A DNA stretch of 64,000 nt from Elainella sp. Prado103 (GTDB taxonomy: Bacteria; Cyanobacteriota; Cyanobacteriia; Elainellales; Elainellaceae): the NCBI GenBank assembly GCA_025454395.1, contig JALOOM010000011.1, positions 1 through 64,000 of the forward strand, in the 5' to 3' direction. Shown here one piece after another: positions 1 to 64,000 of the stretch (the stretch's first letter is position 1; the number at the start of each line of letters is the position of its first letter). Under the pieces are notes generated by a model that worked only from the letters and a program-made list of their open reading frames with translations, made no database searches and was not told the origin of the DNA. The position numbers and the translations under genes were made by a program.

Positions 1-458
1 GCTACTACTGGTACTTTGCCTTCGGCAGCAATTATCTAGAGGCTGGGTTATATGGTGGCAATGGCAATGATACACTGTTTGGAGAAACAGGAGATGATAT
101 TCTCACTGGCGGTTCAGGTAACGATACCCTAACTGGAGGTACTGGATCCGATCGCTTCACCTTCAACTCCTCTAATGAAGGCATCGACACCATCACTGAT
201 TTCACCATCAGCCAAACCGATCGCATCGTCGTTTCTGCATCTGGCTTTGGTGGAGGGTTGGTTGTAGGAACACTTCCTGCCAGCCGATTTGTCCTTGGCA
301 CTGCTGCTACCGATACCAGCGATCGATTTATCTACGATACTGCCACTGGAGCACTCCGATTTGATCTAGATGGTACTGGGGCTATGGCTGCCGTACAAAT
401 TGCCACGTTGAGTAATAAACCCACCCTCAGCAATACCCACATTACCGTGATTGCTTAA
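1..458 (+). CDS. RTX (hemolysin-type calcium-binding) protein, 3' end only
   Basis: The reading frame is open from base 3 to a TAA at 456-458; the start lies before the window. The translated tail has glycine/aspartate nonapeptides of the GGxGxDxLx type (YGGNGNDTL, LTGGSGNDTL, LTGGTGSDRF). These form the calcium-binding beta-roll of RTX proteins. They are followed by the usual closing segment that begins TITDF and ends in a hydrophobic C-terminus. RTX proteins are normally exported by type I secretion using an uncleaved C-terminal signal, and this tail fits that role. The catalytic or adhesive part is not visible, so no specific function can be given. A HIP1 hairpin follows 18 bases after the stop. 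Confidence 0.85.
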   Translation, partial: YYWYFAFGSNYLEAGLYGGNGNDTLFGETGDDILTGGSGNDTLTGGTGSDRFTFNSSNEGIDTITDFTISQTDRIVVSASGFGGGLVVGTLPASRFVLGTAATDTSDRFIYDTATGALRFDLDGTGAMAAVQIATLSNKPTLSNTHITVIA

Positions 459-475
459 CCGAACAAAACTCAAAT

Positions 476-519
476 GCGATCGCCTTTGCTTCATAGATAG
501 GAGGAGGGCGATCGCTTTT
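476..519 (+). terminator. HIP1-based hairpin after the RTX gene
   Basis: GCGATCGCC at 476-484 pairs perfectly with GGCGATCGC at 507-515, and TTTT follows at 516-519. Its place right after the RTX stop codon suggests a Rho-independent-like terminator built from two HIP1 palindromes. The 22-base loop is long, so termination is an inference. Confidence 0.45.
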
Positions 520-560
520 GCTCTTATCCCTCTTCTATTATTTATCCCTCTTTAGTCACT

Positions 561-1200
561 CTAAGCGGATGAAAATATGAGCTGCAAGTTTAGCCAGTGA
601 ACCAAGGAACAAAAGAACGGATTCATCTGTTGTATCGAACGCCGCAACCCACGCTCTAGGATGGCGTTTGGAAATACATGCAACCATTGTCTGAGCCAGT
701 TGCAACAAATCAGCGGTTGAATGATCAGTCGCAGATTGTTCAATCAGTGCTTCCAACCCCCTTGGTTGCTCCACCAGGCATGTTGTGCAAACTGCTGATG
801 GGCTATACACCTCAAAGGTTAAAGGCAGAAGCATCCCATCGGCTAAGCCATAGGCTGTGCCACAACAATTCCGTTTTCCTGCTTGCCAACGTTGCTGATG
901 TATTGCCGTTTGACGTAATCAGTACTGGTTCCCTTCTTGCAATCGCCAGTCTCATCGATTAACAGAATCAATCTCCTGCTATTAACGACTTTGAGGATCA
1001 GTTCCAGTCGCTTTTGACGAAGTTGTTCGACACTCCAAGGCGATTCCGTTAAGAAGTGATGTAAGTTTTGTTGATTATCAAGACCCACAGCTTTTGCGAT
1101 CGCAGGTAAGGACTTGCGCTTGATTTCACTGACCATGCCCAAATGCAGGAGTTTGAAGGCTTCAAGGCGTTGCAGAACAGAGGTATGAATTAGGATGAAT
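561..1200 (-). pseudogene. IS701-family (IS4 superfamily) transposase relic
   Basis: On the minus strand, codons down from about 1200 read SVLQRLEAFKLLHLGMVSE, then an IS701-like DDE segment with IDETGDCKKG and TDYVKRQYISNVGK. Near 860 one base is missing. Shifting frame there restores TAYGLADGMLLPLTFEVY, the usual continuation. After that most of the catalytic core is gone, and the family C-terminus (NNLRLIIQPLICCNWLRQWL to LIFSSA) appears in another frame at 561-743. The relic therefore has at least one frameshift and one large internal deletion. The N-terminus is cut where the IS1 relic begins, which suggests IS1 inserted into it. The family is recognised from motifs. Confidence 0.75.
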
Positions 1201-1204
1201 TGTC

Positions 1205-1508
1205 ATGCAATACCCTGAATGTACCTCCGCCCATATCCGTAAGAATGGCAAGAAAAGAGGCAAACAAAATCACATCTGCGTCGATTTTAGTCGCCAGTTT
1301 ATTGACCGTTACGATCCACCTAAAGGCTACTCCGACGAATTCAAACGAGAATGTCTCAAAATGTACGTCAATGGTTCAGGATTTCGAGCGATCGATCGAG
1401 TTAAGGGGGTACATCACACCACAGTCATCGATTGGGTCGAGCCAGTAGGACAAAACTTACCGGATGCTTATGAACCTGAAACGGTTCCTCAGGTTGGGGA
1501 GTTGGATG
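1205..1508 (+). pseudogene. IS1-family transposase N-terminal fragment
   Basis: The frame opens MQYPECTSAHIRKNGKKRGK and continues through YSDEFKRECLKMYVNGSGF and GVHHTTVIDWV to QVGELDG. This is the N-terminal half of the cyanobacterial IS1-type transposase (about 230 residues when whole). At VGELDG the homology stops exactly where a 10-bp inverted repeat of the next element begins (1509). The zinc-finger cysteines expected in CPxC and CVDC are partly lost (QYPEC, CVDF). The protein is truncated by insertion of the ISKra4-type element and cannot be active. Confidence 0.75.
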
Positions 1509-2688
1509 GAGTGCATCCTACTTTTTCGATGAGTAAAAGTGCTTAGAGCCGTGTTTCAAAAAGCGATCAACTTTGAGCATTCCTGCTTTGCCCGATAACT
1601 CCTATGGACGCTGAGAAAAAAGCCCAAATTCAAGCCCACGCTCGTGCCCTTGCCGCGTTGCTATACGAGGAAACCGACCCGGAGCAAGTCAAAACATTGG
1701 CAGGGATTGAGGCGGCGGTGAGAGGGCATCTGCTGGAACATGTTGATCCAGAAATTGGGGATTTTTTATTGCAACAAGCAGCGGCACCACGAGTGGACGA
1801 AAGCGCCGCCTCGACAGTATCGTCGGACGACTGCGCTTGAGTGAGAAACAGGCAGACATTCTGGAGGTAAAAGCCTACACGCGCTGGAGTCCTGACTTAG
1901 AGCAGTGTTGTTTGTTGGTGAGTGCCAACGAGTCGTATGAGCGGGCGGCAGAAGACATTGCAGTATTGACTGGGGTGAAGGTAACTCACAGCACTCAACA
2001 ACGATTAGTCCATCGTCAAACCTTCGCATTACCGTCACTGGAAGGAACGATTGAGGAGATGAGCGTGGACGGTGGCAAAGTGCGATTGCGCACTCCTCAA
2101 GGACAACCGAGTGAATGGCGAGATTACAAGGGGGTGAATCTGCACGAGTGCTGTGTGGCAGCCTTTTTCCAGGACAACGAGTAATTGGTCAACTGGGTCA
2201 ACACTCAGGCGCTGTCTGACCCACTCACCTGTCTGGGAGATGGGCATGATGGCATCTGGGATATTTATACCCAGATTGGCAGTGCGACTCAAAGACGAGA
2301 GATTTTGGACTGGTATCACCTGGTCGAGAATTGGGGCAAGGTTGGAGGCTCACAGCAACGCTTAACGGCGGCAGAAGCCTGCTTGTAGCGGGGTGATGTC
2401 GAGGGGGCAATCGCCCTGTTTGAGGATTGGCAACACGAGCGGGTTGCGACTTTCATCGGCTACCTCAGCAAGCATCGAGCGCGAATTGTGAACTACAGCT
2501 ATTATTAAGCCAAAGGTATCTCGATTGGTTCTGGTGCGATTGAATCGACGGTCAAACAAGTCGGGCAGCGTCTCAAGATATCGGGAGCGCAGTGGCAAAA
2601 GGACAACGTACCACAGGTGCTGAAGCAGCGCTGTGCCTATCTGAATGGACAATTCTCAAAATGAGTCTTACAAAACTGGGATGCACTC
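1509..2688 (+). mobile_element. ISKra4-family insertion sequence, decayed
   Basis: GAGTGCATCC at 1509-1518 is the exact inverted complement of GGATGCACTC at 2679-2688. The match extends inward to about 15 of 17 positions. Between them lies one decayed ISKra4-type transposase on the plus strand. The implied size (about 1.18 kb) fits the smaller ISKra4-family elements. I see no convincing target-site duplication. The left end interrupts the IS1-family transposase relic, so this is the younger insertion of the pair. Confidence 0.65.
1604..2664 (+). pseudogene. ISKra4-family transposase, one frame change and three stops
   Basis: The start ATG at 1604 opens MDAEKKAQIQAHARALAALL, typical of this family. 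Near 1785-1800 the frame must change from that of 1604 to that of 1837 to give GRKRRLDSIVGRLRLSEKQA, then YTRWSPDLEQCC, SANESYERAAEDI and MSVDGGKVRLRTP. In-frame stops follow at 2182 (TAA), 2386 (TAG) and 2506 (TAA). After the last one the end of the protein, SIGSGAIESTVKQVGQRLKI to KQRCAYLNGQFSK, is still readable up to TGA at 2662. At two stops glutamine is expected in relatives, which fits C-to-T changes. Apart from the single frame change there are no indels. The frame change could be programmed, as reported for some ISKra4 subgroups, but no obvious slippery heptamer is seen. Confidence 0.8.
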
Positions 2689-2939
2689 TTTGGGTTCATG
2701 CAACAAAGCCGATGGCATTCTGAATTGACCAAACTCCATTGCAGGGAAAATTTGCCTAGAATATTAAAGAGGTGCGCTGGATCGCTCAGCCGGTGCCGCA
2801 GATTGTTTTTCATTCGCGCTGCCGATGGTTTGATATTCAATGTAGTCTTGCTGGGTTACTTGCGGCGATTGGACTGACCTTGATTAGCTGGGCTCCATTG
2901 AATGACAGATGATCTCTCCTGATTAGATAATTGCCAACT
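2689..2939. other. Spacer between the IS remnants and the Uma2 gene
   Basis: No gene with a convincing start is visible. About 45 codons are open on the plus strand from about 2770 (beginning RWIAQPVPQ) to a TGA near 2910, with no start codon, perhaps another degraded remnant. No repeats or hairpins of note. Confidence 0.4.
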
Positions 2940-3713
2940 ATGGTGCAAGACAACTTCCTGCCTCGCCAAGTGCCCCTGCCCACCATGTACGATTTGCCCA
3001 GCGACAATCCTGAGGATCCGGGTGTGCCCGATGAGTTTCATATTTCCCAACCACGCCTGATCGATGACACCTGTCAACCGCCTAACCTCCCTCCTAACCA
3101 AGTTTTTACTGCGATCGACCTTAACCTTTACTATGACGCTCGTCATCCACTCTGGTACAAGCGCCCAGACTGGTTTTTAGTACTGGGTACTGCCCGGGCT
3201 CGCCGTCAGCAGGATCTCCGCCTCAGTTATGTGACTTGGCAGGAGGTGCTGGTGCCGTTTCTGGTGGTCGAATTGCTATCTCCTGGTACCGAAGCCGAAG
3301 ATCTGGGTCAAACTTTGCGGGAAGTCAACCAACCACCCACCAAATGGCAAGTTTATGAGCAACTCCTCCGGGTTCCCTACTATGTGGTTTACGATCGCTA
3401 CGACAACCAATTTCGTGCCTTTCGCCATGTTGCCACCCGCTATGAAACAATTGCTCTGCCCAACCAACGGCTTTGGTTTGAAGAACTACAACTGGGATTA
3501 GGTATCTGGCAAGGCATTTACCGCGATACCGAAGGAGCCTGGTTACGCTGGTATGATGCAGATGGCAACTGGATTCCTGCCCCCACAGAACAGGTTGAGC
3601 AGGAACGACAGAGGGCTGAAGCTGAACGACAGAGGGCTGAAGCTGAACGACAGAGGGCTGATCGCCTTGCTGCTCAACTCAGACAGCTTGGGATCAATCC
3701 CGATCAATTCTAA
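2940..3713 (+). CDS. Uma2-family (DUF820) endonuclease-like protein
   Basis: The 257-residue product has the PD-(D/E)xK-like core of the Uma2/DUF820 family: RPDWFLVLG (about residue 75), VPFLVVELLSPGTEAEDLG (about 108-126) and KWQVYEQLLRVPYYVVYDRY. The family is very abundant in cyanobacteria and is predicted to be nuclease-like, but its role is unknown. The C-terminus is a heptad-repeat coiled coil (three AEAERQR-type units) ending LAAQLRQLGINPDQF, a tail shared with the second Uma2 protein at 23511. I chose ATG at 2940 over an in-frame TTG at 2931. The gene stands alone, between the IS graveyard and hemB. Confidence 0.85.
   Translation: MVQDNFLPRQVPLPTMYDLPSDNPEDPGVPDEFHISQPRLIDDTCQPPNLPPNQVFTAIDLNLYYDARHPLWYKRPDWFLVLGTARARRQQDLRLSYVTWQEVLVPFLVVELLSPGTEAEDLGQTLREVNQPPTKWQVYEQLLRVPYYVVYDRYDNQFRAFRHVATRYETIALPNQRLWFEELQLGLGIWQGIYRDTEGAWLRWYDADGNWIPAPTEQVEQERQRAEAERQRAEAERQRADRLAAQLRQLGINPDQF
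3603..3660 (+). repeat. 21-bp in-frame tandem repeat in Uma2 gene
   Basis: The 21-base unit that begins GAACGACAGAGGGCTG occurs almost three times (3603, 3624, 3645). It encodes the ERQRAEA heptads. Unit loss or gain would change the coiled coil by whole heptads without a frameshift. Confidence 0.9.
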
Positions 3714-3778
3714 AAATGGGTCAGTTAAATTGCCAGCCTTCAAGGGGAGTAGAAAATCTACCCACCCTTGATCTGAAG

Positions 3779-4759
3779 CTATCCCAACCAGCGGGCTGCA
3801 TCTTTGGCATGGTAAGTCAAAATCAAATCGGCTCCAGCTCGCTTAAAGCCAAGCAAAGTTTCCATAACCACTCGCTGTTCATCGATCCAGCCATTGAGAG
3901 CCGCAGCCTTGATCATGGAATATTCACCCGACACATTGTAGGCGGCTACCGGCAGGTTTGTGGCTTGCTTGACGCGCCAGATGATATCCATATAGGCCAG
4001 AGCTGGCTTCACCATTAGCATATCCGCCCCTTCTGCGATATCCAGCTCAATTTCTTTCAGAGCCTCTTGTCCATTGGCTGGATCCATTTGGTAAGTGCGT
4101 CGATCGCCGAACTGGGGAGTCGATTCCGCCGCATCGCGGAACGGGCCATAATAAGCCGAGGCATATTTGGCGGCATAGGACAAGATTGGAATCTCTTCAA
4201 ACCCTGCTTCGTCTAAACCGGCGCGAATGGCCTGTACAAAGCCATCCATCATTCCAGAGGGCGCAATAATATCGGCACCCGACCTGGCTTGCGAAACTGC
4301 CGTTTTTTTAAGTAACTCCAATGTTGGATCGTTCAACACCCGCCCTGTTAAATCACCGACTTGCAAGTAGCCGCAATGACCATGGGAAGTATATTCACAC
4401 AGGCAGGTATCCACAATGACAATCAGGTCAGGCACTGCCGTCTTCACTGCTGTAGCAGCTTGTTGAACAATACCATGATCGTGCCACGCGCCTGTTGCAT
4501 CCCCATCTTTATCAGCCGGAATACCGAATAAAATGATAGCCGGAATACCGAGATCATAGACCTCCTTGGCTTCTTCTACAATTTTGTCGATCGAAAGCTG
4601 ATAGACACCAGGCATGGATTTCACCTCTTTGGCAAACCCTTCACCAGGCACGGCAAACAGCGGATAAATCAGATCATTGGTTGTCAGCACATGCTCTTGC
4701 ACCATCCGCCGAAGCTGAGGATGGCTACGCAACCGACGTGGGCGATGTTTTGGAAACAT
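3779..4759 (-). CDS. hemB: Porphobilinogen synthase (delta-aminolevulinate dehydratase)
   Basis: The 326-residue protein condenses two 5-aminolevulinate molecules to porphobilinogen, the second committed step of the tetrapyrrole route to chlorophyll, haem and phycobilins; it is cytosolic. Full length matches the family. [16 protein letters not shown] has all three cysteines of the zinc-type enzyme (C119, C121, C129). The lysines of the two substrate sites are K198 ([12 protein letters not shown]) and K251 ([12 protein letters not shown]), the latter being the Schiff-base lysine. Starts at ATG 4759. The preceding cluster runs in the same direction but is separated by 175 bases, so hemB is probably transcribed on its own. 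Confidence 0.97.
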
Positions 4760-4934
4760 AAATTAATAAAGCCGTCTAAAACTGCCTAAACTAAACCAGC
4801 AATTGCCAATCCTGAATTGCCGATTCCTAACAGTCTAAAGCTTTGTCTGTCTCTGTAATCGATCGAAGAAGTTACAAACTGTAAAATCTAGTCAATCTTT
4901 GACATTAGAGATTCAGCAATCTACTCCGCTTTCG

Positions 4935-5462
4935 TCAGCCAGCGTGCAAACTCTCGATGTCGAGCAGAAATAACGTCTGGGCACCAGCTTCATGGGGTAC
5001 AACTATAATATGACTGGCAAATTCTAGCGTGTCAGCTCGGCGATAAGATTCTGGAAGCACTCGAATCTGCTCAGACGCGATTTCCACTAGGAGCGGAGTG
5101 TCCGCAACTGGAATCCCCATTACTTCCCCCTGAGCGGATTGAACAAGCACCAGATAGTCAGTCGTGCCGGTTGATTCCCCAGGGCTGAGAAACAATCGCC
5201 GTCCTAAATCCAGGACGGTAACCTCCTGATCACCCACCTGGGTCAAGCCGATCGGTCTCAAGCCACTGCCATAGACCTTGGGTAAATTCACGACTTTCTG
5301 CACCTGATCGATCCGTACTGCAAACCTGAGCTTGCCGATCTCAAACGTGATCAGCTTCACTTGAAATGTCCCCTTGCCCTTGGCTGGTTGCCCAGACTTC
5401 CGGGAACTAGAGGATATTGGTAGAGGAGAAGGTTGAGCAGAGAGCATGGTAGAGTCTGGCAT
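4935..5462 (-). CDS. CheW-like adaptor, second copy of the cluster
   Basis: 175 residues. A 30-residue Ser/Pro-rich lead is followed by one CheW domain (KLITFEIGKLRFAVRIDQVQ, then VTVLDLGRRLFL, then LVLVQSAQGEVMGIPVADTP). CheW proteins link the receptor tip to the CheA kinase. The gene lies 80 bases downstream of the CheA-type gene on the same strand and closes the cluster. The core clusters of this type (pilGHIJL, hmpA-E) have one CheW between the response regulator and the receptor, which is also present here at 12591. This second CheW may let the array assemble with another receptor or tune signalling (inference). It begins at ATG 5462; another in-frame ATG follows four codons later. Confidence 0.85.
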   Translation of the reverse strand: MPDSTMLSAQPSPLPISSSSRKSGQPAKGKGTFQVKLITFEIGKLRFAVRIDQVQKVVNLPKVYGSGLRPIGLTQVGDQEVTVLDLGRRLFLSPGESTGTTDYLVLVQSAQGEVMGIPVADTPLLVEIASEQIRVLPESYRRADTLEFASHIIVVPHEAGAQTLFLLDIESLHAG

Positions 5463-5542
5463 AAGACCATCGCAAGGAACAAGAAAGGGAATGCAGCCAA
5501 TTGACAGGATGTAGGGAGAGATGAATCGCTGAAGCCAATGGT

Positions 5543-8500
5543 TTAACCAATCAGCACAGCAGGTTCATCATTCAGTAGGACTGTCACCGCCTGAAGTAAA
5601 TTTTGCTCAATATAGGGCTTACTGAAATAGTCTGTTGCCCCTAATTGCATGGCTAACCGTCGATGCTTCTCATTATTGCGAGAGGTCAACATCACGACCG
5701 GAATAGCGACCATATCAGTCTGCTGGCGACGCTGGCTGAGAAACTCAAAACCGTTCATGTTGGGCATTTCAATATCACAGATCACGAGCTGCACGGTGCC
5801 AGCTTGCCGCAGGTGAGCCAGTGCTTCTTGTCCATCTCGAGCCTGTAAGACTCGGTAACCTCGCTTCTCTAGCGTCAACGCCAACATTCGCCGCAAAGTC
5901 GATGAGTCATCCACAACCAGAATTGTTTTGATGGATTGCTGCATGGATTGCTTCTGGGGCAGAGTGGGGGATGGTGGAACCGTTGGAGTGAGGGAATTAG
6001 CCAGACTGCCGATCGCTCCAGGTTGCAGTTGCCCATCCACCAGCGTTGCCACATCAATCACCGGAACCAGACTACCATCACCCAAAATGGTGCAGCCATA
6101 GGTATAAGCAGGCGGCATAATTGCCGATCCAAACGGTTTAATCACCAGTTCCTGCTCGGTAATCAGGCGCTCAATCTCAATGGCAAAACTATGTTGTTCT
6201 CGCTGGATGACCAAGAGAGGACAGTGCCAGTCTTGAGGAGTGGGCACCGCAGTCTGGGTATGTCCAACGGGATAATCAGGGATCGTACAACTATAATCAA
6301 GCAGATCCACCATGCGATAAATGGGGATGAGGTGTTCTTGCCAGTACAGGAATTGCTGCCCACCCGATTGCCGTAACTGATGGGCTTGTGGCACCATAAT
6401 CTCTTCAATGCTATCGGAAGGAATGGCGATCACTGAAGTGCCCACTCCACAGGTAAGCAATTTGGCCATCGTCAGAGTCAGGGGAATACTCAGCCTGAAG
6501 GTGGTTCCTTGTCCTGGAAGTGAGCTGACTGAAACATTGCCCTTGAGGGCGCGCAACTGGGATCGCACCACGTCTAACCCAACACCCCGCCCCGACAGTT
6601 CACTGACTTGAGCTGCGGTTGAGAAGCCTGCCGCAAAAATGAAATCCTGGAGTTGTTCTGGTTTGAGGCGCTCCAGTTCTGCCACCGACAACCAGCCTAA
6701 CTCGACAGCTCGCTGCCCGATCTGTTCGGTATCCAGCCCCTTGCCATCATCTATGATGTCAATCCAGGTTTGATTACCCCGATGATAGGCCCGAATTTCG
6801 ATCGTGCCCTGCGACGATTTACCTTGCAGTTTGCGTATATTGGGCGTTTCAATGCCATGGTCAAAGGCGTTCCGTAGCAGATGCAGCAGTGGATCATAAA
6901 GCTTCTCCAGCACCACCTTATCCACCAACACACCAGTGCCATTCAGGTTTAGATTGACAATCTTGCCATACTTCGCTGACAGATCCCGCAACACCCGCGG
7001 AAAGCGATTCAGCACATTCCCCAAAGGTAGCATGCGCGCCCACATCAACTCATTTTGGAGCTGAGTCAGTTGTTGCCGCTGTTGTCCTAAGGTTTGGTTT
7101 GACTGCCCAGCGAACAAGCCCACATCACCCAGTGCTTCCTCTAACTGCACTGTCTGTTCAAAAATCTCCTGGAGTTGAAAATGTAAACCGCTGTAGCGAT
7201 CCATCTCCAACGCATCAAATGAGTCTATTAATGTCGTTGCCATTGTTCCGGATTGCAGCAGAGCAGGTCGATCGACCGAGCCAATCCGATCGGATTGAAC
7301 CCGACTGATAGGAGCCACGAGCATCCGGTCGGAAAGATCTTGCAATCGTTGAATTAGGCTCTGAAAATGGGCAAAGCGTTCCACTAATCCGGAGACGGAT
7401 CCTTGCAACTGTTCGTTTTGGAGCGAAAGGCTGTTTCGACTAATCGCCAGTTCACCCACTAAATTATTCATGCGTTCCAGCCGCTCGAGGTCAACCCGCA
7501 CTGACAAATTGGTCGGTTTGGTTTGAGGAGTGGCTTCCGCTGGACGCAGGTATTGCTTCCAAGGCTCTTGCTCTGCCGGTTGGGATGCGGAGTCTGCTGG
7601 TGCGGGAGAGGTTACTGGAGTTTCTGGCACAAAAGCAGGTAACTGATCAAATTGATCGATCGCCGACTGAACCATCTCATCCAGCGAAACTGGCATCAAA
7701 TCTGGGGCGACAGCGGGTAACCAATCTGCGATCGGGTCAGGAATTTCGTCCTTAGTTAGATGATTAATTGAATTCTCTATGAAGTGATCAGATAGGTTAT
7801 TAATTTCATTAAAGATAACATCGTCATTTAAATTAGGTTTGAATTCCAGTGGTAGCTCTTCTAATGCAGGATCAATGCCCTCAGATTCTGCTGTAGCTGG
7901 CGAGATCTCCGAGTCTGCCAACCAATCGATCGACTCGACATGCCAGACGGAGTCAGGAGTGAGCTCATGCATCGCTGCCAATGGAGCCTCTTCTAGCAGG
8001 GCTGGATCCCAAATCATCTCTAAATCCGGGGTTGACTCGGCTTCACCTGTTTCAATCCAATCTGCTGATCTATTTAAAGAATCCTCAAACTCCCACTCGC
8101 AAAGACTAGACTGAATACTGGAATGTTCATTCACATCCTGTTGTGCAAATGCCATTAAGGCCGCTGAGGGAGAGCCGCCTTGGACTCGATCGCCTGCCAG
8201 TACTGCATTTCGCCCCGCTTCAAAGTCTGCTAAAGCCAACTGCAAAATCTCTAACGCCCGATCGGGATAGTAATCCAGAGCAGCAAGGGATGTCTGGGCA
8301 ATCTCACCGAATCCAGGTAGATCCAAGAGTTCCGATAAACCAATAAACACCTCTGCTTGGGCTTGCAGTTCTCCTGCGATCGGATACTCCTGCGGCTGTT
8401 GCAAAACCATGGCAAGACGTTCAAGCCCTTGAGCCACATCTATCTCAAAAATAGAGGCGACCATGTCAATACCCAGATCAGATGAAGTGGGAATATAGCT

Positions 8501-8920
8501 ATCAGCCTGTTGTAGTGCGGCTTCCAACCGTTGCTCTAAGGGAACAAATACTGCTTCAGCAGCTTCCAATGCCTGTTCAACGTCAAAGCGACCGGCTTCA
8601 ATCTGCTCAGTGAGAGGAAGTCGCAGACAGTCATAAGCTTGCAATAGCTGGCTTTCTAACGCTGTATCGATCTCAACTGTTTCATCATAAAGCGCCTTGA
8701 AAATCGTTTCGAGTCGATGCGCAATCTCTTTAATCGGATCAAGCTGGACACTCGCCGCTCCCCCTTTAATTGAATGGGCAGCCCGCATCATTTCATGCAC
8801 TCTGGCTGTACTGCGATCCTCCCGGAGTGCGAGTAAACTATTTTCGATTGCTTCTAGTAGTTCAGGGGCCTCTTCCACAAAGAACAGGTAGGCCTGATCA
8901 CGAATATCTGAGTTGAGCAT
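5543..8920 (-). CDS. CheA-type hybrid histidine kinase with C-terminal receiver (PilL/HmpE/PixL-like)
   Basis: 1125 residues from ATG 8920 (an in-frame TTG lies at 8932). Domain order: Hpt with AAHSIKGGAASV (phospho-histidine H49, codon 8774-8776); a second Hpt-like helical bundle with no such histidine (about 150-250); an acidic linker; dimerisation helices (RLERMNNLVGELAISRN); HATPase with LLRNAFDHGIE, DDGKGLD and LSGRGVGLDVVRSQL; a CheW-like regulatory domain; and a receiver with VVDDSSTLRRML and phospho-acceptor D1049 in VICDIEMPNMNG. It would phosphorylate the cluster's response regulators under control of the receptor. The layout matches the kinases of cyanobacterial type IV pilus and hormogonium-motility systems. 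A low-GC stretch in the linker (about 7735-7850) stands out from the rest. Confidence 0.93.
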   Translation of the reverse strand: MLNSDIRDQAYLFFVEEAPELLEAIENSLLALREDRSTARVHEMMRAAHSIKGGAASVQLDPIKEIAHRLETIFKALYDETVEIDTALESQLLQAYDCLRLPLTEQIEAGRFDVEQALEAAEAVFVPLEQRLEAALQQADSYIPTSSDLGIDMVASIFEIDVAQGLERLAMVLQQPQEYPIAGELQAQAEVFIGLSELLDLPGFGEIAQTSLAALDYYPDRALEILQLALADFEAGRNAVLAGDRVQGGSPSAALMAFAQQDVNEHSSIQSSLCEWEFEDSLNRSADWIETGEAESTPDLEMIWDPALLEEAPLAAMHELTPDSVWHVESIDWLADSEISPATAESEGIDPALEELPLEFKPNLNDDVIFNEINNLSDHFIENSINHLTKDEIPDPIADWLPAVAPDLMPVSLDEMVQSAIDQFDQLPAFVPETPVTSPAPADSASQPAEQEPWKQYLRPAEATPQTKPTNLSVRVDLERLERMNNLVGELAISRNSLSLQNEQLQGSVSGLVERFAHFQSLIQRLQDLSDRMLVAPISRVQSDRIGSVDRPALLQSGTMATTLIDSFDALEMDRYSGLHFQLQEIFEQTVQLEEALGDVGLFAGQSNQTLGQQRQQLTQLQNELMWARMLPLGNVLNRFPRVLRDLSAKYGKIVNLNLNGTGVLVDKVVLEKLYDPLLHLLRNAFDHGIETPNIRKLQGKSSQGTIEIRAYHRGNQTWIDIIDDGKGLDTEQIGQRAVELGWLSVAELERLKPEQLQDFIFAAGFSTAAQVSELSGRGVGLDVVRSQLRALKGNVSVSSLPGQGTTFRLSIPLTLTMAKLLTCGVGTSVIAIPSDSIEEIMVPQAHQLRQSGGQQFLYWQEHLIPIYRMVDLLDYSCTIPDYPVGHTQTAVPTPQDWHCPLLVIQREQHSFAIEIERLITEQELVIKPFGSAIMPPAYTYGCTILGDGSLVPVIDVATLVDGQLQPGAIGSLANSLTPTVPPSPTLPQKQSMQQSIKTILVVDDSSTLRRMLALTLEKRGYRVLQARDGQEALAHLRQAGTVQLVICDIEMPNMNGFEFLSQRRQQTDMVAIPVVMLTSRNNEKHRRLAMQLGATDYFSKPYIEQNLLQAVTVLLNDEPAVLIG

Positions 8921-9170
8921 AGTGGGGGACAAGGAATATAAAGCTAGCGTTATTGGCGATCTACTGAGCCTGATTGATTTAACAGTTTGGCTGGTTAATC
9001 ACTTGATTGAACGATCAATCACTTGAATGAAAAGTTGATCAAGCAAATTAGTTACTTGATTGAAGTACACTGTCAAGCAAGAACATGGAACGAGTCAGTA
9101 AATCAAATAGCTCAGTCGATCGAATCAGAAAGCGAATTGAGTCGGCAAGTTGACCGAACCAGCTTCAGCC

Positions 9171-12100
9171 TTAACGCACCTTAAACTGACTCACCTCCGT
9201 TTGCAGAGCTTGCGCCACATCGAGCAGTTGTTTGAAGGAATCCGAAACCTGCGTAGCTTCTGAGGAGGTTTGATCAGCAATGCTAGCGACATCGGTCATC
9301 GTTTGGGTTACCGCTTCGGAAGTTTGAGATTGAAGTTGAGCGGCTTGAGCGATCGAATTGACCAGTTCATTAATCTGAGCACTCACTGCGGCGATCTGGT
9401 TCAGATTTTGGCGAGTTTCATCCACCAGTTGGGTTCCGGCCACTACCTGCTCGGTTCCGGCTTCCATGGCAGCAACGACCTCATTCGTTTCGGCTTGAAT
9501 GCTGACAACGAGCTTTTCAATTTCAGCCGTTGCTTCTGCCGATTGGCGCGCCAATGATCGCACTTCATCTGCTACCACTGCGAATCCTCGACCTTCTTCA
9601 CCTGCTCTGGCCGCTTCAATGGAGGCATTTAACGCTAGCAGGTTGGTTTGGGCAGCAAAGGTACTAATCAGGTTAACCACCTTCGAGATTTTCTGAGATG
9701 ATTCACCCAGTCGCTTCACTTTCTTAGCAGTTTCACCTACGGTTTCTCGAATAGCTAAAATCCCTTCCACTGTACGGTTCATGGCCGTATCTCCAGCTTG
9801 TACCGTTTGAGCCGCTTGTTGCACCGCAGCTTCAGCTTCTTGGGCGTTTTGAGCTACCACGCGGATGGAATCAGCCATCTGCTGAATTCGTTCCAATGCG
9901 GCTGTAATTTCTGCCGTTTGGCGCAACGCTCCCATCGAAAGATCCCGAACGGCAGCTTCGTTCGTGTTAGTAGTAGACACTACTTGCTGAGCCGCTTCTT
10001 GCACTTGAAGTACGATCTTTCTCAAGCTATCGATCGTGGCATTGTAAGAGTCCGCCACCGTCCCAATTTCATCTTCCGTCACTTTGGCTCGCACGGTCAG
10101 ATCCCCTTGGCTGATCGGATCAACCTCCATCAACAACTCTAAAGCACGGCGCTGGAGGCTCTCCTTCAGTTGGGTTTGCTCCGCCGCCAACACTTCCGCC
10201 GTCTGTCGGGCTTCCTCCACCTCCTGCACTGAGATGGCGATCCCCAACTGAGCTGCCAACTGAGACATAAATTCAATCTCAGTTTCCTGCCAAACATAGG
10301 TCTGAGCACAGTGATGCGCCACCAACAAACCAAATAGCCTACCTTGGTTCAGGATCGGTACCACCAGGTTAGCCCGGATTTGCAAACGCTCCATCAACTT
10401 TTGGTGATCGGGGTGGAAGTTGGCATTGAGCACATCGCTCGTCGGTACAATTCGTCCATTGCGATAGGCATCTAGAAGGGTTTGCGGAATACAGGGGTCT
10501 TCAATTTTGTCCTTCAGTGCCTGAGGATACCCTGCAATGACTGCTTCATTAGAAATGTAACCACTCCAATCTGATTTAAACCGATAGATCACCACCCGAT
10601 CGACCTGCAAAAAGTGGCGCGCCCGATCCAGCGATCGATCAAACACCTGATTCAGACCCACTTCGTCGGTTGAACGAGAGTCTACCGTGATCGAAGTCAA
10701 GAAGCGGGCCTTTTCCGTCGTCACAACCTGTTGCTGAAGAATGTCCTGAATTCGAGCTGCCATGGTGTTGAGGTTGGTACCCAGGATCGCCAGTTCGTCC
10801 TCGCCTTGTACATTCAAGCGAGTATTCAAATCGCCATGCCCAATCTGTTCGGCAGCCTGAGCAGCTTCCATCAAGGGTTGTGTAGCCCGATTAGCAATCC
10901 AGGCTGCTAAAAGACCTACGGCTGCTGCCGCTGTAGCCGCACCAAGGGTTAGCGCTAACAACAGTCGTCTTTGTGATGCAAAAGCGACGCTCTTTTCAAC
11001 CGTAGCGATAGCATTCCAACCGAGAGCGGGCAAATCTTGCCGGAAACTATCGGTATATTTGGGCATGGGCACATAGGTTAAAATCTGGCGATGATCGATC
11101 GAAACTTGCGCTTGTCTATTGGCACTGATCTCGGAGTAATGATCAAATGTTTCGCTGGCAGATAAAGGTGCTTTCAGATCCTGATAGGACGGATCGGATC
11201 CAGCAAAGATTTGCCCCGTTTGATCGGTTAAATAGAGCCGCATAGATTGCTTGATGCCATTTTCTCCGGAGCCAGTGTTAACAATCGTGGATAGCAAATC
11301 GTGCAGGTGGCTCACGGGTAAGCGAGCCCGTACAATCCCAATTGTCTGCCCAGTTGCTCGATCCCTCACTGGAGCGGCTGCATGGATACTCAAAATCCCG
11401 GAAGATTTTGAAATCTGAGGATCGCTAATGACGGGCTGATTGGTTTGCAATACAGTTTGGAAGTAGGAACGATCGCGGTGATTCTCTAAAGGCTGACCTT
11501 GTGATTGAGCCAGAACATTCCCATTTAAGTCAAAAACGGCAATGCTGTTATAGATCGGATAAGCTTTAACGAACTGATCAAGCGCGGCTTGCTTGTCTTG
11601 TCGAGTGGTAGATAAACGCAATTGTGGATCGGTAAAAACATTCAGATTAGCCATAATTTGAATGTCTCCGTATCGCTCCCGCATGTAGAAAGCAACTTTA
11701 TCCAGAATCTCGCTCGTGGTGGTTTTCTGTGAACTCGAGATTTCTTGGGTTAAAGTGGTACGGGCCAACTGATATGCCACTCCCCCCATCAATAAAGCTG
11801 GAACTGTCCCCATCAGAATTGCTAGAACCGTCGCTTTACGTCGAATGCTAAACCGCCAAGAATTCCCCCGCCAGATCTTCGCAAATTTCTCCTGAACTGA
11901 TGGGGACGGTATTGCGGATGAGGGTGGCATTGACGACGGGTGTTCTGTATTTGAAGCCAGCCATGCACTGTTGATCGCTTGATTGTTTATGCTTTGATTG
12001 TTTATGCTCTGATTGTTTATGCTCTGATTATCCACCGCCTGACTGCCGACTACATGACTATTCATATTTCCACTCATACTCCGATTTATCATCCGACCGT

Positions 12101-12341
12101 TTATCTCTTGACTCTGCATTACCTGACTGTTAAAGTTCTGATTATTTATCGCCGAGCCATTCGTCTCCTGGCCATTAATGGCTCTATCTATCCCAAGCGA
12201 CTGGGAATCTCCAGCGAGATTTGACCGATGGATGGGGGGCGGTGGCGGGGGCAGCATTTTCTGTTTCCCTGGGCTAGAGAGGGAAACACCATTACCATTG
12301 ACGGAGATCTCAGGGGTTGGGTTGGGCAAGTTCTGGGTCAT
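9171..12341 (-). CDS. Methyl-accepting chemoreceptor with dCache, HAMP and GAF domains (PilJ/HmpD/PixJ-like)
   Basis: 1056 residues from ATG 12341. Order: a long N-terminal cytoplasmic tail rich in N, Q and S with SINNQ repeats; TM1 at about 170-192; a periplasmic dCache-like sensor; TM2 at about 465-485; HAMP; a GAF domain at about 555-705; a second HAMP-like segment ([18 protein letters not shown]); and an MCP signalling hairpin whose tip reads [20 protein letters not shown]. The GAF resembles cyanobacteriochrome GAFs ([34 protein letters not shown]). However, where bilin-binding members have cysteine before histidine it has aspartate (PDH, D645, codon 10407-10409). Light sensing through a covalent bilin is therefore unlikely. 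The receptor presumably drives type IV pilus-based motility with its cluster partners. Confidence 0.93.
11980..12024 (-). repeat. 15-bp in-frame tandem repeat in receptor N-terminal tail
   Basis: Three copies of a 15-base unit (TGATTGTTTATGCTY on the plus strand) at 11980, 11995 and 12010, with degenerate neighbours on both sides. They encode [10 protein letters not shown] repeats in the cytoplasmic tail before TM1. The unit length keeps the frame. Confidence 0.9.
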
Positions 12342-12590
12342 GACAGTTCTCAATCAGATTCAGTAGTCAGAAGTCAAATGAGCAGACAAGTTCAGCGGGT
12401 AGATCGGCAATTGACATAAACCCTAACCGACTCGCGACAAGGTAAAATTAGGTGGAATGATGTGGGATAACGATCGATGCCAAGTTTCACACTCGATTCA
12501 TCCAGTGAAAACACCAGGTAAGAACCAAACTGGAGTGAATAAAATAAAGCACTCAGATTGTTGCTTCAAGAATCAATAGAGAGATGATAA

Positions 12591-13142
12591 TCAACCTTTT
12601 GGCATGGCAGACAAAATGACATTTCCATCCAAGCAAGACAACATTTCACCATTCGGCTTTAGCCAGTAACCCCGTAAAAAGGGGGTAAGTTCTGACTGTA
12701 CGGCAGTAGGGGGTGGCACTTGAATACAGGCTGGATCACACCACTCAATATCCTGAACCTGTGTCACAGCTAAACCCATGACCTGACGATCACTCCCGGA
12801 TGTAGTTTTGCCAGCCGGATGCAACACCATTGCCGTACAGATAGAAAGACTCACCGATTGCTGATACCAAGGAGTTAATCCGAGTAAATGTCCGAGATCA
12901 ACCATCCACAGAACATCTCCGCGCCAGTTATAAACCCCCATCACCCAAGCCGGTAGGTGAGGAATTGGCGTAATTTGTCCGGCTGGAATTTTCAATACTT
13001 CAGTCACTTGGCTGACAGGCAACAATGCCAACATATCCGAGCCGAGTAGGCAGCGTAAAAACTGCTCGCTGGATGAACCAGGGGAATCAGTCACGGGCAG
13101 TGGAGAAGAAGGGCGGGTAGGAAAGATCGTAGATTCAGACAT
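12591..13142 (-). CDS. CheW-like adaptor (PilI/HmpC/PixI-like)
   Basis: 183 residues with a single CheW domain: FLRCLLGSDMLALLPVSQVT, PHLPAWVMGVYNWRGDVLWM, then VDLGHLLGL and VMGLAVTQVQDIEW. The first 28 residues are a flexible Ser/Pro-rich lead. In clusters of this type this CheW couples the receptor to the CheA-type kinase. It lies 31 bases downstream of the receiver gene and about 250 bases upstream of the receptor gene, on the same strand, matching the canonical order receiver - CheW - MCP - CheA. Starts at ATG 13142. Confidence 0.9.
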   Translation of the reverse strand: MSESTIFPTRPSSPLPVTDSPGSSSEQFLRCLLGSDMLALLPVSQVTEVLKIPAGQITPIPHLPAWVMGVYNWRGDVLWMVDLGHLLGLTPWYQQSVSLSICTAMVLHPAGKTTSGSDRQVMGLAVTQVQDIEWCDPACIQVPPPTAVQSELTPFLRGYWLKPNGEMLSCLDGNVILSAMPKG

Positions 13143-13173
13143 GGTAGGACTCGCAGTAGCGGCTTGAATCCCA

Positions 13174-13539
13174 TTAAGGGGTGATCAGTTTCTTGACGGT
13201 ACGGATCAATTCGTCTTGATCGATCGGTTTTGGAATGTAAGCATCTGCTCCCTGTTTCATACCCCAGAACTTATCCATTTCTGTTCCCTTTGTCGATGAA
13301 ATGATCACAGGAATTTTGCGAGTTTTCGCTTCTGCCTTCAATTCACGACAAACTTCAAAGCCGCTACGTCCTGGCAAAACAACATCGACGATGATAATGT
13401 CAGGCTGAGAATGATTGATTTTCTCTAAGCCTTCTTCGCCTGTATTCGCCGTCCATACATCGATCCCTGCCTGCTTGAGGCAAGCGGTGACTACTTCTCT
13501 ATCCGTCATCGAGTCATCAATCACTAACACAGTACTCAT
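13174..13539 (-). CDS. CheY-like single-domain response regulator (PilH/HmpB/PixH-like)
   Basis: 121 residues, one receiver domain: VLVIDDSMTDREVV with acidic pair D8/D9, phospho-acceptor D52 in IIIVDVVLPGRSG, the switch residues in IISSTKG, and K104 in YIPKPID. There is no output domain, so it probably acts by protein contact or as a phosphate sink for the CheA-type kinase. Two ATGs compete, 13545 and 13539. The AAAGGTG sequence upstream is too close to the first but well spaced for the second, so I chose 13539. It is the second gene of the cluster. Confidence 0.92.
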   Translation of the reverse strand: MSTVLVIDDSMTDREVVTACLKQAGIDVWTANTGEEGLEKINHSQPDIIIVDVVLPGRSGFEVCRELKAEAKTRKIPVIISSTKGTEMDKFWGMKQGADAYIPKPIDQDELIRTVKKLITP

Positions 13540-13729
13540 TACCATTCACCTTTGTATTAAAAAACTCAACAGTTGATAACTGAACATCTCCTATGGCTAG
13601 GACGGGAGACATCCTCAGGAAATTTCCGCTTCAGGATTAATCGGCCTGAATTTATGAGACCTCATCCATATTTAGGGTTCCCGATTTTTGGGTGAGAACT
13701 GCTGTCTTGCCGGAATTGGCAGGATGGGA

Positions 13730-14935
13730 TCAGACCGCTGCATTTTGCTGCAAGTGTTTGCGAATCACTCCCAAAACTAAGCTCGCATCCGGTGGCTTGG
13801 AGAGAAAGTCTGAGGCTCCAACTAGCTTGGCCCGCACCCGATCCACCAAACCATCTTGTCCCGTCAAAATCACGATCGGGGTTTCCTTAAACAGCGATAG
13901 CTTTCGGAGTTGCCCGCAAATCTCATACCCATTGGCATTCGGCATAACCAGATCGAGAAAGATCAAAGCTGGCTTGCGCGACATTAAGGTAGCGATCGCT
14001 CGCAAAGGATCATTGATGGACAGAAACTGGTAGTTTGCTCCCTTTAAAATTTCACCCATGCTCTGACAAATTAGAGGACTGTCATCAACGCAGGCAATTA
14101 ATGGGCTCGGAGCGGCAGGCACAGCTACAGGTGTGACCACAACCGGACGAACCGGCGATGGCAGATCGGGAATATCGACCAGTTCAATAAAGCCCCGCTG
14201 CACATAAGGCAGTAAGGAACGAGTAATGTCAATCACACTTCGGCGCATCTGAATCGCTAAATCACGAAGTGTACGCTGCCCATCTAAGAGTTTACTGAGA
14301 ACCTGGTAGAGACCTGCGGAAGTATTTTCCTGCAAGGCTTTTGGTTGACGGATCACAGGGGCTGCATTGGGCGATCGATCCGCGATATTAGCCGCCTGCC
14401 AACCTTTCCACAGCTCTTGCACTTCAGCGGCAATTTGCTCTGCATCGATCAAGGCAAGGTGATTGGTCAGAGTCTGATCTTGCTTAATTTCGTAAGTGAC
14501 CTGCCGCGCTTGGGTGACATCAAACAAAGCCTCCACGATCAACATCCGAATAATCTTCATCGCCTGATCGCGGCTGATCTTTTGTTGCTCAACCCATAAA
14601 CTCAGGATTTGATATTGCCAACAGATACTCAGATCACGATTGCCTGCATCTTTCAAGGCTTGCTTGAAGAGCGCCGAGAACGGAGCCAGTTGGGGACAAT
14701 GCAACAATACACTACGCTTCCAACTGCGGAAACTGTGCCCTCCGCCTGTGGCAAAGGTGATGCGTCCCAAATAGATATACAGCGTCCAAGACTGTCCCTT
14801 GAGATCAGATAAAATGAGCTGACCCGTAAACTGAGGATGCTTCAACACTCTAAAAAACGCGGTCTGTTTAGAGCCAGAGAAATCCTCGATCGAAATAAGT
14901 GGCAGAGCTTCTTCAGCAGACATCGTTGCGTACAT
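13730..14935 (-). CDS. PATAN-domain response regulator (PatA/PilG/HmpA/PixG-like)
   Basis: 401 residues. An N-terminal PATAN (DUF4388) domain starts at about residue 30 (HPQFTGQLILSDLKGQSWTL, YLGRITFATGGG) and continues through a helical middle. A Pro/Val linker near 255-277 leads to a C-terminal receiver (ACVDDSPLICQSM, phospho-acceptor D328 in LIFLDLVMPNANG, lysine in FLSKPPD). PatA-type regulators head the pil/hmp/pix gene clusters of cyanobacteria and are thought to act on the pilus motors. This is the first gene of the cluster, followed by the CheY-type gene after a 190-base gap. Start is ATG 14935, with ATG 14923 as an alternative. Confidence 0.92.
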   Translation of the reverse strand: MYATMSAEEALPLISIEDFSGSKQTAFFRVLKHPQFTGQLILSDLKGQSWTLYIYLGRITFATGGGHSFRSWKRSVLLHCPQLAPFSALFKQALKDAGNRDLSICWQYQILSLWVEQQKISRDQAMKIIRMLIVEALFDVTQARQVTYEIKQDQTLTNHLALIDAEQIAAEVQELWKGWQAANIADRSPNAAPVIRQPKALQENTSAGLYQVLSKLLDGQRTLRDLAIQMRRSVIDITRSLLPYVQRGFIELVDIPDLPSPVRPVVVTPVAVPAAPSPLIACVDDSPLICQSMGEILKGANYQFLSINDPLRAIATLMSRKPALIFLDLVMPNANGYEICGQLRKLSLFKETPIVILTGQDGLVDRVRAKLVGASDFLSKPPDASLVLGVIRKHLQQNAAV

Positions 14936-15850
14936 CCGAATTCGGAATCAAATAGAACTTCAACAGCGATCGATTAGCCCCTGAGTGCAGCAAACCGTTC
15001 GGTCTCTTACCAATCGATCTCTCACACAAGGTTATCTTCGAACTTGAGACGGACAGAACCAGGCACGAACCAAACCCACTCAGTGATGATAGTGGATAAT
15101 TCAAAGCCAGCTAAATCAACAATACATATGGACAACGGCAATCCTGATGGTGCAATGAGCAATGCAAATGGAGCTATAACGGAACTTCAAGTGATATCGC
15201 AACAGGTGATTGATAGCGAGCTGAGCATACCAGGGCGTTTTCGATCGGTGCCTAGTTAGACCAGTAACCAATGCCAGTAACCAATGATAATTAGATCAGT
15301 GACAGTGCAATCAACGACAATGCAGTAGACAGTGAGATAGAGGATCTGTGGAAATTGATTGATGCTGTTAGTGTTCCCAGTCAATCCCAGTTCACTAACG
15401 ATGGATCGCTCAAAAAAGGTTTTTTTCGTGAAACTACGGAAAGATCTCAAAATTTCCTACAATCAAGCAATTGACCTCAATCTTCCCCCAGAATTGCACA
15501 TTTATGATCTAGGCAAAATCGCTTGAGTGAACTCATAGCCTGGAGCTTCTCACCTGCACTTTCACCCAACTTTTCACCCAACTTTTCACACCTATAACCT
15601 AGTTCATCTGGATGATAGGTCACAAAGGTAACCAAAAATTTTATCTCATTTTATCTTTTACATCATTTTTATGATATTTAAATTTTTATTTCGATCCCAA
15701 AAATAATTCTAAATCATCATTTCCTGTAGATATCTGTATTCCTTTTGAGTTGATCATAAAATTACTGCTCACTTAACCGATTCTGCTTCAGAGTAATTCC
15801 TAGCAGTAGTTCTACCAAGCTCACTCAACTCTCTGCATCACCTCGTAAGA
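14936..15850. other. Long divergent intergenic region, AT-rich in part
   Basis: No convincing gene. It separates the taxis cluster (minus) from the gene at 15937 (plus) and must hold the cluster promoter. Visible structure: a 13-base direct repeat CCAGTAACCAATG at about 15261-15287, a CCCAACTTTTCA repeat near 15565-15590, and a strongly AT-rich stretch at about 15630-15740. Open frames in it have no recognisable motifs. Confidence 0.5.
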
Positions 15851-15880
15851 GTACCCCGGTGGGTACTGCGACTAGGTCGC
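15851..15880. promoter_or_regulatory. Two adjacent perfect hairpins upstream of the 15937 gene
   Basis: GTACCC-CGGT-GGGTAC (15851-15866) is followed one base later by GCGAC-TAG-GTCGC (15868-15880). Both stems are perfect and lie 57-86 bases before the ATG at 15937. There is no T-run after them. They could be a leader RNA structure or a protein-binding palindrome; the function is unknown. Confidence 0.4.
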
Positions 15881-15936
15881 TAAATCCGCCACAATCGCAG
15901 CATTGACGCTCGATCAAACAGGAATTTCAAACCGTT

Positions 15937-16737
15937 ATGGAACTTTCAACTTTTGAGCTTTTGGTCAAACGAATTGCCCCGCTGAATGGGCAGCCAGCCG
16001 TTACGGCCGTGGCTCGACGGGTCGTGCAGGGTTACTTTCTGACCCTCTCCAATTTAGAATCTATTGATTTGACCTTTCAGCTCGAGTTCTTTATCAGCCG
16101 TCCCAATCCGCCCGATCCTGATCGCACCTTAGATGGTCGAGCAGATGCCATTTACGATATTGCGGGTGCCAATGTTCCCCTATTTTTGTATGGCAACAGC
16201 ACTTCGATACGCTTTGCGACTTCCTTCCGGGTTCCAGCCAAGCAAACGATTTCGGTGCAGCTATTACCCAAGCCTTTCATGTTCTCTGATCTTAATCCTG
16301 ATTTTGAAGTTCGTGGTTATGTATCCCTGAGCTTACCCGCGCTGTTCGATATCGATAGCTTCAGCTTTAAACCTCAGTCTAACCAGCCAGTTCAAGTATT
16401 GTTGAATCCGGAAATGCGGGGCACATTCTTGCCCAACAATTATCCTGCTGCACTGGGTGGTGACTTTGATCAAATCAACTATCCTTTAGCGATCGCAACC
16501 GGCAAGAGTTTGAATGCAATCACACCAGATTCTGGTTTCCTGTTGGGGATTCCCTCTGTCAGCCCTGCGGTGCGCGAAACCCTCAAAATGCAGTTTAACG
16601 ATCGGTTAGCTACAGCTAGCAGTCCAGAGGCGCGATCCCAAGCAATTGTGGAATTTGGCGATTTGGTTAGAAATAGCTCGATCACAACAGCACAGAATTT
16701 CAATGATGTAATCAACAATCAATGGAAGGTGCCATAA
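15937..16737 (+). CDS. Hypothetical protein, not recognised
   Basis: 266 residues with no signal peptide and no membrane segment. The N-terminal half looks like a beta-rich domain (VVQGYFLTLSNLESIDLTFQ, SIRFATSFRVPAKQTISVQL) and the C-terminal part is helical (SPEARSQAIVEFGDLVRN). Base composition and HIP1-like GCGATCGC sites match the neighbourhood, so transfer is not indicated. It starts at ATG 15937, 57 bases after a pair of perfect hairpins. I do not recognise a family; a conserved cyanobacterial protein is the most likely answer. It is followed after 210 bases by the DUF1350 gene on the same strand. Confidence 0.7.
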   Translation: MELSTFELLVKRIAPLNGQPAVTAVARRVVQGYFLTLSNLESIDLTFQLEFFISRPNPPDPDRTLDGRADAIYDIAGANVPLFLYGNSTSIRFATSFRVPAKQTISVQLLPKPFMFSDLNPDFEVRGYVSLSLPALFDIDSFSFKPQSNQPVQVLLNPEMRGTFLPNNYPAALGGDFDQINYPLAIATGKSLNAITPDSGFLLGIPSVSPAVRETLKMQFNDRLATASSPEARSQAIVEFGDLVRNSSITTAQNFNDVINNQWKVP

Positions 16738-16947
16738 GTTGTATGGACATCAGTATTTAGGTTAGAACCAGGGGCTTAGCATCCTAGTTGATTCCAGCCT
16801 CGGCAATGTCCTCCTGACCATAACTGCCGCTATCAGGCTTCTCAGCAGGTTCGATCGGTTCGATCGGTTCAATCAATTGATCTGATCGAACCGCGAACAT
16901 TTTGCAATGATAGACCGTTGAATCAAGATCCTGAAACCTTAATCTCT

Positions 16948-17841
16948 ATGGTGAACCTGTTGAAATTTCAACCGATCGGTTCTAGTTGGGTTGCCCTCCA
17001 TCCAGCTCCCCAAGGCGTAATTTTTTTCATTGGCGGGGCATTCTACGGAACATTGCCCACATTGTTCTATCGCTATTTCTTAAAACACCTCTATAGCGCT
17101 GGTTATACCATCGTTGCCTTGCCTTTTCGCTTCACCTTCCGCCACTGGGCTGTGGCTCGTGGGCTTTTACAAGAACAGCGGCAATTGCGCTCAGGATTAG
17201 TAGAACTGGCGCAACGGAGCGGATATAATCCAGAAATTTATAATCAACCTGAAAATTTTTTCTGGATCGGTCACAGTTTGGGATGCAAATATTTAGCCTT
17301 ATTAGAATTGTTGAGTGATCCGCAGGATGCTGAGCATTTGTCTGAACTCAATGCTGCTGAACTCGATGCTGCTGAACTCGATGCTGCTGTCATCTCCCCG
17401 TTTGGCATTTGCAATCAGCGATCCCTGTTGATGGCACCTGACATCAGTGACACCGAAAATGCCGTGCCTCGCCCATTGGCTACAGTACTGAATCACCTAG
17501 GTTGGGGAGTACAGCCCGATCGCTCCCAAACCTTGAACCGGATTCGCCAAAGTTCACTGTTTAATTTAACTGCGATCATTTCATTCAGTCAGGATACAAT
17601 TGCCGGCCGAGTGACCGATCAGGATGAAACCCGAAGTGATGTGCGTTGGTTCCTCAACCATTTGGCTGAGCGTCCCTTATTGCATGTTGAGCTGCCTGGT
17701 CAGCATTTAGAACCGATCGGGATTCAAATTGGGCATTGGATTGTCGATGGCAACCCATGGGATAAAGGGGTTCAACGGCTTGCCAACCGCCAATTAGAAG
17801 CGACAGTGCTGATGTTGCTAGAAAAATTGGCCCAGCGATAG
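16948..17841 (+). CDS. DUF1350 family protein (alpha/beta-hydrolase-like)
   Basis: 297 residues from ATG 16948; an in-frame TTG at 16918 gives ten more residues but looks less likely. The segment APQGVIFFIGGAFYGTLPTL, then YSAGYTIVALPFRFTF and FWIGHSLGCKYLALLELL are typical of DUF1350 proteins of cyanobacteria and plastids. GHSLGCK has the form of a hydrolase nucleophile elbow, so a lipase/esterase-like fold is likely but the substrate is unknown. An in-frame 15-bp repeat at 17344-17388 encodes AAELDAAELDAA in a loop. The end lies 6 bases from the convergent gene at 17848. Confidence 0.8.
   Translation: MVNLLKFQPIGSSWVALHPAPQGVIFFIGGAFYGTLPTLFYRYFLKHLYSAGYTIVALPFRFTFRHWAVARGLLQEQRQLRSGLVELAQRSGYNPEIYNQPENFFWIGHSLGCKYLALLELLSDPQDAEHLSELNAAELDAAELDAAVISPFGICNQRSLLMAPDISDTENAVPRPLATVLNHLGWGVQPDRSQTLNRIRQSSLFNLTAIISFSQDTIAGRVTDQDETRSDVRWFLNHLAERPLLHVELPGQHLEPIGIQIGHWIVDGNPWDKGVQRLANRQLEATVLMLLEKLAQR
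17344..17388 (+). repeat. 15-bp in-frame tandem repeat in the DUF1350 gene
   Basis: Three copies of GAACTCRATGCTGCT at 17344, 17359 and 17374 encode ELNAA/ELDAA repeats. Confidence 0.9.
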
Positions 17842-17847
17842 CGTATT

Positions 17848-18522
17848 CTATGCTTTCGTCCAGATCGCCAATCCACCGCCCCGCCCTCGTGCCGCAATCA
17901 TTTGATCGGTGACTAGAAAAAAGCTAAAGAAGGGCAGTTGGGCGATCGGTCGTTGCTCGAAGGGCGTTTGGGTTTTGCCCCTCCGAAACTTGCCATGGTA
18001 GAGGGCGGTCGTTAAAAAGTCGAACTGTATTTGGGTAAAGTCAAATGCCAGGAGATTTTTAGGAGAACGATAGCGAGCTGGCCCCAAAAAGCCGAGACGG
18101 AACAACCCCACTCGAAGTTGGTTCCTAATTTGCAAGTGAGCAGGATCTAAGGTTTCATCTAGTGGTTGGGCGGGTGGATGGGTATTGGAATCCTCGCTAT
18201 TCTGGACATCTCCAGCTACAAAACCCTCTGCCCGATCGAAGCCAATTTGAGCTTGCACAAACCCAGGTAAATAAAAACCCCTACCGAGCGTAATGCCGCC
18301 CTGCTGCCGCTTCCGGACTCCAGTTGCAAAGTAAAGCCGCCATTGCCCGATCAGTTCGTCTGGGGTATAAGTTCGATGTTGATGCTTCGTGGCTTTTTCC
18401 GCTGCAATCAACGCTTCGATCACCTGATTAGGAGTTGGCCGATCGGCCGATCGCGTTTGAGCAGATTGGGCAACCGCCATCAAAACTTGCTGGTAATCGG
18501 GCAGGACAGGAGATTCCACCAT
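17848..18522 (-). CDS. Conserved hypothetical protein, PAP/fibrillin-like features
   Basis: 224 residues, no signal peptide or membrane helix. The middle reads LIGQWRLYFATGVRKRQQGG and the end FLVTDQMIAARGRGGGLAIW. The layout (a 'limit-of-rise' WRL-F-TG strand and a terminal RGRGGGLA strand) recalls the PAP/fibrillin family of plastid-lipid-associated proteins, but the match is weak and by eye only. A HQHRTYTPDELIG stretch precedes the core. It starts at ATG 18522 and converges with the DUF1350 gene, leaving 6 bases between them. Confidence 0.65.
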   Translation of the reverse strand: MVESPVLPDYQQVLMAVAQSAQTRSADRPTPNQVIEALIAAEKATKHQHRTYTPDELIGQWRLYFATGVRKRQQGGITLGRGFYLPGFVQAQIGFDRAEGFVAGDVQNSEDSNTHPPAQPLDETLDPAHLQIRNQLRVGLFRLGFLGPARYRSPKNLLAFDFTQIQFDFLTTALYHGKFRRGKTQTPFEQRPIAQLPFFSFFLVTDQMIAARGRGGGLAIWTKA

Positions 18523-18630
18523 GGTTAGAAGACAAGGATTTATAATGCTGGAGTAGATAGGGACAACAGGCGAGGCTTTGGAACAACGAAGGTCTCTCAG
18601 CCCAGATCCCTCTAGATTAGCTTGTCCGAC

Positions 18631-19197
18631 CTAGGTATTGGCTTGCAACTCTTCTAATTTAGCTAATACTTCCTTGCTATGAACGTTTGGATTAACTCCG
18701 GTGAAAATAGCACGCAAGGTTCCCTGTGGATCGACGATGTACGTATGCCGTAATGAGGCATAACCCAACCAAGACCCGTAGGCTTTGCTGACTGCGCCAT
18801 CCACATCGGCTAGCAATGGAAACTTCAACCCTTCGGAATCACAAAATTCAGAGTGAGACTCGGTATCATCAGCGCTAATCCCGAGAATTTGGGTTCGTTT
18901 CCGCTGATATTTTGGTAAGTCTTGCTGAAATCGTCGGGCTTCCAGCGTACAACCAGGTGTAAAGTCTTTGGGATAGAAGTAGACAACAACCCATTGCCCC
19001 AGGTAATCGGACAATGCAATTTCTCCCTCTCCAGTATTAGAGGGCAGAGCAAAGGAGGGGGCTGGCTGACCGATCGAAGGCTGTGTTCCACCCAAAGCGA
19101 CTGCGGCCGAGTTGCGTCCTGAAACCAGCCAGGAACCGACTAGACTACCAGAGATGGCAGCTAACCCTTTGAGCGTAGTACGACGAGAAAACACCAT
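18631..19197 (-). CDS. Tat-exported peroxiredoxin, PrxQ/BCP type
   Basis: 188 residues. The N-terminus has a twin-arginine signal (FSRRTTLKGLAAISGS), which decides for ATG 19197 over the upstream TTG at 19233, and predicts export to the periplasm or thylakoid lumen. The AhpC/TSA domain has PKDFTPGCTLEARRFQQDL with peroxidatic C83. The common PrxQ resolving cysteine five residues later is replaced by arginine. A second cysteine (C119, EFCDSEGL) lies 36 residues after C83, the spacing of the PrxQ subgroup whose resolving cysteine is in helix alpha-3. It should reduce hydroperoxides with a thiol donor. Confidence 0.9.
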   Translation of the reverse strand: MVFSRRTTLKGLAAISGSLVGSWLVSGRNSAAVALGGTQPSIGQPAPSFALPSNTGEGEIALSDYLGQWVVVYFYPKDFTPGCTLEARRFQQDLPKYQRKRTQILGISADDTESHSEFCDSEGLKFPLLADVDGAVSKAYGSWLGYASLRHTYIVDPQGTLRAIFTGVNPNVHSKEVLAKLEELQANT

Positions 19198-19394
19198 GGG
19201 ATATGAGGGATAAATTGTGAGTGAAATTACCAAAAGCAGGAAGTTAATAAAAGTTTACACAATTCTCGCCCTCCTGCTCAACCCCTGTGCCGCAGATGGG
19301 TAAAACTTCTGTCAGCGCATCACCTGCTGCTCTGTGAGTTGGAGTGGATCGCTAAGTTGAGAGTGGATCGCTGCATCGATCGAGTTGATACACC

Positions 19395-21305
19395 CTATTC
19401 AGCATCTTCAGTCATCAAGCGGCGATAATTCTCCAGCAAAACAGGCAGATGATCATAGCCATCTACTCCGATCACCGCCACGAGATTGGATCGTAACTGG
19501 CGACGTACCTGTTCGAAGAGATCGGCTCCCAACTGCCCCTGCAAAATTGTCAATAGTCCAGCAGGTTGCCGCCACTCGATCGCCTGAATTTGCTCCAGCA
19601 GATACATGCCTAACCAAGCGGCAAAGAGCGTTTTTTCCCGCTCATTCACACCATAATAGGCTTCAGCCAGATAACTAAAGTTGAGCCCTTGTAAGTATAA
19701 ATCTCCAGCGGCTTGGGCGGTCTGAATACCTTTTTCCAAATACGGAATCGCTTGCTGGGGTTGCCCCAAAACAACTGCTGCAATCCCCAAACTGTTGTAA
19801 CAAAGGGCTTGACTCTGACGATCCTCCAATTTACTGGCCAGTTGTAAGCCCTGTTCCAGATAGTTGACCGCCATTTCGTAGGCTTCAGTCTCTACCCGAT
19901 CCAACGATCGGGCTAAGAGCACTTCACTGTAGCCCAAATTAGTGAGTGCATTGGCTTCTCCCAACCGATCTCCCCCTTGCCGGGCCAGAATTAAAGCACG
20001 CTGACTGTTGCTAATTGCTGCTTCAAAGTTCCTTTGGGCTACATCAGTGCGGCTGAGATGATTGAGGCTGGCAATTTCACAAGCTCGATCTCCCGCCTGT
20101 CGAGCAATTTCGAGGGCCTGTTCATGAAAGGCTATGGCTCGATCGTACCGTCCTAAGGTGCGTTGAGAATAGCCGAGCAGGGTTAAAATTCGGGCTTTCT
20201 CCTGAGTGCCTTCTACCTGTTTCAACGGTTCGTCTAGATAGGACAGGGCATTCTTAAGTTGATCTCCGGAGAATAAGGCAAAGACACCACCATAGAGTGG
20301 AAAGTAAGGTTTTTGAGAAAAGCTACGGAGAATTTGCAGTAACACCTGAAAAGATGCCTGCGAGAATTGCTGGCGTGTAGTAGGGTTGAGCAGACTCGAT
20401 CGGTTAAAGCCATTCATCAGCTCTGACCAAATGGCGGCAAACAGCAGATAGGTACCGATCGATTGCGCTTTGCCCCACTTCGAGCTGTAGGGTTGCTTTT
20501 CAAACCAGGTGACTAGGCCTTGTTGCCCGGTTTGCAAGAGTACGGCTAAGGTCACCCAATCTTTAATCGTCAAGGGTTGATGCTCCACCCACTCAGCGAT
20601 CGAATGGTTGACAGCAATGGTTTGGAAGAGTTGTTTGGGAACAGCCTGATTCACCTGCTCTGACCATAGCTTCCAAGGGTTCCCAGCTCGATCGCTCTCA
20701 AACCCGATCCCATTGGGAACTTCATATAGCCAACGCACCAGCACTGGTTCTAGTTGTTGACATGCCTCAATTCCAGCGTACATCCCAGTACTCAACTGGG
20801 CAATATCACTCGAATGGCTATCTGAATGACTATCTGAATGACTAACAGCCCGATCGAGCCCTTGGGCAAGCTGCTTAAGAAGCCCCAGATCGAGCCGATT
20901 GGCTTGATTACTATCAAAATAATCTAACCAAGCCAGCAAACGTTCTGCTGCGGTCGCGTTTAAAATTGCCGCCATGGCAGTCGCTAAGGTACCTGTAACC
21001 TGTTGCTCTTTTTGATAGCGTTCCCACTCGCTTTGAATCGTTTTTATGGCTCGCAAACTGCGGCTGGCCCTGGCTTGTTTTGCCTCGTCGGGAGCTTGCT
21101 CAGCTTGGTGTTGGGCATTTGCCAGCCGATCGGTCAAGCAGCGTTCGAAAATGTCTGCCGTGTTGGGTTCCAGTTCTTGAACTAACTGCTGATAGATTTG
21201 CTCTTTCGATCGCAGTTGTCCTTTCAGAGTAATCGTCACGATATGATCGATCATGCCATAGTAGCGATCGGCAAGAGGAGCACTGGATGCTTGATCCGCG
21301 GACAT
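19395..21305 (-). CDS. TPR-repeat protein, large, function unknown
   Basis: 636 residues from ATG 21305, preceded by AGGAAA; an in-frame TTG at 21383 is less likely. The N-terminal half is helical with no recognised domain and includes a SHSDSHSDSHSS repeat encoded by a 12-bp unit near 20815-20850. From about residue 370 a run of TPR motifs follows (LGYSQRTLGRYDRAIAFHEQ, LNHLSRTDVAQRNFEAAISN, LTNLGYSEVLLARSL, YNSLGIAAVVLGQPQQAI, LNFSYLAEAYYGVNEREKTL). TPRs mediate protein binding; the partner is unknown. There is no signal peptide. The methyltransferase gene ends 94 bases upstream on the same strand. Confidence 0.85.
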   Translation of the reverse strand: MSADQASSAPLADRYYGMIDHIVTITLKGQLRSKEQIYQQLVQELEPNTADIFERCLTDRLANAQHQAEQAPDEAKQARASRSLRAIKTIQSEWERYQKEQQVTGTLATAMAAILNATAAERLLAWLDYFDSNQANRLDLGLLKQLAQGLDRAVSHSDSHSDSHSSDIAQLSTGMYAGIEACQQLEPVLVRWLYEVPNGIGFESDRAGNPWKLWSEQVNQAVPKQLFQTIAVNHSIAEWVEHQPLTIKDWVTLAVLLQTGQQGLVTWFEKQPYSSKWGKAQSIGTYLLFAAIWSELMNGFNRSSLLNPTTRQQFSQASFQVLLQILRSFSQKPYFPLYGGVFALFSGDQLKNALSYLDEPLKQVEGTQEKARILTLLGYSQRTLGRYDRAIAFHEQALEIARQAGDRACEIASLNHLSRTDVAQRNFEAAISNSQRALILARQGGDRLGEANALTNLGYSEVLLARSLDRVETEAYEMAVNYLEQGLQLASKLEDRQSQALCYNSLGIAAVVLGQPQQAIPYLEKGIQTAQAAGDLYLQGLNFSYLAEAYYGVNEREKTLFAAWLGMYLLEQIQAIEWRQPAGLLTILQGQLGADLFEQVRRQLRSNLVAVIGVDGYDHLPVLLENYRRLMTEDAE

Positions 21306-21398
21306 AGGCAATTTCCTGGGGGTGCGATGAGAAAAAAGGCTGGAGCGTTCCGGCCGCTTTTCCCTATCGTAGATCATCCCCACCCTAAAAGAGCGCTT

Positions 21399-22442
21399 TT
21401 ATGGGGCTGGTTTCCGATATGCATAAACCACAAAAGTGCCCCCACAACCTGGGAACCATTGGGCCAAATGGCGATCAATCCACCGGATCAGATTCAAACT
21501 AGCTGTCTTTCCGAGTAGACGCTGAGGTAGCGTAAACCAGAAATTTTCGAGGGGTTGTAGCCGGGGAAAGGTCAAATAATTGAGTTCTGTACAATTAGCA
21601 TTGACATAGTGAGTATCGTTTAGCAATTGCAGGATGGTAGCAGGGGTGAATCGCCAATTGTGGTGATCTTGTTCTTCGCGTTGATGCATGTAGCGGGATA
21701 AGACCGATCGGGCCAGCCGCCGTTGCCAGGATTGATAATTTTGCAAGCTAATTACTACAATCCCACCTGGACGCAGAACAGACTGTGCTTCCCTTAAGAC
21801 TTGTTCAGGATTGATCACATGATCGAGCATGGAGAGGAAAAATACGACATCACAACTTTGCGGCGGAAAGGGCAAACTTTCACCCACTCCCCGTACGAGT
21901 AAAGCTGCTGACAAGTGATAGAGATTACTATCGGGAACGTTGACCTGATCGATCATTGACCAGGATGGTTCAATTGCTTTATAGGAACGACTATAGGTTT
22001 TGAGAATATTGAAATGTCGTCCCCCTTGCTCAGCTTTACCGCTGAGTAGAGCCCCAGAACCAATGTCGAGAATATCCAACTTGCGCCCCAACGCTTGAGC
22101 ATAGTTAGCAAGAATCTCTTGTCTGATCCCAAAAGCATAATCAACATAGAGATCTCTTAACACACTTTTCTTTTTGAAATTCTTATGAAAGTCGGTTTCT
22201 AGTTCTGCGGTATGAGCATGATCGATCGGACTATCGACCGCACTATCTTCTGTCATGGCCAAAGTCTCTGGTAAATCTTCTGGCAGAAAATCAGGAATAC
22301 CATTTTTAATCTCCCAATGGCGTTGACAAGCTGCATTAGAACAGGAGAGAACGGTATGGCTTTGCTGAGTCAAAGTAGATTTGCATAGCGGACATAACAG
22401 AGCCCGATTCATTTCTTGTAGGTTCGTAGAAGTGGCTATCAT
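21399..22442 (-). CDS. SAM-dependent methyltransferase with Trm112-like zinc N-terminus
   Basis: 347 residues. The first 55 form a zinc-ribbon like Trm112 (LLCPLCKSTL, LSCSNAACQRHWEIKNGIPDF). A class I methyltransferase domain follows with motif I LDILDIGSGALLSG, acidic strand-2 residue in YKAIEPSWSM, and post-motif CDVVFFLSMLDHVINPEQVL, LRPGGIVVISLQ. The C-terminus carries a basic helix region. Substrate is not predictable from sequence; such fusions often act on lipid, quinone or polysaccharide-linked targets. ATG 22442 is the start. A region of 12-bp repeats (22498-22540) lies about 55 bases upstream. Confidence 0.85.
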   Translation of the reverse strand: MIATSTNLQEMNRALLCPLCKSTLTQQSHTVLSCSNAACQRHWEIKNGIPDFLPEDLPETLAMTEDSAVDSPIDHAHTAELETDFHKNFKKKSVLRDLYVDYAFGIRQEILANYAQALGRKLDILDIGSGALLSGKAEQGGRHFNILKTYSRSYKAIEPSWSMIDQVNVPDSNLYHLSAALLVRGVGESLPFPPQSCDVVFFLSMLDHVINPEQVLREAQSVLRPGGIVVISLQNYQSWQRRLARSVLSRYMHQREEQDHHNWRFTPATILQLLNDTHYVNANCTELNYLTFPRLQPLENFWFTLPQRLLGKTASLNLIRWIDRHLAQWFPGCGGTFVVYAYRKPAP

Positions 22443-22890
22443 AATCTGCTGAAGTCTCGGTTTTGCTAAAGGATAGTAATGAGAGGAGTTATTGAAGGAG
22501 CAATCGGAAGAGTAATTAGGAGAGCAATTAGAAGAGCAACAGGGCGATTCCCAACTCTAACTTAAGCGCTGGGAATAAATGGGGGTGCGAAGATGATCGA
22601 AAATTCTGTCAAATAGCATATATTGCTCGATCCTGCCTTGGTGGCCAAATTGCCTAATCCAAGATTCATCCCAACAGCACGTTCATCAACGGGCGATCGG
22701 GAGCTCCAGGAAAGTCATTTCGGGGGATTGATGAAGTCTTATGGAGAATGTACAGTCGTTTGTAGATGAATGTTTCCTTTTTTGACATTTTTTGACGTTG
22801 TGATCGATCGCGCTCAAGGTACCTCGGCATTTTGGGCAGCCTAGTCGTAGAACTTTGATTGAACGATATTCGATCGTTTGAGGAGACCCT
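22443..22890. other. Divergent intergenic region with a 12-bp repeat
   Basis: Between the methyltransferase and the hemerythrin genes, which diverge. At 22498-22540 a 12-base unit of the type GAGCAATTAGAA occurs almost four times with drift. No gene or clear terminator is visible in the rest. Confidence 0.55.
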
Positions 22891-23313
22891 ATGCAGAAAT
22901 TTGAATGGAGTGATCAATTAAGTGTGGGAGTGCCGATGATTGATACGCAACATAAAGAACTGATCAATGCCTTCAATGATTTGTCGGAGGCGATCGAGCA
23001 AGGGACGGGGGCTAGTGCGATCAAAAAACTCCTCACCTTTCTGAAATACTTTACCGAATGGCATTTTGAACAGGAAGAAAGCTGTGCCGCAAAACATCGA
23101 TGTGCCGTTGCGGAAACAAATCATCACGCTCATACTCGGTTTCTCAACATCTTCAGTGCCTTACAAATTGAATATCGTGAAAGCGGTGCCAGCGAGGAAA
23201 TTGCGCGAAAAGCTCACACTCAATTGGCAGACTGGTTAGTCAGCCATATTATGACGATCGATACTCAGATTGGAGCTTGTGTCCGTCATGCCAGGGCTAC
23301 TAGCCAATCTTGA
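22891..23313 (+). CDS. Bacteriohemerythrin
   Basis: 140 residues. Small non-haem diiron protein that binds O2 reversibly; roles in oxygen sensing, storage or delivery are proposed in bacteria. Ligand motifs are visible in order: MIDTQHKELI (H21), HFEQEESC (H and E), NHHAHTRF, and HIMTIDTQI near the end. The four-helix hemerythrin fold matches the usual length. No signal peptide, so it is cytosolic. ATG 22891 follows GAGGAGACCC, a good ribosome-binding site. The gene is monocistronic; the neighbour at 23511 is convergent. Confidence 0.93.
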   Translation: MQKFEWSDQLSVGVPMIDTQHKELINAFNDLSEAIEQGTGASAIKKLLTFLKYFTEWHFEQEESCAAKHRCAVAETNHHAHTRFLNIFSALQIEYRESGASEEIARKAHTQLADWLVSHIMTIDTQIGACVRHARATSQS

Positions 23314-23356
23314 GCATGGCACGAATTCTATGGGTTCTGCGTCATCTTGAGCAAGT

Positions 23357-23473
23357 TGATCCGTCCCATAATCGATGTGTCCTTGGGTTGATCTGGTATT
23401 TTGACTGATCTGGTATTTTGACTGATCTGTTACTTGAATTGATCCGTCACCTGAGTTGATCTGGATCGATTCC
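23357..23473 (-). repeat. 17-bp tandem array seeded from the 3' end of the Uma2 gene
   Basis: Units of the type TGATCTGGTATTTTGAC start at 23389, 23406, 23423, 23440 and 23457, with drift, and a degenerate one at 23357. The last unit runs into about 37 bases that match the end of the Uma2 coding region (23457-23493 against 23521-23557, 3-4 differences). So the array and a 64-base-displaced copy of the gene end lie just beyond the stop codon. Confidence 0.85.
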
Positions 23474-23510
23474 CAGTTCTCACAACTTTGCCATCCTGTT
23501 GGTTAATTCA

Positions 23511-24350
23511 TCACATCAGTTGATCCGGATCAATTCCCAGTTCTCGCAACTTTGCTGCCAATGCCTCTGCTCGCTGGCGTTCTTGCTCTGCCCGCTGGCG
23601 TTCTTGCTCTGCTCGCTGGTGTTCTTGCTCTGCCCGCTGGCGTTCTTGCTCTGCTCGCTGGTGTTCTTGCTCTGCTCGCTGGTGTTCTTGCTCTGCCTGT
23701 TCTGCACTCCATAACAACAGATTGCCTGCACCATCCCACCAACGTAGCCAGGAAATGGTGTGTCCTAACCGCTCACCCTGCCAAATACCTAGCCACAAAT
23801 CTAATTCAGGAATATGGATCCGCCCCGCTGGGTCTGGCAATTGCATCACATAACGCCCTGCTTGCAGACACCGTACCTCTAATTCAGACTCATAGGGGTC
23901 ATAGGTAACGTAGGTGGGAACTTGCAGAATCTGCTCATAGAAATAAAGTTTGCCGTAAGGGGGGGTCGATCGCACAGAGAGTTCACCCCCTTCTTCTTCA
24001 GACAGAAATTCCATGACGATCGCGACTGGATCGCCTTCTAAATAGGGGGTGTAGCTCCGCCGGATCACCCCTTTTGCCACTGGTTTAACCTGGGGAACAT
24101 AGAGCCAATCCGGAGCCTTCACGACGATCTTCTTATTGACCGTAGCAACTAATCCAAAATTAGAAACAATCAGCATCTCAGGACAAATTTTTTGATTTGC
24201 CCCTAACGCATCGGTCAGGGCGGCAGCCAGCAGCGGTTGTTGAATATTTTCCACCGGGTCGTCAGGTAATTTATAATCCGCAGGCAAAGCTTCCCAGGCG
24301 ATGGTGGGGGTCGATTGAACGAATGAAGTTTTAGGGACTTGAAGAACCAT
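23511..24350 (-). CDS. Uma2-family (DUF820) endonuclease-like protein with long coiled coil
   Basis: 279 residues from ATG 24350; the frame extends further upstream but without a better start. Core motifs are VVKAPDWLYVPQVKP, AIVMEFLSEEEGGELSV and KLYFYEQILQVPTYVTYDPY, followed by LDLWLGIWQGERLG. The C-terminus holds six to seven EQERQRA/EQEHQRA heptads and ends LAAKLRELGIDPDQLM, matching the tail of the Uma2 protein at 2940. Within the same family this one has a longer coiled coil. Family function is unproven; nuclease-like. The gene is solitary, and the 3' flank carries a repeat array copied from its own end. Confidence 0.85.
   Translation of the reverse strand: MVLQVPKTSFVQSTPTIAWEALPADYKLPDDPVENIQQPLLAAALTDALGANQKICPEMLIVSNFGLVATVNKKIVVKAPDWLYVPQVKPVAKGVIRRSYTPYLEGDPVAIVMEFLSEEEGGELSVRSTPPYGKLYFYEQILQVPTYVTYDPYESELEVRCLQAGRYVMQLPDPAGRIHIPELDLWLGIWQGERLGHTISWLRWWDGAGNLLLWSAEQAEQEHQRAEQEHQRAEQERQRAEQEHQRAEQERQRAEQERQRAEALAAKLRELGIDPDQLM
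23565..23697 (-). repeat. 21-bp in-frame tandem repeat in Uma2 gene
   Basis: More than six copies of a 21-base unit (GCTCTGCYCGCTGGYGTTCTT on the plus strand) encode the EQERQRA and EQEHQRA heptads. The two-site variation (R/H) alternates among copies, as expected after unequal exchange. Long open frames on the other strand and frames of this array are by-products. Confidence 0.9.
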
Positions 24351-24507
24351 AGAATTCCACCTTCCCCCGCTTGTGCCTGGGCAATGTCTCCAGTATACCA
24401 ACTGAAAATAACATCATTGATGCTCAATTGGCAGAGCCACGGCAGTATGTGTATGGTATGTGTATGGTATGTGCATACTATTGCGTAGATAGTGAAGTGA
24501 TCCACCC

Positions 24508-25221
24508 ATGCTTGATTACACCGCTCAACTTCGATCGCTGATGCAGTCCGCCAACATTGCCAGCTTCCGATCGCTCAGTCAAATTGCTGGTATCTCCGAA
24601 CGGCAAGTTGAACGTTTGCGCAAGGGTGAGATTGCTAACATGCGGTTGAGTGTCCTGATCCGGTTGAGCCAAGTCTTTCAGCAGCCAATTGCATCTTTAA
24701 TTCGGCTCTTTTCTGAAACTTCAATTGCGGATCCAGGGCTGGATCCAGCATCGGGTCAAGAGCTATCCGAACCCTCTACATTTCCAGCTCTTTCCAATGC
24801 ACAGGCAGACGAAATCCAGCAATTACGACAAGAATATCATCGTCTACAAAGCCAACTGCAAGCACAACGGCTTCAGTTGCAACAGGAATTTCAACGAACC
24901 AGTTTAAATATTTTGGAATCATGGCTAATTTTCTATCCCGCTGCTGCTTATGCTGCTCAGCAAAAGCCTGATGTGCCTGCAATTAATCTCTTGCCCCTGA
25001 TGCGTCCGATCGAACAGTTAATTCGCGCTTGGGGAGTGGAGATGTTAGATCCGGTGGGCTCCGAAGTTCCGTTTGATCCCCAATATCATCAACTGGAAGG
25101 CGGTGATGCCCAGCCAGGCGATCGGGTGAAAATTCGCAAACCGGGCTATCGTCAGGGTGAACATCTCCTCTATCGGGCAAAAGTCACTCCGGTTGTTGAG
25201 GGCAATGACAGCCCTTCCTAA
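24508..25221 (+). CDS. HTH-GrpE fusion protein
   Basis: 237 residues in three parts. Residues about 12-60 form a helix-turn-helix of the XRE type (FRSLSQIAGISERQVERLRK, SVLIRLSQVFQQPIASLI). Residues about 95-135 form a coiled coil (QADEIQQLRQEYHRLQSQLQ). The rest resembles the C-terminal beta-domain of GrpE (MLDPVGSEVPFDPQYHQLEG, RVKIRKPGYRQGEHLLYRAK). GrpE exchanges nucleotide on DnaK; the coiled coil and beta-domain are the parts that do this. A DNA-binding head suggests a DnaK-linked regulator (inference). The four last bases overlap the convergent gene at 25218. Start ATG 24508. Confidence 0.85.
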   Translation: MLDYTAQLRSLMQSANIASFRSLSQIAGISERQVERLRKGEIANMRLSVLIRLSQVFQQPIASLIRLFSETSIADPGLDPASGQELSEPSTFPALSNAQADEIQQLRQEYHRLQSQLQAQRLQLQQEFQRTSLNILESWLIFYPAAAYAAQQKPDVPAINLLPLMRPIEQLIRAWGVEMLDPVGSEVPFDPQYHQLEGGDAQPGDRVKIRKPGYRQGEHLLYRAKVTPVVEGNDSPS

Positions 25222-26741
25222 GGGCTAGGTGGACTAGGAAGTGCCGTAGGAGCCGGAGCTGGCACTGTCATCGGTGGATCGACCGCTCGACCCAATATGC
25301 CCGGATTACCAGTATCAAACACCCCCGCAATGCAAGCGATCATATACGTTGCCAAAGTGCCGACCAAAAGCGCTTTCCAACCCAGTGAGACAATCTCTTT
25401 GCGACGAGTCGGGGCCAATGCACTGATTCCACCGACAAAAATTCCCAGAGAGGCCAGGTGGGCAAAACCCGTCAGGGCATAACTGACAATTAATAGGGCT
25501 CGATCGCTCAAGACACGAGTTTCGGGTGGTAATGCGGTTGCGACTGCCAAAATTTGGTAAGACGGAATTTCAGTTTGGAATAATCGTTGTCCGATCAAGA
25601 CCGAAGATTGCCAGAGTTCATCCCAGTTGAGTGAAACACCCGTCAGTAAAGTGAGGGGTAAAAACACAATGCCAACGATATTCTGCAAACTCACGAAACG
25701 AAACAATTGACCGATCGGTCGCAGCAATCCAATCGGTGTGTCGGCCAACCCTGCCATGGCAACAAAAAATTGATTGATTAAGTACACCAACCCTAACACT
25801 GCAATTAATACAGCAGCGATCGAAGCTGCCATCCGCAAACCATCTAATGCGCCTGCGATCGTGGCATCCATAAAGCTCAGATGTTCTGGTTGCTCAACCT
25901 CTAGTGTTGGATCTAGCTCAGCAGCTAACACCTCATCTGGAATCCCTGCGGCAGTGAGGGGAAGTTCGGTTTCGGGAATGAGGATCTTGGACAAGACAAA
26001 ACAAGCAGGAATGGCCATAATCGAAGCGGAAACTAAATGGCCAAGAATATTCGGGAAAACAGGTCGTAAAAATGCTGCATAGATCGCCAGTGTAGAAGAG
26101 GCAGCCGTGCCAAAACAGCAAGCAAGCACCGCACAAAGTTCACTACGAGTCATTCTAGCGAGAAAAGGGCGGACAACGATCGCAGCCTCAATTCCAACAA
26201 AGATATTTGATGCTCCACTTAATGCTTCTGCGCCACTTAACCCCATGGCCGAGTAGAATATTTTAGCGAACACTTTGGTAATCGACTGGAGAATACCCAG
26301 GCTGTACAGCAATGACACTAATGCCGAGAAAAAGATTACGGCTGGCAATGCCCGAATCGCAAAGATATAGCCCAATCGAATTCCACAGTAGCCTTGCAAA
26401 ATCTCTCCCACGGTTGCCGTGGAGCACACCTCTTCAGTCGGTAGGGGAGTCAACAATAGGGGCGTTTGTCCGGCAGGTGGCACCAACACTCCCCCAAAAA
26501 TGAATCGGGCTCCAGCATCGGCAGCTTCAAACACCACATTTAACAATGCACTAAAGGCTTGCAGTAACTCGCGAGTACCCGGTACCACAAACACAAATGC
26601 CCCTAAGACAAACTGGAGCAAGAGTCCTGCAATCACGATCCGCCAAGGAAAGTAACGGGGATGGCGATTTTCAGAAAACAACCAGGCGATCGCGCATAGC
26701 CCAAAAATACCGATGAAAGAAATGATGTTTAGAAAGCTCAT
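25218..26741 (-). CDS. CNT/NupC-family nucleoside transporter-like protein
   Basis: 507 residues with about ten membrane segments (first at 8-28, FIGIFGLCAIAWLFSENR) and a Pro-rich tail. The architecture fits concentrative nucleoside transporters, proton- or sodium-coupled. Family landmarks are present: VVRPFLARMTRSELCAVLACC and SYALTGFAHLASLGIFVGGI. However, the substrate motif GQTEAP reads GIEAAI (one residue shorter), and the ribose-contact Asn of FAN is His (FAHL). The substrate may therefore differ from nucleosides. It overlaps the convergent HTH-GrpE gene by four bases. Starts at ATG 26741. Confidence 0.85.
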   Translation of the reverse strand: MSFLNIISFIGIFGLCAIAWLFSENRHPRYFPWRIVIAGLLLQFVLGAFVFVVPGTRELLQAFSALLNVVFEAADAGARFIFGGVLVPPAGQTPLLLTPLPTEEVCSTATVGEILQGYCGIRLGYIFAIRALPAVIFFSALVSLLYSLGILQSITKVFAKIFYSAMGLSGAEALSGASNIFVGIEAAIVVRPFLARMTRSELCAVLACCFGTAASSTLAIYAAFLRPVFPNILGHLVSASIMAIPACFVLSKILIPETELPLTAAGIPDEVLAAELDPTLEVEQPEHLSFMDATIAGALDGLRMAASIAAVLIAVLGLVYLINQFFVAMAGLADTPIGLLRPIGQLFRFVSLQNIVGIVFLPLTLLTGVSLNWDELWQSSVLIGQRLFQTEIPSYQILAVATALPPETRVLSDRALLIVSYALTGFAHLASLGIFVGGISALAPTRRKEIVSLGWKALLVGTLATYMIACIAGVFDTGNPGILGRAVDPPMTVPAPAPTALPSPPSP

Positions 26742-26879
26742 AGGCTCACCTTGGCGGCAGGGAGATTTATCTACCTACAGAGAATAGCTAAAAATTGTCA
26801 CTTTGGAGCGAGTAAAATTTGTCCTGTAGGATAGGGATATACCAGATCAGTGCAACCGTCTCTTCTCCCCTAACCAGGC

Positions 26880-27170
26880 ATGATAGAAGCATTCGCTCCC
26901 ATTCCTCCAACTTGGACTGAACCGGCAATCCACGCTCGCGAGTTTTGCTGCCCAACCTGTCGATCGCTCTGTACTGAGGCTCAAGAAGTTTGGATCAATC
27001 GTAAATCCCCGGTTTATACCGACAATCATCGACGCAAGTGGCAGGAGTTTTATCATTGTCAATGTGGTACGGCTTGGTGGGCCTGGAGTAGTGATCGCCC
27101 CCCCACGAATCTCAAAAAGCCCGATTCTCCTGACTCCATCGATCCACCTTCAAATGACTGGATATTTTGA
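26880..27170 (+). CDS. Small zinc-ribbon protein, unknown function
   Basis: 96 residues, no membrane segment. FCCPTCRSLCTEAQEVWINR and HCQCGTAWWAWSSDRPP carry CxxC and CxC pairs, spaced as in a zinc ribbon. The region in between (RRKWQEFYHCQCG) is basic. Such small metal-binding proteins are common in cyanobacteria, and no function is known to me. ATG 26880 is the start. It is divergent from the CNT gene, 138 bases away. Confidence 0.65.
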   Translation: MIEAFAPIPPTWTEPAIHAREFCCPTCRSLCTEAQEVWINRKSPVYTDNHRRKWQEFYHCQCGTAWWAWSSDRPPTNLKKPDSPDSIDPPSNDWIF

Positions 27171-27454
27171 TGACTCTGGCAGCACCAACAGCGATCGACT
27201 CTGTCATCCAGTCGCAGATGTTGTCTGCCAATCCAATCACGTAGTCGTGGCATTGCCGCTTGACCAGTTGTGGGCTTTAAGCTCAGTTTGGCAATCCAGA
27301 ACCTTACTGGCGCATGGTCAGGCTCGGAGTTTTCCCAACCAGAAGTCCGCGAAACTGCTGAGGCGATCGATTTCCTCCCTCGGTTACAACCAATGAGAGA
27401 TGAGCCGGCTGGTCATCCGATCAGCATTGAGCGCCCAACGGCATAGTGTCTAAC
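27171..27454. other. Intergenic region before the RTX gene
   Basis: No gene with confidence. On the plus strand a frame is open from 27264 to TAG 27444 with plausible protein (EFSQPEVRETAEAIDFLPRL) but no start codon before the preceding TGA at 27261. Another frame runs from inside the previous gene to 27396. Either could be a gene remnant; neither is called. Confidence 0.4.
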
Positions 27455-27510
27455 TGGGTCGCTCCAAATGGGTCGCTCCAAATGGGTCGCTCCAAATGGG
27501 TCGCTCCAAA
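27455..27510. repeat. 14-bp tandem repeat, four perfect copies, before the RTX gene
   Basis: TGGGTCGCTCCAAA occurs four times without change at 27455, 27469, 27483 and 27497. Perfect copies imply recent expansion. The last copy overlaps the first possible start codon of the RTX gene (ATG 27496). Confidence 0.95.
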
Positions 27511-29211
27511 TTGAATGAGGGTGCAGAAGCCACTGTTGTTGCGTCAAACTACACTGGCATGATGATTGGTGTTTCAGAGGGGTTTAGCAGTGAGTCCGTC
27601 CTATTTGCATCGGCATCGGGGTTTGCTGCATCAAGGGGTTTACCCGGTGGTTTGTCTGGTTTATCGATCGATGTGGGACTATCAGCATCCGCAACTGGAC
27701 AATTAGAGATTAGGCAATTAGAAACTGGGCAATTGGAAACTGGGCAATTCAGAGATCGGGTTTCAGGTGCTCCCATCTCACAAGAGCCGTTAAAAATTCA
27801 ACAGCCCAGCTTGCTCGACTCCACTCGATCCCTGGGTCAAACCCAGATCCGGCAAATCGGTAATCGTCAGAGCAATACCTTCAATGGCCGAGCGGGGAAT
27901 GATATGCTGCGGGGCCGAGCGGGGAATGATATGCTGCGGGGTTTGGCTGGCAATGATCAGCTCTATGGGGAGCAGGGCAACGATCGCTTATATGGTGGTC
28001 TGGGGAACGATCGCCTATATGGTGGATCGGGGCGTAATCAGCTCTATGGGGAGCAGGGCAACGACCAGCTTGTGGGAGGCAAGGATTCTGACCAGCTCGT
28101 AGGGGGAAGCGGGGATGATAGCCTCCATGGTGGGGGTGGACGCGATCGACTGACTGGAGGGTTAGGACGCGATCGGTTTATCCTGGCAACGAAAGCCAAA
28201 CAAGTGGGTGAAGCGCTGGAAATTACTGACTTTCGAGATGGTACGGATCAACTTCAACTGCATGGTAATCTCACGGTTGATGACCTGCTGATTCGACAGG
28301 GAACGGGTAGACTGGCTCGCCATACCTTGGTGCAAAATCAACAGACGGGCGAATTTCTAGCGGTTTTGTGGAATGTGCAGAGTCGTGATCTAGATGCCAC
28401 GGACTTTGGGCTGTCACTCTCTGAGCCATCCCTCGATCCCCCAACTGATCCAGCGAATCCAGTGAACCCAATTAACCCAGTTTCCCCCAGTGATCCGGGC
28501 AACCCAGCTCCATCCCCGATCACTCCAGTGACTCCGATCGCTCCAATGGCAGCAATCCAGTCCAACACCATTAAATTCACGGCACAGGACAATCAGGCTA
28601 CGATCGCGGCAACGAGTGCAGCCCGGATTCAGCTTGGCACCCAGACGATTTATATCGGCACTGAGCAGGTATCCAGTCTGAACCAAAATCCGATCGTAGT
28701 GAGCTTTGATGCCAGCAACCCTGCGAACAACTGGGTACGAACCAACTATGAAGTGACGGGCACGGACGGCCGGGGCTATGGCTTATTCTGGAGCGGTCGC
28801 CAACTTTATGCCCTGTTTAGTGTAGATGGCACTCAGGGTACCCCAGACCAAGACTTTCGGCGAGTCAGTGGTGGTGCAACTCAGGCTTGGCTACGCAGCT
28901 ATGGATCGGGGGGTGGCGCTAAAGTAGCGGTATTAGCTCAATTGAATCCTGCTACCGGAGAATTGACGGCTGCCGTCTATTTGTCGGCAGTGCTGAGTAG
29001 TGGCAAAAGTAACAGTCTGGCAGTGACTAACCTGGCGACCAACTCGGCGGGCAATCTGGTGGTGAATGCTCAGTCCTACTTTGCACCTCGCCGTCCGGAC
29101 GGGCAAGCTATGACCCAGATTGCTGATGATGGCTCACCCTTCGATTACACGCTAGAGATTACACCCGATCTCAAAACCGTCGTGAGTACGGCCGCAACAG
29201 GTTGGATTTAG
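27496..29211 (+). CDS. RTX calcium-binding protein with novel C-terminal domain
   Basis: 571 residues if ATG 27496 is used; the ATG pair at 27559/27562 is a good alternative, because 27496 lies in a repeat. Order: a low-complexity lead with GQLETGQLETGQ; about nine RTX nonapeptides at 130-230 (NTFNGRAGNDMLRG, GGLGNDRLYGGSG, GGSGDDSLHGGGG) ending in DRFILATKAK; a Pro-rich linker of DPxNPxNP repeats; and a C-terminal domain of about 215 residues (VVSFDASNPANNWVRTNYEV, GYGLFWSGRQLYALFSVDGT) that I do not recognise. There is no signal peptide, as expected for type I secretion. Confidence 0.8.
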   Translation: MGRSKLNEGAEATVVASNYTGMMIGVSEGFSSESVLFASASGFAASRGLPGGLSGLSIDVGLSASATGQLEIRQLETGQLETGQFRDRVSGAPISQEPLKIQQPSLLDSTRSLGQTQIRQIGNRQSNTFNGRAGNDMLRGRAGNDMLRGLAGNDQLYGEQGNDRLYGGLGNDRLYGGSGRNQLYGEQGNDQLVGGKDSDQLVGGSGDDSLHGGGGRDRLTGGLGRDRFILATKAKQVGEALEITDFRDGTDQLQLHGNLTVDDLLIRQGTGRLARHTLVQNQQTGEFLAVLWNVQSRDLDATDFGLSLSEPSLDPPTDPANPVNPINPVSPSDPGNPAPSPITPVTPIAPMAAIQSNTIKFTAQDNQATIAATSAARIQLGTQTIYIGTEQVSSLNQNPIVVSFDASNPANNWVRTNYEVTGTDGRGYGLFWSGRQLYALFSVDGTQGTPDQDFRRVSGGATQAWLRSYGSGGGAKVAVLAQLNPATGELTAAVYLSAVLSSGKSNSLAVTNLATNSAGNLVVNAQSYFAPRRPDGQAMTQIADDGSPFDYTLEITPDLKTVVSTAATGWI

Positions 29212-29223
29212 CGCTGTGCTGCC

Positions 29224-29279
29224 AGTCATTTGCTGCTAGTCATTTGGTGCTAGTCATTTGCTGCTAGTCATTTGCTGCT
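29224..29279 (-). repeat. 14-bp tandem repeat spanning the cinA stop codon
   Basis: AGTCATTTGCTGCT occurs at 29224, 29238 (one change), 29252 and 29266, with a decayed fifth copy at 29280. On the minus strand the first copies encode the last residues of CinA (LLAAND) and its TAG stop (29264-29266). Later copies lie in the spacer shared with the convergent RTX gene. Confidence 0.9.
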
Positions 29280-30529
29280 AGTAATTTGCGACGCAACAAA
29301 TCTAAGACTGTACAGAGGCTTAACCAACGGATGAATTCTCGATCGCGTGCTCCAAATTGATAGCAGAAGCTTTCTACTTGACCATTGGGAGCCGCGATCC
29401 CCAGGTAAACCAATCCGACTGGCTTCGTATCGGTGCCCCCATCCGGGCCGGCAATTCCAGTGATACTCAGACCCCAATCGGCCTTCAGTCTTTCCCGCAC
29501 ACCCGCAGCCATCTGTTGGGACACCGGGTCACTGACAGCACCTTGTTCTGCCAGATCGATCTCCCGCACGCCCAGTAAATCTACCTTGACCTGATTGTCA
29601 TAGGAGATTACGCCACCCCGAAAATAAGCCGAACTGCCGGATACATGGGTTAAGTAAGCCCCTAAGCCCCCACCAGTGCAGGATTCTGCTACCGCTACGG
29701 TTTGCCGAGCTTGTTTGAGCAGGGTGCCTACAACCGAAGCCAAACTATCATGATCCATACCGTAATAGTCTGTCCCAGTCAGGCTAACAATCTCCTGCTG
29801 CATTGGTTCAATCAGAGCGATCGCCTCTGCTTCGGTGGGTGCTTGAGCTGAGATTCGCAGCCTTACTTCCCCTTTGCCAGCATAGGGAGCTACCGTCGGA
29901 TTGGTTGACCTCAACTGAGTGACTACCTTTTCCGCCAAGTTGGATTCGCCAATCCCCCAAAATCGCAATGTGCGACTGTAGATAACACCCTGTCCCCAAC
30001 CTTGCTGACGGAGATAGGGAACTGCGGTTTCCCGCCACATCACCTGCATTTCGCTGGGCACACCGGGAAAGGTCAGAATGGTTAAACCGGGACGGGGCTG
30101 CCAGATCATGCCTGGAGCACTGCCGGTTGGGTTCGGCAAAATCTCTGCGCCTTGAGGGAGCAAGGCCTGCTTGCGATTACTGGGAGACATGATCCGCCCC
30201 CGGCGAGCGAATTTGGCCTCAATGTCTGCCAAAATTTCGGGATGTTCTATCAGGGGGGTTTGAAAAAAATCAGCCAATGCGGCCGTGGTCAGATCATCGG
30301 GAGTTGGGCCTAAACCGCCGGTGAAGATCAGACAGCGAGAACGTTCACAGCCGATCGCCACTGCTTTCTGGAGTCGCAGCACATTATCACCAACCACCGT
30401 TTGATAGTAGTGAGGAATTCCCAACTGGGCCAACTCTTGGGCGAGAAACTGAGCATTGGTATTGAGAATTTCTCCCAGCAGCAGTTCTGTCCCTACAGAG
30501 ATTACTTCGGCCGCATTGGTTTCACTCAT
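29264..30529 (-). CDS. cinA: CinA, competence/damage-inducible protein A
   Basis: 421 residues from ATG 30529 (MSETNAAEVISVGTELLLGE). The N-terminal domain is MoCF/COG1058-like (GTELLLGEILNTN, FTGGLGPTPDDLT), with ADP-ribose pyrophosphatase activity known in homologues. The C-terminal CinA_C domain (VAVAESCTGGGLGAYLTHVS, VSGSSAYFRGGVISYDNQVK, GIAGPDGGTDTKPVGLVYL) is an NMN deamidase in homologues, linking it to NAD recycling. The protein is full length. The glycosyltransferase-like gene follows its 5' end at 26 bases, on the same strand, so the two may share a transcript. Its last codons are part of a 14-bp repeat. Confidence 0.95.
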   Translation of the reverse strand: MSETNAAEVISVGTELLLGEILNTNAQFLAQELAQLGIPHYYQTVVGDNVLRLQKAVAIGCERSRCLIFTGGLGPTPDDLTTAALADFFQTPLIEHPEILADIEAKFARRGRIMSPSNRKQALLPQGAEILPNPTGSAPGMIWQPRPGLTILTFPGVPSEMQVMWRETAVPYLRQQGWGQGVIYSRTLRFWGIGESNLAEKVVTQLRSTNPTVAPYAGKGEVRLRISAQAPTEAEAIALIEPMQQEIVSLTGTDYYGMDHDSLASVVGTLLKQARQTVAVAESCTGGGLGAYLTHVSGSSAYFRGGVISYDNQVKVDLLGVREIDLAEQGAVSDPVSQQMAAGVRERLKADWGLSITGIAGPDGGTDTKPVGLVYLGIAAPNGQVESFCYQFGARDREFIRWLSLCTVLDLLRRKLLAAND

Positions 30530-30555
30530 AGCAAATCGCAGAACAGAAGAGAGGC

Positions 30556-31605
30556 TTATTGAGATTTGGCATGTTTCCGAACGCACCAACTGGTGTAGCT
30601 CAGGAGCAAGGTAGCGGCGATCGCATAGGTCAACCCACTGGGAATGCCAGAAAATGCGAGAGCGAGGCTACCGACCCATAGGGTTAGGGCGTAAATAAAG
30701 AGAACGGTCAGCCGGTGCGATAACCCCGCATCCAGCAAGCGGTGGTGTAAGTGGCGCTTATCGGCAATAAAGGGAGATTTACCGTTGCGTAATCGATCCA
30801 GAATCACCGCCGACATATCGAGTAGTGGCACCGCCAAAATCAGCATGGGAAGCAGCACCGCCACCGTCGTCACACTCTTCACCAGTCCAATCACCCCGAC
30901 TGCTGCGAGCGTGAACCCCATGAAATAGGCCCCGCCATCTCCCATGAAAATCTGAGCCGGATTGAAGTTGTAGCGCAAAAAGCCAAATGCTCCGCCTGCC
31001 AGAGCCGCGACAATCAAAGCTGCTGCGGGTTGATGCATAAACAAACAGACGATCAGCATAATGACGGCGGCAATTCCAGAAACCCCGGCCGCCAGACCAT
31101 CTAAACCATCGATCCAATTGATCGCGTTTGTCATGCCCACTAACCAAGTGACGGTGACCGGCAGACTAATCCAAACCGGCAGGGAAACCAACCCCACAAA
31201 CGGGATCGTCAAAAACTCAATTTGCACACCTGCTTGCCAGGCCAGACTCGCCGCTAATACTTGCAACAGCAAGCGCAAAAACGGCGATAGATTGAACAGG
31301 TCATCCGCCAGACCGATCAGGAAAAAGGCCACTCCGCCGATCGTGACACCCCAGATTTCGTACTCCTTATCCGGCGGCAACACGCCAAAGCCACCCGCCC
31401 ACCAAACGACTAAGAGTGCTAATAGAACCCCCAGAAAAATTGAGACCCCGCCCAGTCGAACCATCGGACGCTGATGCACCTTACGCCCACCGGGAGGGTC
31501 ATAATAGCCACTGCGCAAGCCAATTTTCTTGACGATCGGTGTCGTAAGCAGCACAACCAGTGCAGAAATGACGAATGCAGCCAGATGGTAAAACTGAGGG
31601 GGCAT
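30556..31605 (-). CDS. MraY/WecA-family phospho-sugar transferase
   Basis: 349 residues, about ten membrane helices, cytoplasmic-membrane enzyme. It would transfer a phospho-HexNAc from a UDP-sugar to polyprenyl phosphate, starting a polysaccharide or other glycan. Family motifs are GGRKVHQRPMVRLGGVSIFL, GLADDLFNLSPFLRLLLQ (catalytic DD), TNAINWIDGLDGLAAG, FMGDGGAYFMG and HLHHRLLDAG. The HLHHRLL version is typical of WecA-like GlcNAc-1-P transferases. I start at ATG 31605 because an upstream TTG (31647) has no merit. It precedes cinA by 26 bases on the same strand. Confidence 0.92.
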   Translation of the reverse strand: MPPQFYHLAAFVISALVVLLTTPIVKKIGLRSGYYDPPGGRKVHQRPMVRLGGVSIFLGVLLALLVVWWAGGFGVLPPDKEYEIWGVTIGGVAFFLIGLADDLFNLSPFLRLLLQVLAASLAWQAGVQIEFLTIPFVGLVSLPVWISLPVTVTWLVGMTNAINWIDGLDGLAAGVSGIAAVIMLIVCLFMHQPAAALIVAALAGGAFGFLRYNFNPAQIFMGDGGAYFMGFTLAAVGVIGLVKSVTTVAVLLPMLILAVPLLDMSAVILDRLRNGKSPFIADKRHLHHRLLDAGLSHRLTVLFIYALTLWVGSLALAFSGIPSGLTYAIAATLLLSYTSWCVRKHAKSQ

Positions 31606-32105
31606 CGGAAAATGGTAGGGAATGTACAACAGAATAACCAAAGCCAAATGTGGCCAAGTTTTACTTGCCCGAAAGTAGTTTTAACACAGGATTTCGATCT
31701 GGTGATTAGATTTTTTTAATTTCAACCATTCTCTTTCAGCCATTCTCAGTCATTCAAGATCAGCCATTCAAGAAAAGACAAAACCCAAGCTACAAACGGG
31801 CAAGCAAAGCGCACTATTCATCTTACGAGCCAAGGGGTCAACCCAGTCAAGCGAAACTCTCGCTAAATTGGCTGCGAGCACTATCAAAGGGGAAAGAATC
31901 AAGGGGCAAAGAATGAACAAAAAGTAGCGAAGAATGGGGAAGGAATGGGCAAACAAGTGGCAGCGTGAAGAAAATGTAGTGATCGTCCCGGTTCTTAAGA
32001 TAACCACCCTGAAAGCCATGCTCCTAGAGAAGAGCGAGTCCTGCCTTCAATTTGTTTCATGAGACACCAGGCAGGCTCTAGCAAAACAAAAAGTTGTTGT
32101 AATTT
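31606..32105. other. Intergenic region with small direct repeats
   Basis: No gene recognised; a frame at 31768-32019 on the minus strand has no family signal and low-complexity start. CAGCCATTC occurs three times in 31736-31770 (repeat of about 17-31 bases). An AT-rich stretch at 31700-31730 could hold a promoter for the upstream gene. Confidence 0.45.
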
Positions 32106-32402
32106 CTAGTTTTCATAACTAATGGAGGAAATGGGGGCATCTACCATTGTCCAATGATCACCATAGGCAGACCAAACCTCCGCATCATTCCATTCATTGA
32201 TGACATAGGATCGCTGAGTCATCTCAGACATGTAACCCACATAATGATTCATTAAAAAGTAGACCGCCATCATTCCAGCCGCCGCTGTCGAAACCAGAAA
32301 ACCAGCAAGCATTAAAGAAAATTCGCGGCGTTGAATGGCTTCCTGCATCAGGTGCAGTGCCCATGCCACGAGCCCAACTACGACAACTAGAATAAAAACC
32401 AT
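32106..32402 (-). CDS. Small membrane protein, unknown
   Basis: 98 residues with two membrane helices (residues 2-19 VFILVVVVGLVAWALHLM and about 28-52 FSLMLAGFLVSTAAAGMMAV), then a soluble tail (EMTQRSYVINEWNDAEVWSA). ATG 32402 is the only reasonable start. No family is recognised. It could be a conserved cyanobacterial protein. Separated by about 190 bases from hisF, which is on the same strand upstream. Confidence 0.65.
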   Translation of the reverse strand: MVFILVVVVGLVAWALHLMQEAIQRREFSLMLAGFLVSTAAAGMMAVYFLMNHYVGYMSEMTQRSYVINEWNDAEVWSAYGDHWTMVDAPISSISYEN

Positions 32403-32595
32403 TTCTTAAAGGGTGTAATGAATTTTAATATTTACACATATTAACAAACTCTCAGAAAGCTGTCTCTATCTGTAAGCACCAAAAGGCTGAGACTTTCAAT
32501 GAGAGATCGCAATCACCCCAGTAAGTCTAGGTTAAGGTTACAAAATTTTTCAGACGATCGCACGCCTGAATGCTTAAATTAATCGCTAAATTTCT

Positions 32596-33366
32596 TCACA
32601 GATGACGGACGGGCACCTGTCGATCGGCTAAATATTGTTTAATTTCTGCGACAGTTAGTTGACCATAATGCAGCAAAGAAGCGAGTAGCGCTGCTTCGGC
32701 CTTGCCTGCCGTCAGGGCTTCATGAATATGCTGGCAGTTGCCTGCACCTCCAGAGGCGATGACGGGAATTTGCACCTGTTCAGCGATCGTGCGGGTGAGT
32801 GCTAAGTCATAGCCTGCCTGCGTGCCATCAGCATCCATACTGGTTACCAACAGTTCGCCTGCCCCCCGTTGCTCCACCTCTTTAGCCCAGGTGATTGCAT
32901 CAATGCCAGTGTTATCCCGCCCACCCCGCACATAAACATCCCAGCCAGGGTTCTCTGGATCGGTGCGTCGTCTCGCATCGATCGCCACTACGATGCATTG
33001 ATTGCCGAATCGCTCGCTCGCTCGGTTAATAAAATCTGGATCTCTGACGGCCGTGGAGTTAATGCTGACCTTATCCGCTCCAGATCTTAACAGTTTTTTA
33101 ATCGTTTCTAAGGATTGGATCCCGCCGCCCACTGTCAAAGGAATAAAGACCTGTTCGGCAGTGCGATAGACCACATCAAAAATAATGTCTCGATCTTCAT
33201 GGGTAGCAGTGATATCTAGAAACACGAGCTCATCCGCCCCAGCCTGGTTATAAATTTGCGCTAGTTCGACCGGATCACCCGCATCTCGTAGGTTGACAAA
33301 ATTCACCCCCTTCACCACTCTTCCAGCTTTGACATCCAGGCAGGGCAAAATTCGTTTGGCAAGCAT
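32596..33366 (-). CDS. hisF: Imidazole glycerol phosphate synthase, cyclase subunit
   Basis: 256 residues, the normal length. HisF makes imidazole glycerol phosphate and AICAR from PRFAR, using ammonia from HisH, in histidine synthesis. Family motifs: [19 protein letters not shown] (catalytic D11), [49 protein letters not shown] (D130), [18 protein letters not shown], and VIASGGAGN phosphate site. Full active site is present. It starts at ATG 33366 and is divergent from petP at 33541. HisH is not in this window. Confidence 0.97.
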
Positions 33367-33540
33367 AGGTTCTTCGGCGTTGGTTTCAGCAGAGTTTTGG
33401 AGCGGTGGTATAGAAAGTCTGTGCGATCGGAGGAGGTTCGTCGTTAAAGGTTCAAAAACCTCTATTAGCCTCTCAGAATAGCGTAATTACGGACAAGACA
33501 CTGATATATTGGTTCATGGTCTATCCTTTGTGGAGTGGAG

Positions 33541-33735
33541 ATGGAAATCGGTCAAAAGGTGCGTGTGCGGCGGTTGCGCGATCGTTCACCCAAAGAAGTC
33601 ATTGCACGCTTGGGCAAAACAGGTGTGATTGAGCAATACAAAATGGTTGATGGCAGCGGTGTTGGGGTTGTGGTCAAATTTGACGATAATTTCAAGACTT
33701 GGTTTTTCGAAGATGAATTAGAGCCATCTCAGTAG
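33541..33735 (+). CDS. petP: PetP, cytochrome b6f complex subunit (DUF2862)
   Basis: 64 residues from ATG 33541 (GTG 33535 is an alternative, with GGAGTGGAG just before). Motifs VRVRRLRDRSPKEVIARLGK, DGSGVGVVVKFDDNFKTWFF and EDELE are those of the cyanobacterial PetP/DUF2862 family. PetP is a small soluble subunit, bound to the cytosolic face of cytochrome b6f, reported to affect stability and cyclic versus linear electron flow. The fold is SH3-like and small size is expected. It is divergent from hisF. A hairpin with T-run lies about 110 bases downstream. Confidence 0.88.
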   Translation: MEIGQKVRVRRLRDRSPKEVIARLGKTGVIEQYKMVDGSGVGVVVKFDDNFKTWFFEDELEPSQ

Positions 33736-33843
33736 TGGGGGTGGACGCGAACGGAAACACAGGCAGCCTCAGTCAGCAGTGCTTTTCCTGGTTTTCGAGT
33801 TCAAGCCTGTCTAGTTTCAATCTGCATCGTATGGCAATCATGA

Positions 33844-33902
33844 GGGGATAGCTGGGGCATTCGGTGGAAGTTTACTTCCATCAGGCGAGGTATCCCCTTT
33901 TT
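33844..33902 (+). terminator. Branched hairpin and T-run after petP
   Basis: GGGGATA at 33844-33850 pairs with TATCCCC at 33891-33897, followed by TTTTT at 33898-33902. Inside, TGGAAG-TTTA-CTTCCA (33865-33880) forms a second perfect stem. The location after petP and the T-run suggest a Rho-independent terminator. Confidence 0.55.
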
Positions 33903-34001
33903 GGCGATCGTTAAGATGTCGTTCAAGAGGTCGATCGTTAGGATGAGGATGGAGTCGAGGCTAGTAACAGCAATTCGATCGGCTGCGGCTAGTTCGCGAT
34001 C

Positions 34002-34046
34002 TCAATTCCTGTCAGGTCAATTCCTGTCAGGTCAATTCCTGTCAAA
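34002..34046. repeat. 15-bp tandem repeat upstream of ArsA-like gene
   Basis: TCAATTCCTGTCAGG occurs at 34002 and 34017, with a third copy (two changes) at 34032. It ends about 34 bases before the ATG at 34080. Confidence 0.85.
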
Positions 34047-34079
34047 TAAAAACAGCCTGAATCAACTAGGACAGCGTGT

Positions 34080-35174
34080 ATGGCATTCGTTTTGACGTTT
34101 TTGGGCAAGGGGGGCACCGGCCGAACCACCCTAGCAATTGCGGCGGCAAAGCAGTTGGCCGCCCAAGGACAGCGAGTTTTATTCATCAGTCAAGATGGCA
34201 GCCCAGCTTTGTCTCTATTGCTAGGAACCGAGGTGGGAACCGAACCACAATCGATCGCCCCGAATCTGAGTGGGGTGCAGTTGCGATCCACCGTATTGCT
34301 GGAGCAGAACTGGGAAGAGCTGAAAAAGCTAGAAGCTCAATACCTGCGCTCACCCTTCTTCAAGGCCGTTTATGGACAAGAACTGGGAATTTTACCGGGC
34401 ATGGATGATGCTCTCGCGCTAGATGCGATTCGGCGGTATGAGAACAGCGGCTCCTATGACACGATCGTGCTGGACGGGAAGGGCGATCAGTCTACCCTGC
34501 GCATGTTAGGCACACCGGAGATCGCCAGTTGGTATGTGCGCCGATTCCGACAGGTGTTTGCTGACTCTGATTTGGGCAAAGCCATTTCGCCGTTTGTGCA
34601 GCCAGTGGCAGCGGCCGTGCTAAATGTGAACTGGAGTGGGGATCTATTTTCGCAACCGGAAGCGAATCAGATGAACAACCTGCTGGAACAGGGAAAAGCC
34701 GTGGTGAATAATCCCAATCGGATGGCGGCTTTTTTGGTGACGACTGAGGCTGCCGATGCCCTCGCCACAGCTCAATATCTTTGGGGCGGAGCCCAGCAAA
34801 TCGGCTTAACGATCGCTGGTGTGCTATTAAATCAATCGAATGCCACTGAAACGATCGCCTCTCAGTTTGCTCCCTTATCCATTTCCGCCATTCCGACTCG
34901 ATCGGCAGATTGGCAGCCCTTAATCGCGGCATTACCGAACCTCACTCAGGCTGCTCAGGCCCCACAGCCCATCCGAATCGATGTGGCAGAAGGGAAAATT
35001 TACTTATTTCTACCAGGGTTTGATAAAAAGCAAATTAAGCTGACCCAGTACGGCTTAGAAGTGACGATCGAAGCGGGCGATCAACGCCGTAACATTGCCC
35101 TACCACCGGAGTTGAGGGGGCGGCAAGTGACAGGAGCTAAATTCCAGGAAGGTTACCTCATTATTTCCTTGTAG
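34080..35174 (+). CDS. ArsA/Get3-like ATPase with C-terminal HSP20-like domain
   Basis: 364 residues. FVLTFLGKGGTGRTTLAI is the deviant P-loop of the ArsA/Get3/MinD group, with the signature lysine (K10) present. The usual second lysine (GKT) is arginine (R15). The switch region reads VLDGKGDQSTLRMLGTPE rather than DTAPTGHTLRLL. The final 85 residues (IRIDVAEGKIYLFLPGFDKK, QYGLEVTIEAGDQRRNIALP) are an HSP20/alpha-crystallin-like beta domain, known from the ArsA_HSP20 family. In plants and cyanobacteria such proteins may target membrane proteins; the client is unknown. No arsenic genes are nearby. Confidence 0.85.
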   Translation: MAFVLTFLGKGGTGRTTLAIAAAKQLAAQGQRVLFISQDGSPALSLLLGTEVGTEPQSIAPNLSGVQLRSTVLLEQNWEELKKLEAQYLRSPFFKAVYGQELGILPGMDDALALDAIRRYENSGSYDTIVLDGKGDQSTLRMLGTPEIASWYVRRFRQVFADSDLGKAISPFVQPVAAAVLNVNWSGDLFSQPEANQMNNLLEQGKAVVNNPNRMAAFLVTTEAADALATAQYLWGGAQQIGLTIAGVLLNQSNATETIASQFAPLSISAIPTRSADWQPLIAALPNLTQAAQAPQPIRIDVAEGKIYLFLPGFDKKQIKLTQYGLEVTIEAGDQRRNIALPPELRGRQVTGAKFQEGYLIISL

Positions 35175-35832
35175 GAGATTATTTCTGAGACTTGGATCGG
35201 TCATGCTCCCTCCCACTCAGGTAACTCGTCATCCGGACAGCTTGGGGTGATCTTCCGAAATTGCCCCGAATTTGCCTGTGGAATGAGAAAAGCCAAATTT
35301 CAAATTCTGTTTAAGTTTGGTGACTCAGCTTCCAGATCGACTGAGGAATAGGTTATGGTGCAAATCTATATCAACTCCATGATTCTGATTGACTGACAAA
35401 TCTTTCCCCCTCATTCCTCAATCCCTTCTCCCACCAGGGCTACCTTGTACACACAAGTCGTTCCGATCCTCCCTAACCCTCCTTAACCAGGAGGGAACTG
35501 AACCCAAAGTCTGCAAAGTCCCCTTAAAAAGGGGGATTTGGGGGGATCAATCAGCGATTTAGCAGCAACTCAGCGATGTGTGTACAGCGATGTGTGTACA
35601 CAGTAGCCCCACCAGGGCGAAGGGGCTGCCAATCAAATATTGGTTCGCAGGCTCCTCGCCCGTTCTGGGAGAGGGGTTGGGGTGAGGTCTGAAGCTTGAG
35701 AGTTTACTTTTTCAGCCTTTGACTTTTGCTGTTTGTCCTCCGGGATTCAGCCGCCTGGATTCAGCGCTTTGCCATTGCACCTGAGTTGGTGCAGGCTAAT
35801 CTCCCGATCGGTTGGTTCCTCACGATCCCTGT
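35175..35832. other. Long intergenic region with nested repeats
   Basis: No gene visible in about 650 bases. 35430-35616 holds a MITE-like element and its flanking duplication (listed separately). The stretch 35608-35690, with a CTCGCCCGTTCTGGGAGAGG block, resembles intergenic repeats that I know from several cyanobacterial genomes. The element sits inside that repeat. AT-rich blocks near 35290-35390 contain no genes. Confidence 0.5.
35439..35607. mobile_element. 169-bp MITE-like element with 9-bp target duplication
   Basis: The ends GCTACCTTGTACACACA (35439-35455) and TGTGTGTACACAGTAGC (35591-35607) are inverted repeats (15 of 17 pair). CCCACCAGG lies directly outside both ends, at 35430-35438 and 35608-35616, as a perfect 9-bp direct repeat. 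The interior carries CCTCCCTAACCC..., CCCCTTAAAAAGGGG hairpin (35521 region) and GGGGGATTTGGGGGG, and a 14-bp duplication GCGATGTGTGTACA at 35573 and 35587. No coding sequence. Nine-base duplications are made by IS1, ISKra4 and others, so the parent transposase is unknown. Confidence 0.75.
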
Positions 35833-35874
35833 CAGTGATTGGTTTTCAGTGATTGGTTTTCAGTGATTGGTGTA
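35833..35874. repeat. 14-bp tandem repeat just upstream of the P4H fusion gene
   Basis: CAGTGATTGGTTTT at 35833 and 35847 and a third partly matching copy at 35861, ending 7 bases before the ATG at 35881. It may thus cover the leader or promoter. Confidence 0.85.
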
Positions 35875-35880
35875 AAGCTT

Positions 35881-37149
35881 ATGGCGATCCTAACCATTGG
35901 GGATCCAATTCCCTGGTTCACACTACCTTCAAGTTCCAATCCCAACTATCACTTTGATACCGTGGGTGGATATCAGGTAATCCTGTTTTTTTTTGGCAGC
36001 ACCAAAGCCGAACCCGTTGGGCAAATGGTGCGCGAATTTTGTGCGCTTCAAAATCAGCTTGCTCAAGTTGGAGTGCCGTTCTTTGGAGTCAGTATTGATC
36101 CAGCCGATCAAGCACTCATTGAATTGATTGAACATCCCACCTATTGCAAGTTTCTTTGGGATTTTGATCAAAGGGTAAGTCGCCAGTTTGGGGTTTGTGC
36201 TGATAATTCGCAGGGCTCCGAGTATGCCCCAACCACTTTTATCCTGGATGAAACCCTGCGCGTTTTGCAAGTGTTTCCGCTCGATCAGTCCAGCGATTAT
36301 ACGAGGCGGATTTTCACCTATGTCAGTCAATTACCCAAATTTGCATCTGCCACAGCCGCTGCTCGCCAGGCTCCGATCCTGATGATTCCACGAGTGCTCG
36401 ATCCAGGGCTCTGCCGATCGTTGATCCAACTTTATGAGGAAGATGGAGGACGAGATTCTGGATTCATGCGGGAGGTAGACGGCAAAACAGTCGAGATCCT
36501 TGATCCAGGCTTCAAGAAACGGCGCGACTTAAACCTGGCGGACACCCCCTTACTGGATACCGTGAATCAAATGGTGCTGCGACGCATCAAACCGGAAATT
36601 GAAAAGGTGTTTCAGTTTACGATCACCCGGTTTGAGCGACATCTCGTTGCCTGTTATGAGGCAACCAACCAAGGCTTTTTTAATCGCCATCGCGACAATA
36701 CCACCAAAGGCACTGCCCATCGACGCTTTGCCATGTCCCTCAATCTCAATACCGGCGAGTATGCAGGGGGCAACTTGCGGTTTCCCGAATATGGCAATCA
36801 GCTTTATACACCAGAGGCCGGTGAAGCGATCATTTTCTCCTGCTCGCTGCTCCATGAAGCCACTCCTGTCACCCAGGGGCGGCGATTTGCTTTGCTTTCG
36901 TTCTTCTACAACGACGAAGATGCCAGGCTGCGAGAACGCAACCGGAAGTTTCTGGGTACATTATCAGATACATCCAATGCTATGGATCAGCCTCAGTCAG
37001 CGAACGATCGTTCCCCTTCAGCCGCCGATCCTCTTTCCTCTATCCCTGACTCTCAGCCAGCAGTTCAGCCAGCAGTTCAGCCAGCAGTTCGGCCAGCAAA
37101 AGGAGCCACCAAAACCGGGTTTCAGCCAAAGCGCTCTAAGAAACGCTGA
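35881..37149 (+). CDS. Peroxiredoxin-like / prolyl-4-hydroxylase-like 2OG-Fe(II) oxygenase fusion
   Basis: 422 residues from ATG 35881. Residues about 3-150 form a thioredoxin-fold AhpC/TSA-like domain (VILFFFGSTKAEPVGQMVRE, VPFFGVSIDPAD, APTTFILDETLRVLQVFPLD). It has no peroxidatic cysteine at the usual site after strand beta-1, so peroxidase activity is unlikely. Residues about 165-370 form a P4H-type double-stranded beta-helix with H270-x-D272 (NRHRDNTT), distal H325 (LLHEATPV) and R334/R335 (GRRFALLSFF) for 2-oxoglutarate. The oxygenase could hydroxylate a protein or small substrate. A Gln/Ala/Val-rich tail with QPAVQPAVQPAV follows. Confidence 0.85.
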   Translation: MAILTIGDPIPWFTLPSSSNPNYHFDTVGGYQVILFFFGSTKAEPVGQMVREFCALQNQLAQVGVPFFGVSIDPADQALIELIEHPTYCKFLWDFDQRVSRQFGVCADNSQGSEYAPTTFILDETLRVLQVFPLDQSSDYTRRIFTYVSQLPKFASATAAARQAPILMIPRVLDPGLCRSLIQLYEEDGGRDSGFMREVDGKTVEILDPGFKKRRDLNLADTPLLDTVNQMVLRRIKPEIEKVFQFTITRFERHLVACYEATNQGFFNRHRDNTTKGTAHRRFAMSLNLNTGEYAGGNLRFPEYGNQLYTPEAGEAIIFSCSLLHEATPVTQGRRFALLSFFYNDEDARLRERNRKFLGTLSDTSNAMDQPQSANDRSPSAADPLSSIPDSQPAVQPAVQPAVRPAKGATKTGFQPKRSKKR

Positions 37150-37223
37150 CAGGTAATTAGCAATCCTGGACAGTCTCAAATCGGCCTAAAATAAGAATTG
37201 TGAACTTTCTTGAATTCAGACCC

Positions 37224-38138
37224 ATGGATTTCAGCAGTGCCCTGCCCACCTTTGTTGTCACTCTGCGAGAAGGCACAGAAGCCGCGCTAGTGGTTGGAAT
37301 CGTCTTGGCCTACTTGAAAAAAGCGGCACAAACGCGACTAAACCCCTGGGTATTTGCGGGCATTGCTGCTGGGATGGTCGGGAGTTTAGGGGTGGGTGTG
37401 CTGTTCAACGGCTTGCTGGCTGCCTTGGAAACTTCCGATCAAGCCTCTGCTCCGATCGTCAAACAGCTTCTAGAGGCAGGATTTGGTGTAATCGCGATCG
37501 GGCTTTTGAGTTGGATGCTGATCTGGATGACGCAGCAGGCTCGCCAACTAAAGTCGGAGGTAGAAGGGGCGATCACATCAGCATTGCAGCAAGGGAACCA
37601 GGCGGGTTGGGGCGTTTTTAGCTTGGTGACGATCGCCGTACTGCGGGAAGGGTTTGAAACCGTGGTTTTCATTGCAGCTCAGTTTCAACAAGGCTGGATT
37701 CCGGCAGTGGGAGCATTAGCAGGGCTGGTGGGCGCTACCTTGATCGGCTTTCTGCTGTTCCGATTGGGGGTGAAAATCAATCTGCGCCAGTTTTTTCAAG
37801 TCATGGGCGTGCTGCTGTTATTGATCGTGTCGGGTTTGGTCGTTAGTGCCTTACGCCATTTCGACCAAGCTGCCACCCTCTATTCCCAGTTCAGCGAAAC
37901 CACGAATCTCTGCTTCAGCACAGACTCCTGCATTCTGGGCTCGCAAGTTTGGGATCTGAGTACCATTCTGCCCGATCGCCAGTTTCCTGGCATTCTGCTC
38001 AAGGCTTTCTTGGGCTACACTCAAAAGCTCTATCTCTTGCAAGCTATAGGATATTTGGCCTTTCTGACTACGGTGGGAACGCTCTATCTCCGGAGTGTCA
38101 CGGGTCAGCCTGGAGCAACTCGATCGGCAGTTTCATAG
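37224..38138 (+). CDS. FTR1-family iron permease
   Basis: 304 residues from ATG 37224 (a GTG at 37200 is in frame). Seven-helix permease in the inner membrane that imports iron, in homologues with a ferroxidase partner or in EfeUOB-type systems. Both iron-site motifs are present: LREGTEAALVVGIVLAYLKK (REGxE in helix 1) and LREGFETVVFIAAQF (helix 4). The other helices and loops fit. No efeO/efeB-like gene is seen nearby. It lies 75 bases after the oxygenase gene, same strand, so it may be co-transcribed with that iron-dependent enzyme. Confidence 0.92.
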   Translation: MDFSSALPTFVVTLREGTEAALVVGIVLAYLKKAAQTRLNPWVFAGIAAGMVGSLGVGVLFNGLLAALETSDQASAPIVKQLLEAGFGVIAIGLLSWMLIWMTQQARQLKSEVEGAITSALQQGNQAGWGVFSLVTIAVLREGFETVVFIAAQFQQGWIPAVGALAGLVGATLIGFLLFRLGVKINLRQFFQVMGVLLLLIVSGLVVSALRHFDQAATLYSQFSETTNLCFSTDSCILGSQVWDLSTILPDRQFPGILLKAFLGYTQKLYLLQAIGYLAFLTTVGTLYLRSVTGQPGATRSAVS

Positions 38139-38291
38139 GTTGTTGGCTCAGCGTAACAGTTGCTTTCATCGCTGCCTCCTCAAATGGACTCCATCGCTGC
38201 AATTGCCTCCATCGGAGTCCTTGGCTCAAATGGGTGCCATCAAAAAGGCCCCATCCTTAGGACTCACTGCATCTTAGTTCTAATCCTAGAT

Positions 38292-39029
38292 ATGACCCTG
38301 AAATTGCTGTTTATTCGTCATGCTCAATCGATCGGCAATCAACAACAGCGAATGCAAGGCAACGGCGAGTTTGAACTCTCGGAGGAAGGGCGACATCAGG
38401 CCCATAAATTGGCGGAGCGCTTAGTGGTAGAGGGTTGGCTGCCTTCCCATGTCTACAGCAGCCCCCTCAAGCGTACCCTGCAAACTACAGAAATTTTGCT
38501 CTCTCACTTTGCCGCTAAGCCATTGCCAGCCATGGTGAGTGATTTGGTGGATGGGGACATTGATAGCCCCATTGATGCGGTGCAGCCTGCCACACCGCCG
38601 ATTCCCCTGACCTTAGCCGACGAACTACGGGAATTTCAGAATGGCATTTTTGAAGGGTTGACCTGGGCAGAAGCCAAACACCGCTATCCGGATCTCTGCG
38701 AGCGCCTCGAATCTTCTCCAGACTGGATTCCCATTCCGGGCGCAGAAACCTTGGAAGAGGCTCGCGATCGATCCCAACGATTCATCTACACCCTGATCGA
38801 TCGCCACCAAGACGGCGAAAAAATCTGGATTATGTCCCATAGTTGGATCTTGCAGCATCTGATTGCCGCGTTGATGGGGTGTGATCGATCTTGGCGGATT
38901 CATGCGCGCAATACGGCTCTGTTTGAGTTTTGGGTCGATCGATCGCGCTGGAGACATCAAGATCAAAATCGATTTAATACGGATCTATGGCAAATTCGGC
39001 GATTTAACGATTATCATCATTTGCTTTAA
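38292..39029 (+). CDS. Histidine phosphatase family protein (phosphoglycerate-mutase-like)
   Basis: 245 residues from ATG 38292. KLLFIRHAQSIGNQQQRMQG carries the RH(G/A) catalytic histidine. HVYSSPLKRTLQTTEILL, then LRELQNGIFEGLTWAEA-type acid loop (actual ELREFQNGIFEGLTWAEAKH) and IWIMSHSWILQHLIAALMG with the second histidine follow. Members hydrolyse phosphoesters, for example sugar phosphates, or act on phosphohistidine-linked processes; the substrate is unknown. It lies about 150 bases after the FTR1 gene, same strand. The frame extends upstream without a convincing start. Confidence 0.9.
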   Translation: MTLKLLFIRHAQSIGNQQQRMQGNGEFELSEEGRHQAHKLAERLVVEGWLPSHVYSSPLKRTLQTTEILLSHFAAKPLPAMVSDLVDGDIDSPIDAVQPATPPIPLTLADELREFQNGIFEGLTWAEAKHRYPDLCERLESSPDWIPIPGAETLEEARDRSQRFIYTLIDRHQDGEKIWIMSHSWILQHLIAALMGCDRSWRIHARNTALFEFWVDRSRWRHQDQNRFNTDLWQIRRFNDYHHLL

Positions 39030-39210
39030 GTGAGCGTTGCTACTGACTGCATCAAATTCACAAACATGATGTAATGTTGAAGATTAAGATCAATGCTTCA
39101 GCACTAGTGCAGCCCTGACGTGGTTGAATTGGTTCGATTCGCTCATTCCTCGCACGAACTTATCAAATCATCAATTGGGTGCTTATACCCATCTAGTGGC
39201 TTAGCGAACA

Positions 39211-40095
39211 ATGGTAGATCCGATAGATGACATCGCAAGGCAGGCCCGCCAAGGCAGCGTATCTGCGATCATTCAAACCCTGAATGACAAACTGGCTGAC
39301 TCTGGAGTTCGAACCAGAGCCATGTTTGACCAAGGCGTGTTACAACTCCTCTGTGAAGCCCCAACGCCAGAGCAGTTAGAACAGCCAATTTTAGTGCCGC
39401 AGGTGAAGCAGATTTTAGAAGCGCTTCAGCCTCGCAATGTGCGGCGCGTTAATATCAATAGCCGCATTGTCCGTGAGCAGCAGTTGCTCTGGCTAGAAGA
39501 AATCAAACGCGATCCCAACAATCAGCTCCTGTGGTCGGAGGAGATTACGCTCGATCGGTCTAATTTTTTCCAGCGACTTTTGCAGGATCGGCAAGACCAC
39601 AAGCTGGATCCCAGCCGTACCAACTTACCGAAAGCCTCGCCTCGCGTATTGCGTGAGAAGAAAGTATTCTGGCGGGGGCTGCTAGGGGGAGCCAGTTTGA
39701 GCCTCTTTTTACTACTATTGGGGTGGGCCGTCTACAGTTGGTTGACCCCACGAGTTGGGCAGAATCCACAGGCTAATCAAGCCGCCGATCCCAGGTCTAG
39801 CGCGGCTCCTGCGACTACGACACCAGCCTCTAATTCGCCTGGATCGAATCCGGCAGAATCCGCTCCGGATCCCTTTGCTCAAGCGGTGCGGCTAGCTGAA
39901 GAAACGGTTGTCGCGGGGCAGGCGGCTCAGACTTCCGCTGAATGGCTAGAGGTTGCCAGCCGTTGGCAGCGCGCTTCGGATCTGATGGCTCAAATTGATG
40001 CCGCAGATGCCCGCTATGCCGTGGCCCAAGATCGGGTGCAGCTCTATCGGCAAAACAGCGAAGCTGCCCTAGAACAGGCCCAGAAAGCACAGTAG
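39211..40095 (+). CDS. Conserved hypothetical single-pass membrane protein
   Basis: 294 residues. An N-terminal soluble region (DDIARQARQGSVSAIIQTLN, PQVKQILEALQPRNVRRVNI) is followed by one membrane helix at about residues 152-175 (LLGGASLSLFLLLLGWAVYS), an Ala/Thr/Pro-rich linker and a helical C-terminus (AQTSAEWLEVASRWQRASDL, YAVAQDRVQLYRQNSEAALE). That helical motif recurs in other cyanobacterial proteins of unknown function. The gene sits 27 bases before ispF and may be co-transcribed. Start ATG 39211. Confidence 0.75.
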   Translation: MVDPIDDIARQARQGSVSAIIQTLNDKLADSGVRTRAMFDQGVLQLLCEAPTPEQLEQPILVPQVKQILEALQPRNVRRVNINSRIVREQQLLWLEEIKRDPNNQLLWSEEITLDRSNFFQRLLQDRQDHKLDPSRTNLPKASPRVLREKKVFWRGLLGGASLSLFLLLLGWAVYSWLTPRVGQNPQANQAADPRSSAAPATTTPASNSPGSNPAESAPDPFAQAVRLAEETVVAGQAAQTSAEWLEVASRWQRASDLMAQIDAADARYAVAQDRVQLYRQNSEAALEQAQKAQ

Positions 40096-40122
40096 GATGG
40101 GCAAGAAGCGCTAGGAAGTAGC

Positions 40123-40608
40123 ATGGATTTGCGAATTGGCAACGGTTATGATATTCACCAGCTTGTGGCGGATCGACCCTTAATTCTAGGCGGGGTGCAA
40201 ATTCCGCACCATTTAGGCTTGCTCGGTCACAGTGATGCGGATGTGCTGACTCATGCAATTATGGATGCCCTGCTGGGAGCGCTCAGCCTGGGTGATATCG
40301 GACACTACTTTCCCCCCACTGATCCGCAGTGGAAAGGCGCAGATAGCCTCAAACTCCTTGAACAGGTGCACGGGCTGATCCAATCCCACGGCTGGCAGAT
40401 CGGCAATTTAGATAGCGTGATTGTGGCAGAACGCCCCAAGATCAAACCCCACATTGCCGCGATGCGCGATCGATTGGCTGACATTATGCAGCTTGATCCA
40501 GCGCGGATCGGCATCAAAGCCACGACGAACGAAAAACTAGATGCGGTGGGACGAGAAGAAGGAATCGCAGTCTATGCCGTTGCTTTGCTGATTAAGCCTG
40601 AGAGTTAA
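40123..40608 (+). CDS. ispF: 2-C-methyl-D-erythritol 2,4-cyclodiphosphate synthase
   Basis: 161 residues. It cyclises CDP-ME 2-phosphate to MEcPP in the MEP isoprenoid route, feeding carotenoids, phytol and quinones. Motifs: [11 protein letters not shown] (D and H zinc ligands), [58 protein letters not shown] and [20 protein letters not shown]. Trimeric cytosolic enzyme, normal length. A stop-codon hairpin GAGAGTTAAGCTCTC overlaps the end. Start ATG 40123. Confidence 0.97.
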
Positions 40609-40776
40609 GCTCTCAAGTTCAGCCCTAGCATTCACGCTCAGGATATTCTGGCTTCTTATCTCCCACAGGCAGTCACAGGCAGTCGCTGTTGCCCAGAGTG
40701 AGAGCCGACACCTACAACCTCCGATCGGTTCGCTATAGTAGAGACGAGCAATTGTTAACAACCGTTAAGGGGAAGT

Positions 40777-41478
40777 ATGACTGTTGATCTCGCGAAGAGT
40801 ACGACTTCCTATGCAGCAACCGATGCGGCAGCCCTCAGGCAAGTCCTAAGGACTGTGACGGCAGAAAGCTGTCCCAAGGTGTTCAATTTTCACATGCACA
40901 CGGTTTATTCAGATGGTCGATTGACCCCAGAGCAGTTGATCGATCAAGCGCTCAGCATCGGGCTCCAGGGCTTCGCCATTACCGATCATCACAGTATTCA
41001 GGGCTATTACCGGGCCCAAGCACACCTGGCACAATGTCAGCCCACTGAGGGCGATCGATCCCTGCCTCAACTCTGGTCTGGGGTGGAAATCAACGCCAAG
41101 CTGCTCAATGAAGAGGTGCATATTCTGGGTTATGCCTTTCAGCCCCACCATGCGGCTCTAGAACCTTATTTGCAACAAGGCACAACCACCGGACTTGCCT
41201 ATCAAGCAGCCCAAGTGATTGCTGCCATCCAAACAGCGGGTGGAGTGGCCGTGTTAGCCCATCCAGCCCGATACCGTCGATCGCCCCGTGAACTAATTCC
41301 GGCGGCAGCAGCTCTGGGCATTGACGGCGTAGAAGCCTACTATGCCTATGCCAATCCTTCGCCCTGGCAGCCGAGCCCTCGCCAAACTGCAGAGGTGTCG
41401 AGCTTGGGCGATCAACATCGGTTGTTAAAAACTTGTGGCACGGATACCCACGGCATGAGCCTGCTGCATCGGCTATAG
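40777..41478 (+). CDS. PHP-domain phosphoesterase-like protein
   Basis: 233 residues. After a short lead, the PHP metal motifs appear in order: FNFHMHTVYSDGRLTPEQL (HxH), FAITDHHSIQG, LWSGVEINAKLLNEEVHILG, VAVLAHPARY and CGTDTHGMSLLHRL. This fits the COG0613-type 'predicted metal-dependent phosphoesterase', which in some relatives hydrolyses 3',5'-nucleotides or oligonucleotides. The substrate here is unknown. The end codons are part of a tandem repeat. Start ATG 40777. Confidence 0.88.
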   Translation: MTVDLAKSTTSYAATDAAALRQVLRTVTAESCPKVFNFHMHTVYSDGRLTPEQLIDQALSIGLQGFAITDHHSIQGYYRAQAHLAQCQPTEGDRSLPQLWSGVEINAKLLNEEVHILGYAFQPHHAALEPYLQQGTTTGLAYQAAQVIAAIQTAGGVAVLAHPARYRRSPRELIPAAAALGIDGVEAYYAYANPSPWQPSPRQTAEVSSLGDQHRLLKTCGTDTHGMSLLHRL

Positions 41479-41511
41479 CTGCATCAGGCTATGGGCTGCA
41501 TCAGGCTATGG
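41463..41511 (+). repeat. 17-bp tandem repeat spanning the PHP gene stop
   Basis: The last codons of the PHP gene (CTGCATCGGCTATAG, 41464-41478) are followed by two exact 17-base copies of GCTGCATCAGGCTATGG (41478-41494 and 41495-41511). The array thus begins with the gene's own final codons and stop. Confidence 0.85.
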
Positions 41512-41677
41512 GCTACAGATCGGTGGGGAAGGGGGTCAGTAAGGCAATCCCATCCCTGCCAGTGGATCGCATTGAACCAGAAGGTCGAATTTTAAGTTGA
41601 ATCAGAGACAGCAAACCGTTTGTCCCAAATGCCTCTAAAATAGTCTGGATTTAAACGCACAACTCTGGCTCTGATCT

Positions 41678-44938
<3,261 letters not shown>

Positions 44939-44965
<27 letters not shown>

Positions 44966-45113
44966 AACGATGGTACTAATAATGGTGCCCATAATGGTAC
45001 TAATAATGGTGCCCATAATAGCCAATCCAGGAGTATGTTGGCAGTTAGAATAATGGTGCTAATAATAGTGCTAATAATGGTGCCAACAATAGTGCTAATA
45101 ATGGTGCAAGAGA
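44939..45113 (+). repeat. 83-bp displaced copy of the carB end plus 24-bp repeats
   Basis: CCAATCCAGGAGTAT occurs at 44939, within carB (IQEYIGG and stop), and again at 45022. The sequence around each copy is similar over about 50 bases, including a GGTTAA/AGTTAG stop region. Between and after them, 24-base units of AATAATGGTGCYCATAATGG type repeat in tandem. Confidence 0.85.
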
Positions 45114-45259
45114 GTAGGTGGGCAGGTCTGTTCTACCAGTTTCGAGATGGGTCGATCACAATTGAGGGATTCGGTAAGGGCAGTTTGTGAGCCACCCTCA
45201 CCGAACCATTGATTGAGCGCTTCAGCTAGAGTCCGAATATCTCTGATCGCCAGAGCGAT

Positions 45260-48200
45260 TTAGCCGATCGGAATAAAGTTGGCGCTCGTGATCGAACTCG
45301 CCTCAATGTTAGACAGAATGGCCAGAAGATCTCCAGTGGCGGTCAGACTGATCAGCGTATCCGCACTTTGATCACCCGTCCCTTGAACGATCGTTAGATC
45401 GGCCGGAGTGACAATGCTGGGGTGACCAATCAAATCGGTACCTGCTTCAAAATCGCGGATGGTATCCGTGCCTTTGCCTGCATCGATAAAGAACAGATCC
45501 CTACCTGTACCGCCAACCAGAATATCTTCTCCTGCTCCACCAACCAGAAAATCATTGCCGTCACCGCCGCGCAGCAGATCATTGGTCGCTTCACCGATCA
45601 AGACATCATTACCTTGCGGATTGAGCGATCGAGACAGGCGAATGCCGAAGAGGGTTTGGTACATGAGCCGATAAATTTCGGTGTTATCTAATGTACTCGG
45701 TAGATATTCAGCATTCATCCCGTAGGTTTTAGCGACAATGCTGCCAGGGAAGTCCGGTGTTCCGGCCCAGGCGATAGCAAACTTATCCATTGGCCCATCC
45801 AGACTATCCTTCGCGTCGAATGGCAACCAGGGAAATTCTTCGCTGGCCGTACTGCCCTTCACACCATCCAGGAAGTTTTGGCTGTCATTGCTGGTGGTGG
45901 GATTAACGTTAATGAACGGTACTTCGGGTTCGCCCTCATCAATGAAATAAGGATCGGACGTAAAGCTACCAGCAGGACGGTTGTAGGGCAGATATTGATA
46001 GACTTGCATTCCACCCGCATCACTGTCGGCTGCGGTAATCACCATGGTGTTGGGATCCGTGTTGTCTACGTAATCCATCGCTACGCCGATCGCCGCATCA
46101 GCCCGCCGCATCGCTTCGATCGTTCCCACCGCATTGTTATTATTGCCGAAGTTATCGCTGCCTTCTTCTTCTACCACCACAAAGAAGCCATCTTCATCCT
46201 GTTGCAGAATCTTGAGGGTGGCATCCAGCATTTCAGCCACCGTAGGAGCCGTTTCCACATAGAGCGGTTTCGGATTAGGGCTATTCAGCTCCAATTCCTC
46301 TTCGGTTTGGTCATCAAAGGTATGGTTGGCAGCGAAGACACCCAGCAACTTTTCGGGTGGACGATCGCGGTTCACCACTTCGTTCATTTCATCTTCTGTA
46401 TAGACGACGGTGTAGCCCAGGGATTGTGCCAACTCAATCAAGTTGATTGTGGGCCGATCGACTGGATCGTCATACTCAGCATCAATCTCAGCCGTCACAT
46501 GCACACCCGTCGTGCCTTTGGGTAGCAGGTAGACTTCTCCACCCGCCATGATCACATTCACACCTGAGCGAATCGTTTGTTCGGCAATTTCAGCCGTCTT
46601 ATCGCGGGCGCGGATGTCTGGATCCGGGGTGCGATTGGTAGTTTCAGCTACAAAGGCGGCGGTTCCTGGCTCACCGATGTGACCGGATTGGATCAAAGCG
46701 GTTGCTTTACCAGCTTCGATCGCTTCTTCCAGGATGGTTTTGCCCGTGTTCCCCGATAGCGGTGTAACTTCCGAGTTATCTTCCGCCAGCCCAAACGACT
46801 CAGCAAACAACTTGACCCCATTGGCATGGGTAACGGCTCCGGCATTGGAGGTGCCTGTGAGCTGGTCTTCCATGTGACCCAGATAGACTCCAGCGTTTGA
46901 CATTTTGTCCCAATTCAGTCGCCCATCGGGGCCCTGATCGATATTCCGCAAGGCCATGTAGTGGGAAGGGCTGCTGCCATCTGGGTGAATAAAGATGACA
47001 TTGCCCGTTTCGGCAGTTGCTGGAGGAGCCGCCTCAGGAGCCTCCACTCGCGATGATAACTCCGTATTGAACAGCGTTTCGTACATCAACTCATACATGC
47101 CGGTGTTATCTACCGTGGAGGGTAATCGATCGGCATTCAAGCCATAGGCTTTGGAAACAATACTGCCCGAAAAGTCGGGTGTGCCCACCCAGGCGACCGC
47201 AAAGGGGAAAATATCGCCACTGGCATCGGCTGCGGCCTCGAAGGGCTGGGATTCTACCCCGGTTTGACCATCCAGAGGAATTGTCCGATCGTCTGTGGTG
47301 GGGTTGGCATTGATCGTGCCAACGGGTTCCTCCGCATCAACATCACGCACCTGTAAACCGCCCGCATCACTATCTGCTGCGGTTAACACTAAGGTATTCG
47401 GATGGCGATCGACAAATGCTTTGGCAACCCCGATCGCGGCATCGGCCCGCAGTACAGCTTCAATCACACCAGCGGCATTATTGTTGTTTCCGAAGTTATC
47501 GGTGCCTTCTTCCTCCAGAATGGTCAATGAACCATTGTCGAAATTAGGATGCTGCTCTGCCAGCTTCTGCGTCACTTCCAGCATTTCAGCTATGGTGGGA
47601 GCCGTCTCGACATAGAGGGGCAACCCTGCCTCGGTGCCCAGTCCTAGCACCTCTTCAGGTCGGTCATTAAAGGTATGACCTGCGGCAAACACACCCAGTA
47701 CTTTGGTGGGGGGCGTGGGTGTCTTAGCCGGATCAAGCAAGTCAAAGAGCTGCTCTTTGGTGTAGACCACAGTGTAGCCTTCGCGCTTGGCCAGTTCGAT
47801 CAAATTTTCCGTAGGACGCACTAATGAATTCGTGCTGAGTTCGTCTAATTCTGCTGCTGTGCCATGGAAGCCATCCGTGCCCACAGGCAGCATGTGCAAC
47901 TCACCGCCTCCTAGAATAAAGTCCACCCCCGATTCGATCACTTGGCGCGTGATTTCGGCTAACTGTTGGCGAGGGGGAATCGATCGGCCATCCACAGTGA
48001 TTTCGCCGGTCTTGGCGACAAAGGCAGCCGTTCCAGGCTCTGCAGCGAATCCTGACTGAATCAGGGCGGTTACTTTCCCTGCTTCTACGGCTTCTTCCAC
48101 GATCGTTTTATCGACTTGGCCCGATCGCGATACCACCGGTGAACCATCTCGATTCAAACCAAAGGATTCTGCGTAAACCTTGGTTCCGGTGGCATGGGTG

Positions 48201-48388
48201 ACCGCTCCAGCGTTGGAAGTGCCGCCGAGCTGATCCAGCATGTGTCCTAAATACACCCCGGCATGGGTCAGTTCATCCCAATTCAATCGACCATCTGGCC
48301 CTTCGCTGATGAATCGAGCGGCTGCATAGTGAGAGGGGCTGGTGCCATCCGGATGGATGAAAATAACGTGATTTCCAGTAGTCGTCAT
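45260..48388 (-). CDS. Tandem-duplicated alkaline-phosphatase-like RTX protein
   Basis: 1042 residues. Two alkaline-phosphatase-superfamily domains, about 1-455 and 465-930, share motifs: NHVIFIHPDGTSPSHY / NVIFIHPDGSSPSHY, GTSNAGAVTHATGTKVYAES / TGTSNAGAVTHANGVKL, EEEGTDNFGNNNNA / EEEGSDNFGNNNNA, LTAADSDAGG / ITAADSDAGG. An RTX block follows (NDLLRGGDGNDFLVGGAGED) and then a type I export tail. There is no signal peptide. In E. coli PhoA terms the ligand histidines H331, H370 and H412 appear as N, S and F (TPDFSG). The enzyme may use other metals or be inactive (inference). Secreted phosphate scavenging is one guess. Start ATG 48388. Confidence 0.85.
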   Translation of the reverse strand: MTTTGNHVIFIHPDGTSPSHYAAARFISEGPDGRLNWDELTHAGVYLGHMLDQLGGTSNAGAVTHATGTKVYAESFGLNRDGSPVVSRSGQVDKTIVEEAVEAGKVTALIQSGFAAEPGTAAFVAKTGEITVDGRSIPPRQQLAEITRQVIESGVDFILGGGELHMLPVGTDGFHGTAAELDELSTNSLVRPTENLIELAKREGYTVVYTKEQLFDLLDPAKTPTPPTKVLGVFAAGHTFNDRPEEVLGLGTEAGLPLYVETAPTIAEMLEVTQKLAEQHPNFDNGSLTILEEEGTDNFGNNNNAAGVIEAVLRADAAIGVAKAFVDRHPNTLVLTAADSDAGGLQVRDVDAEEPVGTINANPTTDDRTIPLDGQTGVESQPFEAAADASGDIFPFAVAWVGTPDFSGSIVSKAYGLNADRLPSTVDNTGMYELMYETLFNTELSSRVEAPEAAPPATAETGNVIFIHPDGSSPSHYMALRNIDQGPDGRLNWDKMSNAGVYLGHMEDQLTGTSNAGAVTHANGVKLFAESFGLAEDNSEVTPLSGNTGKTILEEAIEAGKATALIQSGHIGEPGTAAFVAETTNRTPDPDIRARDKTAEIAEQTIRSGVNVIMAGGEVYLLPKGTTGVHVTAEIDAEYDDPVDRPTINLIELAQSLGYTVVYTEDEMNEVVNRDRPPEKLLGVFAANHTFDDQTEEELELNSPNPKPLYVETAPTVAEMLDATLKILQQDEDGFFVVVEEEGSDNFGNNNNAVGTIEAMRRADAAIGVAMDYVDNTDPNTMVITAADSDAGGMQVYQYLPYNRPAGSFTSDPYFIDEGEPEVPFINVNPTTSNDSQNFLDGVKGSTASEEFPWLPFDAKDSLDGPMDKFAIAWAGTPDFPGSIVAKTYGMNAEYLPSTLDNTEIYRLMYQTLFGIRLSRSLNPQGNDVLIGEATNDLLRGGDGNDFLVGGAGEDILVGGTGRDLFFIDAGKGTDTIRDFEAGTDLIGHPSIVTPADLTIVQGTGDQSADTLISLTATGDLLAILSNIEASSITSANFIPIG

Positions 48389-49033
48389 AGTTTAGAAGAA
48401 GAGAATACGGTGTGATTGTGTGGATTCAAGCAAGATGAAAAGTGTAGACAGGCCATAATTGCCGACTGCTCTACCACAGTCGGGCTTGTAACCACTCTCA
48501 GACCTATTGCAAATGGCGCTAATTGCGAGATTTGTCTCTATTCTGCTCAGGACAACCGTTACAATCTCCTTGTTTCAAGCTTCAGGAGCCGATCGGAGAT
48601 GTCCTAACGCGCTTTATGATTTCATGGCAACGTTAAGATTTTTCCAAGGAAACCTGGAGAGTAGGGTTAAGAAAGCAAATTCTCTGCTTATGGACTATTT
48701 CAAATGGACTATTTCAAATGGACTATTTCAAATGGACTTTAAGCCAGCAATTGCTGTGGCGAGAATGGGGAAATAACCGTCGTAGAATTTCGCGTTGAAC
48801 TATGCCGGCAAATAGTTTTTATGGTTCTTATAGTTCTTATAGCAATAAGCTTATTGACTGATGCGTTCAATCGACCAATGCGTTCAAATGTATTCAATCA
48901 AAACAGTCCCACAACCAGGGTTGGGGAAACACCGGCGGTGGGACAAGCAAGGGGGCGGAAGAATCTGATGCAATAGTTTGGCGGTCTGATTGACGGTTCA
49001 GTTGTTCACGAGCGACTGCTCTGTCGCAAGATT
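48389..49033. other. Intergenic region with 14-bp repeat
   Basis: No gene recognised. TGGACTATTTCAAA is repeated without change at 48691, 48705 and 48719, with a partial fourth copy at 48733. A CTTATAG pair lies near 48827. The AP-like gene promoter must be in here; I see no clear Pho box. Confidence 0.55.
48691..48738. repeat. 14-bp tandem repeat
   Basis: Three perfect copies of TGGACTATTTCAAA and part of a fourth. Not linked to any gene end; the nearest genes are 300 bases away on each side. Confidence 0.9.
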
Positions 49034-49489
49034 TCAGAAAAATAAATGACGCTGATTTTGTACCGCTGATTGAGAAGTTGCGCTGGTCGCATTGCTCCGT
49101 CCTAACCCCGAAATAGTAAAAGCTATCCCATAGGCAGGCTGACCCAACAGAGGCACAATTTTGATCAGATAGGTTCCCTCATTGCGGGTTCTAGTGGTAA
49201 AGCTGCGTGGATCGCCCGCAAGCGTGAGTTGCCCGATCCGTTTACGTCCTTGACCCGAATCAGGTTTGAGAAAGACCTCAACTTTAGCGCTATCAGACGA
49301 TGCGGCTAGCAATAGAGACGATCGATTAAATCGCGACCCATCCGTGCGGAATTGAAACCACTCAACCCGCTCGCCGCCGCTGAAGAAACCACCGAAACTG
49401 CGAGAAACCGTGCGGTTAAATGTACCTAATCGTTTAGCATTTTGAGCACTATTGCCGCCATCCAGTGTTCCGAGCCGAACAAATGCCAT
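49034..49489 (-). CDS. Hypothetical, PPC-like (pre-peptidase C-terminal) domain
   Basis: 151 residues, mainly beta. RVEWFQFRTDGSRFNRSSLL, AKVEVFLKPDSGQGRKRIGQ and GTYLIKIVPLLGQPAYGIAF have the strand pattern of PPC domains, which occur in secreted proteins. There is no signal peptide. Not certain. It starts at ATG 49489. It is on the same strand as the AP-like gene, 645 bases upstream, so probably not co-transcribed. Confidence 0.55.
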   Translation of the reverse strand: MAFVRLGTLDGGNSAQNAKRLGTFNRTVSRSFGGFFSGGERVEWFQFRTDGSRFNRSSLLLAASSDSAKVEVFLKPDSGQGRKRIGQLTLAGDPRSFTTRTRNEGTYLIKIVPLLGQPAYGIAFTISGLGRSNATSATSQSAVQNQRHLFF

Positions 49490-49834
49490 ACATACTCCCG
49501 AATCAATAAGATGATTATAAGCAGTGAGATCATTTCAAGATCAATTAGATCATTTCGATCATTGCAGTGGATTTCTACAGCACAATCTATTAATAATCGC
49601 TTGACATATGGCTGATCATTAATTATCCGATTAATTAATCGAGAGACGATCGAATCAACCGCTTATAGACTCAAGCCCATCCCGACTTATACAATTTGAT
49701 GAAGCTGGATGCAACTGGATGGAGTTGGATAGGGCTAGAGCGTAATCGCTATAAAGCTTAAATCTGAGGGAATCACAGGATCACAATAGGATTGTGGCTT
49801 GTGCATCGGGTAATTCTGTCCCCTTTCCGATCAC
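49490..49834. other. Intergenic region, AT-rich
   Basis: No gene; GATCATTTC/GATCATT repeats near 49529-49620 and a run of TAATTAAT motifs. It may contain promoters for both neighbours. Confidence 0.4.
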
Positions 49835-50200
49835 TTAGCGAACCCAAGCATGTAACATCCAACCGATCACCACCCCCAGTCCACCAAAACGCACTGCCTG
49901 CCAAAACACTTCGCGCCATCCACTCCAGGAAAATAGCTGACTTTCCAGCGCCAGTTCAATTTCTTCCAATTGCTGCTTAGTCTGGTTTAGCTCTGCCTTC
50001 AAGCTGCGATAGTCCGATCGATTTGAGGCAGTTTGTAGCGATCGTTGGGTTTGATCCAATCGATGTTGTAAATCCTGCTGTCGTTGTTGATCGGCTTTGA
50101 CTTGCGTATAGCGATCCTTCAAGGCAGTGAAAGCCTGTTCAAGTTGGGTGATCGCTTGCTCAATGTCCAGATCATCTGGGGTAGGCGGCTGAGACGACAT
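49835..50200 (-). CDS. Coiled-coil protein with C-terminal membrane anchor
   Basis: 121 residues. Residues about 12-85 form a coiled coil (ITQLEQAFTALKDRYTQVKA, AELNQTKQQLEEIELALESQ); residues about 98-117 form one membrane helix (AVRFGGLGVVIGWMLHAW). Tail-anchored arrangement. No family name is known to me; similar short proteins occur in cyanobacteria. It is divergent from the gene at 50303. Start ATG 50200. Confidence 0.7.
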   Translation of the reverse strand: MSSQPPTPDDLDIEQAITQLEQAFTALKDRYTQVKADQQRQQDLQHRLDQTQRSLQTASNRSDYRSLKAELNQTKQQLEEIELALESQLFSWSGWREVFWQAVRFGGLGVVIGWMLHAWVR

Positions 50201-50302
50201 GAATTTACGAGTGAATTTACGGGAAAGAGCGGAACCGCTAGAGTAAGAACAGCACCTGTCAGACAGGCAAGCTAATCCTCGATATTACTATGGTTTGGCT
50301 CT

Positions 50303-50590
50303 ATGCAAATCCCCGGAATTTCTGACACCCTAACCCCACCTGACGATCGGTTGGCTGATATCAGCACAGCAGAGTTAGCTCAAGCTCTGGCTGCTCGTTT
50401 AGCCATTGCACCCAGCGACTGGCATCGTCTCAAAGCCAACCGTCAAGCCAGAGCAGGCGAACAAGCGGCTACCGCCTTAGTTTATCTCCTGAAAAATCAA
50501 AACGAAGAAGCCCTGGCCCGCCTGCAACAAGCAACGGGCTGGCTCGATCGATCCATTTCGGCCCCTCCTTGCCCAACCCATGGTCATTAA
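50303..50590 (+). CDS. Small conserved hypothetical protein
   Basis: 95 residues, helical, no membrane segment. ADISTAELAQALAARLAIAP, then DWHRLKANRQARAGEQAATA and LLKNQNEEALARLQQATGWL. The last part is common in cyanobacterial small proteins of unknown function. ATG 50303. Its stop codon region is in a 20-bp repeat, see below. Confidence 0.65.
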   Translation: MQIPGISDTLTPPDDRLADISTAELAQALAARLAIAPSDWHRLKANRQARAGEQAATALVYLLKNQNEEALARLQQATGWLDRSISAPPCPTHGH

Positions 50591-50625
50591 AGGCTCCTGA
50601 AAATAATTAAAGGCTTCTGAAAATA
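50586..50625 (+). repeat. 20-bp direct repeat spanning the stop of the 50303 gene
   Basis: ATTAAAGGCTCCTGAAAATA at 50586 and ATTAAAGGCTTCTGAAAATA at 50606 (one change). The TAA stop codon (50588-50590) is in the first copy. Confidence 0.85.
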
Positions 50626-50647
50626 GTTCTGAATGCTGAAGTCCTGG

Positions 50648-52030
50648 CTAGTTCAGCCCCGATCCCACAGGAGCCAGCCGAGCCATAAAAAAGCCATCCA
50701 TATTGTGGTGATGGGGCAACACTTTGATCGATCGATCAAGCGGTCGATCGGTAGCTGAGGCTGGGGCAGATTGTAGCCAATGGGCGGCAGGGGTATGGGG
50801 CTCTGGAGACAGCAGTTGCCAATCAGGATGATGATCCAGAAACTGTTGGATGATTGCTTCGTTTTCAGCCGGATGTAGCGTGCAGGTGGCATAAACCAGA
50901 CTGCCGGTGGGCTTGACCCAGGTGGCTGCCTGATCAAGCAGTTCAGTTTGCAGTTGGGTAAGTTGCTGAACTGTCTCTGGAGTTTGTCTCCAACGGGCAT
51001 CTGCGTGACGATGCAGGGTGCCCAGTCCAGAACAGGGAGCATCCAGCAAAACCCGATCGGCCTGGGCGGTAAATTGATGATGGGTGCGGCTATCTTGGGG
51101 ACTGATCTGGATTGATCGCAATTGCAGCCGTTGCAGGGTTTCTTTCAGCTTTTTCAATCGTGACGCATAGCGATCGAAGGCCCAGATCTCACCTTGATCT
51201 TGGATCAGTTCAGCTATATGAGTGGTTTTGCCACCCGGAGCGGCACAGGCATCGATAATCCGCTCACCGGGTTGGGGATTCAGCAGATAGCTGACCAACT
51301 GAGCACTACTGTCTTGCACCGTCCACCAACCTTCAGCAAATCCGGGCAGTTGTTGAATGGATCCAGCTCCAGTCGGTAACCGCAGGGCTTGGGGCAAGCC
51401 AGGAATCGGTTGCACGATGACTCCAGCCGCTGCCATGGACTCTCTCACTTGCTCGATCGAAGTGCGTAATGGATTCACTCGTAAATCGATCAGTGGGGAG
51501 CGGTTAAACCATTCACATAACTGCTGCGCTTCAGCTTGACCAAACTGATCCCACCAGAGCTGCACGATCCAATCGGGATAGCTATGTTGAATTGCCATTG
51601 CCACAACGGGATCCGCCGGCAACTGTAAACAATCCCGATCGATGGACTGCCGTAGATATTGCCGTAGCAAGCCATTCACAAAACCGGATAACCCCTGCAA
51701 ACCCACCTGTTTAGCTAACTCTACCGTCGTATCGACCGCTGCTGCTGCCGGTACCTGATCGAGATAGCGCAGTTGATACAACCCTAAATGCAAGACTAGG
51801 CGCAGGTCGGGTGGCTGTTGTAGGGCTGGCTTTTTGGCAAATTGATCGATCAGCGCATCTAAGGTGCGTTGGCGACGAACGCTGCCATAAACTAACTCAG
51901 TGACCAATCGCCGATCGCTGGAACTTACCGGATCGGTTTGTAAGACCCGATCGAGGGCAATATCGGCAAAGGCACCTGCCTGAACCGATCGAAGGGCTTG
52001 AAAAGCCAGGTAACGAGCATGATGGAGCAT
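50648..52030 (-). CDS. rsmB: 16S rRNA (cytosine-967-C5)-methyltransferase RsmB
   Basis: 460 residues. N-terminal NusB-like RNA-binding domain (ARYLAFQALRSVQAGAFADI, RLVTELVYGSVRRQRTLDAL) and a C-terminal SAM methyltransferase of the NOL1/NOP2/sun family: IDACAAPGGKTTHIAELIQD (SAM motif I), DAPCSGLGTLHRHADARW (motif IV, Cys), YATCTLHPAENEAIIQQFL (catalytic Cys). It methylates C967 of 16S rRNA. Normal length. Start ATG 52030. The HD phosphodiesterase gene lies 184 bases upstream on the same strand. Confidence 0.95.
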   Translation of the reverse strand: MLHHARYLAFQALRSVQAGAFADIALDRVLQTDPVSSSDRRLVTELVYGSVRRQRTLDALIDQFAKKPALQQPPDLRLVLHLGLYQLRYLDQVPAAAAVDTTVELAKQVGLQGLSGFVNGLLRQYLRQSIDRDCLQLPADPVVAMAIQHSYPDWIVQLWWDQFGQAEAQQLCEWFNRSPLIDLRVNPLRTSIEQVRESMAAAGVIVQPIPGLPQALRLPTGAGSIQQLPGFAEGWWTVQDSSAQLVSYLLNPQPGERIIDACAAPGGKTTHIAELIQDQGEIWAFDRYASRLKKLKETLQRLQLRSIQISPQDSRTHHQFTAQADRVLLDAPCSGLGTLHRHADARWRQTPETVQQLTQLQTELLDQAATWVKPTGSLVYATCTLHPAENEAIIQQFLDHHPDWQLLSPEPHTPAAHWLQSAPASATDRPLDRSIKVLPHHHNMDGFFMARLAPVGSGLN

Positions 52031-52214
52031 GAATCAGGCGATGTTGACAGCGGTTTTGCCCCTGATGAAGGACGAGGAGTTTGGGGCATGAAGCCACCCC
52101 ATCCGATCGAGCAGGGATGGATCGACATGAATTCAGGCGGTATCATCCCTGATCATGACTCATCATCCTCAATCATGACTCATCATGACTGAAGGGAAGG
52201 CAATTCATCCTGAG

Positions 52215-54770
52215 CTAGTCCTTATTCCCCCCATGACCGGGTTGGCTCAGGGCTGCTTTCGGATAAGGAATGCGTTGGTGATTGTACTGCTGCCAGACCT
52301 GCACGAAAATCTCCGCAATGGTGGTCATTTCGGCCCGCGATAACCCAGACTCCACCAGTTGGTTATCTTGCCAGCGGGCTCGCAGAATCCGATTGACCAT
52401 GGCAAGGGCTTCATCCGGGGTCGCATCCTTGAGAGATCGCAGAGCCGCTTCACAGGAGTCAGCCAACATGACAATGCCGGTTTCTCGTGATTGGGGGATC
52501 GGGCCATCGTAACGGAAATCAGCCTCATCGACGATCACGGTGGGATCGGTTTTAGCTTGCTCCAAGGCTTGGTGATAGAAGTAGCTGATCGGCATGGTGC
52601 CCTGATGTTCTGGAATAAAGGACTGAATGGCATTGGGTAACCGGCAGCGCCGTGCCATTACTAAACCTTCGCTCACATGCCGTTTAATGATCGTAGCACT
52701 CTGCCAGGGGTCGTCGATCGCGTCATGTTTGTTGGGCCCACCCATCTGATTCTCAATAAAACCGAGGGGATCGTGCATTTTGCCAATGTCATGATAAAGC
52801 GTGCCAGCCCGCACCAGCTCTACATTGCAGCGCAACTCGCGGGCAGCCGCTTCGGCCAGGGTCGCCACAAACAGGGTGTGCTGGAAGGTACCGGGTGCTT
52901 CCGAAGCTAGCCGTTTCAGCATGGGTCGGTTGGGGTTGGCGAGTTCTGCCAATCGGATCGGTGTGACCAGATCGAAGAGCCGCTCCAGGTAAGGACTGAG
53001 ACCGAGTGCCATAATGCTCCAAGCGATCCCCATCAAGCATTGCAAGGCAGCGCTACTAAGCACCACATACCAGACGGGTGCGGAGGCCTCGCTCAGGCTC
53101 AAATTGAGGAGTAAATAGACCATGCCCTGGGTGAGTCCCACGGCTCCCCCCAGCATGGCTAATTCTTCGCGGGATCGCAGTTGCCCTGCCATCACGGTGC
53201 CGACCAGCCCACCAACGGCTCCGGATAACCAGATCGTCCAGGTGACTTCCATGCCGATCGGCAAGATCAGACTCAGGAGACTGATGGCGGTTACACCTAA
53301 GGCAGAACCATAAAAACTGCCCAGCAGTAACCCGATCGCAGGCAAATTGGTGGAAGGTAACATCAGCACGATCGTTAATGGCACGCTCAGGGTGAGCAGC
53401 AGAATCAGCAGGTAATCGCGGCACCGCAGATCGGGGCGATAGTGTTGTTCCACCATCAGGAAGACCACGACGGCTCCGCCAATCAGGCCGCTAAAACCTA
53501 AGAGCCCCCAAGCATTGATGCGGCGGCGGCTTAAGCCAAAATAGTCGAGCAGGACAAAATCCGGTTGGGTAATCCGTTCTCCGGCTTTGACAATCACCTC
53601 ACCACGGCGAATTTCCACCACCACATCGTCTACGGCTTGAGCAGCCTGCTCGGCTCTAACCTTGGTTTTCTCTGGATCCTGGATCAGATTGGGTTTCAGA
53701 ACAGTCATCAAGATCTGGGTAGCGATCGGGGTGGCATCAGGAGCTAGATCGTTTCCTAAATGGGCTTGTACAGCCGTTTCTAGCAAGCTATTGGGCAAAC
53801 CAGGTGCAATACCCTGGGTCAGGATCCGTTCGGCTGCCGTGCGCACTTTCTCTTTGGTTTGTAGCCATTGTTGCTGGGTGAGATTCAGCAGCTTCGCGTC
53901 ATAGAAAGTCGAATCTTCCGCCTCAGGATCGGCGAGGGCTTTCGCGGCTGTACTGTAGCGCTGGCGAGCCCGTACAATCACCTCCGTTAAGGCCGAAAAA
54001 TCTTCGCTGGAGGTCGATCGACGGTAGTTTTGCAGCTCTAGAATCGCCACTTGCAACGAAACATTGGAAGGATCTTCACTCGATACGCTCGGCGGCGGTG
54101 AGTTGGGAGGAGGCGTTACCCCCACACCCTGGATGGTGGCTAGGGCAAGCCGCCAGTTCCATTCTTCGGTTTGGCGGAGATATTGCTGGGTAGCGGTCGA
54201 GAGAATCGAGGTTTCCGTAAAGGGGAAGGCTCCAGCCTGACGATGTAGTTCGTTGCCTCGATCGATCAGCCGTTGCAAGTCCTGATAAATATCTTGATTT
54301 GCCGCCGGATCGATCATTAACACCGGCACAGCCGCCACACGGGCTGCCTTACGATTGGCCTCCGTCGTTTTGAGGTCAGTTACTTTAGCAGAAGCTGGGG
54401 CTCGCAAAGTTTGAGGCGCGATCGTTTCAACTCCCAGCAGGGGCTCGTTGTAAAACCGATAGCCAATCACGCTCGTGAGGGAGAGGATAGTAGCGATCAG
54501 CAACACTAGCCGCTGTCGTCGCGCATTGATGCCTTTTTTGCGCTTGATCCGTAACGGGGATCGCCACCTGGCTAAGGGATTCGGCTGAAACTGCGTTTGA
54601 ATAAACGTTTGAATAATTTGAATAAACTGTTGAACCCACTGCCCAAAAAACTGCACTTGATGGCGGTATCGCTGCCACCACTGACTAACCTGGATTTGAA
54701 GCGCTGAGACAAATCGTTGAGTCTGTTGCCATTGCACAATCCTCTGGAACCACGATCGGAAAGGTTTCAT
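52215..54770 (-). CDS. 7TM-HD phosphohydrolase (PgpH-like, c-di-AMP phosphodiesterase)
   Basis: 851 residues. A basic N-terminal region precedes a membrane helix at about residue 87-106 (RLVLLIATILSLTSVIGYRF). An extracytoplasmic domain follows, then about seven helices at about 420-620 and an HD domain starting near 660 (FQHTLFVATLAEAAARELRC, GTLYHDIGKMHDPLGFIEN). Homologues (PgpH) break down c-di-AMP. The order fits the 7TMR-HD family. Metal-binding H/HD residues are intact. Start ATG 54770. The spacer upstream has a 12-bp repeat. Confidence 0.92.
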   Translation of the reverse strand: MKPFRSWFQRIVQWQQTQRFVSALQIQVSQWWQRYRHQVQFFGQWVQQFIQIIQTFIQTQFQPNPLARWRSPLRIKRKKGINARRQRLVLLIATILSLTSVIGYRFYNEPLLGVETIAPQTLRAPASAKVTDLKTTEANRKAARVAAVPVLMIDPAANQDIYQDLQRLIDRGNELHRQAGAFPFTETSILSTATQQYLRQTEEWNWRLALATIQGVGVTPPPNSPPPSVSSEDPSNVSLQVAILELQNYRRSTSSEDFSALTEVIVRARQRYSTAAKALADPEAEDSTFYDAKLLNLTQQQWLQTKEKVRTAAERILTQGIAPGLPNSLLETAVQAHLGNDLAPDATPIATQILMTVLKPNLIQDPEKTKVRAEQAAQAVDDVVVEIRRGEVIVKAGERITQPDFVLLDYFGLSRRRINAWGLLGFSGLIGGAVVVFLMVEQHYRPDLRCRDYLLILLLTLSVPLTIVLMLPSTNLPAIGLLLGSFYGSALGVTAISLLSLILPIGMEVTWTIWLSGAVGGLVGTVMAGQLRSREELAMLGGAVGLTQGMVYLLLNLSLSEASAPVWYVVLSSAALQCLMGIAWSIMALGLSPYLERLFDLVTPIRLAELANPNRPMLKRLASEAPGTFQHTLFVATLAEAAARELRCNVELVRAGTLYHDIGKMHDPLGFIENQMGGPNKHDAIDDPWQSATIIKRHVSEGLVMARRCRLPNAIQSFIPEHQGTMPISYFYHQALEQAKTDPTVIVDEADFRYDGPIPQSRETGIVMLADSCEAALRSLKDATPDEALAMVNRILRARWQDNQLVESGLSRAEMTTIAEIFVQVWQQYNHQRIPYPKAALSQPGHGGNKD

Positions 54771-54896
54771 GAGCAGTACCAGGCGCTATCAAAAGAATCG
54801 GTCTCTCGCAAATCAGTCAGGTATTTTGGGGCTGACATGCTTTTAGAGGCCTGGATGAACAGCAGCGGAGCAAATACATAGAATCGGTCAATACAT

Positions 54897-54932
54897 TGAA
54901 TCGGTCAATGAATCGGTCAATGAATCGGTCAA
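54897..54932. repeat. 12-bp tandem repeat in the 54771-55042 spacer
   Basis: TGAATCGGTCAA three times (54897, 54909, 54921), with GAATCGGTCA also at 54881 and a related CAATCGGTCA at 54942. The surrounding 270-base spacer has no gene; it includes ACTCCATCA and GACTCC repeats. Confidence 0.85.
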
Positions 54933-55042
54933 TTGGTTAGCCAATCGGTCAGAAGTCTGAACTGAGACTCCATCACCTGAAACTCCATCAACTAAGACTC
55001 CGTTAATAGTATATCCGAGCTGAATCGAGTGCATCGGTGGGT

Positions 55043-56029
55043 TCAGGCTGGCGATCGAATCACCCTCGGTGGGGCTGTGATCGGAAAAGTCTCACGCCAC
55101 AAGTTTGCATCTAATTGATCGATTGGATCGATGCCCGACCAAAGGGCTAACAACCGATCGATGGGAGCAAACGGCAAAATTGGCATGGGCAAAATTGGCC
55201 CGATCGAGTCAGTCATTCCAGTTGAAACAGAGCTTTGCAAAAAATTGATTTGCCAAGCCAATGGTATGCCCAGCAATCCTTGCTGTAAACCGGCTAACAA
55301 TCCTAGAACCAGACCTCCGATCGGATGGGGTTGAGGCAATCGTCTCCAGCGCCAGAGGGCAAGCTGAATGGAGTCAGGAGTCATCAAGAAGCTATAGAGG
55401 GCGAGTAGGGCAGCAGAGAGGATGGACTGGGAGCCTGTTGACTCGCTGCATAATTCGGCCGATCGAGCCGTAACCACCGGGAGGCTGACCGATCGATCGG
55501 CCCAAGCCTGAAGTTGATGGAGTGCGGCAGCCAGTTGACTCTGGGGTGACAACTCCGCCGTTTTCAAAACCTCACTCAGCCAATCCACAGCTTGGAAGGT
55601 TCGGAAACGCTCTCGTAAAATTAATGAGATCAGTTGCCCGATCACGATTGTCAGTTCTGCTTCCGTAGTTTCTACATGCTGCAGGGGAGTCTGCATGATT
55701 TGACGGAGATATTGGGGTTGGTCGTGGTAAAACAGGGCGATCGGTAGGGAATCGACCAGAATCAGAGCAGCGGACTCTGGGGGTGCGATCGAATCTTTCT
55801 GAGTCATCTGGGCATGGACGCTCTGAACGGGGGAAAACTGCGCTAGATGTTGCTTGAAGCGATCGAACCAGGGCCTGGATTGCTGATCAAACTGCCGATC
55901 GGATTGCTGATCAAACTGGTCTTGAAGATCCTCGGCGGGATGAGTTGGAATTCTAGTTGTGGCGATCACTTCTCCCCAGTAGGCTCCGATGAAAGCACCC
56001 TGAAAGCGATTACGTAAAATGTCATGCAT
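55043..56029 (-). CDS. Hypothetical protein, weak ADP-ribosylglycohydrolase-like start
   Basis: 328 residues from ATG 56029. MHDILRNRFQGAFIGAYWGE resembles the opening of ADP-ribosylglycohydrolase-like proteins (RFxGAxxGxxxGD), but the metal-binding aspartates expected there are not seen. The rest is helical and hydrophobic (ILSAALLALYSFLMTPDSIQ, PIGGLVLGLLAGLQQGLLGI). No confident function. QFDQQSDRQFDQQS is a small internal repeat. Ends 30 bases past a GCGATCGAATC. Confidence 0.65.
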   Translation of the reverse strand: MHDILRNRFQGAFIGAYWGEVIATTRIPTHPAEDLQDQFDQQSDRQFDQQSRPWFDRFKQHLAQFSPVQSVHAQMTQKDSIAPPESAALILVDSLPIALFYHDQPQYLRQIMQTPLQHVETTEAELTIVIGQLISLILRERFRTFQAVDWLSEVLKTAELSPQSQLAAALHQLQAWADRSVSLPVVTARSAELCSESTGSQSILSAALLALYSFLMTPDSIQLALWRWRRLPQPHPIGGLVLGLLAGLQQGLLGIPLAWQINFLQSSVSTGMTDSIGPILPMPILPFAPIDRLLALWSGIDPIDQLDANLWRETFPITAPPRVIRSPA

Positions 56030-56311
56030 GATGAGTGAGGCGAAACGAGTTGTAGTAGAGTCTCTGGAGATAGCTGAATTGGATCCATGCGGTGAGAGGA
56101 TGCAGATTAATCCACCTAATTTCATCAATCAACGCCGAATTTACCCATTTTCCCTCAGCAGCCCACCCGTTGAATTGCCCTAATTATCCAGTCTATGTTG
56201 AAACGATTAAAGGCACTGAACTCTTGGACGGCATCCAGCCCATGCTCGATCGCTCCTGTAATGAGGCTGAACTCTAGGATCGATCGCTCCTCAAATGGGC
56301 ATTGGGGGCTG

Positions 56312-57145
56312 ATGCGGATATTCCAGTCTTGCTGGCTATTCTCCTGCTTGGGCTGGCTGGCTGGGAACCCATTACTGGCTGCGGCTCAGGATCCAACTGC
56401 TATACCTCCGACTATACCGACCAGACCTGCCAACATATTGATCCTAGCCCAAGCAGCTCCGGATCAACCTGCTGCTCCAGTGTCACCCGCCACTCCCACC
56501 CATTCATCTAGCCCAACCGTGCGTCCTACTTTAAAATTGGGCAGCCAGGGAGCAGCAGTTTTGGAAGTGCAGGTGCTGCTCAGATTCTTGGGTTTTTACT
56601 CAGGGCTCCTGAATGGAATTTATCAAGAAACTACGGTTAGTGCAGTTTCCGCATTTCAACAAGCGGCAGGCATTCAGCCCGATGGGATTGTCGGGGTAGA
56701 AACCTGGAATCGCTTACTGCCTGCTCCGCCGCCCCTGACGGCTGCTCCAACTGCTACCACCACTCCATTGCCCACCACTCCATTGCCTCAAACAATACCT
56801 TCCCCGGCTCCTAGCTACACGCCGATTACACCTACTACACCTACACTAACTCCCTCGGCCTCCACATCTTCTCTAGCCACATCTCCTCCAGCCACATCTT
56901 CTCCAGCCACATCTTCTCCAGCAAATTCCACTAACTTGCCCATTTTGCGAGTCGGGATGCAAGGTGCAGAAGTGACTCAACTTCAAGAGCGATTAAGGAC
57001 GATCGGACTGTTCTCTGGCGCGATCGATGGTGTGTTTGGTTTAGAAACCAAGACAGCGGTAGAAGCAGCACAGCGGCGGTTTAATCTGGAAGCCGATGGG
57101 GTAGTTGGGCCCGCAACCTGGGAGGCTCTGCTGCAAGGAAGTTAA
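56312..57145 (+). CDS. Exported peptidoglycan-binding protein with two PG_binding_1 domains
   Basis: 277 residues from ATG 56312 (GGGGGC before it). A signal peptide (MRIFQSCWLFSCLGWLAGNP LLAAAQ in two parts) is followed by two PG_binding_1 domains: LKLGSQGAAVLEVQVLLRFL to AFQQAAGIQPDGIVGVETWN, and LRVGMQGAEVTQLQERLRTI to EAAQRRFNLEADGVVGPATW. They are separated by a Pro/Thr/Ser-rich linker that includes SSPATSSPAT (15-bp repeat). It would bind cell wall in the periplasm; no catalytic domain is present. Confidence 0.88.
   Translation: MRIFQSCWLFSCLGWLAGNPLLAAAQDPTAIPPTIPTRPANILILAQAAPDQPAAPVSPATPTHSSSPTVRPTLKLGSQGAAVLEVQVLLRFLGFYSGLLNGIYQETTVSAVSAFQQAAGIQPDGIVGVETWNRLLPAPPPLTAAPTATTTPLPTTPLPQTIPSPAPSYTPITPTTPTLTPSASTSSLATSPPATSSPATSSPANSTNLPILRVGMQGAEVTQLQERLRTIGLFSGAIDGVFGLETKTAVEAAQRRFNLEADGVVGPATWEALLQGS
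56868..56920 (+). repeat. 15-bp in-frame tandem repeat in the PG-binding linker
   Basis: Units of AGCCACATCTTCTCC type repeat three to four times (near 56875, 56890, 56905), encoding ATSSP repeats. Coordinates are approximate. Confidence 0.75.
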
Positions 57146-57411
57146 ACAAGTTCCCTGCTCTAATGAACTTTCGTAAACGATTGCCAACTTTGACAACAGG
57201 GGGTTCCCTGGTAAAGTTGACGATGCTATTTTGAATACAGGCACAAACAAGTCAACCCACTCAACGAAATCAACTTCTAGTTCTAGTTCAAAGTCAAGTT
57301 CATTTAGTTCTAGTTCAAAGTCAAGTTCATTTTGGAGTTTATCTTCAGGTCTGTTTCAAGTTCAGTTCATGTTCGTTTTTTAGATTCAAGCCTGTGCCTC
57401 CCGCTGTGAGT

Positions 57412-57576
57412 CTACACAGCATACAGTTGCCGGAGAGTATTCCCCACAATGTACGTGCGATCGTGTTTGGCGAATTGCTTACACATCCACCAAAGCTCTA
57501 GGTCTCCTAAAGAGACGGGGATCGCTTCTAAATCCAGGTAAATGTTGTGTTGTGCGTTCGTGTTACTTTCGTGTAG
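57412..57576 (-). pseudogene. Short open frame, protein-like remnant without start codon
   Basis: On the minus strand, between a TAA (57577-57579) and a TAG (57412-57414), 54 codons are open with no ATG, GTG or TTG before the core. The sequence IYLDLEAIPVSLGDLELWWM, CKQFAKHDRTYIVGNTLRQL is protein-like, not low complexity. It may be the end of a lost gene or a frameshifted small gene. I do not recognise it. Confidence 0.4.
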
Positions 57577-57614
57577 TTACAAGACCATAACTCAAATAAG
57601 CAACTCTGACGATT

Positions 57615-57647
57615 GAAGGATCTAGCATCTATACAGCTAGATCCTTC
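57615..57647. terminator. Perfect 12-bp hairpin between convergent genes
   Basis: GAAGGATCTAGC (57615-57626) and GCTAGATCCTTC (57636-57647), with a nine-base loop. No T-run on either strand. It lies 125 bases downstream of the aminotransferase stop. Terminator or palindromic repeat. Confidence 0.45.
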
Positions 57648-57771
57648 TCGCTATGTACGTACTATCTGTGCAGCTAAACGATCACGAGCTAAACGATCAC
57701 GATGAATGAGCACGCAAGTTGCTCACGTTCATTGCCTTAAAGATTCGCCTTGCTTACGGGTCTCACAAGTC

Positions 57772-58971
57772 TCACGAAACAAGGGCAGGTGCATAGCGAA
57801 TATTAGCCTGCTTCAGACGCTGGAGGGCTTGTTCAAGTCGATCGCAGTCGGCAATTAAGCTAATGCGCACATACCCTTCCCCACCCTGACCAAAAGCATG
57901 ACCAGGCGTGACCACAACCCCGGTTTGCTGAAGCACGGAGAAGGCAAAGTCAGTGGAATTGGTACCGGGAGGACAGGGCACCCAGAGATACATGGTGGCA
58001 TTTGTTTTGGGAATGTTCCAGCCCAACTCGCCTAACCCGGCGATCAAAAAATCGCGTCTTGCCCGATAGCGAGCTTGCACTTCATGGAGGTACATATCTG
58101 GCAGATTTAATGCGGTTTCGGCCGCGGTTTGCAGTGCAGTGAAAATACCGTAATCCAAATTGGTCTTAAGCGTGCGTAAGCCCTGGATAATGTGGCGATT
58201 ACCAACAACAAAACCAACCCGCCAACCCGCCATATTGTAGGTTTTGGAGAGGGTATGAAATTCAACGCTAATCTCTTTCGCCCCCGGGATTTCTAGTAAG
58301 CTAGTGGGTTGATAGCCGTCGAAGGCGAGTTCGGCGTAGCACAGGTCATGCACTAGCATAATTTCATATTTGCGGGCGAATGCCACCACTTCTTCAAAAA
58401 ACTCGCGGGGGGCAGTGGCCGCAGTCGGATTACTGGGATAGTTGAAATAGAGCATCTTAGCTTGCTGCGCAACTTGCTCTGGGATTGCACTCAAGTCGAT
58501 CAACCAATCCTGTTCCGGTTTTAAGATGAGCTGATGAATTTTGCCCCCTGCAATCAACGGCCCACGGAAATGGGCGGGATAGGCAGGGCTAGGCACGAGA
58601 ACCAAATCTCCTGGATTGATATAGGCGATCGCCAAGTGAGCCAGTCCTTCTTTTGAGCCCAGCAGCGGTAGGGCTTCTCCCTCTGGATCAAGCTTGACTC
58701 CGTAGCGGCGAAAATACCAGTTGGTGATTGCAGTTCGGAAGCTAGCAGTGCCTTCAAACGGTGGGTAACCATGATTGGCTGGATTTTGCAGCGCTGTTAT
58801 TGCTGCTTCCACGACAGGGGCTGGAGTTGCCCCATCCGGATTGCCCATCCCTAAATCGATTAGATCCAATCCTTGTTCACGGGCTCGCGCTTTCAGTTCA
58901 TCTAAGCGAGCAAATACATAAGGCGGCAGGCTGCTTAATCGATCGGCCGGGGTAATCCAGGGGAGGTTCAT
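57772..58971 (-). CDS. Class I/II aminotransferase (aspartate / LL-diaminopimelate-type)
   Basis: 399 residues, PLP-dependent. Motifs: IDLGMGNPDGATPAPVVEAA, ANHGYPPFEGTASFRTAITN, NYPSNPTAATAPREFFEEVV, MLVHDLCYAELAFDGYQPTS (PLP Asp and Tyr), FHTLSKTYNMAGWRVGFVVG (Schiff-base Lys about 240) and YVRISLIAD (substrate Arg). The sequence type is often annotated as aspartate aminotransferase or LL-diaminopimelate aminotransferase in cyanobacteria; substrate cannot be fixed by eye. Start ATG 58971. It lies 35 bases downstream of the GldA-like gene, on the same strand, so they may be co-transcribed. Confidence 0.92.
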   Translation of the reverse strand: MNLPWITPADRLSSLPPYVFARLDELKARAREQGLDLIDLGMGNPDGATPAPVVEAAITALQNPANHGYPPFEGTASFRTAITNWYFRRYGVKLDPEGEALPLLGSKEGLAHLAIAYINPGDLVLVPSPAYPAHFRGPLIAGGKIHQLILKPEQDWLIDLSAIPEQVAQQAKMLYFNYPSNPTAATAPREFFEEVVAFARKYEIMLVHDLCYAELAFDGYQPTSLLEIPGAKEISVEFHTLSKTYNMAGWRVGFVVGNRHIIQGLRTLKTNLDYGIFTALQTAAETALNLPDMYLHEVQARYRARRDFLIAGLGELGWNIPKTNATMYLWVPCPPGTNSTDFAFSVLQQTGVVVTPGHAFGQGGEGYVRISLIADCDRLEQALQRLKQANIRYAPALVS

Positions 58972-59006
58972 GCTGGGTCATCCAGAAAAACAACAATCAG
59001 GTGAAG

Positions 59007-60221
59007 CTAGAGTGGAGTCGGATCGGTAGAGAGATCCGCTCGATAGGATTCGCGGGGTAAGGCTCTCACCTCAGCACAAGGCGCAGTTGTGGAAACCATA
59101 GCGGCCAGGAGGTGGGTCGGGTTGACTTCAAACGGTAGATGGTGAATATCTGAACCTGGATGGCAGGCGACTTCGGCCGATCGCGCCAAGTCTGCCAAGG
59201 TCACATCCATTAAGCCAAGATCCGCCAGACATTGAGGCAAGCCAATCTCACGATAAAACTTGAGCAACTGTTGACGGGCCGTAGCAGCCAGTAAATTGCC
59301 TTGTACTAATTCTTCCAGCCGCAGTTGCACCAAAATGCCATAGGCTACTTTATCGCCATGCAGGGTACCATGGCTTTGGAGAAGATGGGTCAACCCATTA
59401 TGAACGGCATGAGCTGCCACTGTGCGACATTGGGCTCCGCCTAATCCACCAATCACACCAGCCATTAATACCGTTGCATCCACCACTTCCCGCCAGACCG
59501 AACTGCCTGGAGCTTGCAGGGCATGAGCCGATTTTTGCAGCAGCAGATCCCGCAAGACTCTGGCCTGTTGAACAGCAGCAATGATCAGGGTTTGATCGGA
59601 GTGACCACTGCTGACCGAGGCTTCGTACCATTTGGCGATCGCATCTCCAATCCCAGCTACTAGGGTATGGGATGGGGCGGTTTGCACCAAGGCATAATCG
59701 AGCAACAGCAACTGAGGGCAGGTCGTCAGGGCCACATCGTACAAAAATGCGCCTTGATCAGAATAGACATTCGAGAGGGCAGTCCAGGCGGCACAAGTGG
59801 CGGCCGAAGTCGGCACGGTGACCACGGGTAAGCCGGTCTGATGGGCAACCAGCTTGGCGGCATCTAGGGCTTTCCCGCCCCCGATCCCAATCACGAGGTC
59901 AGCCCTGTGATCGGCGATTACAGCTCGCAGCCTGGCTAAATTGGCTTCACTACATTCTCCACCGTAGGAAGCATGGCTGAGGTTCAAACCCTGTTGAATT
60001 GCCATTGCCTCAATGGATTCCTGCCCGATCGCCCAAGTTTGAGAACCTGCCACTACCAGCGGGCGTTGTCCCAACTGGGTAATTGCCGCAGCGGCAGTTG
60101 AGAACAGTCCTTGCCCGCGAATCACTTGAGCCGGTGCAATGGCCAGGGTGGCGATCGGTGCAGGCGAACCTGTGGCTGCAATGGTAGATGTAATGTCAGA
60201 GGTGCGTGTTAAATCCGCCAT
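59007..60221 (-). CDS. GldA-type iron/zinc-containing alcohol dehydrogenase
   Basis: 404 residues. NAD-binding stretch VIGIGGGKALDAAKLVAHQT, then TVPTSAATCAAWTALSNVYS, LVAGIGDAIAKWYEAS (metal Asp), VAAHAVHNGLTHLLQS and GTLHGDKVAYGILVQLRLEE (two metal His). These match the glycerol dehydrogenase family of group III alcohol dehydrogenases. The substrate is unknown (glycerol or another polyol/aldehyde). ATG 60221. The aminotransferase gene follows after 35 bases. Confidence 0.9.
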   Translation of the reverse strand: MADLTRTSDITSTIAATGSPAPIATLAIAPAQVIRGQGLFSTAAAAITQLGQRPLVVAGSQTWAIGQESIEAMAIQQGLNLSHASYGGECSEANLARLRAVIADHRADLVIGIGGGKALDAAKLVAHQTGLPVVTVPTSAATCAAWTALSNVYSDQGAFLYDVALTTCPQLLLLDYALVQTAPSHTLVAGIGDAIAKWYEASVSSGHSDQTLIIAAVQQARVLRDLLLQKSAHALQAPGSSVWREVVDATVLMAGVIGGLGGAQCRTVAAHAVHNGLTHLLQSHGTLHGDKVAYGILVQLRLEELVQGNLLAATARQQLLKFYREIGLPQCLADLGLMDVTLADLARSAEVACHPGSDIHHLPFEVNPTHLLAAMVSTTAPCAEVRALPRESYRADLSTDPTPL

Positions 60222-60286
60222 AGATGTGTCGTCACGACTACATGCTGAGGTAAAGAATACTTTACTACACTCAACCTGTTTTCATC

Positions 60287-60841
60287 CTAACTATTCTGAT
60301 TTGGGATCGGAGCGATCCCCTCGGCAGTAGGAATGGGGGGTAATTTGGCTAAATTGGCGGGAATAATCTCGATGCTCATTTGCTCATCCTCTCGGCTGTA
60401 GAGCGATCGGCGCACTTGCCCAAGCAGCAAGGGTTCAGAGACCCCCGGTTCAGGATGCAGGATGGTGCGGGCTCGGATCGTCAGCAAATTCTCTCCCCGG
60501 CCCAGCCGACCTGGCGAGAACAGATCATTCGCAGCTTGGCGGAGGGTGGACTCTAACTCAGTGGCCGTGATGGTGGGTGGCACTGCAATCACCGCTTGCG
60601 TCGCCCCAGAATCATATACTGTCGAAAACTTGACTGCTCCTGGAATTACGGTGCGGGTAAACGGCACCAAACTGAGGGCAAATAAGCCGCTGGTCAGCAC
60701 AATCATGAAACCCGTTACGCCCACCAATCGAAAGCGAATCCCCCATTTCACCAGGAAGCCCAGGAGAGTCAGCGCAGCAAAAACCAGGGTGGCAATGCCT
60801 GCCCATTGGGTGTAGGTCAGGAAAGCATCGGGTGTCAACAT
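60287..60841 (-). CDS. ycf51: Ycf51-family protein (DUF2518)
   Basis: 184 residues with two membrane helices at about 10-35 (YTQWAGIATLVFAALTLLGF) and about 40-60 (GVTGFMIVLTSGLFALSLVP), then a soluble part (VIAVPPTITATELESTLRQA, RGENLLTIRARTILHPEPGV). This is the layout of Ycf51/DUF2518, conserved in cyanobacteria and some algal plastids. Function unknown. Start ATG 60841; divergent from upp. Confidence 0.85.
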   Translation of the reverse strand: MLTPDAFLTYTQWAGIATLVFAALTLLGFLVKWGIRFRLVGVTGFMIVLTSGLFALSLVPFTRTVIPGAVKFSTVYDSGATQAVIAVPPTITATELESTLRQAANDLFSPGRLGRGENLLTIRARTILHPEPGVSEPLLLGQVRRSLYSREDEQMSIEIIPANLAKLPPIPTAEGIAPIPNQNS

Positions 60842-60983
60842 AGCGATCGGTTTAGCCTATGGGTTAAGTGTTCAAAAAGGGATAGCGAAGACTGTCCTTG
60901 ATCCTATGCTAATTCAGCCCCTTTTGGGGGAGCGCGACAAATCCTGATATGCTAAATAGCCAGCCCTTCACTCCACCCGATCG

Positions 60984-61637
60984 ATGAATGTACAACTACG
61001 GGTTTATGTTCCGCCTCATCCATTAATCAAGCACTGGCTAGCCGTCGCTCGGGACGCTGCAACTCCCTCTGTTTTATTTCGTAGTGCAATGACTGAGCTG
61101 GGGCGCTGGCTCACTTATGAAGCAATTCGGGAGTGGTTGCCGACCATCGACACCCAGGTCAACACGCCGCTCGCTCCTTGTGCAGCTACCTTTATTAATC
61201 CAGAAGTGCCGATCGCCGTTGTGCCGATCCTGCGGGCTGGGCTGTCGCTGTTAGAAGGTTCTCAAGCGTTATTGCCGTTGGCTGCGGTCTATCACATTGG
61301 CGTAGTGCGTCACGAAGAAACTCTGGAACCTAGCATTTATCTCAATAAGTTTCCGGAGCAGTTTGACCCGCAAACCCGCGTGTTGATCACTGAACCGATG
61401 CTAGCCACGGGTGGCACAATTACAACCGTGATGGGAGAACTCACCCAACGGGGAATTGATCCCGCTATGGTGCGCATTATTTCAGTAGTGACTTCACCCC
61501 CCGCCTTACAAAAGTTGAATTTGGCCTATCCGGGCTTGACGATCTATGCTGCTACGATCGATGAGACGGTGAATGAAAAAGGCTATATTGTTCCAGGCTT
61601 GGGGGATGCAGGCGATCGAACCTTTGGCACTTTTTAA
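60984..61637 (+). CDS. upp: Uracil phosphoribosyltransferase
   Basis: 217 residues. Makes UMP from uracil and PRPP in pyrimidine salvage. Motifs: VYVPPHPLIKHWLAVARDAA, VVPILRAGLSLLEGSQALLP, RVLITEPMLATGGTITTVMG (PRPP loop), VVTSPPALQKLN and YIVPGLGDAGDRTFGT at the C-terminus. Full length. Start ATG 60984. A small glycine-rich gene follows after 21 bases. Confidence 0.96.
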   Translation: MNVQLRVYVPPHPLIKHWLAVARDAATPSVLFRSAMTELGRWLTYEAIREWLPTIDTQVNTPLAPCAATFINPEVPIAVVPILRAGLSLLEGSQALLPLAAVYHIGVVRHEETLEPSIYLNKFPEQFDPQTRVLITEPMLATGGTITTVMGELTQRGIDPAMVRIISVVTSPPALQKLNLAYPGLTIYAATIDETVNEKGYIVPGLGDAGDRTFGTF

Positions 61638-61658
61638 AAGAAAATCAAGGGAGGCAGC

Positions 61659-61991
61659 ATGAGTCAGCAAGGTGGAAATTTTTGGGGCGGTTTTTTGCTG
61701 GGCAGCGTGGTTGGCGGGGCAGTTGGAGGTGTCATTGGAGCGTTGGCCGCCTCGCGGCTATCTCCGGCTGAAGCCAGCAAACCGGAAGGCAGCAAAGAAG
61801 TCAAGTCGGTGAAAAAACGTCCGCTCAAGACCGTTCCAGCCGATCAATCTATGGAAGTGGCACGCCGGGGTTTGGAAGACAAAATTGCGCAACTGAATGA
61901 TGCGATCGATGATGTGCGGCAGCAGTTGGGCTCGGTGAATGGCACCGTGAAGGAACCAGAACGCGATCGAACGATCGTCCCTGAACCATAA
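61659..61991 (+). CDS. Small glycine-zipper membrane protein
   Basis: 110 residues. One glycine-rich helix at about 8-32 (FWGGFLLGSVVGGAVGGVIG) then a basic segment (KKRPLKTV) and a coiled coil (LEDKIAQLNDAIDDVRQQLG). Good ribosome-binding site AAGGGAGG 6 bases before ATG 61659. Function unknown; similar small proteins are common in cyanobacteria. It follows upp by 21 bases and may be in its operon. Confidence 0.75.
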   Translation: MSQQGGNFWGGFLLGSVVGGAVGGVIGALAASRLSPAEASKPEGSKEVKSVKKRPLKTVPADQSMEVARRGLEDKIAQLNDAIDDVRQQLGSVNGTVKEPERDRTIVPEP

Positions 61992-62080
61992 CCTGAACCA
62001 TACAATATTCTGGCTCCCTATTTCCTTCACCTCTATGCCCTGATCCTGCCAGGTCACGCACAGGAGAGCATTCAAAACCC

Positions 62081-62566
62081 ATGGGAACTGAAATTGAGCG
62101 CAAATTTTTGGTGCGCGGAGAAGCTTGGCGATCCCTTGCTGAAGGGATACTTTATCGGCAGGGATATCTCTCGATCGAGCCCGATCGCACCGTGCGCGTA
62201 CGGATCGCAGGCAATCAAGGCTACCTGACCATTAAAGGGCTTTCTGACGGAATCCGCCGCGCTGAATATGAGTATGCTATCCCTATCCAGGATGCCACCG
62301 AACTGCTGGATACCCTGTGCCAGCCTCCCCTGATCGAAAAACAGCGTTACCGAATTGCTTGGGGCGACGCTATTTGGGAAGTGGATGAGTTTCTCGGCGA
62401 CAATCAGGGGCTGATCGTGGCAGAGATTGAGTTGAACCATCCTGATCAGCCTTTCGACCGGCCGGATTGGATCGGAGCAGAAGTATCTCATGATCCCCGC
62501 TACTTCAATGCTAGCCTCGTCAAATATCCCTTTTGTCAGTGGCGCGCCAATGCTTCGCAGCCCTGA
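62081..62566 (+). CDS. CYTH-domain protein (triphosphate tunnel metalloenzyme)
   Basis: 161 residues. MGTEIERKFLVRGEAWRSLA has the ExExK signature. RTVRVRIAGNQGYLTIKGLS, RRAEYEYAIPIQDATELL, EKQRYRIAWGDAIWEVDEFL and LIVAEIELNHPDQPF supply the basic and acidic tunnel residues. Homologues are tripolyphosphatases or related enzymes; the true substrate is unknown. Normal length for the short CYTH group. It lies 89 bases after the glycine-rich gene on the same strand. Confidence 0.9.
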   Translation: MGTEIERKFLVRGEAWRSLAEGILYRQGYLSIEPDRTVRVRIAGNQGYLTIKGLSDGIRRAEYEYAIPIQDATELLDTLCQPPLIEKQRYRIAWGDAIWEVDEFLGDNQGLIVAEIELNHPDQPFDRPDWIGAEVSHDPRYFNASLVKYPFCQWRANASQP

Positions 62567-62612
62567 ATTCGACTCTTACTTGAGCTTTGATCAGCTTTGA
62601 TCAACTCTGAGG

Positions 62613-62861
62613 CTATCCACCGATTTGAATCTGCCAACCCCAGAAAGTGCTGGCAACACCTACTTCTATGCCATAGGGTTGAATGAACGCTCGGATCGCT
62701 GAGTCAGATACTAGCGGGTCAGAATGGGCAACATCGGCCGAAGGTCGGCATGGAGCCCGATCGACCTCAGAATGAGGGGGAAAATCTAGACTGCCTGTCG
62801 GATGCGTTGAACGATGCTGAGACTCGACCAGATGCTGAGACTCGACCGATAGAGATTTCAT
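62613..62861 (-). CDS. Possible small protein, not recognised
   Basis: 82 codons from ATG 62861. The C-terminal part DPLVSDSAIRAFIQPYGIEV, GVASTFWGWQIQIGG looks protein-like, while the first 15 residues (SVESQHLVESQH) come from a 24-base repeat. It could be real or chance. It lies between two genes on opposite strands. Confidence 0.35.
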   Translation of the reverse strand: MKSLSVESQHLVESQHRSTHPTGSLDFPPHSEVDRAPCRPSADVAHSDPLVSDSAIRAFIQPYGIEVGVASTFWGWQIQIGG

Positions 62862-63042
62862 AAACTGATGTCCTATGTCTTGCTGTGTCTGCCCTTTACT
62901 TTAGTCAGCAAGCGATGAAGTCACCTCTACCGTCGGCCAGATACCAGCCCCGATCGAATAAATGTAGCAGTTTTGATCCAGCGCTTGTATTTGCTGTTCG
63001 GAATGGTAGGGCGGTCGTTCTTGATTGTGAGGACATTGCCAA

Positions 63043-63110
63043 GGCTGGAATCAACCAGAGGCTGGAATCAACCAGAGGCTGGAATCAACCAGAGGCTGGA
63101 ATCAACCAGA
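63043..63110 (-). repeat. 17-bp tandem repeat spanning the holB stop codon
   Basis: GGCTGGAATCAACCAGA four times without change at 63043, 63060, 63077 and 63094. On the minus strand the last copy holds the final holB codons (TCT GGT) and the TGA stop (63102-63104). The other copies lie beyond the gene. Confidence 0.95.
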
Positions 63111-64000
63111 GGTGACTTCCCAGACCAACCGGGCTTGCACATATTGGTTTAAGTAACGACGGGCCTTTTCTAAAATCGGCAGCCGATCGGGTTTACCCTG
63201 TTGCCAGTAGCAATGCTGCAAGTAGTCACACAGCCAGAGTTGGGCTTCGGGGTCTAAAGTTTGCTCGATCGATCGGGCCAGTTGCAGCAGTTCCCGTAAA
63301 CGAGTCGGCAAATTCAAAACCGCAGTCAGCAAGTCCGACGGCACAGTTTGTAAATACTGCCAATGCACGATCGCCTCGCCTGGACTACCCTGAGCCAATT
63401 CCAAAATTTCTGGATGCTCCAGGATTTCTGCCTGCTGAAGCCGGTGTAACACCTGAGCCATGGCCGGGGTATCTAGCCGTTGAAAGGGAATGCGTTGACA
63501 GCGAGATACCAGGGTTGGCAGCAGGGCATCCGGACTGGGGGCGATCAAAATCAGGGTAGCTCGACCTGGTTCTTCCAGAGTTTTCAACAAACCGTTGGCC
63601 GCCGCCTCAGCCATACTTTCCGCATGATCGATCACCACAACCGCGCGGGGAGCTTCCAACGGTGGACGGCTGAGACTACGGGCCAGCTCGCGAATTTGCT
63701 CAAGGCGAATTTCTGGAGGCGATCGACGTTTGATACCCAGTTCAGCCGCTTCGGCCGCAGAAATGCGTTTATTTTGGTGCAAATACGTGGGCTCCACCCA
63801 GATCAGATCGGGATGATTGCCTTGTTGGATCCGTTGCCGCAGAGCAGGGGTAATCCGATCGGGATCGGGTGCTAGCAGTAACTCCGCAAAACCCCGCGCT
63901 GCTAGGGTGCGTCCGACCCCGGGGGTTCCGGCAAACAGATAGGCGGGCGCAATTCGATCGCGCTGAACCGCACGGGTGAGCAGTTCGATAGCTTGAGATT
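63102..64000 (-). CDS. holB: DNA polymerase III subunit delta', 3' part
   Basis: The gene enters from the right edge; about 299 codons are visible. YLFAGTPGVGRTLAARGF is the P-loop (with arginine for the usual lysine, as I recall from cyanobacterial homologues). Then IDHAESMAEAAANGLLKTLE (delta'/AAA Walker B region), TLILIAPSPDALLPTLVSRC (sensor 1) and RIPFQRLDTPAM. HolB is a clamp-loader subunit. The last codons, TCT GGT TGA, lie in a 17-bp repeat. The start is outside the window. Confidence 0.9.
   Translation of the reverse strand, partial: SQAIELLTRAVQRDRIAPAYLFAGTPGVGRTLAARGFAELLLAPDPDRITPALRQRIQQGNHPDLIWVEPTYLHQNKRISAAEAAELGIKRRSPPEIRLEQIRELARSLSRPPLEAPRAVVVIDHAESMAEAAANGLLKTLEEPGRATLILIAPSPDALLPTLVSRCQRIPFQRLDTPAMAQVLHRLQQAEILEHPEILELAQGSPGEAIVHWQYLQTVPSDLLTAVLNLPTRLRELLQLARSIEQTLDPEAQLWLCDYLQHCYWQQGKPDRLPILEKARRYLNQYVQARLVWEVTSG

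What the first reader, a model, noticed from the sequence alone, without database searches (positions are those of the whole stretch)
29224..63110. Stop-codon-spanning tandem repeats at the 3' ends of unrelated genes
At least four genes end inside the first copy of a short direct repeat that continues into the spacer: cinA (14-bp units, 29224-29279), the PHP gene (17 bp, 41463-41511), the 50303 gene (20 bp, 50586-50625) and holB (17 bp, 63043-63110). carB (83-bp displaced copy of its end, 44939-45113) and the Uma2 gene at 23511 (64-base-displaced copy plus 17-bp array, 23357-23473) show the same on a larger scale. Each unit includes the last codons and in most cases the stop. Most unit lengths (14, 17, 20, 83) are 3n+2, so successive copies put stops in other frames. 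This may be a genome-specific slippage habit, or a fail-safe stop or 3'-end signal. I know of no description of such gene-end-seeded repeats, but could not search.
Basis: seen in the sequence. Interest (0 to 1): 0.85.

Follow-up and report, generated by a model that had tools for sequence, protein, structure and literature searches.

The report
Short tandem duplications tolerated at gene ends
This cyanobacterium's genome is rich in tandem copies of short stretches, mostly 9 to 17 bases, and those that happen to straddle a gene's stop codon probably do no harm because the first copy still ends the gene, so they look like a gene-end signal but are most likely tolerated leftovers.

Summary
The arrays are real: in the window five span a stop codon (cinA, PHP, carB, DUF6439, holB), and a displaced copy spans the Uma2 stop. 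A 1.77 Mb sample of the genome holds 910 tandem arrays (0.5 per kb; E. coli 1 in 50 kb), 695 with 9-17 bp units, mostly without a shared unit. 76 span a stop. The 3n+2 rule failed in a held-out sample (6 of 30, against 25 of 46 at first). Arrays inside genes are 3n (210 of 217); starts are avoided (14 spanned, 78 expected). Array borders reach about one unit into genes, rarely deeper. Arrays are about twice as dense near gene 3' ends; overall the stop zone does not differ significantly from the next 20 bp, though it does in long spacers. The five window arrays were found at none of 65 orthologous gene ends from 15 relatives. Best explanation: frequent short tandem duplication filtered by selection; a duplication that contains the stop is silent. 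A fail-safe stop or 3'-end signal is not supported. Stop-overlapping tandem arrays are already in print (heptamers in Xanthomonas, Nostoc, Beggiatoaceae). Open: the sharp fall above 17 bp and the 3'-end gradient.

The parts
29217..29289 (-). 14-bp x 5.2 array at the 3' end of cinA; copy 1 encodes conserved Leu-Leu-Ala-Ala, the stop TAG (29264-29266) is exposed in copy 2 by the 14-bp shift
41463..41514 (+). 17-bp x 3.2 array at the 3' end of the PHP-domain gene (40777-41478); copy 1 holds the conserved last codons and the stop at the place used by relatives
44939..45102 (+). 83-bp x 2.0 imperfect repeat with 12/24-bp sub-arrays spanning the carB stop (44963-44965)
50586..50625 (+). 20-bp x 2.0 repeat spanning the stop of the DUF6439 gene (50303-50590); stop at the place used by several relatives
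63042..63112 (-). 17-bp x 4.2 perfect array spanning the stop of holB (called 63102-63998, start end open at the window edge); C-terminus WEVTSG* stands where relatives have a different, mostly longer tail
23439..23555 (-). 53-nt copy pair (23503-23555 and 23439-23491, spacing 64, 85% identity) spanning the stop of the Uma2 gene (called 23511-24350)
23389..23463 (-). 17-bp arrays downstream of the Uma2 gene

Best explanation
These are ordinary locus-private minisatellites, present at an unusually high density. Cells of this cyanobacterial lineage keep making tandem duplications of mostly 9-17 bp in local sequence (shown: size spectrum, units mostly unshared; inferred: replication slippage or misprocessed flaps as the cause, and that it still goes on), and some then grow by further slippage (inferred). 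Selection removes those that damage genes: arrays inside coding sequence are nearly all 3n, and start codons are avoided (shown as patterns; selection is the inferred cause). A duplication that starts within one unit upstream of a stop copies the stop along with it; the first copy still reads as the old gene end, so the protein is unchanged and the duplication is silent whatever its length (fits the border step at one unit, the stop lying in copy 1 in 60 of 78 cases, and PHP, DUF6439 and carB, whose stop stays at or close to the place used by relatives). Less often the frame shift of a tail duplication exposes a new stop in copy 2 or later (cinA) or the tail differs altogether (holB). No signal at the stop is needed.
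For:: 910 arrays in 1.767 Mb; 217 wholly in CDS, 210 of them 3n; 586 wholly noncoding with periods spread over the three classes (219/196/171); 76 span a stop against 74.7+-6.6 for random placements touching noncoding DNA; 14 span a start against 78.4+-7.3 (40 rounds); border rate per 1000 positions 0.08 at -60..-30, 1.17 at -30..-15, 4.2 at -15..0, 3.7 at 0..10, 3.0 at 10..30, 2.0 at 30..60; a simulation that accepts only duplications leaving the protein unchanged gives the same step (0.08 at -30..-15, 0.94 at -15..0, 1 beyond); stop in copy 1 in 60 of 78 array-stop pairs; 65 orthologous loci from relatives show none of the window's arrays; 2 of 65 have a stop-spanning array of another unit (holB of G001, cinA of G002); a loose search for the five units in the 65 loci gave 4 loci with a match, each hundreds of bases from the gene end; 473 of 760 units (those of period 9-20) share no 10-mer with another (593 when shuffled); largest cluster 13; relatives have the same range of unit sizes.
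Against: A flat neutral model does not give the roughly twofold excess towards gene 3' ends: the null that allows at most one unit of overlap gives 29.7+-5.3 stop-spanning arrays (100 rounds) against 65 seen among the 650 eligible, and rates within 30 bp of stops exceed 30-150 bp 1.9-fold (P 8e-8). In spacers of 250 bp or more the stop zone stands out more locally: 5.06 against 2.41 at 10-30 bp (P 0.01), and 5.24 against 2.88 for strong gene calls with 150 bp or more (P 0.04); other classes and exact pairs show no significant step. Focusing of frame-shifted tails does not produce this. Lower constraint next to stops, or a mutational bias, must be added. There is no strain comparison, so ongoing turnover is inferred, not shown.
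Confidence: 0.78

Rival explanations
1. The arrays are a fail-safe stop device: repeated units with period 3n+2 put stops in all frames and catch readthrough.
For: 25 of 46 stop-spanning arrays of the first sample have 3n+2 periods (P 0.0006); a stop triplet recurs one period downstream in 64 of 78 cases; the next in-frame stop is a little nearer (median 28.5 against 39 nt; within 30 nt 53% of 76 against 43% of 1118).
Against: Held-out sample 6 of 30 (P 0.86); without the window 26 of 71 (P 0.11). Copying a unit that holds a stop repeats the stop by construction. 76 arrays at 1246 genes, and the five of the window are private to one genome.
Confidence: 0.04
2. Gene 3' ends are mutational hot spots for tandem duplication, for example through transcription termination, R-loops or collisions of transcription with replication, so arrays are born there more often.
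For: About twofold density of borders from -15 to +30 of stops against 30-150 bp (P 8e-8), also with exact pairs (1.56-fold, P 9e-4) and in pooled relatives (1.81-fold, P 0.02); in long spacers a local excess at the stop zone itself (2.1-fold, P 0.01); array midpoints per kb of noncoding DNA are 2.5 at 20-50 bp from a gene and 1.0 beyond 400 bp.
Against: Selection alone could give the gradient if DNA next to stops is freer than deeper spacers with promoters, terminators, small RNAs or uncalled genes. Over all spacers no significant step at the stop (P 0.10; exact pairs 0.54; relatives 0.71). Midpoint density between 50 and 400 bp is nearly level (1.8, 1.8, 1.6).
Confidence: 0.18
3. A mobile or dispersed repeat family inserts next to stop codons.
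For: Some units share 10-mers beyond chance (287 of 760 against 167 when shuffled); several of the printed members of the largest clusters hold CGATC.
Against: Largest unit cluster 13 of 760; at PHP and cinA the unit is the gene's own conserved end, so it was copied locally.
Confidence: 0.02

Closest known systems
G-rich heptameric repeats (GGGAATC and GGGGA(T/C)T) of Xanthomonas and Nostoc sp. PCC 7120 (Rehm et al. 2015, PMC4692102; abstract and passages seen)
   Same: Tandem arrays, under-represented in coding DNA, downstream of genes mostly within 50 bp of the stop codon and in some cases overlapping it; includes a cyanobacterium.
   Different: One G-rich 7-nt motif that forms quadruplexes; here units differ from locus to locus, 695 of 910 have 9-17 bp and period 7 occurs in 3 of 910.
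TAACTGA direct repeats of Beggiatoaceae, cyanobacteria and Bacteroidetes (MacGregor 2015, PMC4679880; passages seen)
   Same: [quoted passage not shown] stops in all three frames noted.
   Different: One fixed heptamer, in the BOGUAY genome mostly placed before start codons; here starts are avoided.
Bacterial minisatellites / VNTR loci (general knowledge)
   Same: Locus-specific unit, a few near-identical copies, mostly intergenic, differing between relatives.
   Different: Very high density (0.5 per kb) and a narrow unit size range with a sharp fall above 17 bp.
MIRU-VNTR loci of mycobacteria
   Same: Tandem repeats in the spacers of neighbouring genes.
   Different: 40-100 bp units of a dispersed family (PMC2734929, passages seen); that some overlap stop and start codons is recalled by me, not seen in a call.

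Membership tests
Minisatellite / VNTR | tandem array of a unit longer than about 6 bp | tested here: met
Minisatellite / VNTR | unit private to the locus | tested here: met
   met for most: 473 of 760 units share no 10-mer with another; largest cluster 13
Minisatellite / VNTR | presence or copy number varies between close genomes | tested here: met
   array at 5 of 5 loci in G000 and at 0 of 65 orthologous loci in relatives
Minisatellite / VNTR | copy number varies between strains of the species | not testable with these tools
   one genome per species held
Heptameric STRR / G-quadruplex repeats | 7-bp unit of fixed sequence | tested here: not met
   window units 14, 17, 83, 20, 17 bp; period 7 in 3 of 910
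TAACTGA repeats | unit TAACTGA | tested here: not met
   none of the five window units is TAACTGA; the genome was not searched for it
3'-end or fail-safe stop signal | position at the gene end conserved among orthologues | tested here: not met
   65 loci from 15 relatives
3'-end or fail-safe stop signal | period biased to 3n+2 | tested here: not met
   held-out 6 of 30; first sample 25 of 46
3'-end or fail-safe stop signal | effect on RNA 3' ends or readthrough | not testable with these tools
   needs RNA or reporter data

The most novel reading that the evidence does not exclude
This cyanobacterial family has a distinct duplication error or machine: it makes tandem copies of a sharply bounded length (9-17 bp, mode 14, a fall from 40 to 9 exact noncoding pairs between 17 and 18 bp) and does so about twice as often near gene 3' ends, which would point to a structure of fixed size, such as a replication primer or flap or a transcription bubble, as the template.
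Probability: 0.15. Interest if true: 0.65.

Novelty: new member of a known kind. Interest (0 to 1): 0.3.

Why it matters
It shows how stop-codon-spanning repeats can arise without any stop-codon signal, because a duplication that contains the stop is silent; that warns against reading gene-end repeats as regulatory. The high density and the bounded unit size make this lineage a promising natural assay for how bacteria make short tandem duplications.

Tried and rejected
3n+2 rule: strong in the first sample (25 of 46, P 0.0006), rejected on a held-out sample whose test was written in the notebook before it was analysed (6 of 30). Stop focusing (frame-shifted tail arrays capturing new stops): simulated; adds borders at -30..-15, not the excess at -15..0. 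End joining or lost flap processing as the cause: Ku was found in 0 of 24 genomes searched, own included, so Ku-dependent fill-in is unlikely; the PolA 5'-nuclease domain was found in 24 of 24, so its plain loss is not the cause. Hairpin or terminator role: stop-spanning arrays fold slightly better than shuffles (mean z -0.58, 12 of 76 below -2; stop controls 3 of 80), but a sample of intergenic arrays does so as much (mean -0.87, 15 of 79). Microhomology: pairs with no extra matched base are the largest single class below three copies (89 of 510 exact noncoding pairs of 9-17 bp, 131 of them with three or more copies), so none is required; not decisive. read '-' strand loci the wrong way round and is superseded. 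One search covered the five units with up to 3 mismatches in 15-20 bases (some patterns were cut short by my script); its 4 matching relative loci lie far from the gene ends. Paper searches returned nothing; others gave the papers cited, PMC2884548 (passages seen, no mention of stop codons) or nothing that looked relevant in the listing.
Full report
Observation. TRF and direct reading confirm the arrays. Pfam confirms the genes: CinA, PHP domain, DUF6439, DNA polymerase III delta subunit family (holB), carbamoyl-phosphate synthase large chain, Uma2. Five arrays contain the whole stop codon; at Uma2 a 53-nt stretch with the stop recurs 64 bases away. The organism is a cyanobacterium: the window is C84:1-64000 of a 5.84 Mb assembly in 157 contigs, and 13 of the 15 named CinA relatives found are cyanobacteria, four of them named Leptolyngbya or Leptolyngbyaceae (the own genome and near ones may be left out there).

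Genome-wide test. I sampled the window plus contig beginnings C1-C60 (discovery, 1.081 Mb, 60 stretches after dropping one of Ns) and C61-C80, C85-C104 (held out, 0.686 Mb, 40 stretches). Genes were called with a hexamer model written for this purpose (1246 genes; no Prodigal was at hand), arrays with TRF (score 50 or more, period 7 or more, overlapping rows merged): 910 arrays, 0.515 per kb, 695 of them with period 9-17. Markov sequence gave 0 in 218 kb; 50 kb of E. coli K-12 gave 1. Relatives gave 0.22 (G001), 0.34 (G002), 0.09 (G006) and 0.55 (G011) per kb in 100 kb each.

Where arrays lie. Wholly in CDS 217, of which 210 are 3n; wholly noncoding 586, periods 219/196/171 for 3n, 3n+1, 3n+2; stop-spanning 76; start-spanning 14; other partial overlaps 17. 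Uniform placement would give 29.3+-5.4 stop-spanning arrays; placement restricted to spots touching noncoding DNA gives 74.7+-6.6, so by that null there is no enrichment; starts are depleted (78.4+-7.3 expected). A stricter null that permits at most one unit of overlap with a gene's 3' end and none with a start (650 of 910 arrays eligible; 217 inside genes, 21 on 5' ends, 10 deeper than a unit and 12 near starts left out) gives 29.7+-5.3 against 65 observed. So the answer depends on the null, and the density profile is more telling.

Profile. Border rate per 1000 available positions, from 858 stops with at least 60 bp of spacer: 0.08 (-60..-30), 1.17 (-30..-15), 4.2 (-15..0), 3.7 (0..10), 3.0 (10..30), 2.0 (30..60), 2.1 (60..100), 1.6 (100..150). 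Exact pairs, independent of TRF: 0.0, 0.31, 2.56, 2.8, 2.33, 1.79, 1.61, 1.46. Pooled relatives (139 loci, 0.907 Mb, 213 arrays, 468 stops with at least 30 bp): 0.07, 0.57, 1.28, 1.28, 1.5, 0.97, 0.91, 0.44. Over all spacers the stop zone (-15..+10) does not differ significantly from the next 20 bp (86 against 51 borders, ratio 1.35, P 0.10; exact pairs 1.14, P 0.54; relatives 0.85, P 0.71), while the zone up to +30 exceeds 30-150 bp (1.89-fold, P 8e-8; exact pairs 1.56, P 9e-4; relatives 1.81, P 0.02) (availabilities there are derived from the rounded rates). Against this reading, by spacer length the stop zone exceeds 10-30 bp 2.1-fold in spacers of 250 bp or more (42 against 16, P 0.01), 1.07-fold at 120-250 bp (P 1.0) and 1.26-fold at 30-120 bp (P 0.49); for strong gene calls with 150 bp or more it is 1.82 (P 0.04), with exact pairs there 1.46 (P 0.25). 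So a local peak at the stop is not excluded; after this recount I lowered the best explanation from 0.80 to 0.78 and raised the hot-spot rival from 0.15 to 0.18. The step about one unit inside the gene is what a silent-duplication model predicts; the gradient is not, and needs either less constraint beside stops or more births there. The relatives' pool left out loci L170, L215, L242 and L243 and the named loci L131-L145, and counts about 3.6 kb twice (L217 in L253, the edge of L174 in L251).

Period classes. The 3n+2 claim: discovery 25 of 46 (window 5 of 5), held-out 6 of 30 against 27% expected, P 0.86; the two samples differ (P 0.01) and the combined distribution is not significantly unlike the intergenic one (P 0.09). 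I regard it as not replicated.

History. Gene ends were compared at 14 carB, 14 holB, 15 DUF6439, 13 PHP and 14 cinA loci, 65 of these 70 from relatives G001-G015 (TRF score 36 or more, -60 to +250 of the stop). Not examined: the fetched loci of more distant relatives (G016-G039), L163 and L203 of G014, fragments without the gene end, and hits without a fetched locus. None of the 65 shows the window's array; 23 of them have some array of their own in that zone. A loose search for the units in the whole loci matched 4 of 65, all hundreds of bases from the gene end. PHP ends LLHRL* where most relatives read LLQRL* or LLQRI*, and its unit is a copy of that coding end. DUF6439 ends HGH* as in G006, G008 and G009. 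CinA copy 1 encodes LLAA as in G001 (LLAARAD*) and the 14-bp shift makes the stop in copy 2. CarB ends close to the usual place (QEYIGG*). HolB ends WEVTSG* where most relatives run on with tails such as WEVTLM.... Two relatives have stop-spanning arrays of their own with other units (G001 holB, G002 cinA), which I read as parallel births.

Unit size. Exact noncoding tandem pairs by period: 9:48, 10:46, 11:42, 12:64, 13:83, 14:93, 15:86, 16:55, 17:40, 18:9, 19:11, 20:3, 21:1; coding: 9:56, 12:46, 15:73, 18:18, others from 10 bp up at most 4 each. Pooled relatives: 9:7, 10:13, 11:8, 12:11, 13:12, 14:12, 15:11, 16:5, 17:7, 18:3, 19:0, 20:0, 21:1 (which asked for matched runs of 10 or more). The fall from 17 to 18 is sharp in the own genome (P 9e-6 for 40 against 9, chosen after seeing it). 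I do not know its cause. Ku is absent and the PolA 5'-nuclease domain present in the 24 genomes searched, which speaks against two simple accounts.

Known relatives in print. Rehm et al. [quoted passage not shown] MacGregor 2015 (PMC4679880, passages) reports TAACTGA repeats overlapping the stop of an upstream gene in 13 ORFs and notes stops in all three frames. My searches listed no paper that I recognised as describing locus-private 9-17 bp arrays at gene ends in cyanobacteria; the library lacks most subscription journals, so this is no claim of absence.

Verdict. The gradient towards 3' ends, with a possible local peak in long spacers, and the size limit are the open points.

Noticed in passing
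window and L001-L020, L051-L130; relatives L022-L263 in part: Exact tandem duplications in noncoding DNA have a bounded unit size (rise to 14 bp, sharp fall above 17 bp); pooled relatives show a similar range.
   Followed up: partly
window 23565-23696: The Uma2 gene also carries an in-frame 21-bp x 6.3 array inside its coding region.
   Followed up: no
L239 and L242 (G001:C186:136485-137745): cinA of the same-genus genome G001 matches in two pieces, as if frame-shifted near residue 258; carB of G003 likewise in two overlapping pieces. Not checked whether mutation, small duplication or sequencing error.
   Followed up: no
L244-L263 (100 kb each of G001, G002, G006, G011): Array density differs about sixfold within the family (9 arrays in 100 kb of G006, 55 in 100 kb of G011), which could be tied to a repair or replication gene.
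   Followed up: no
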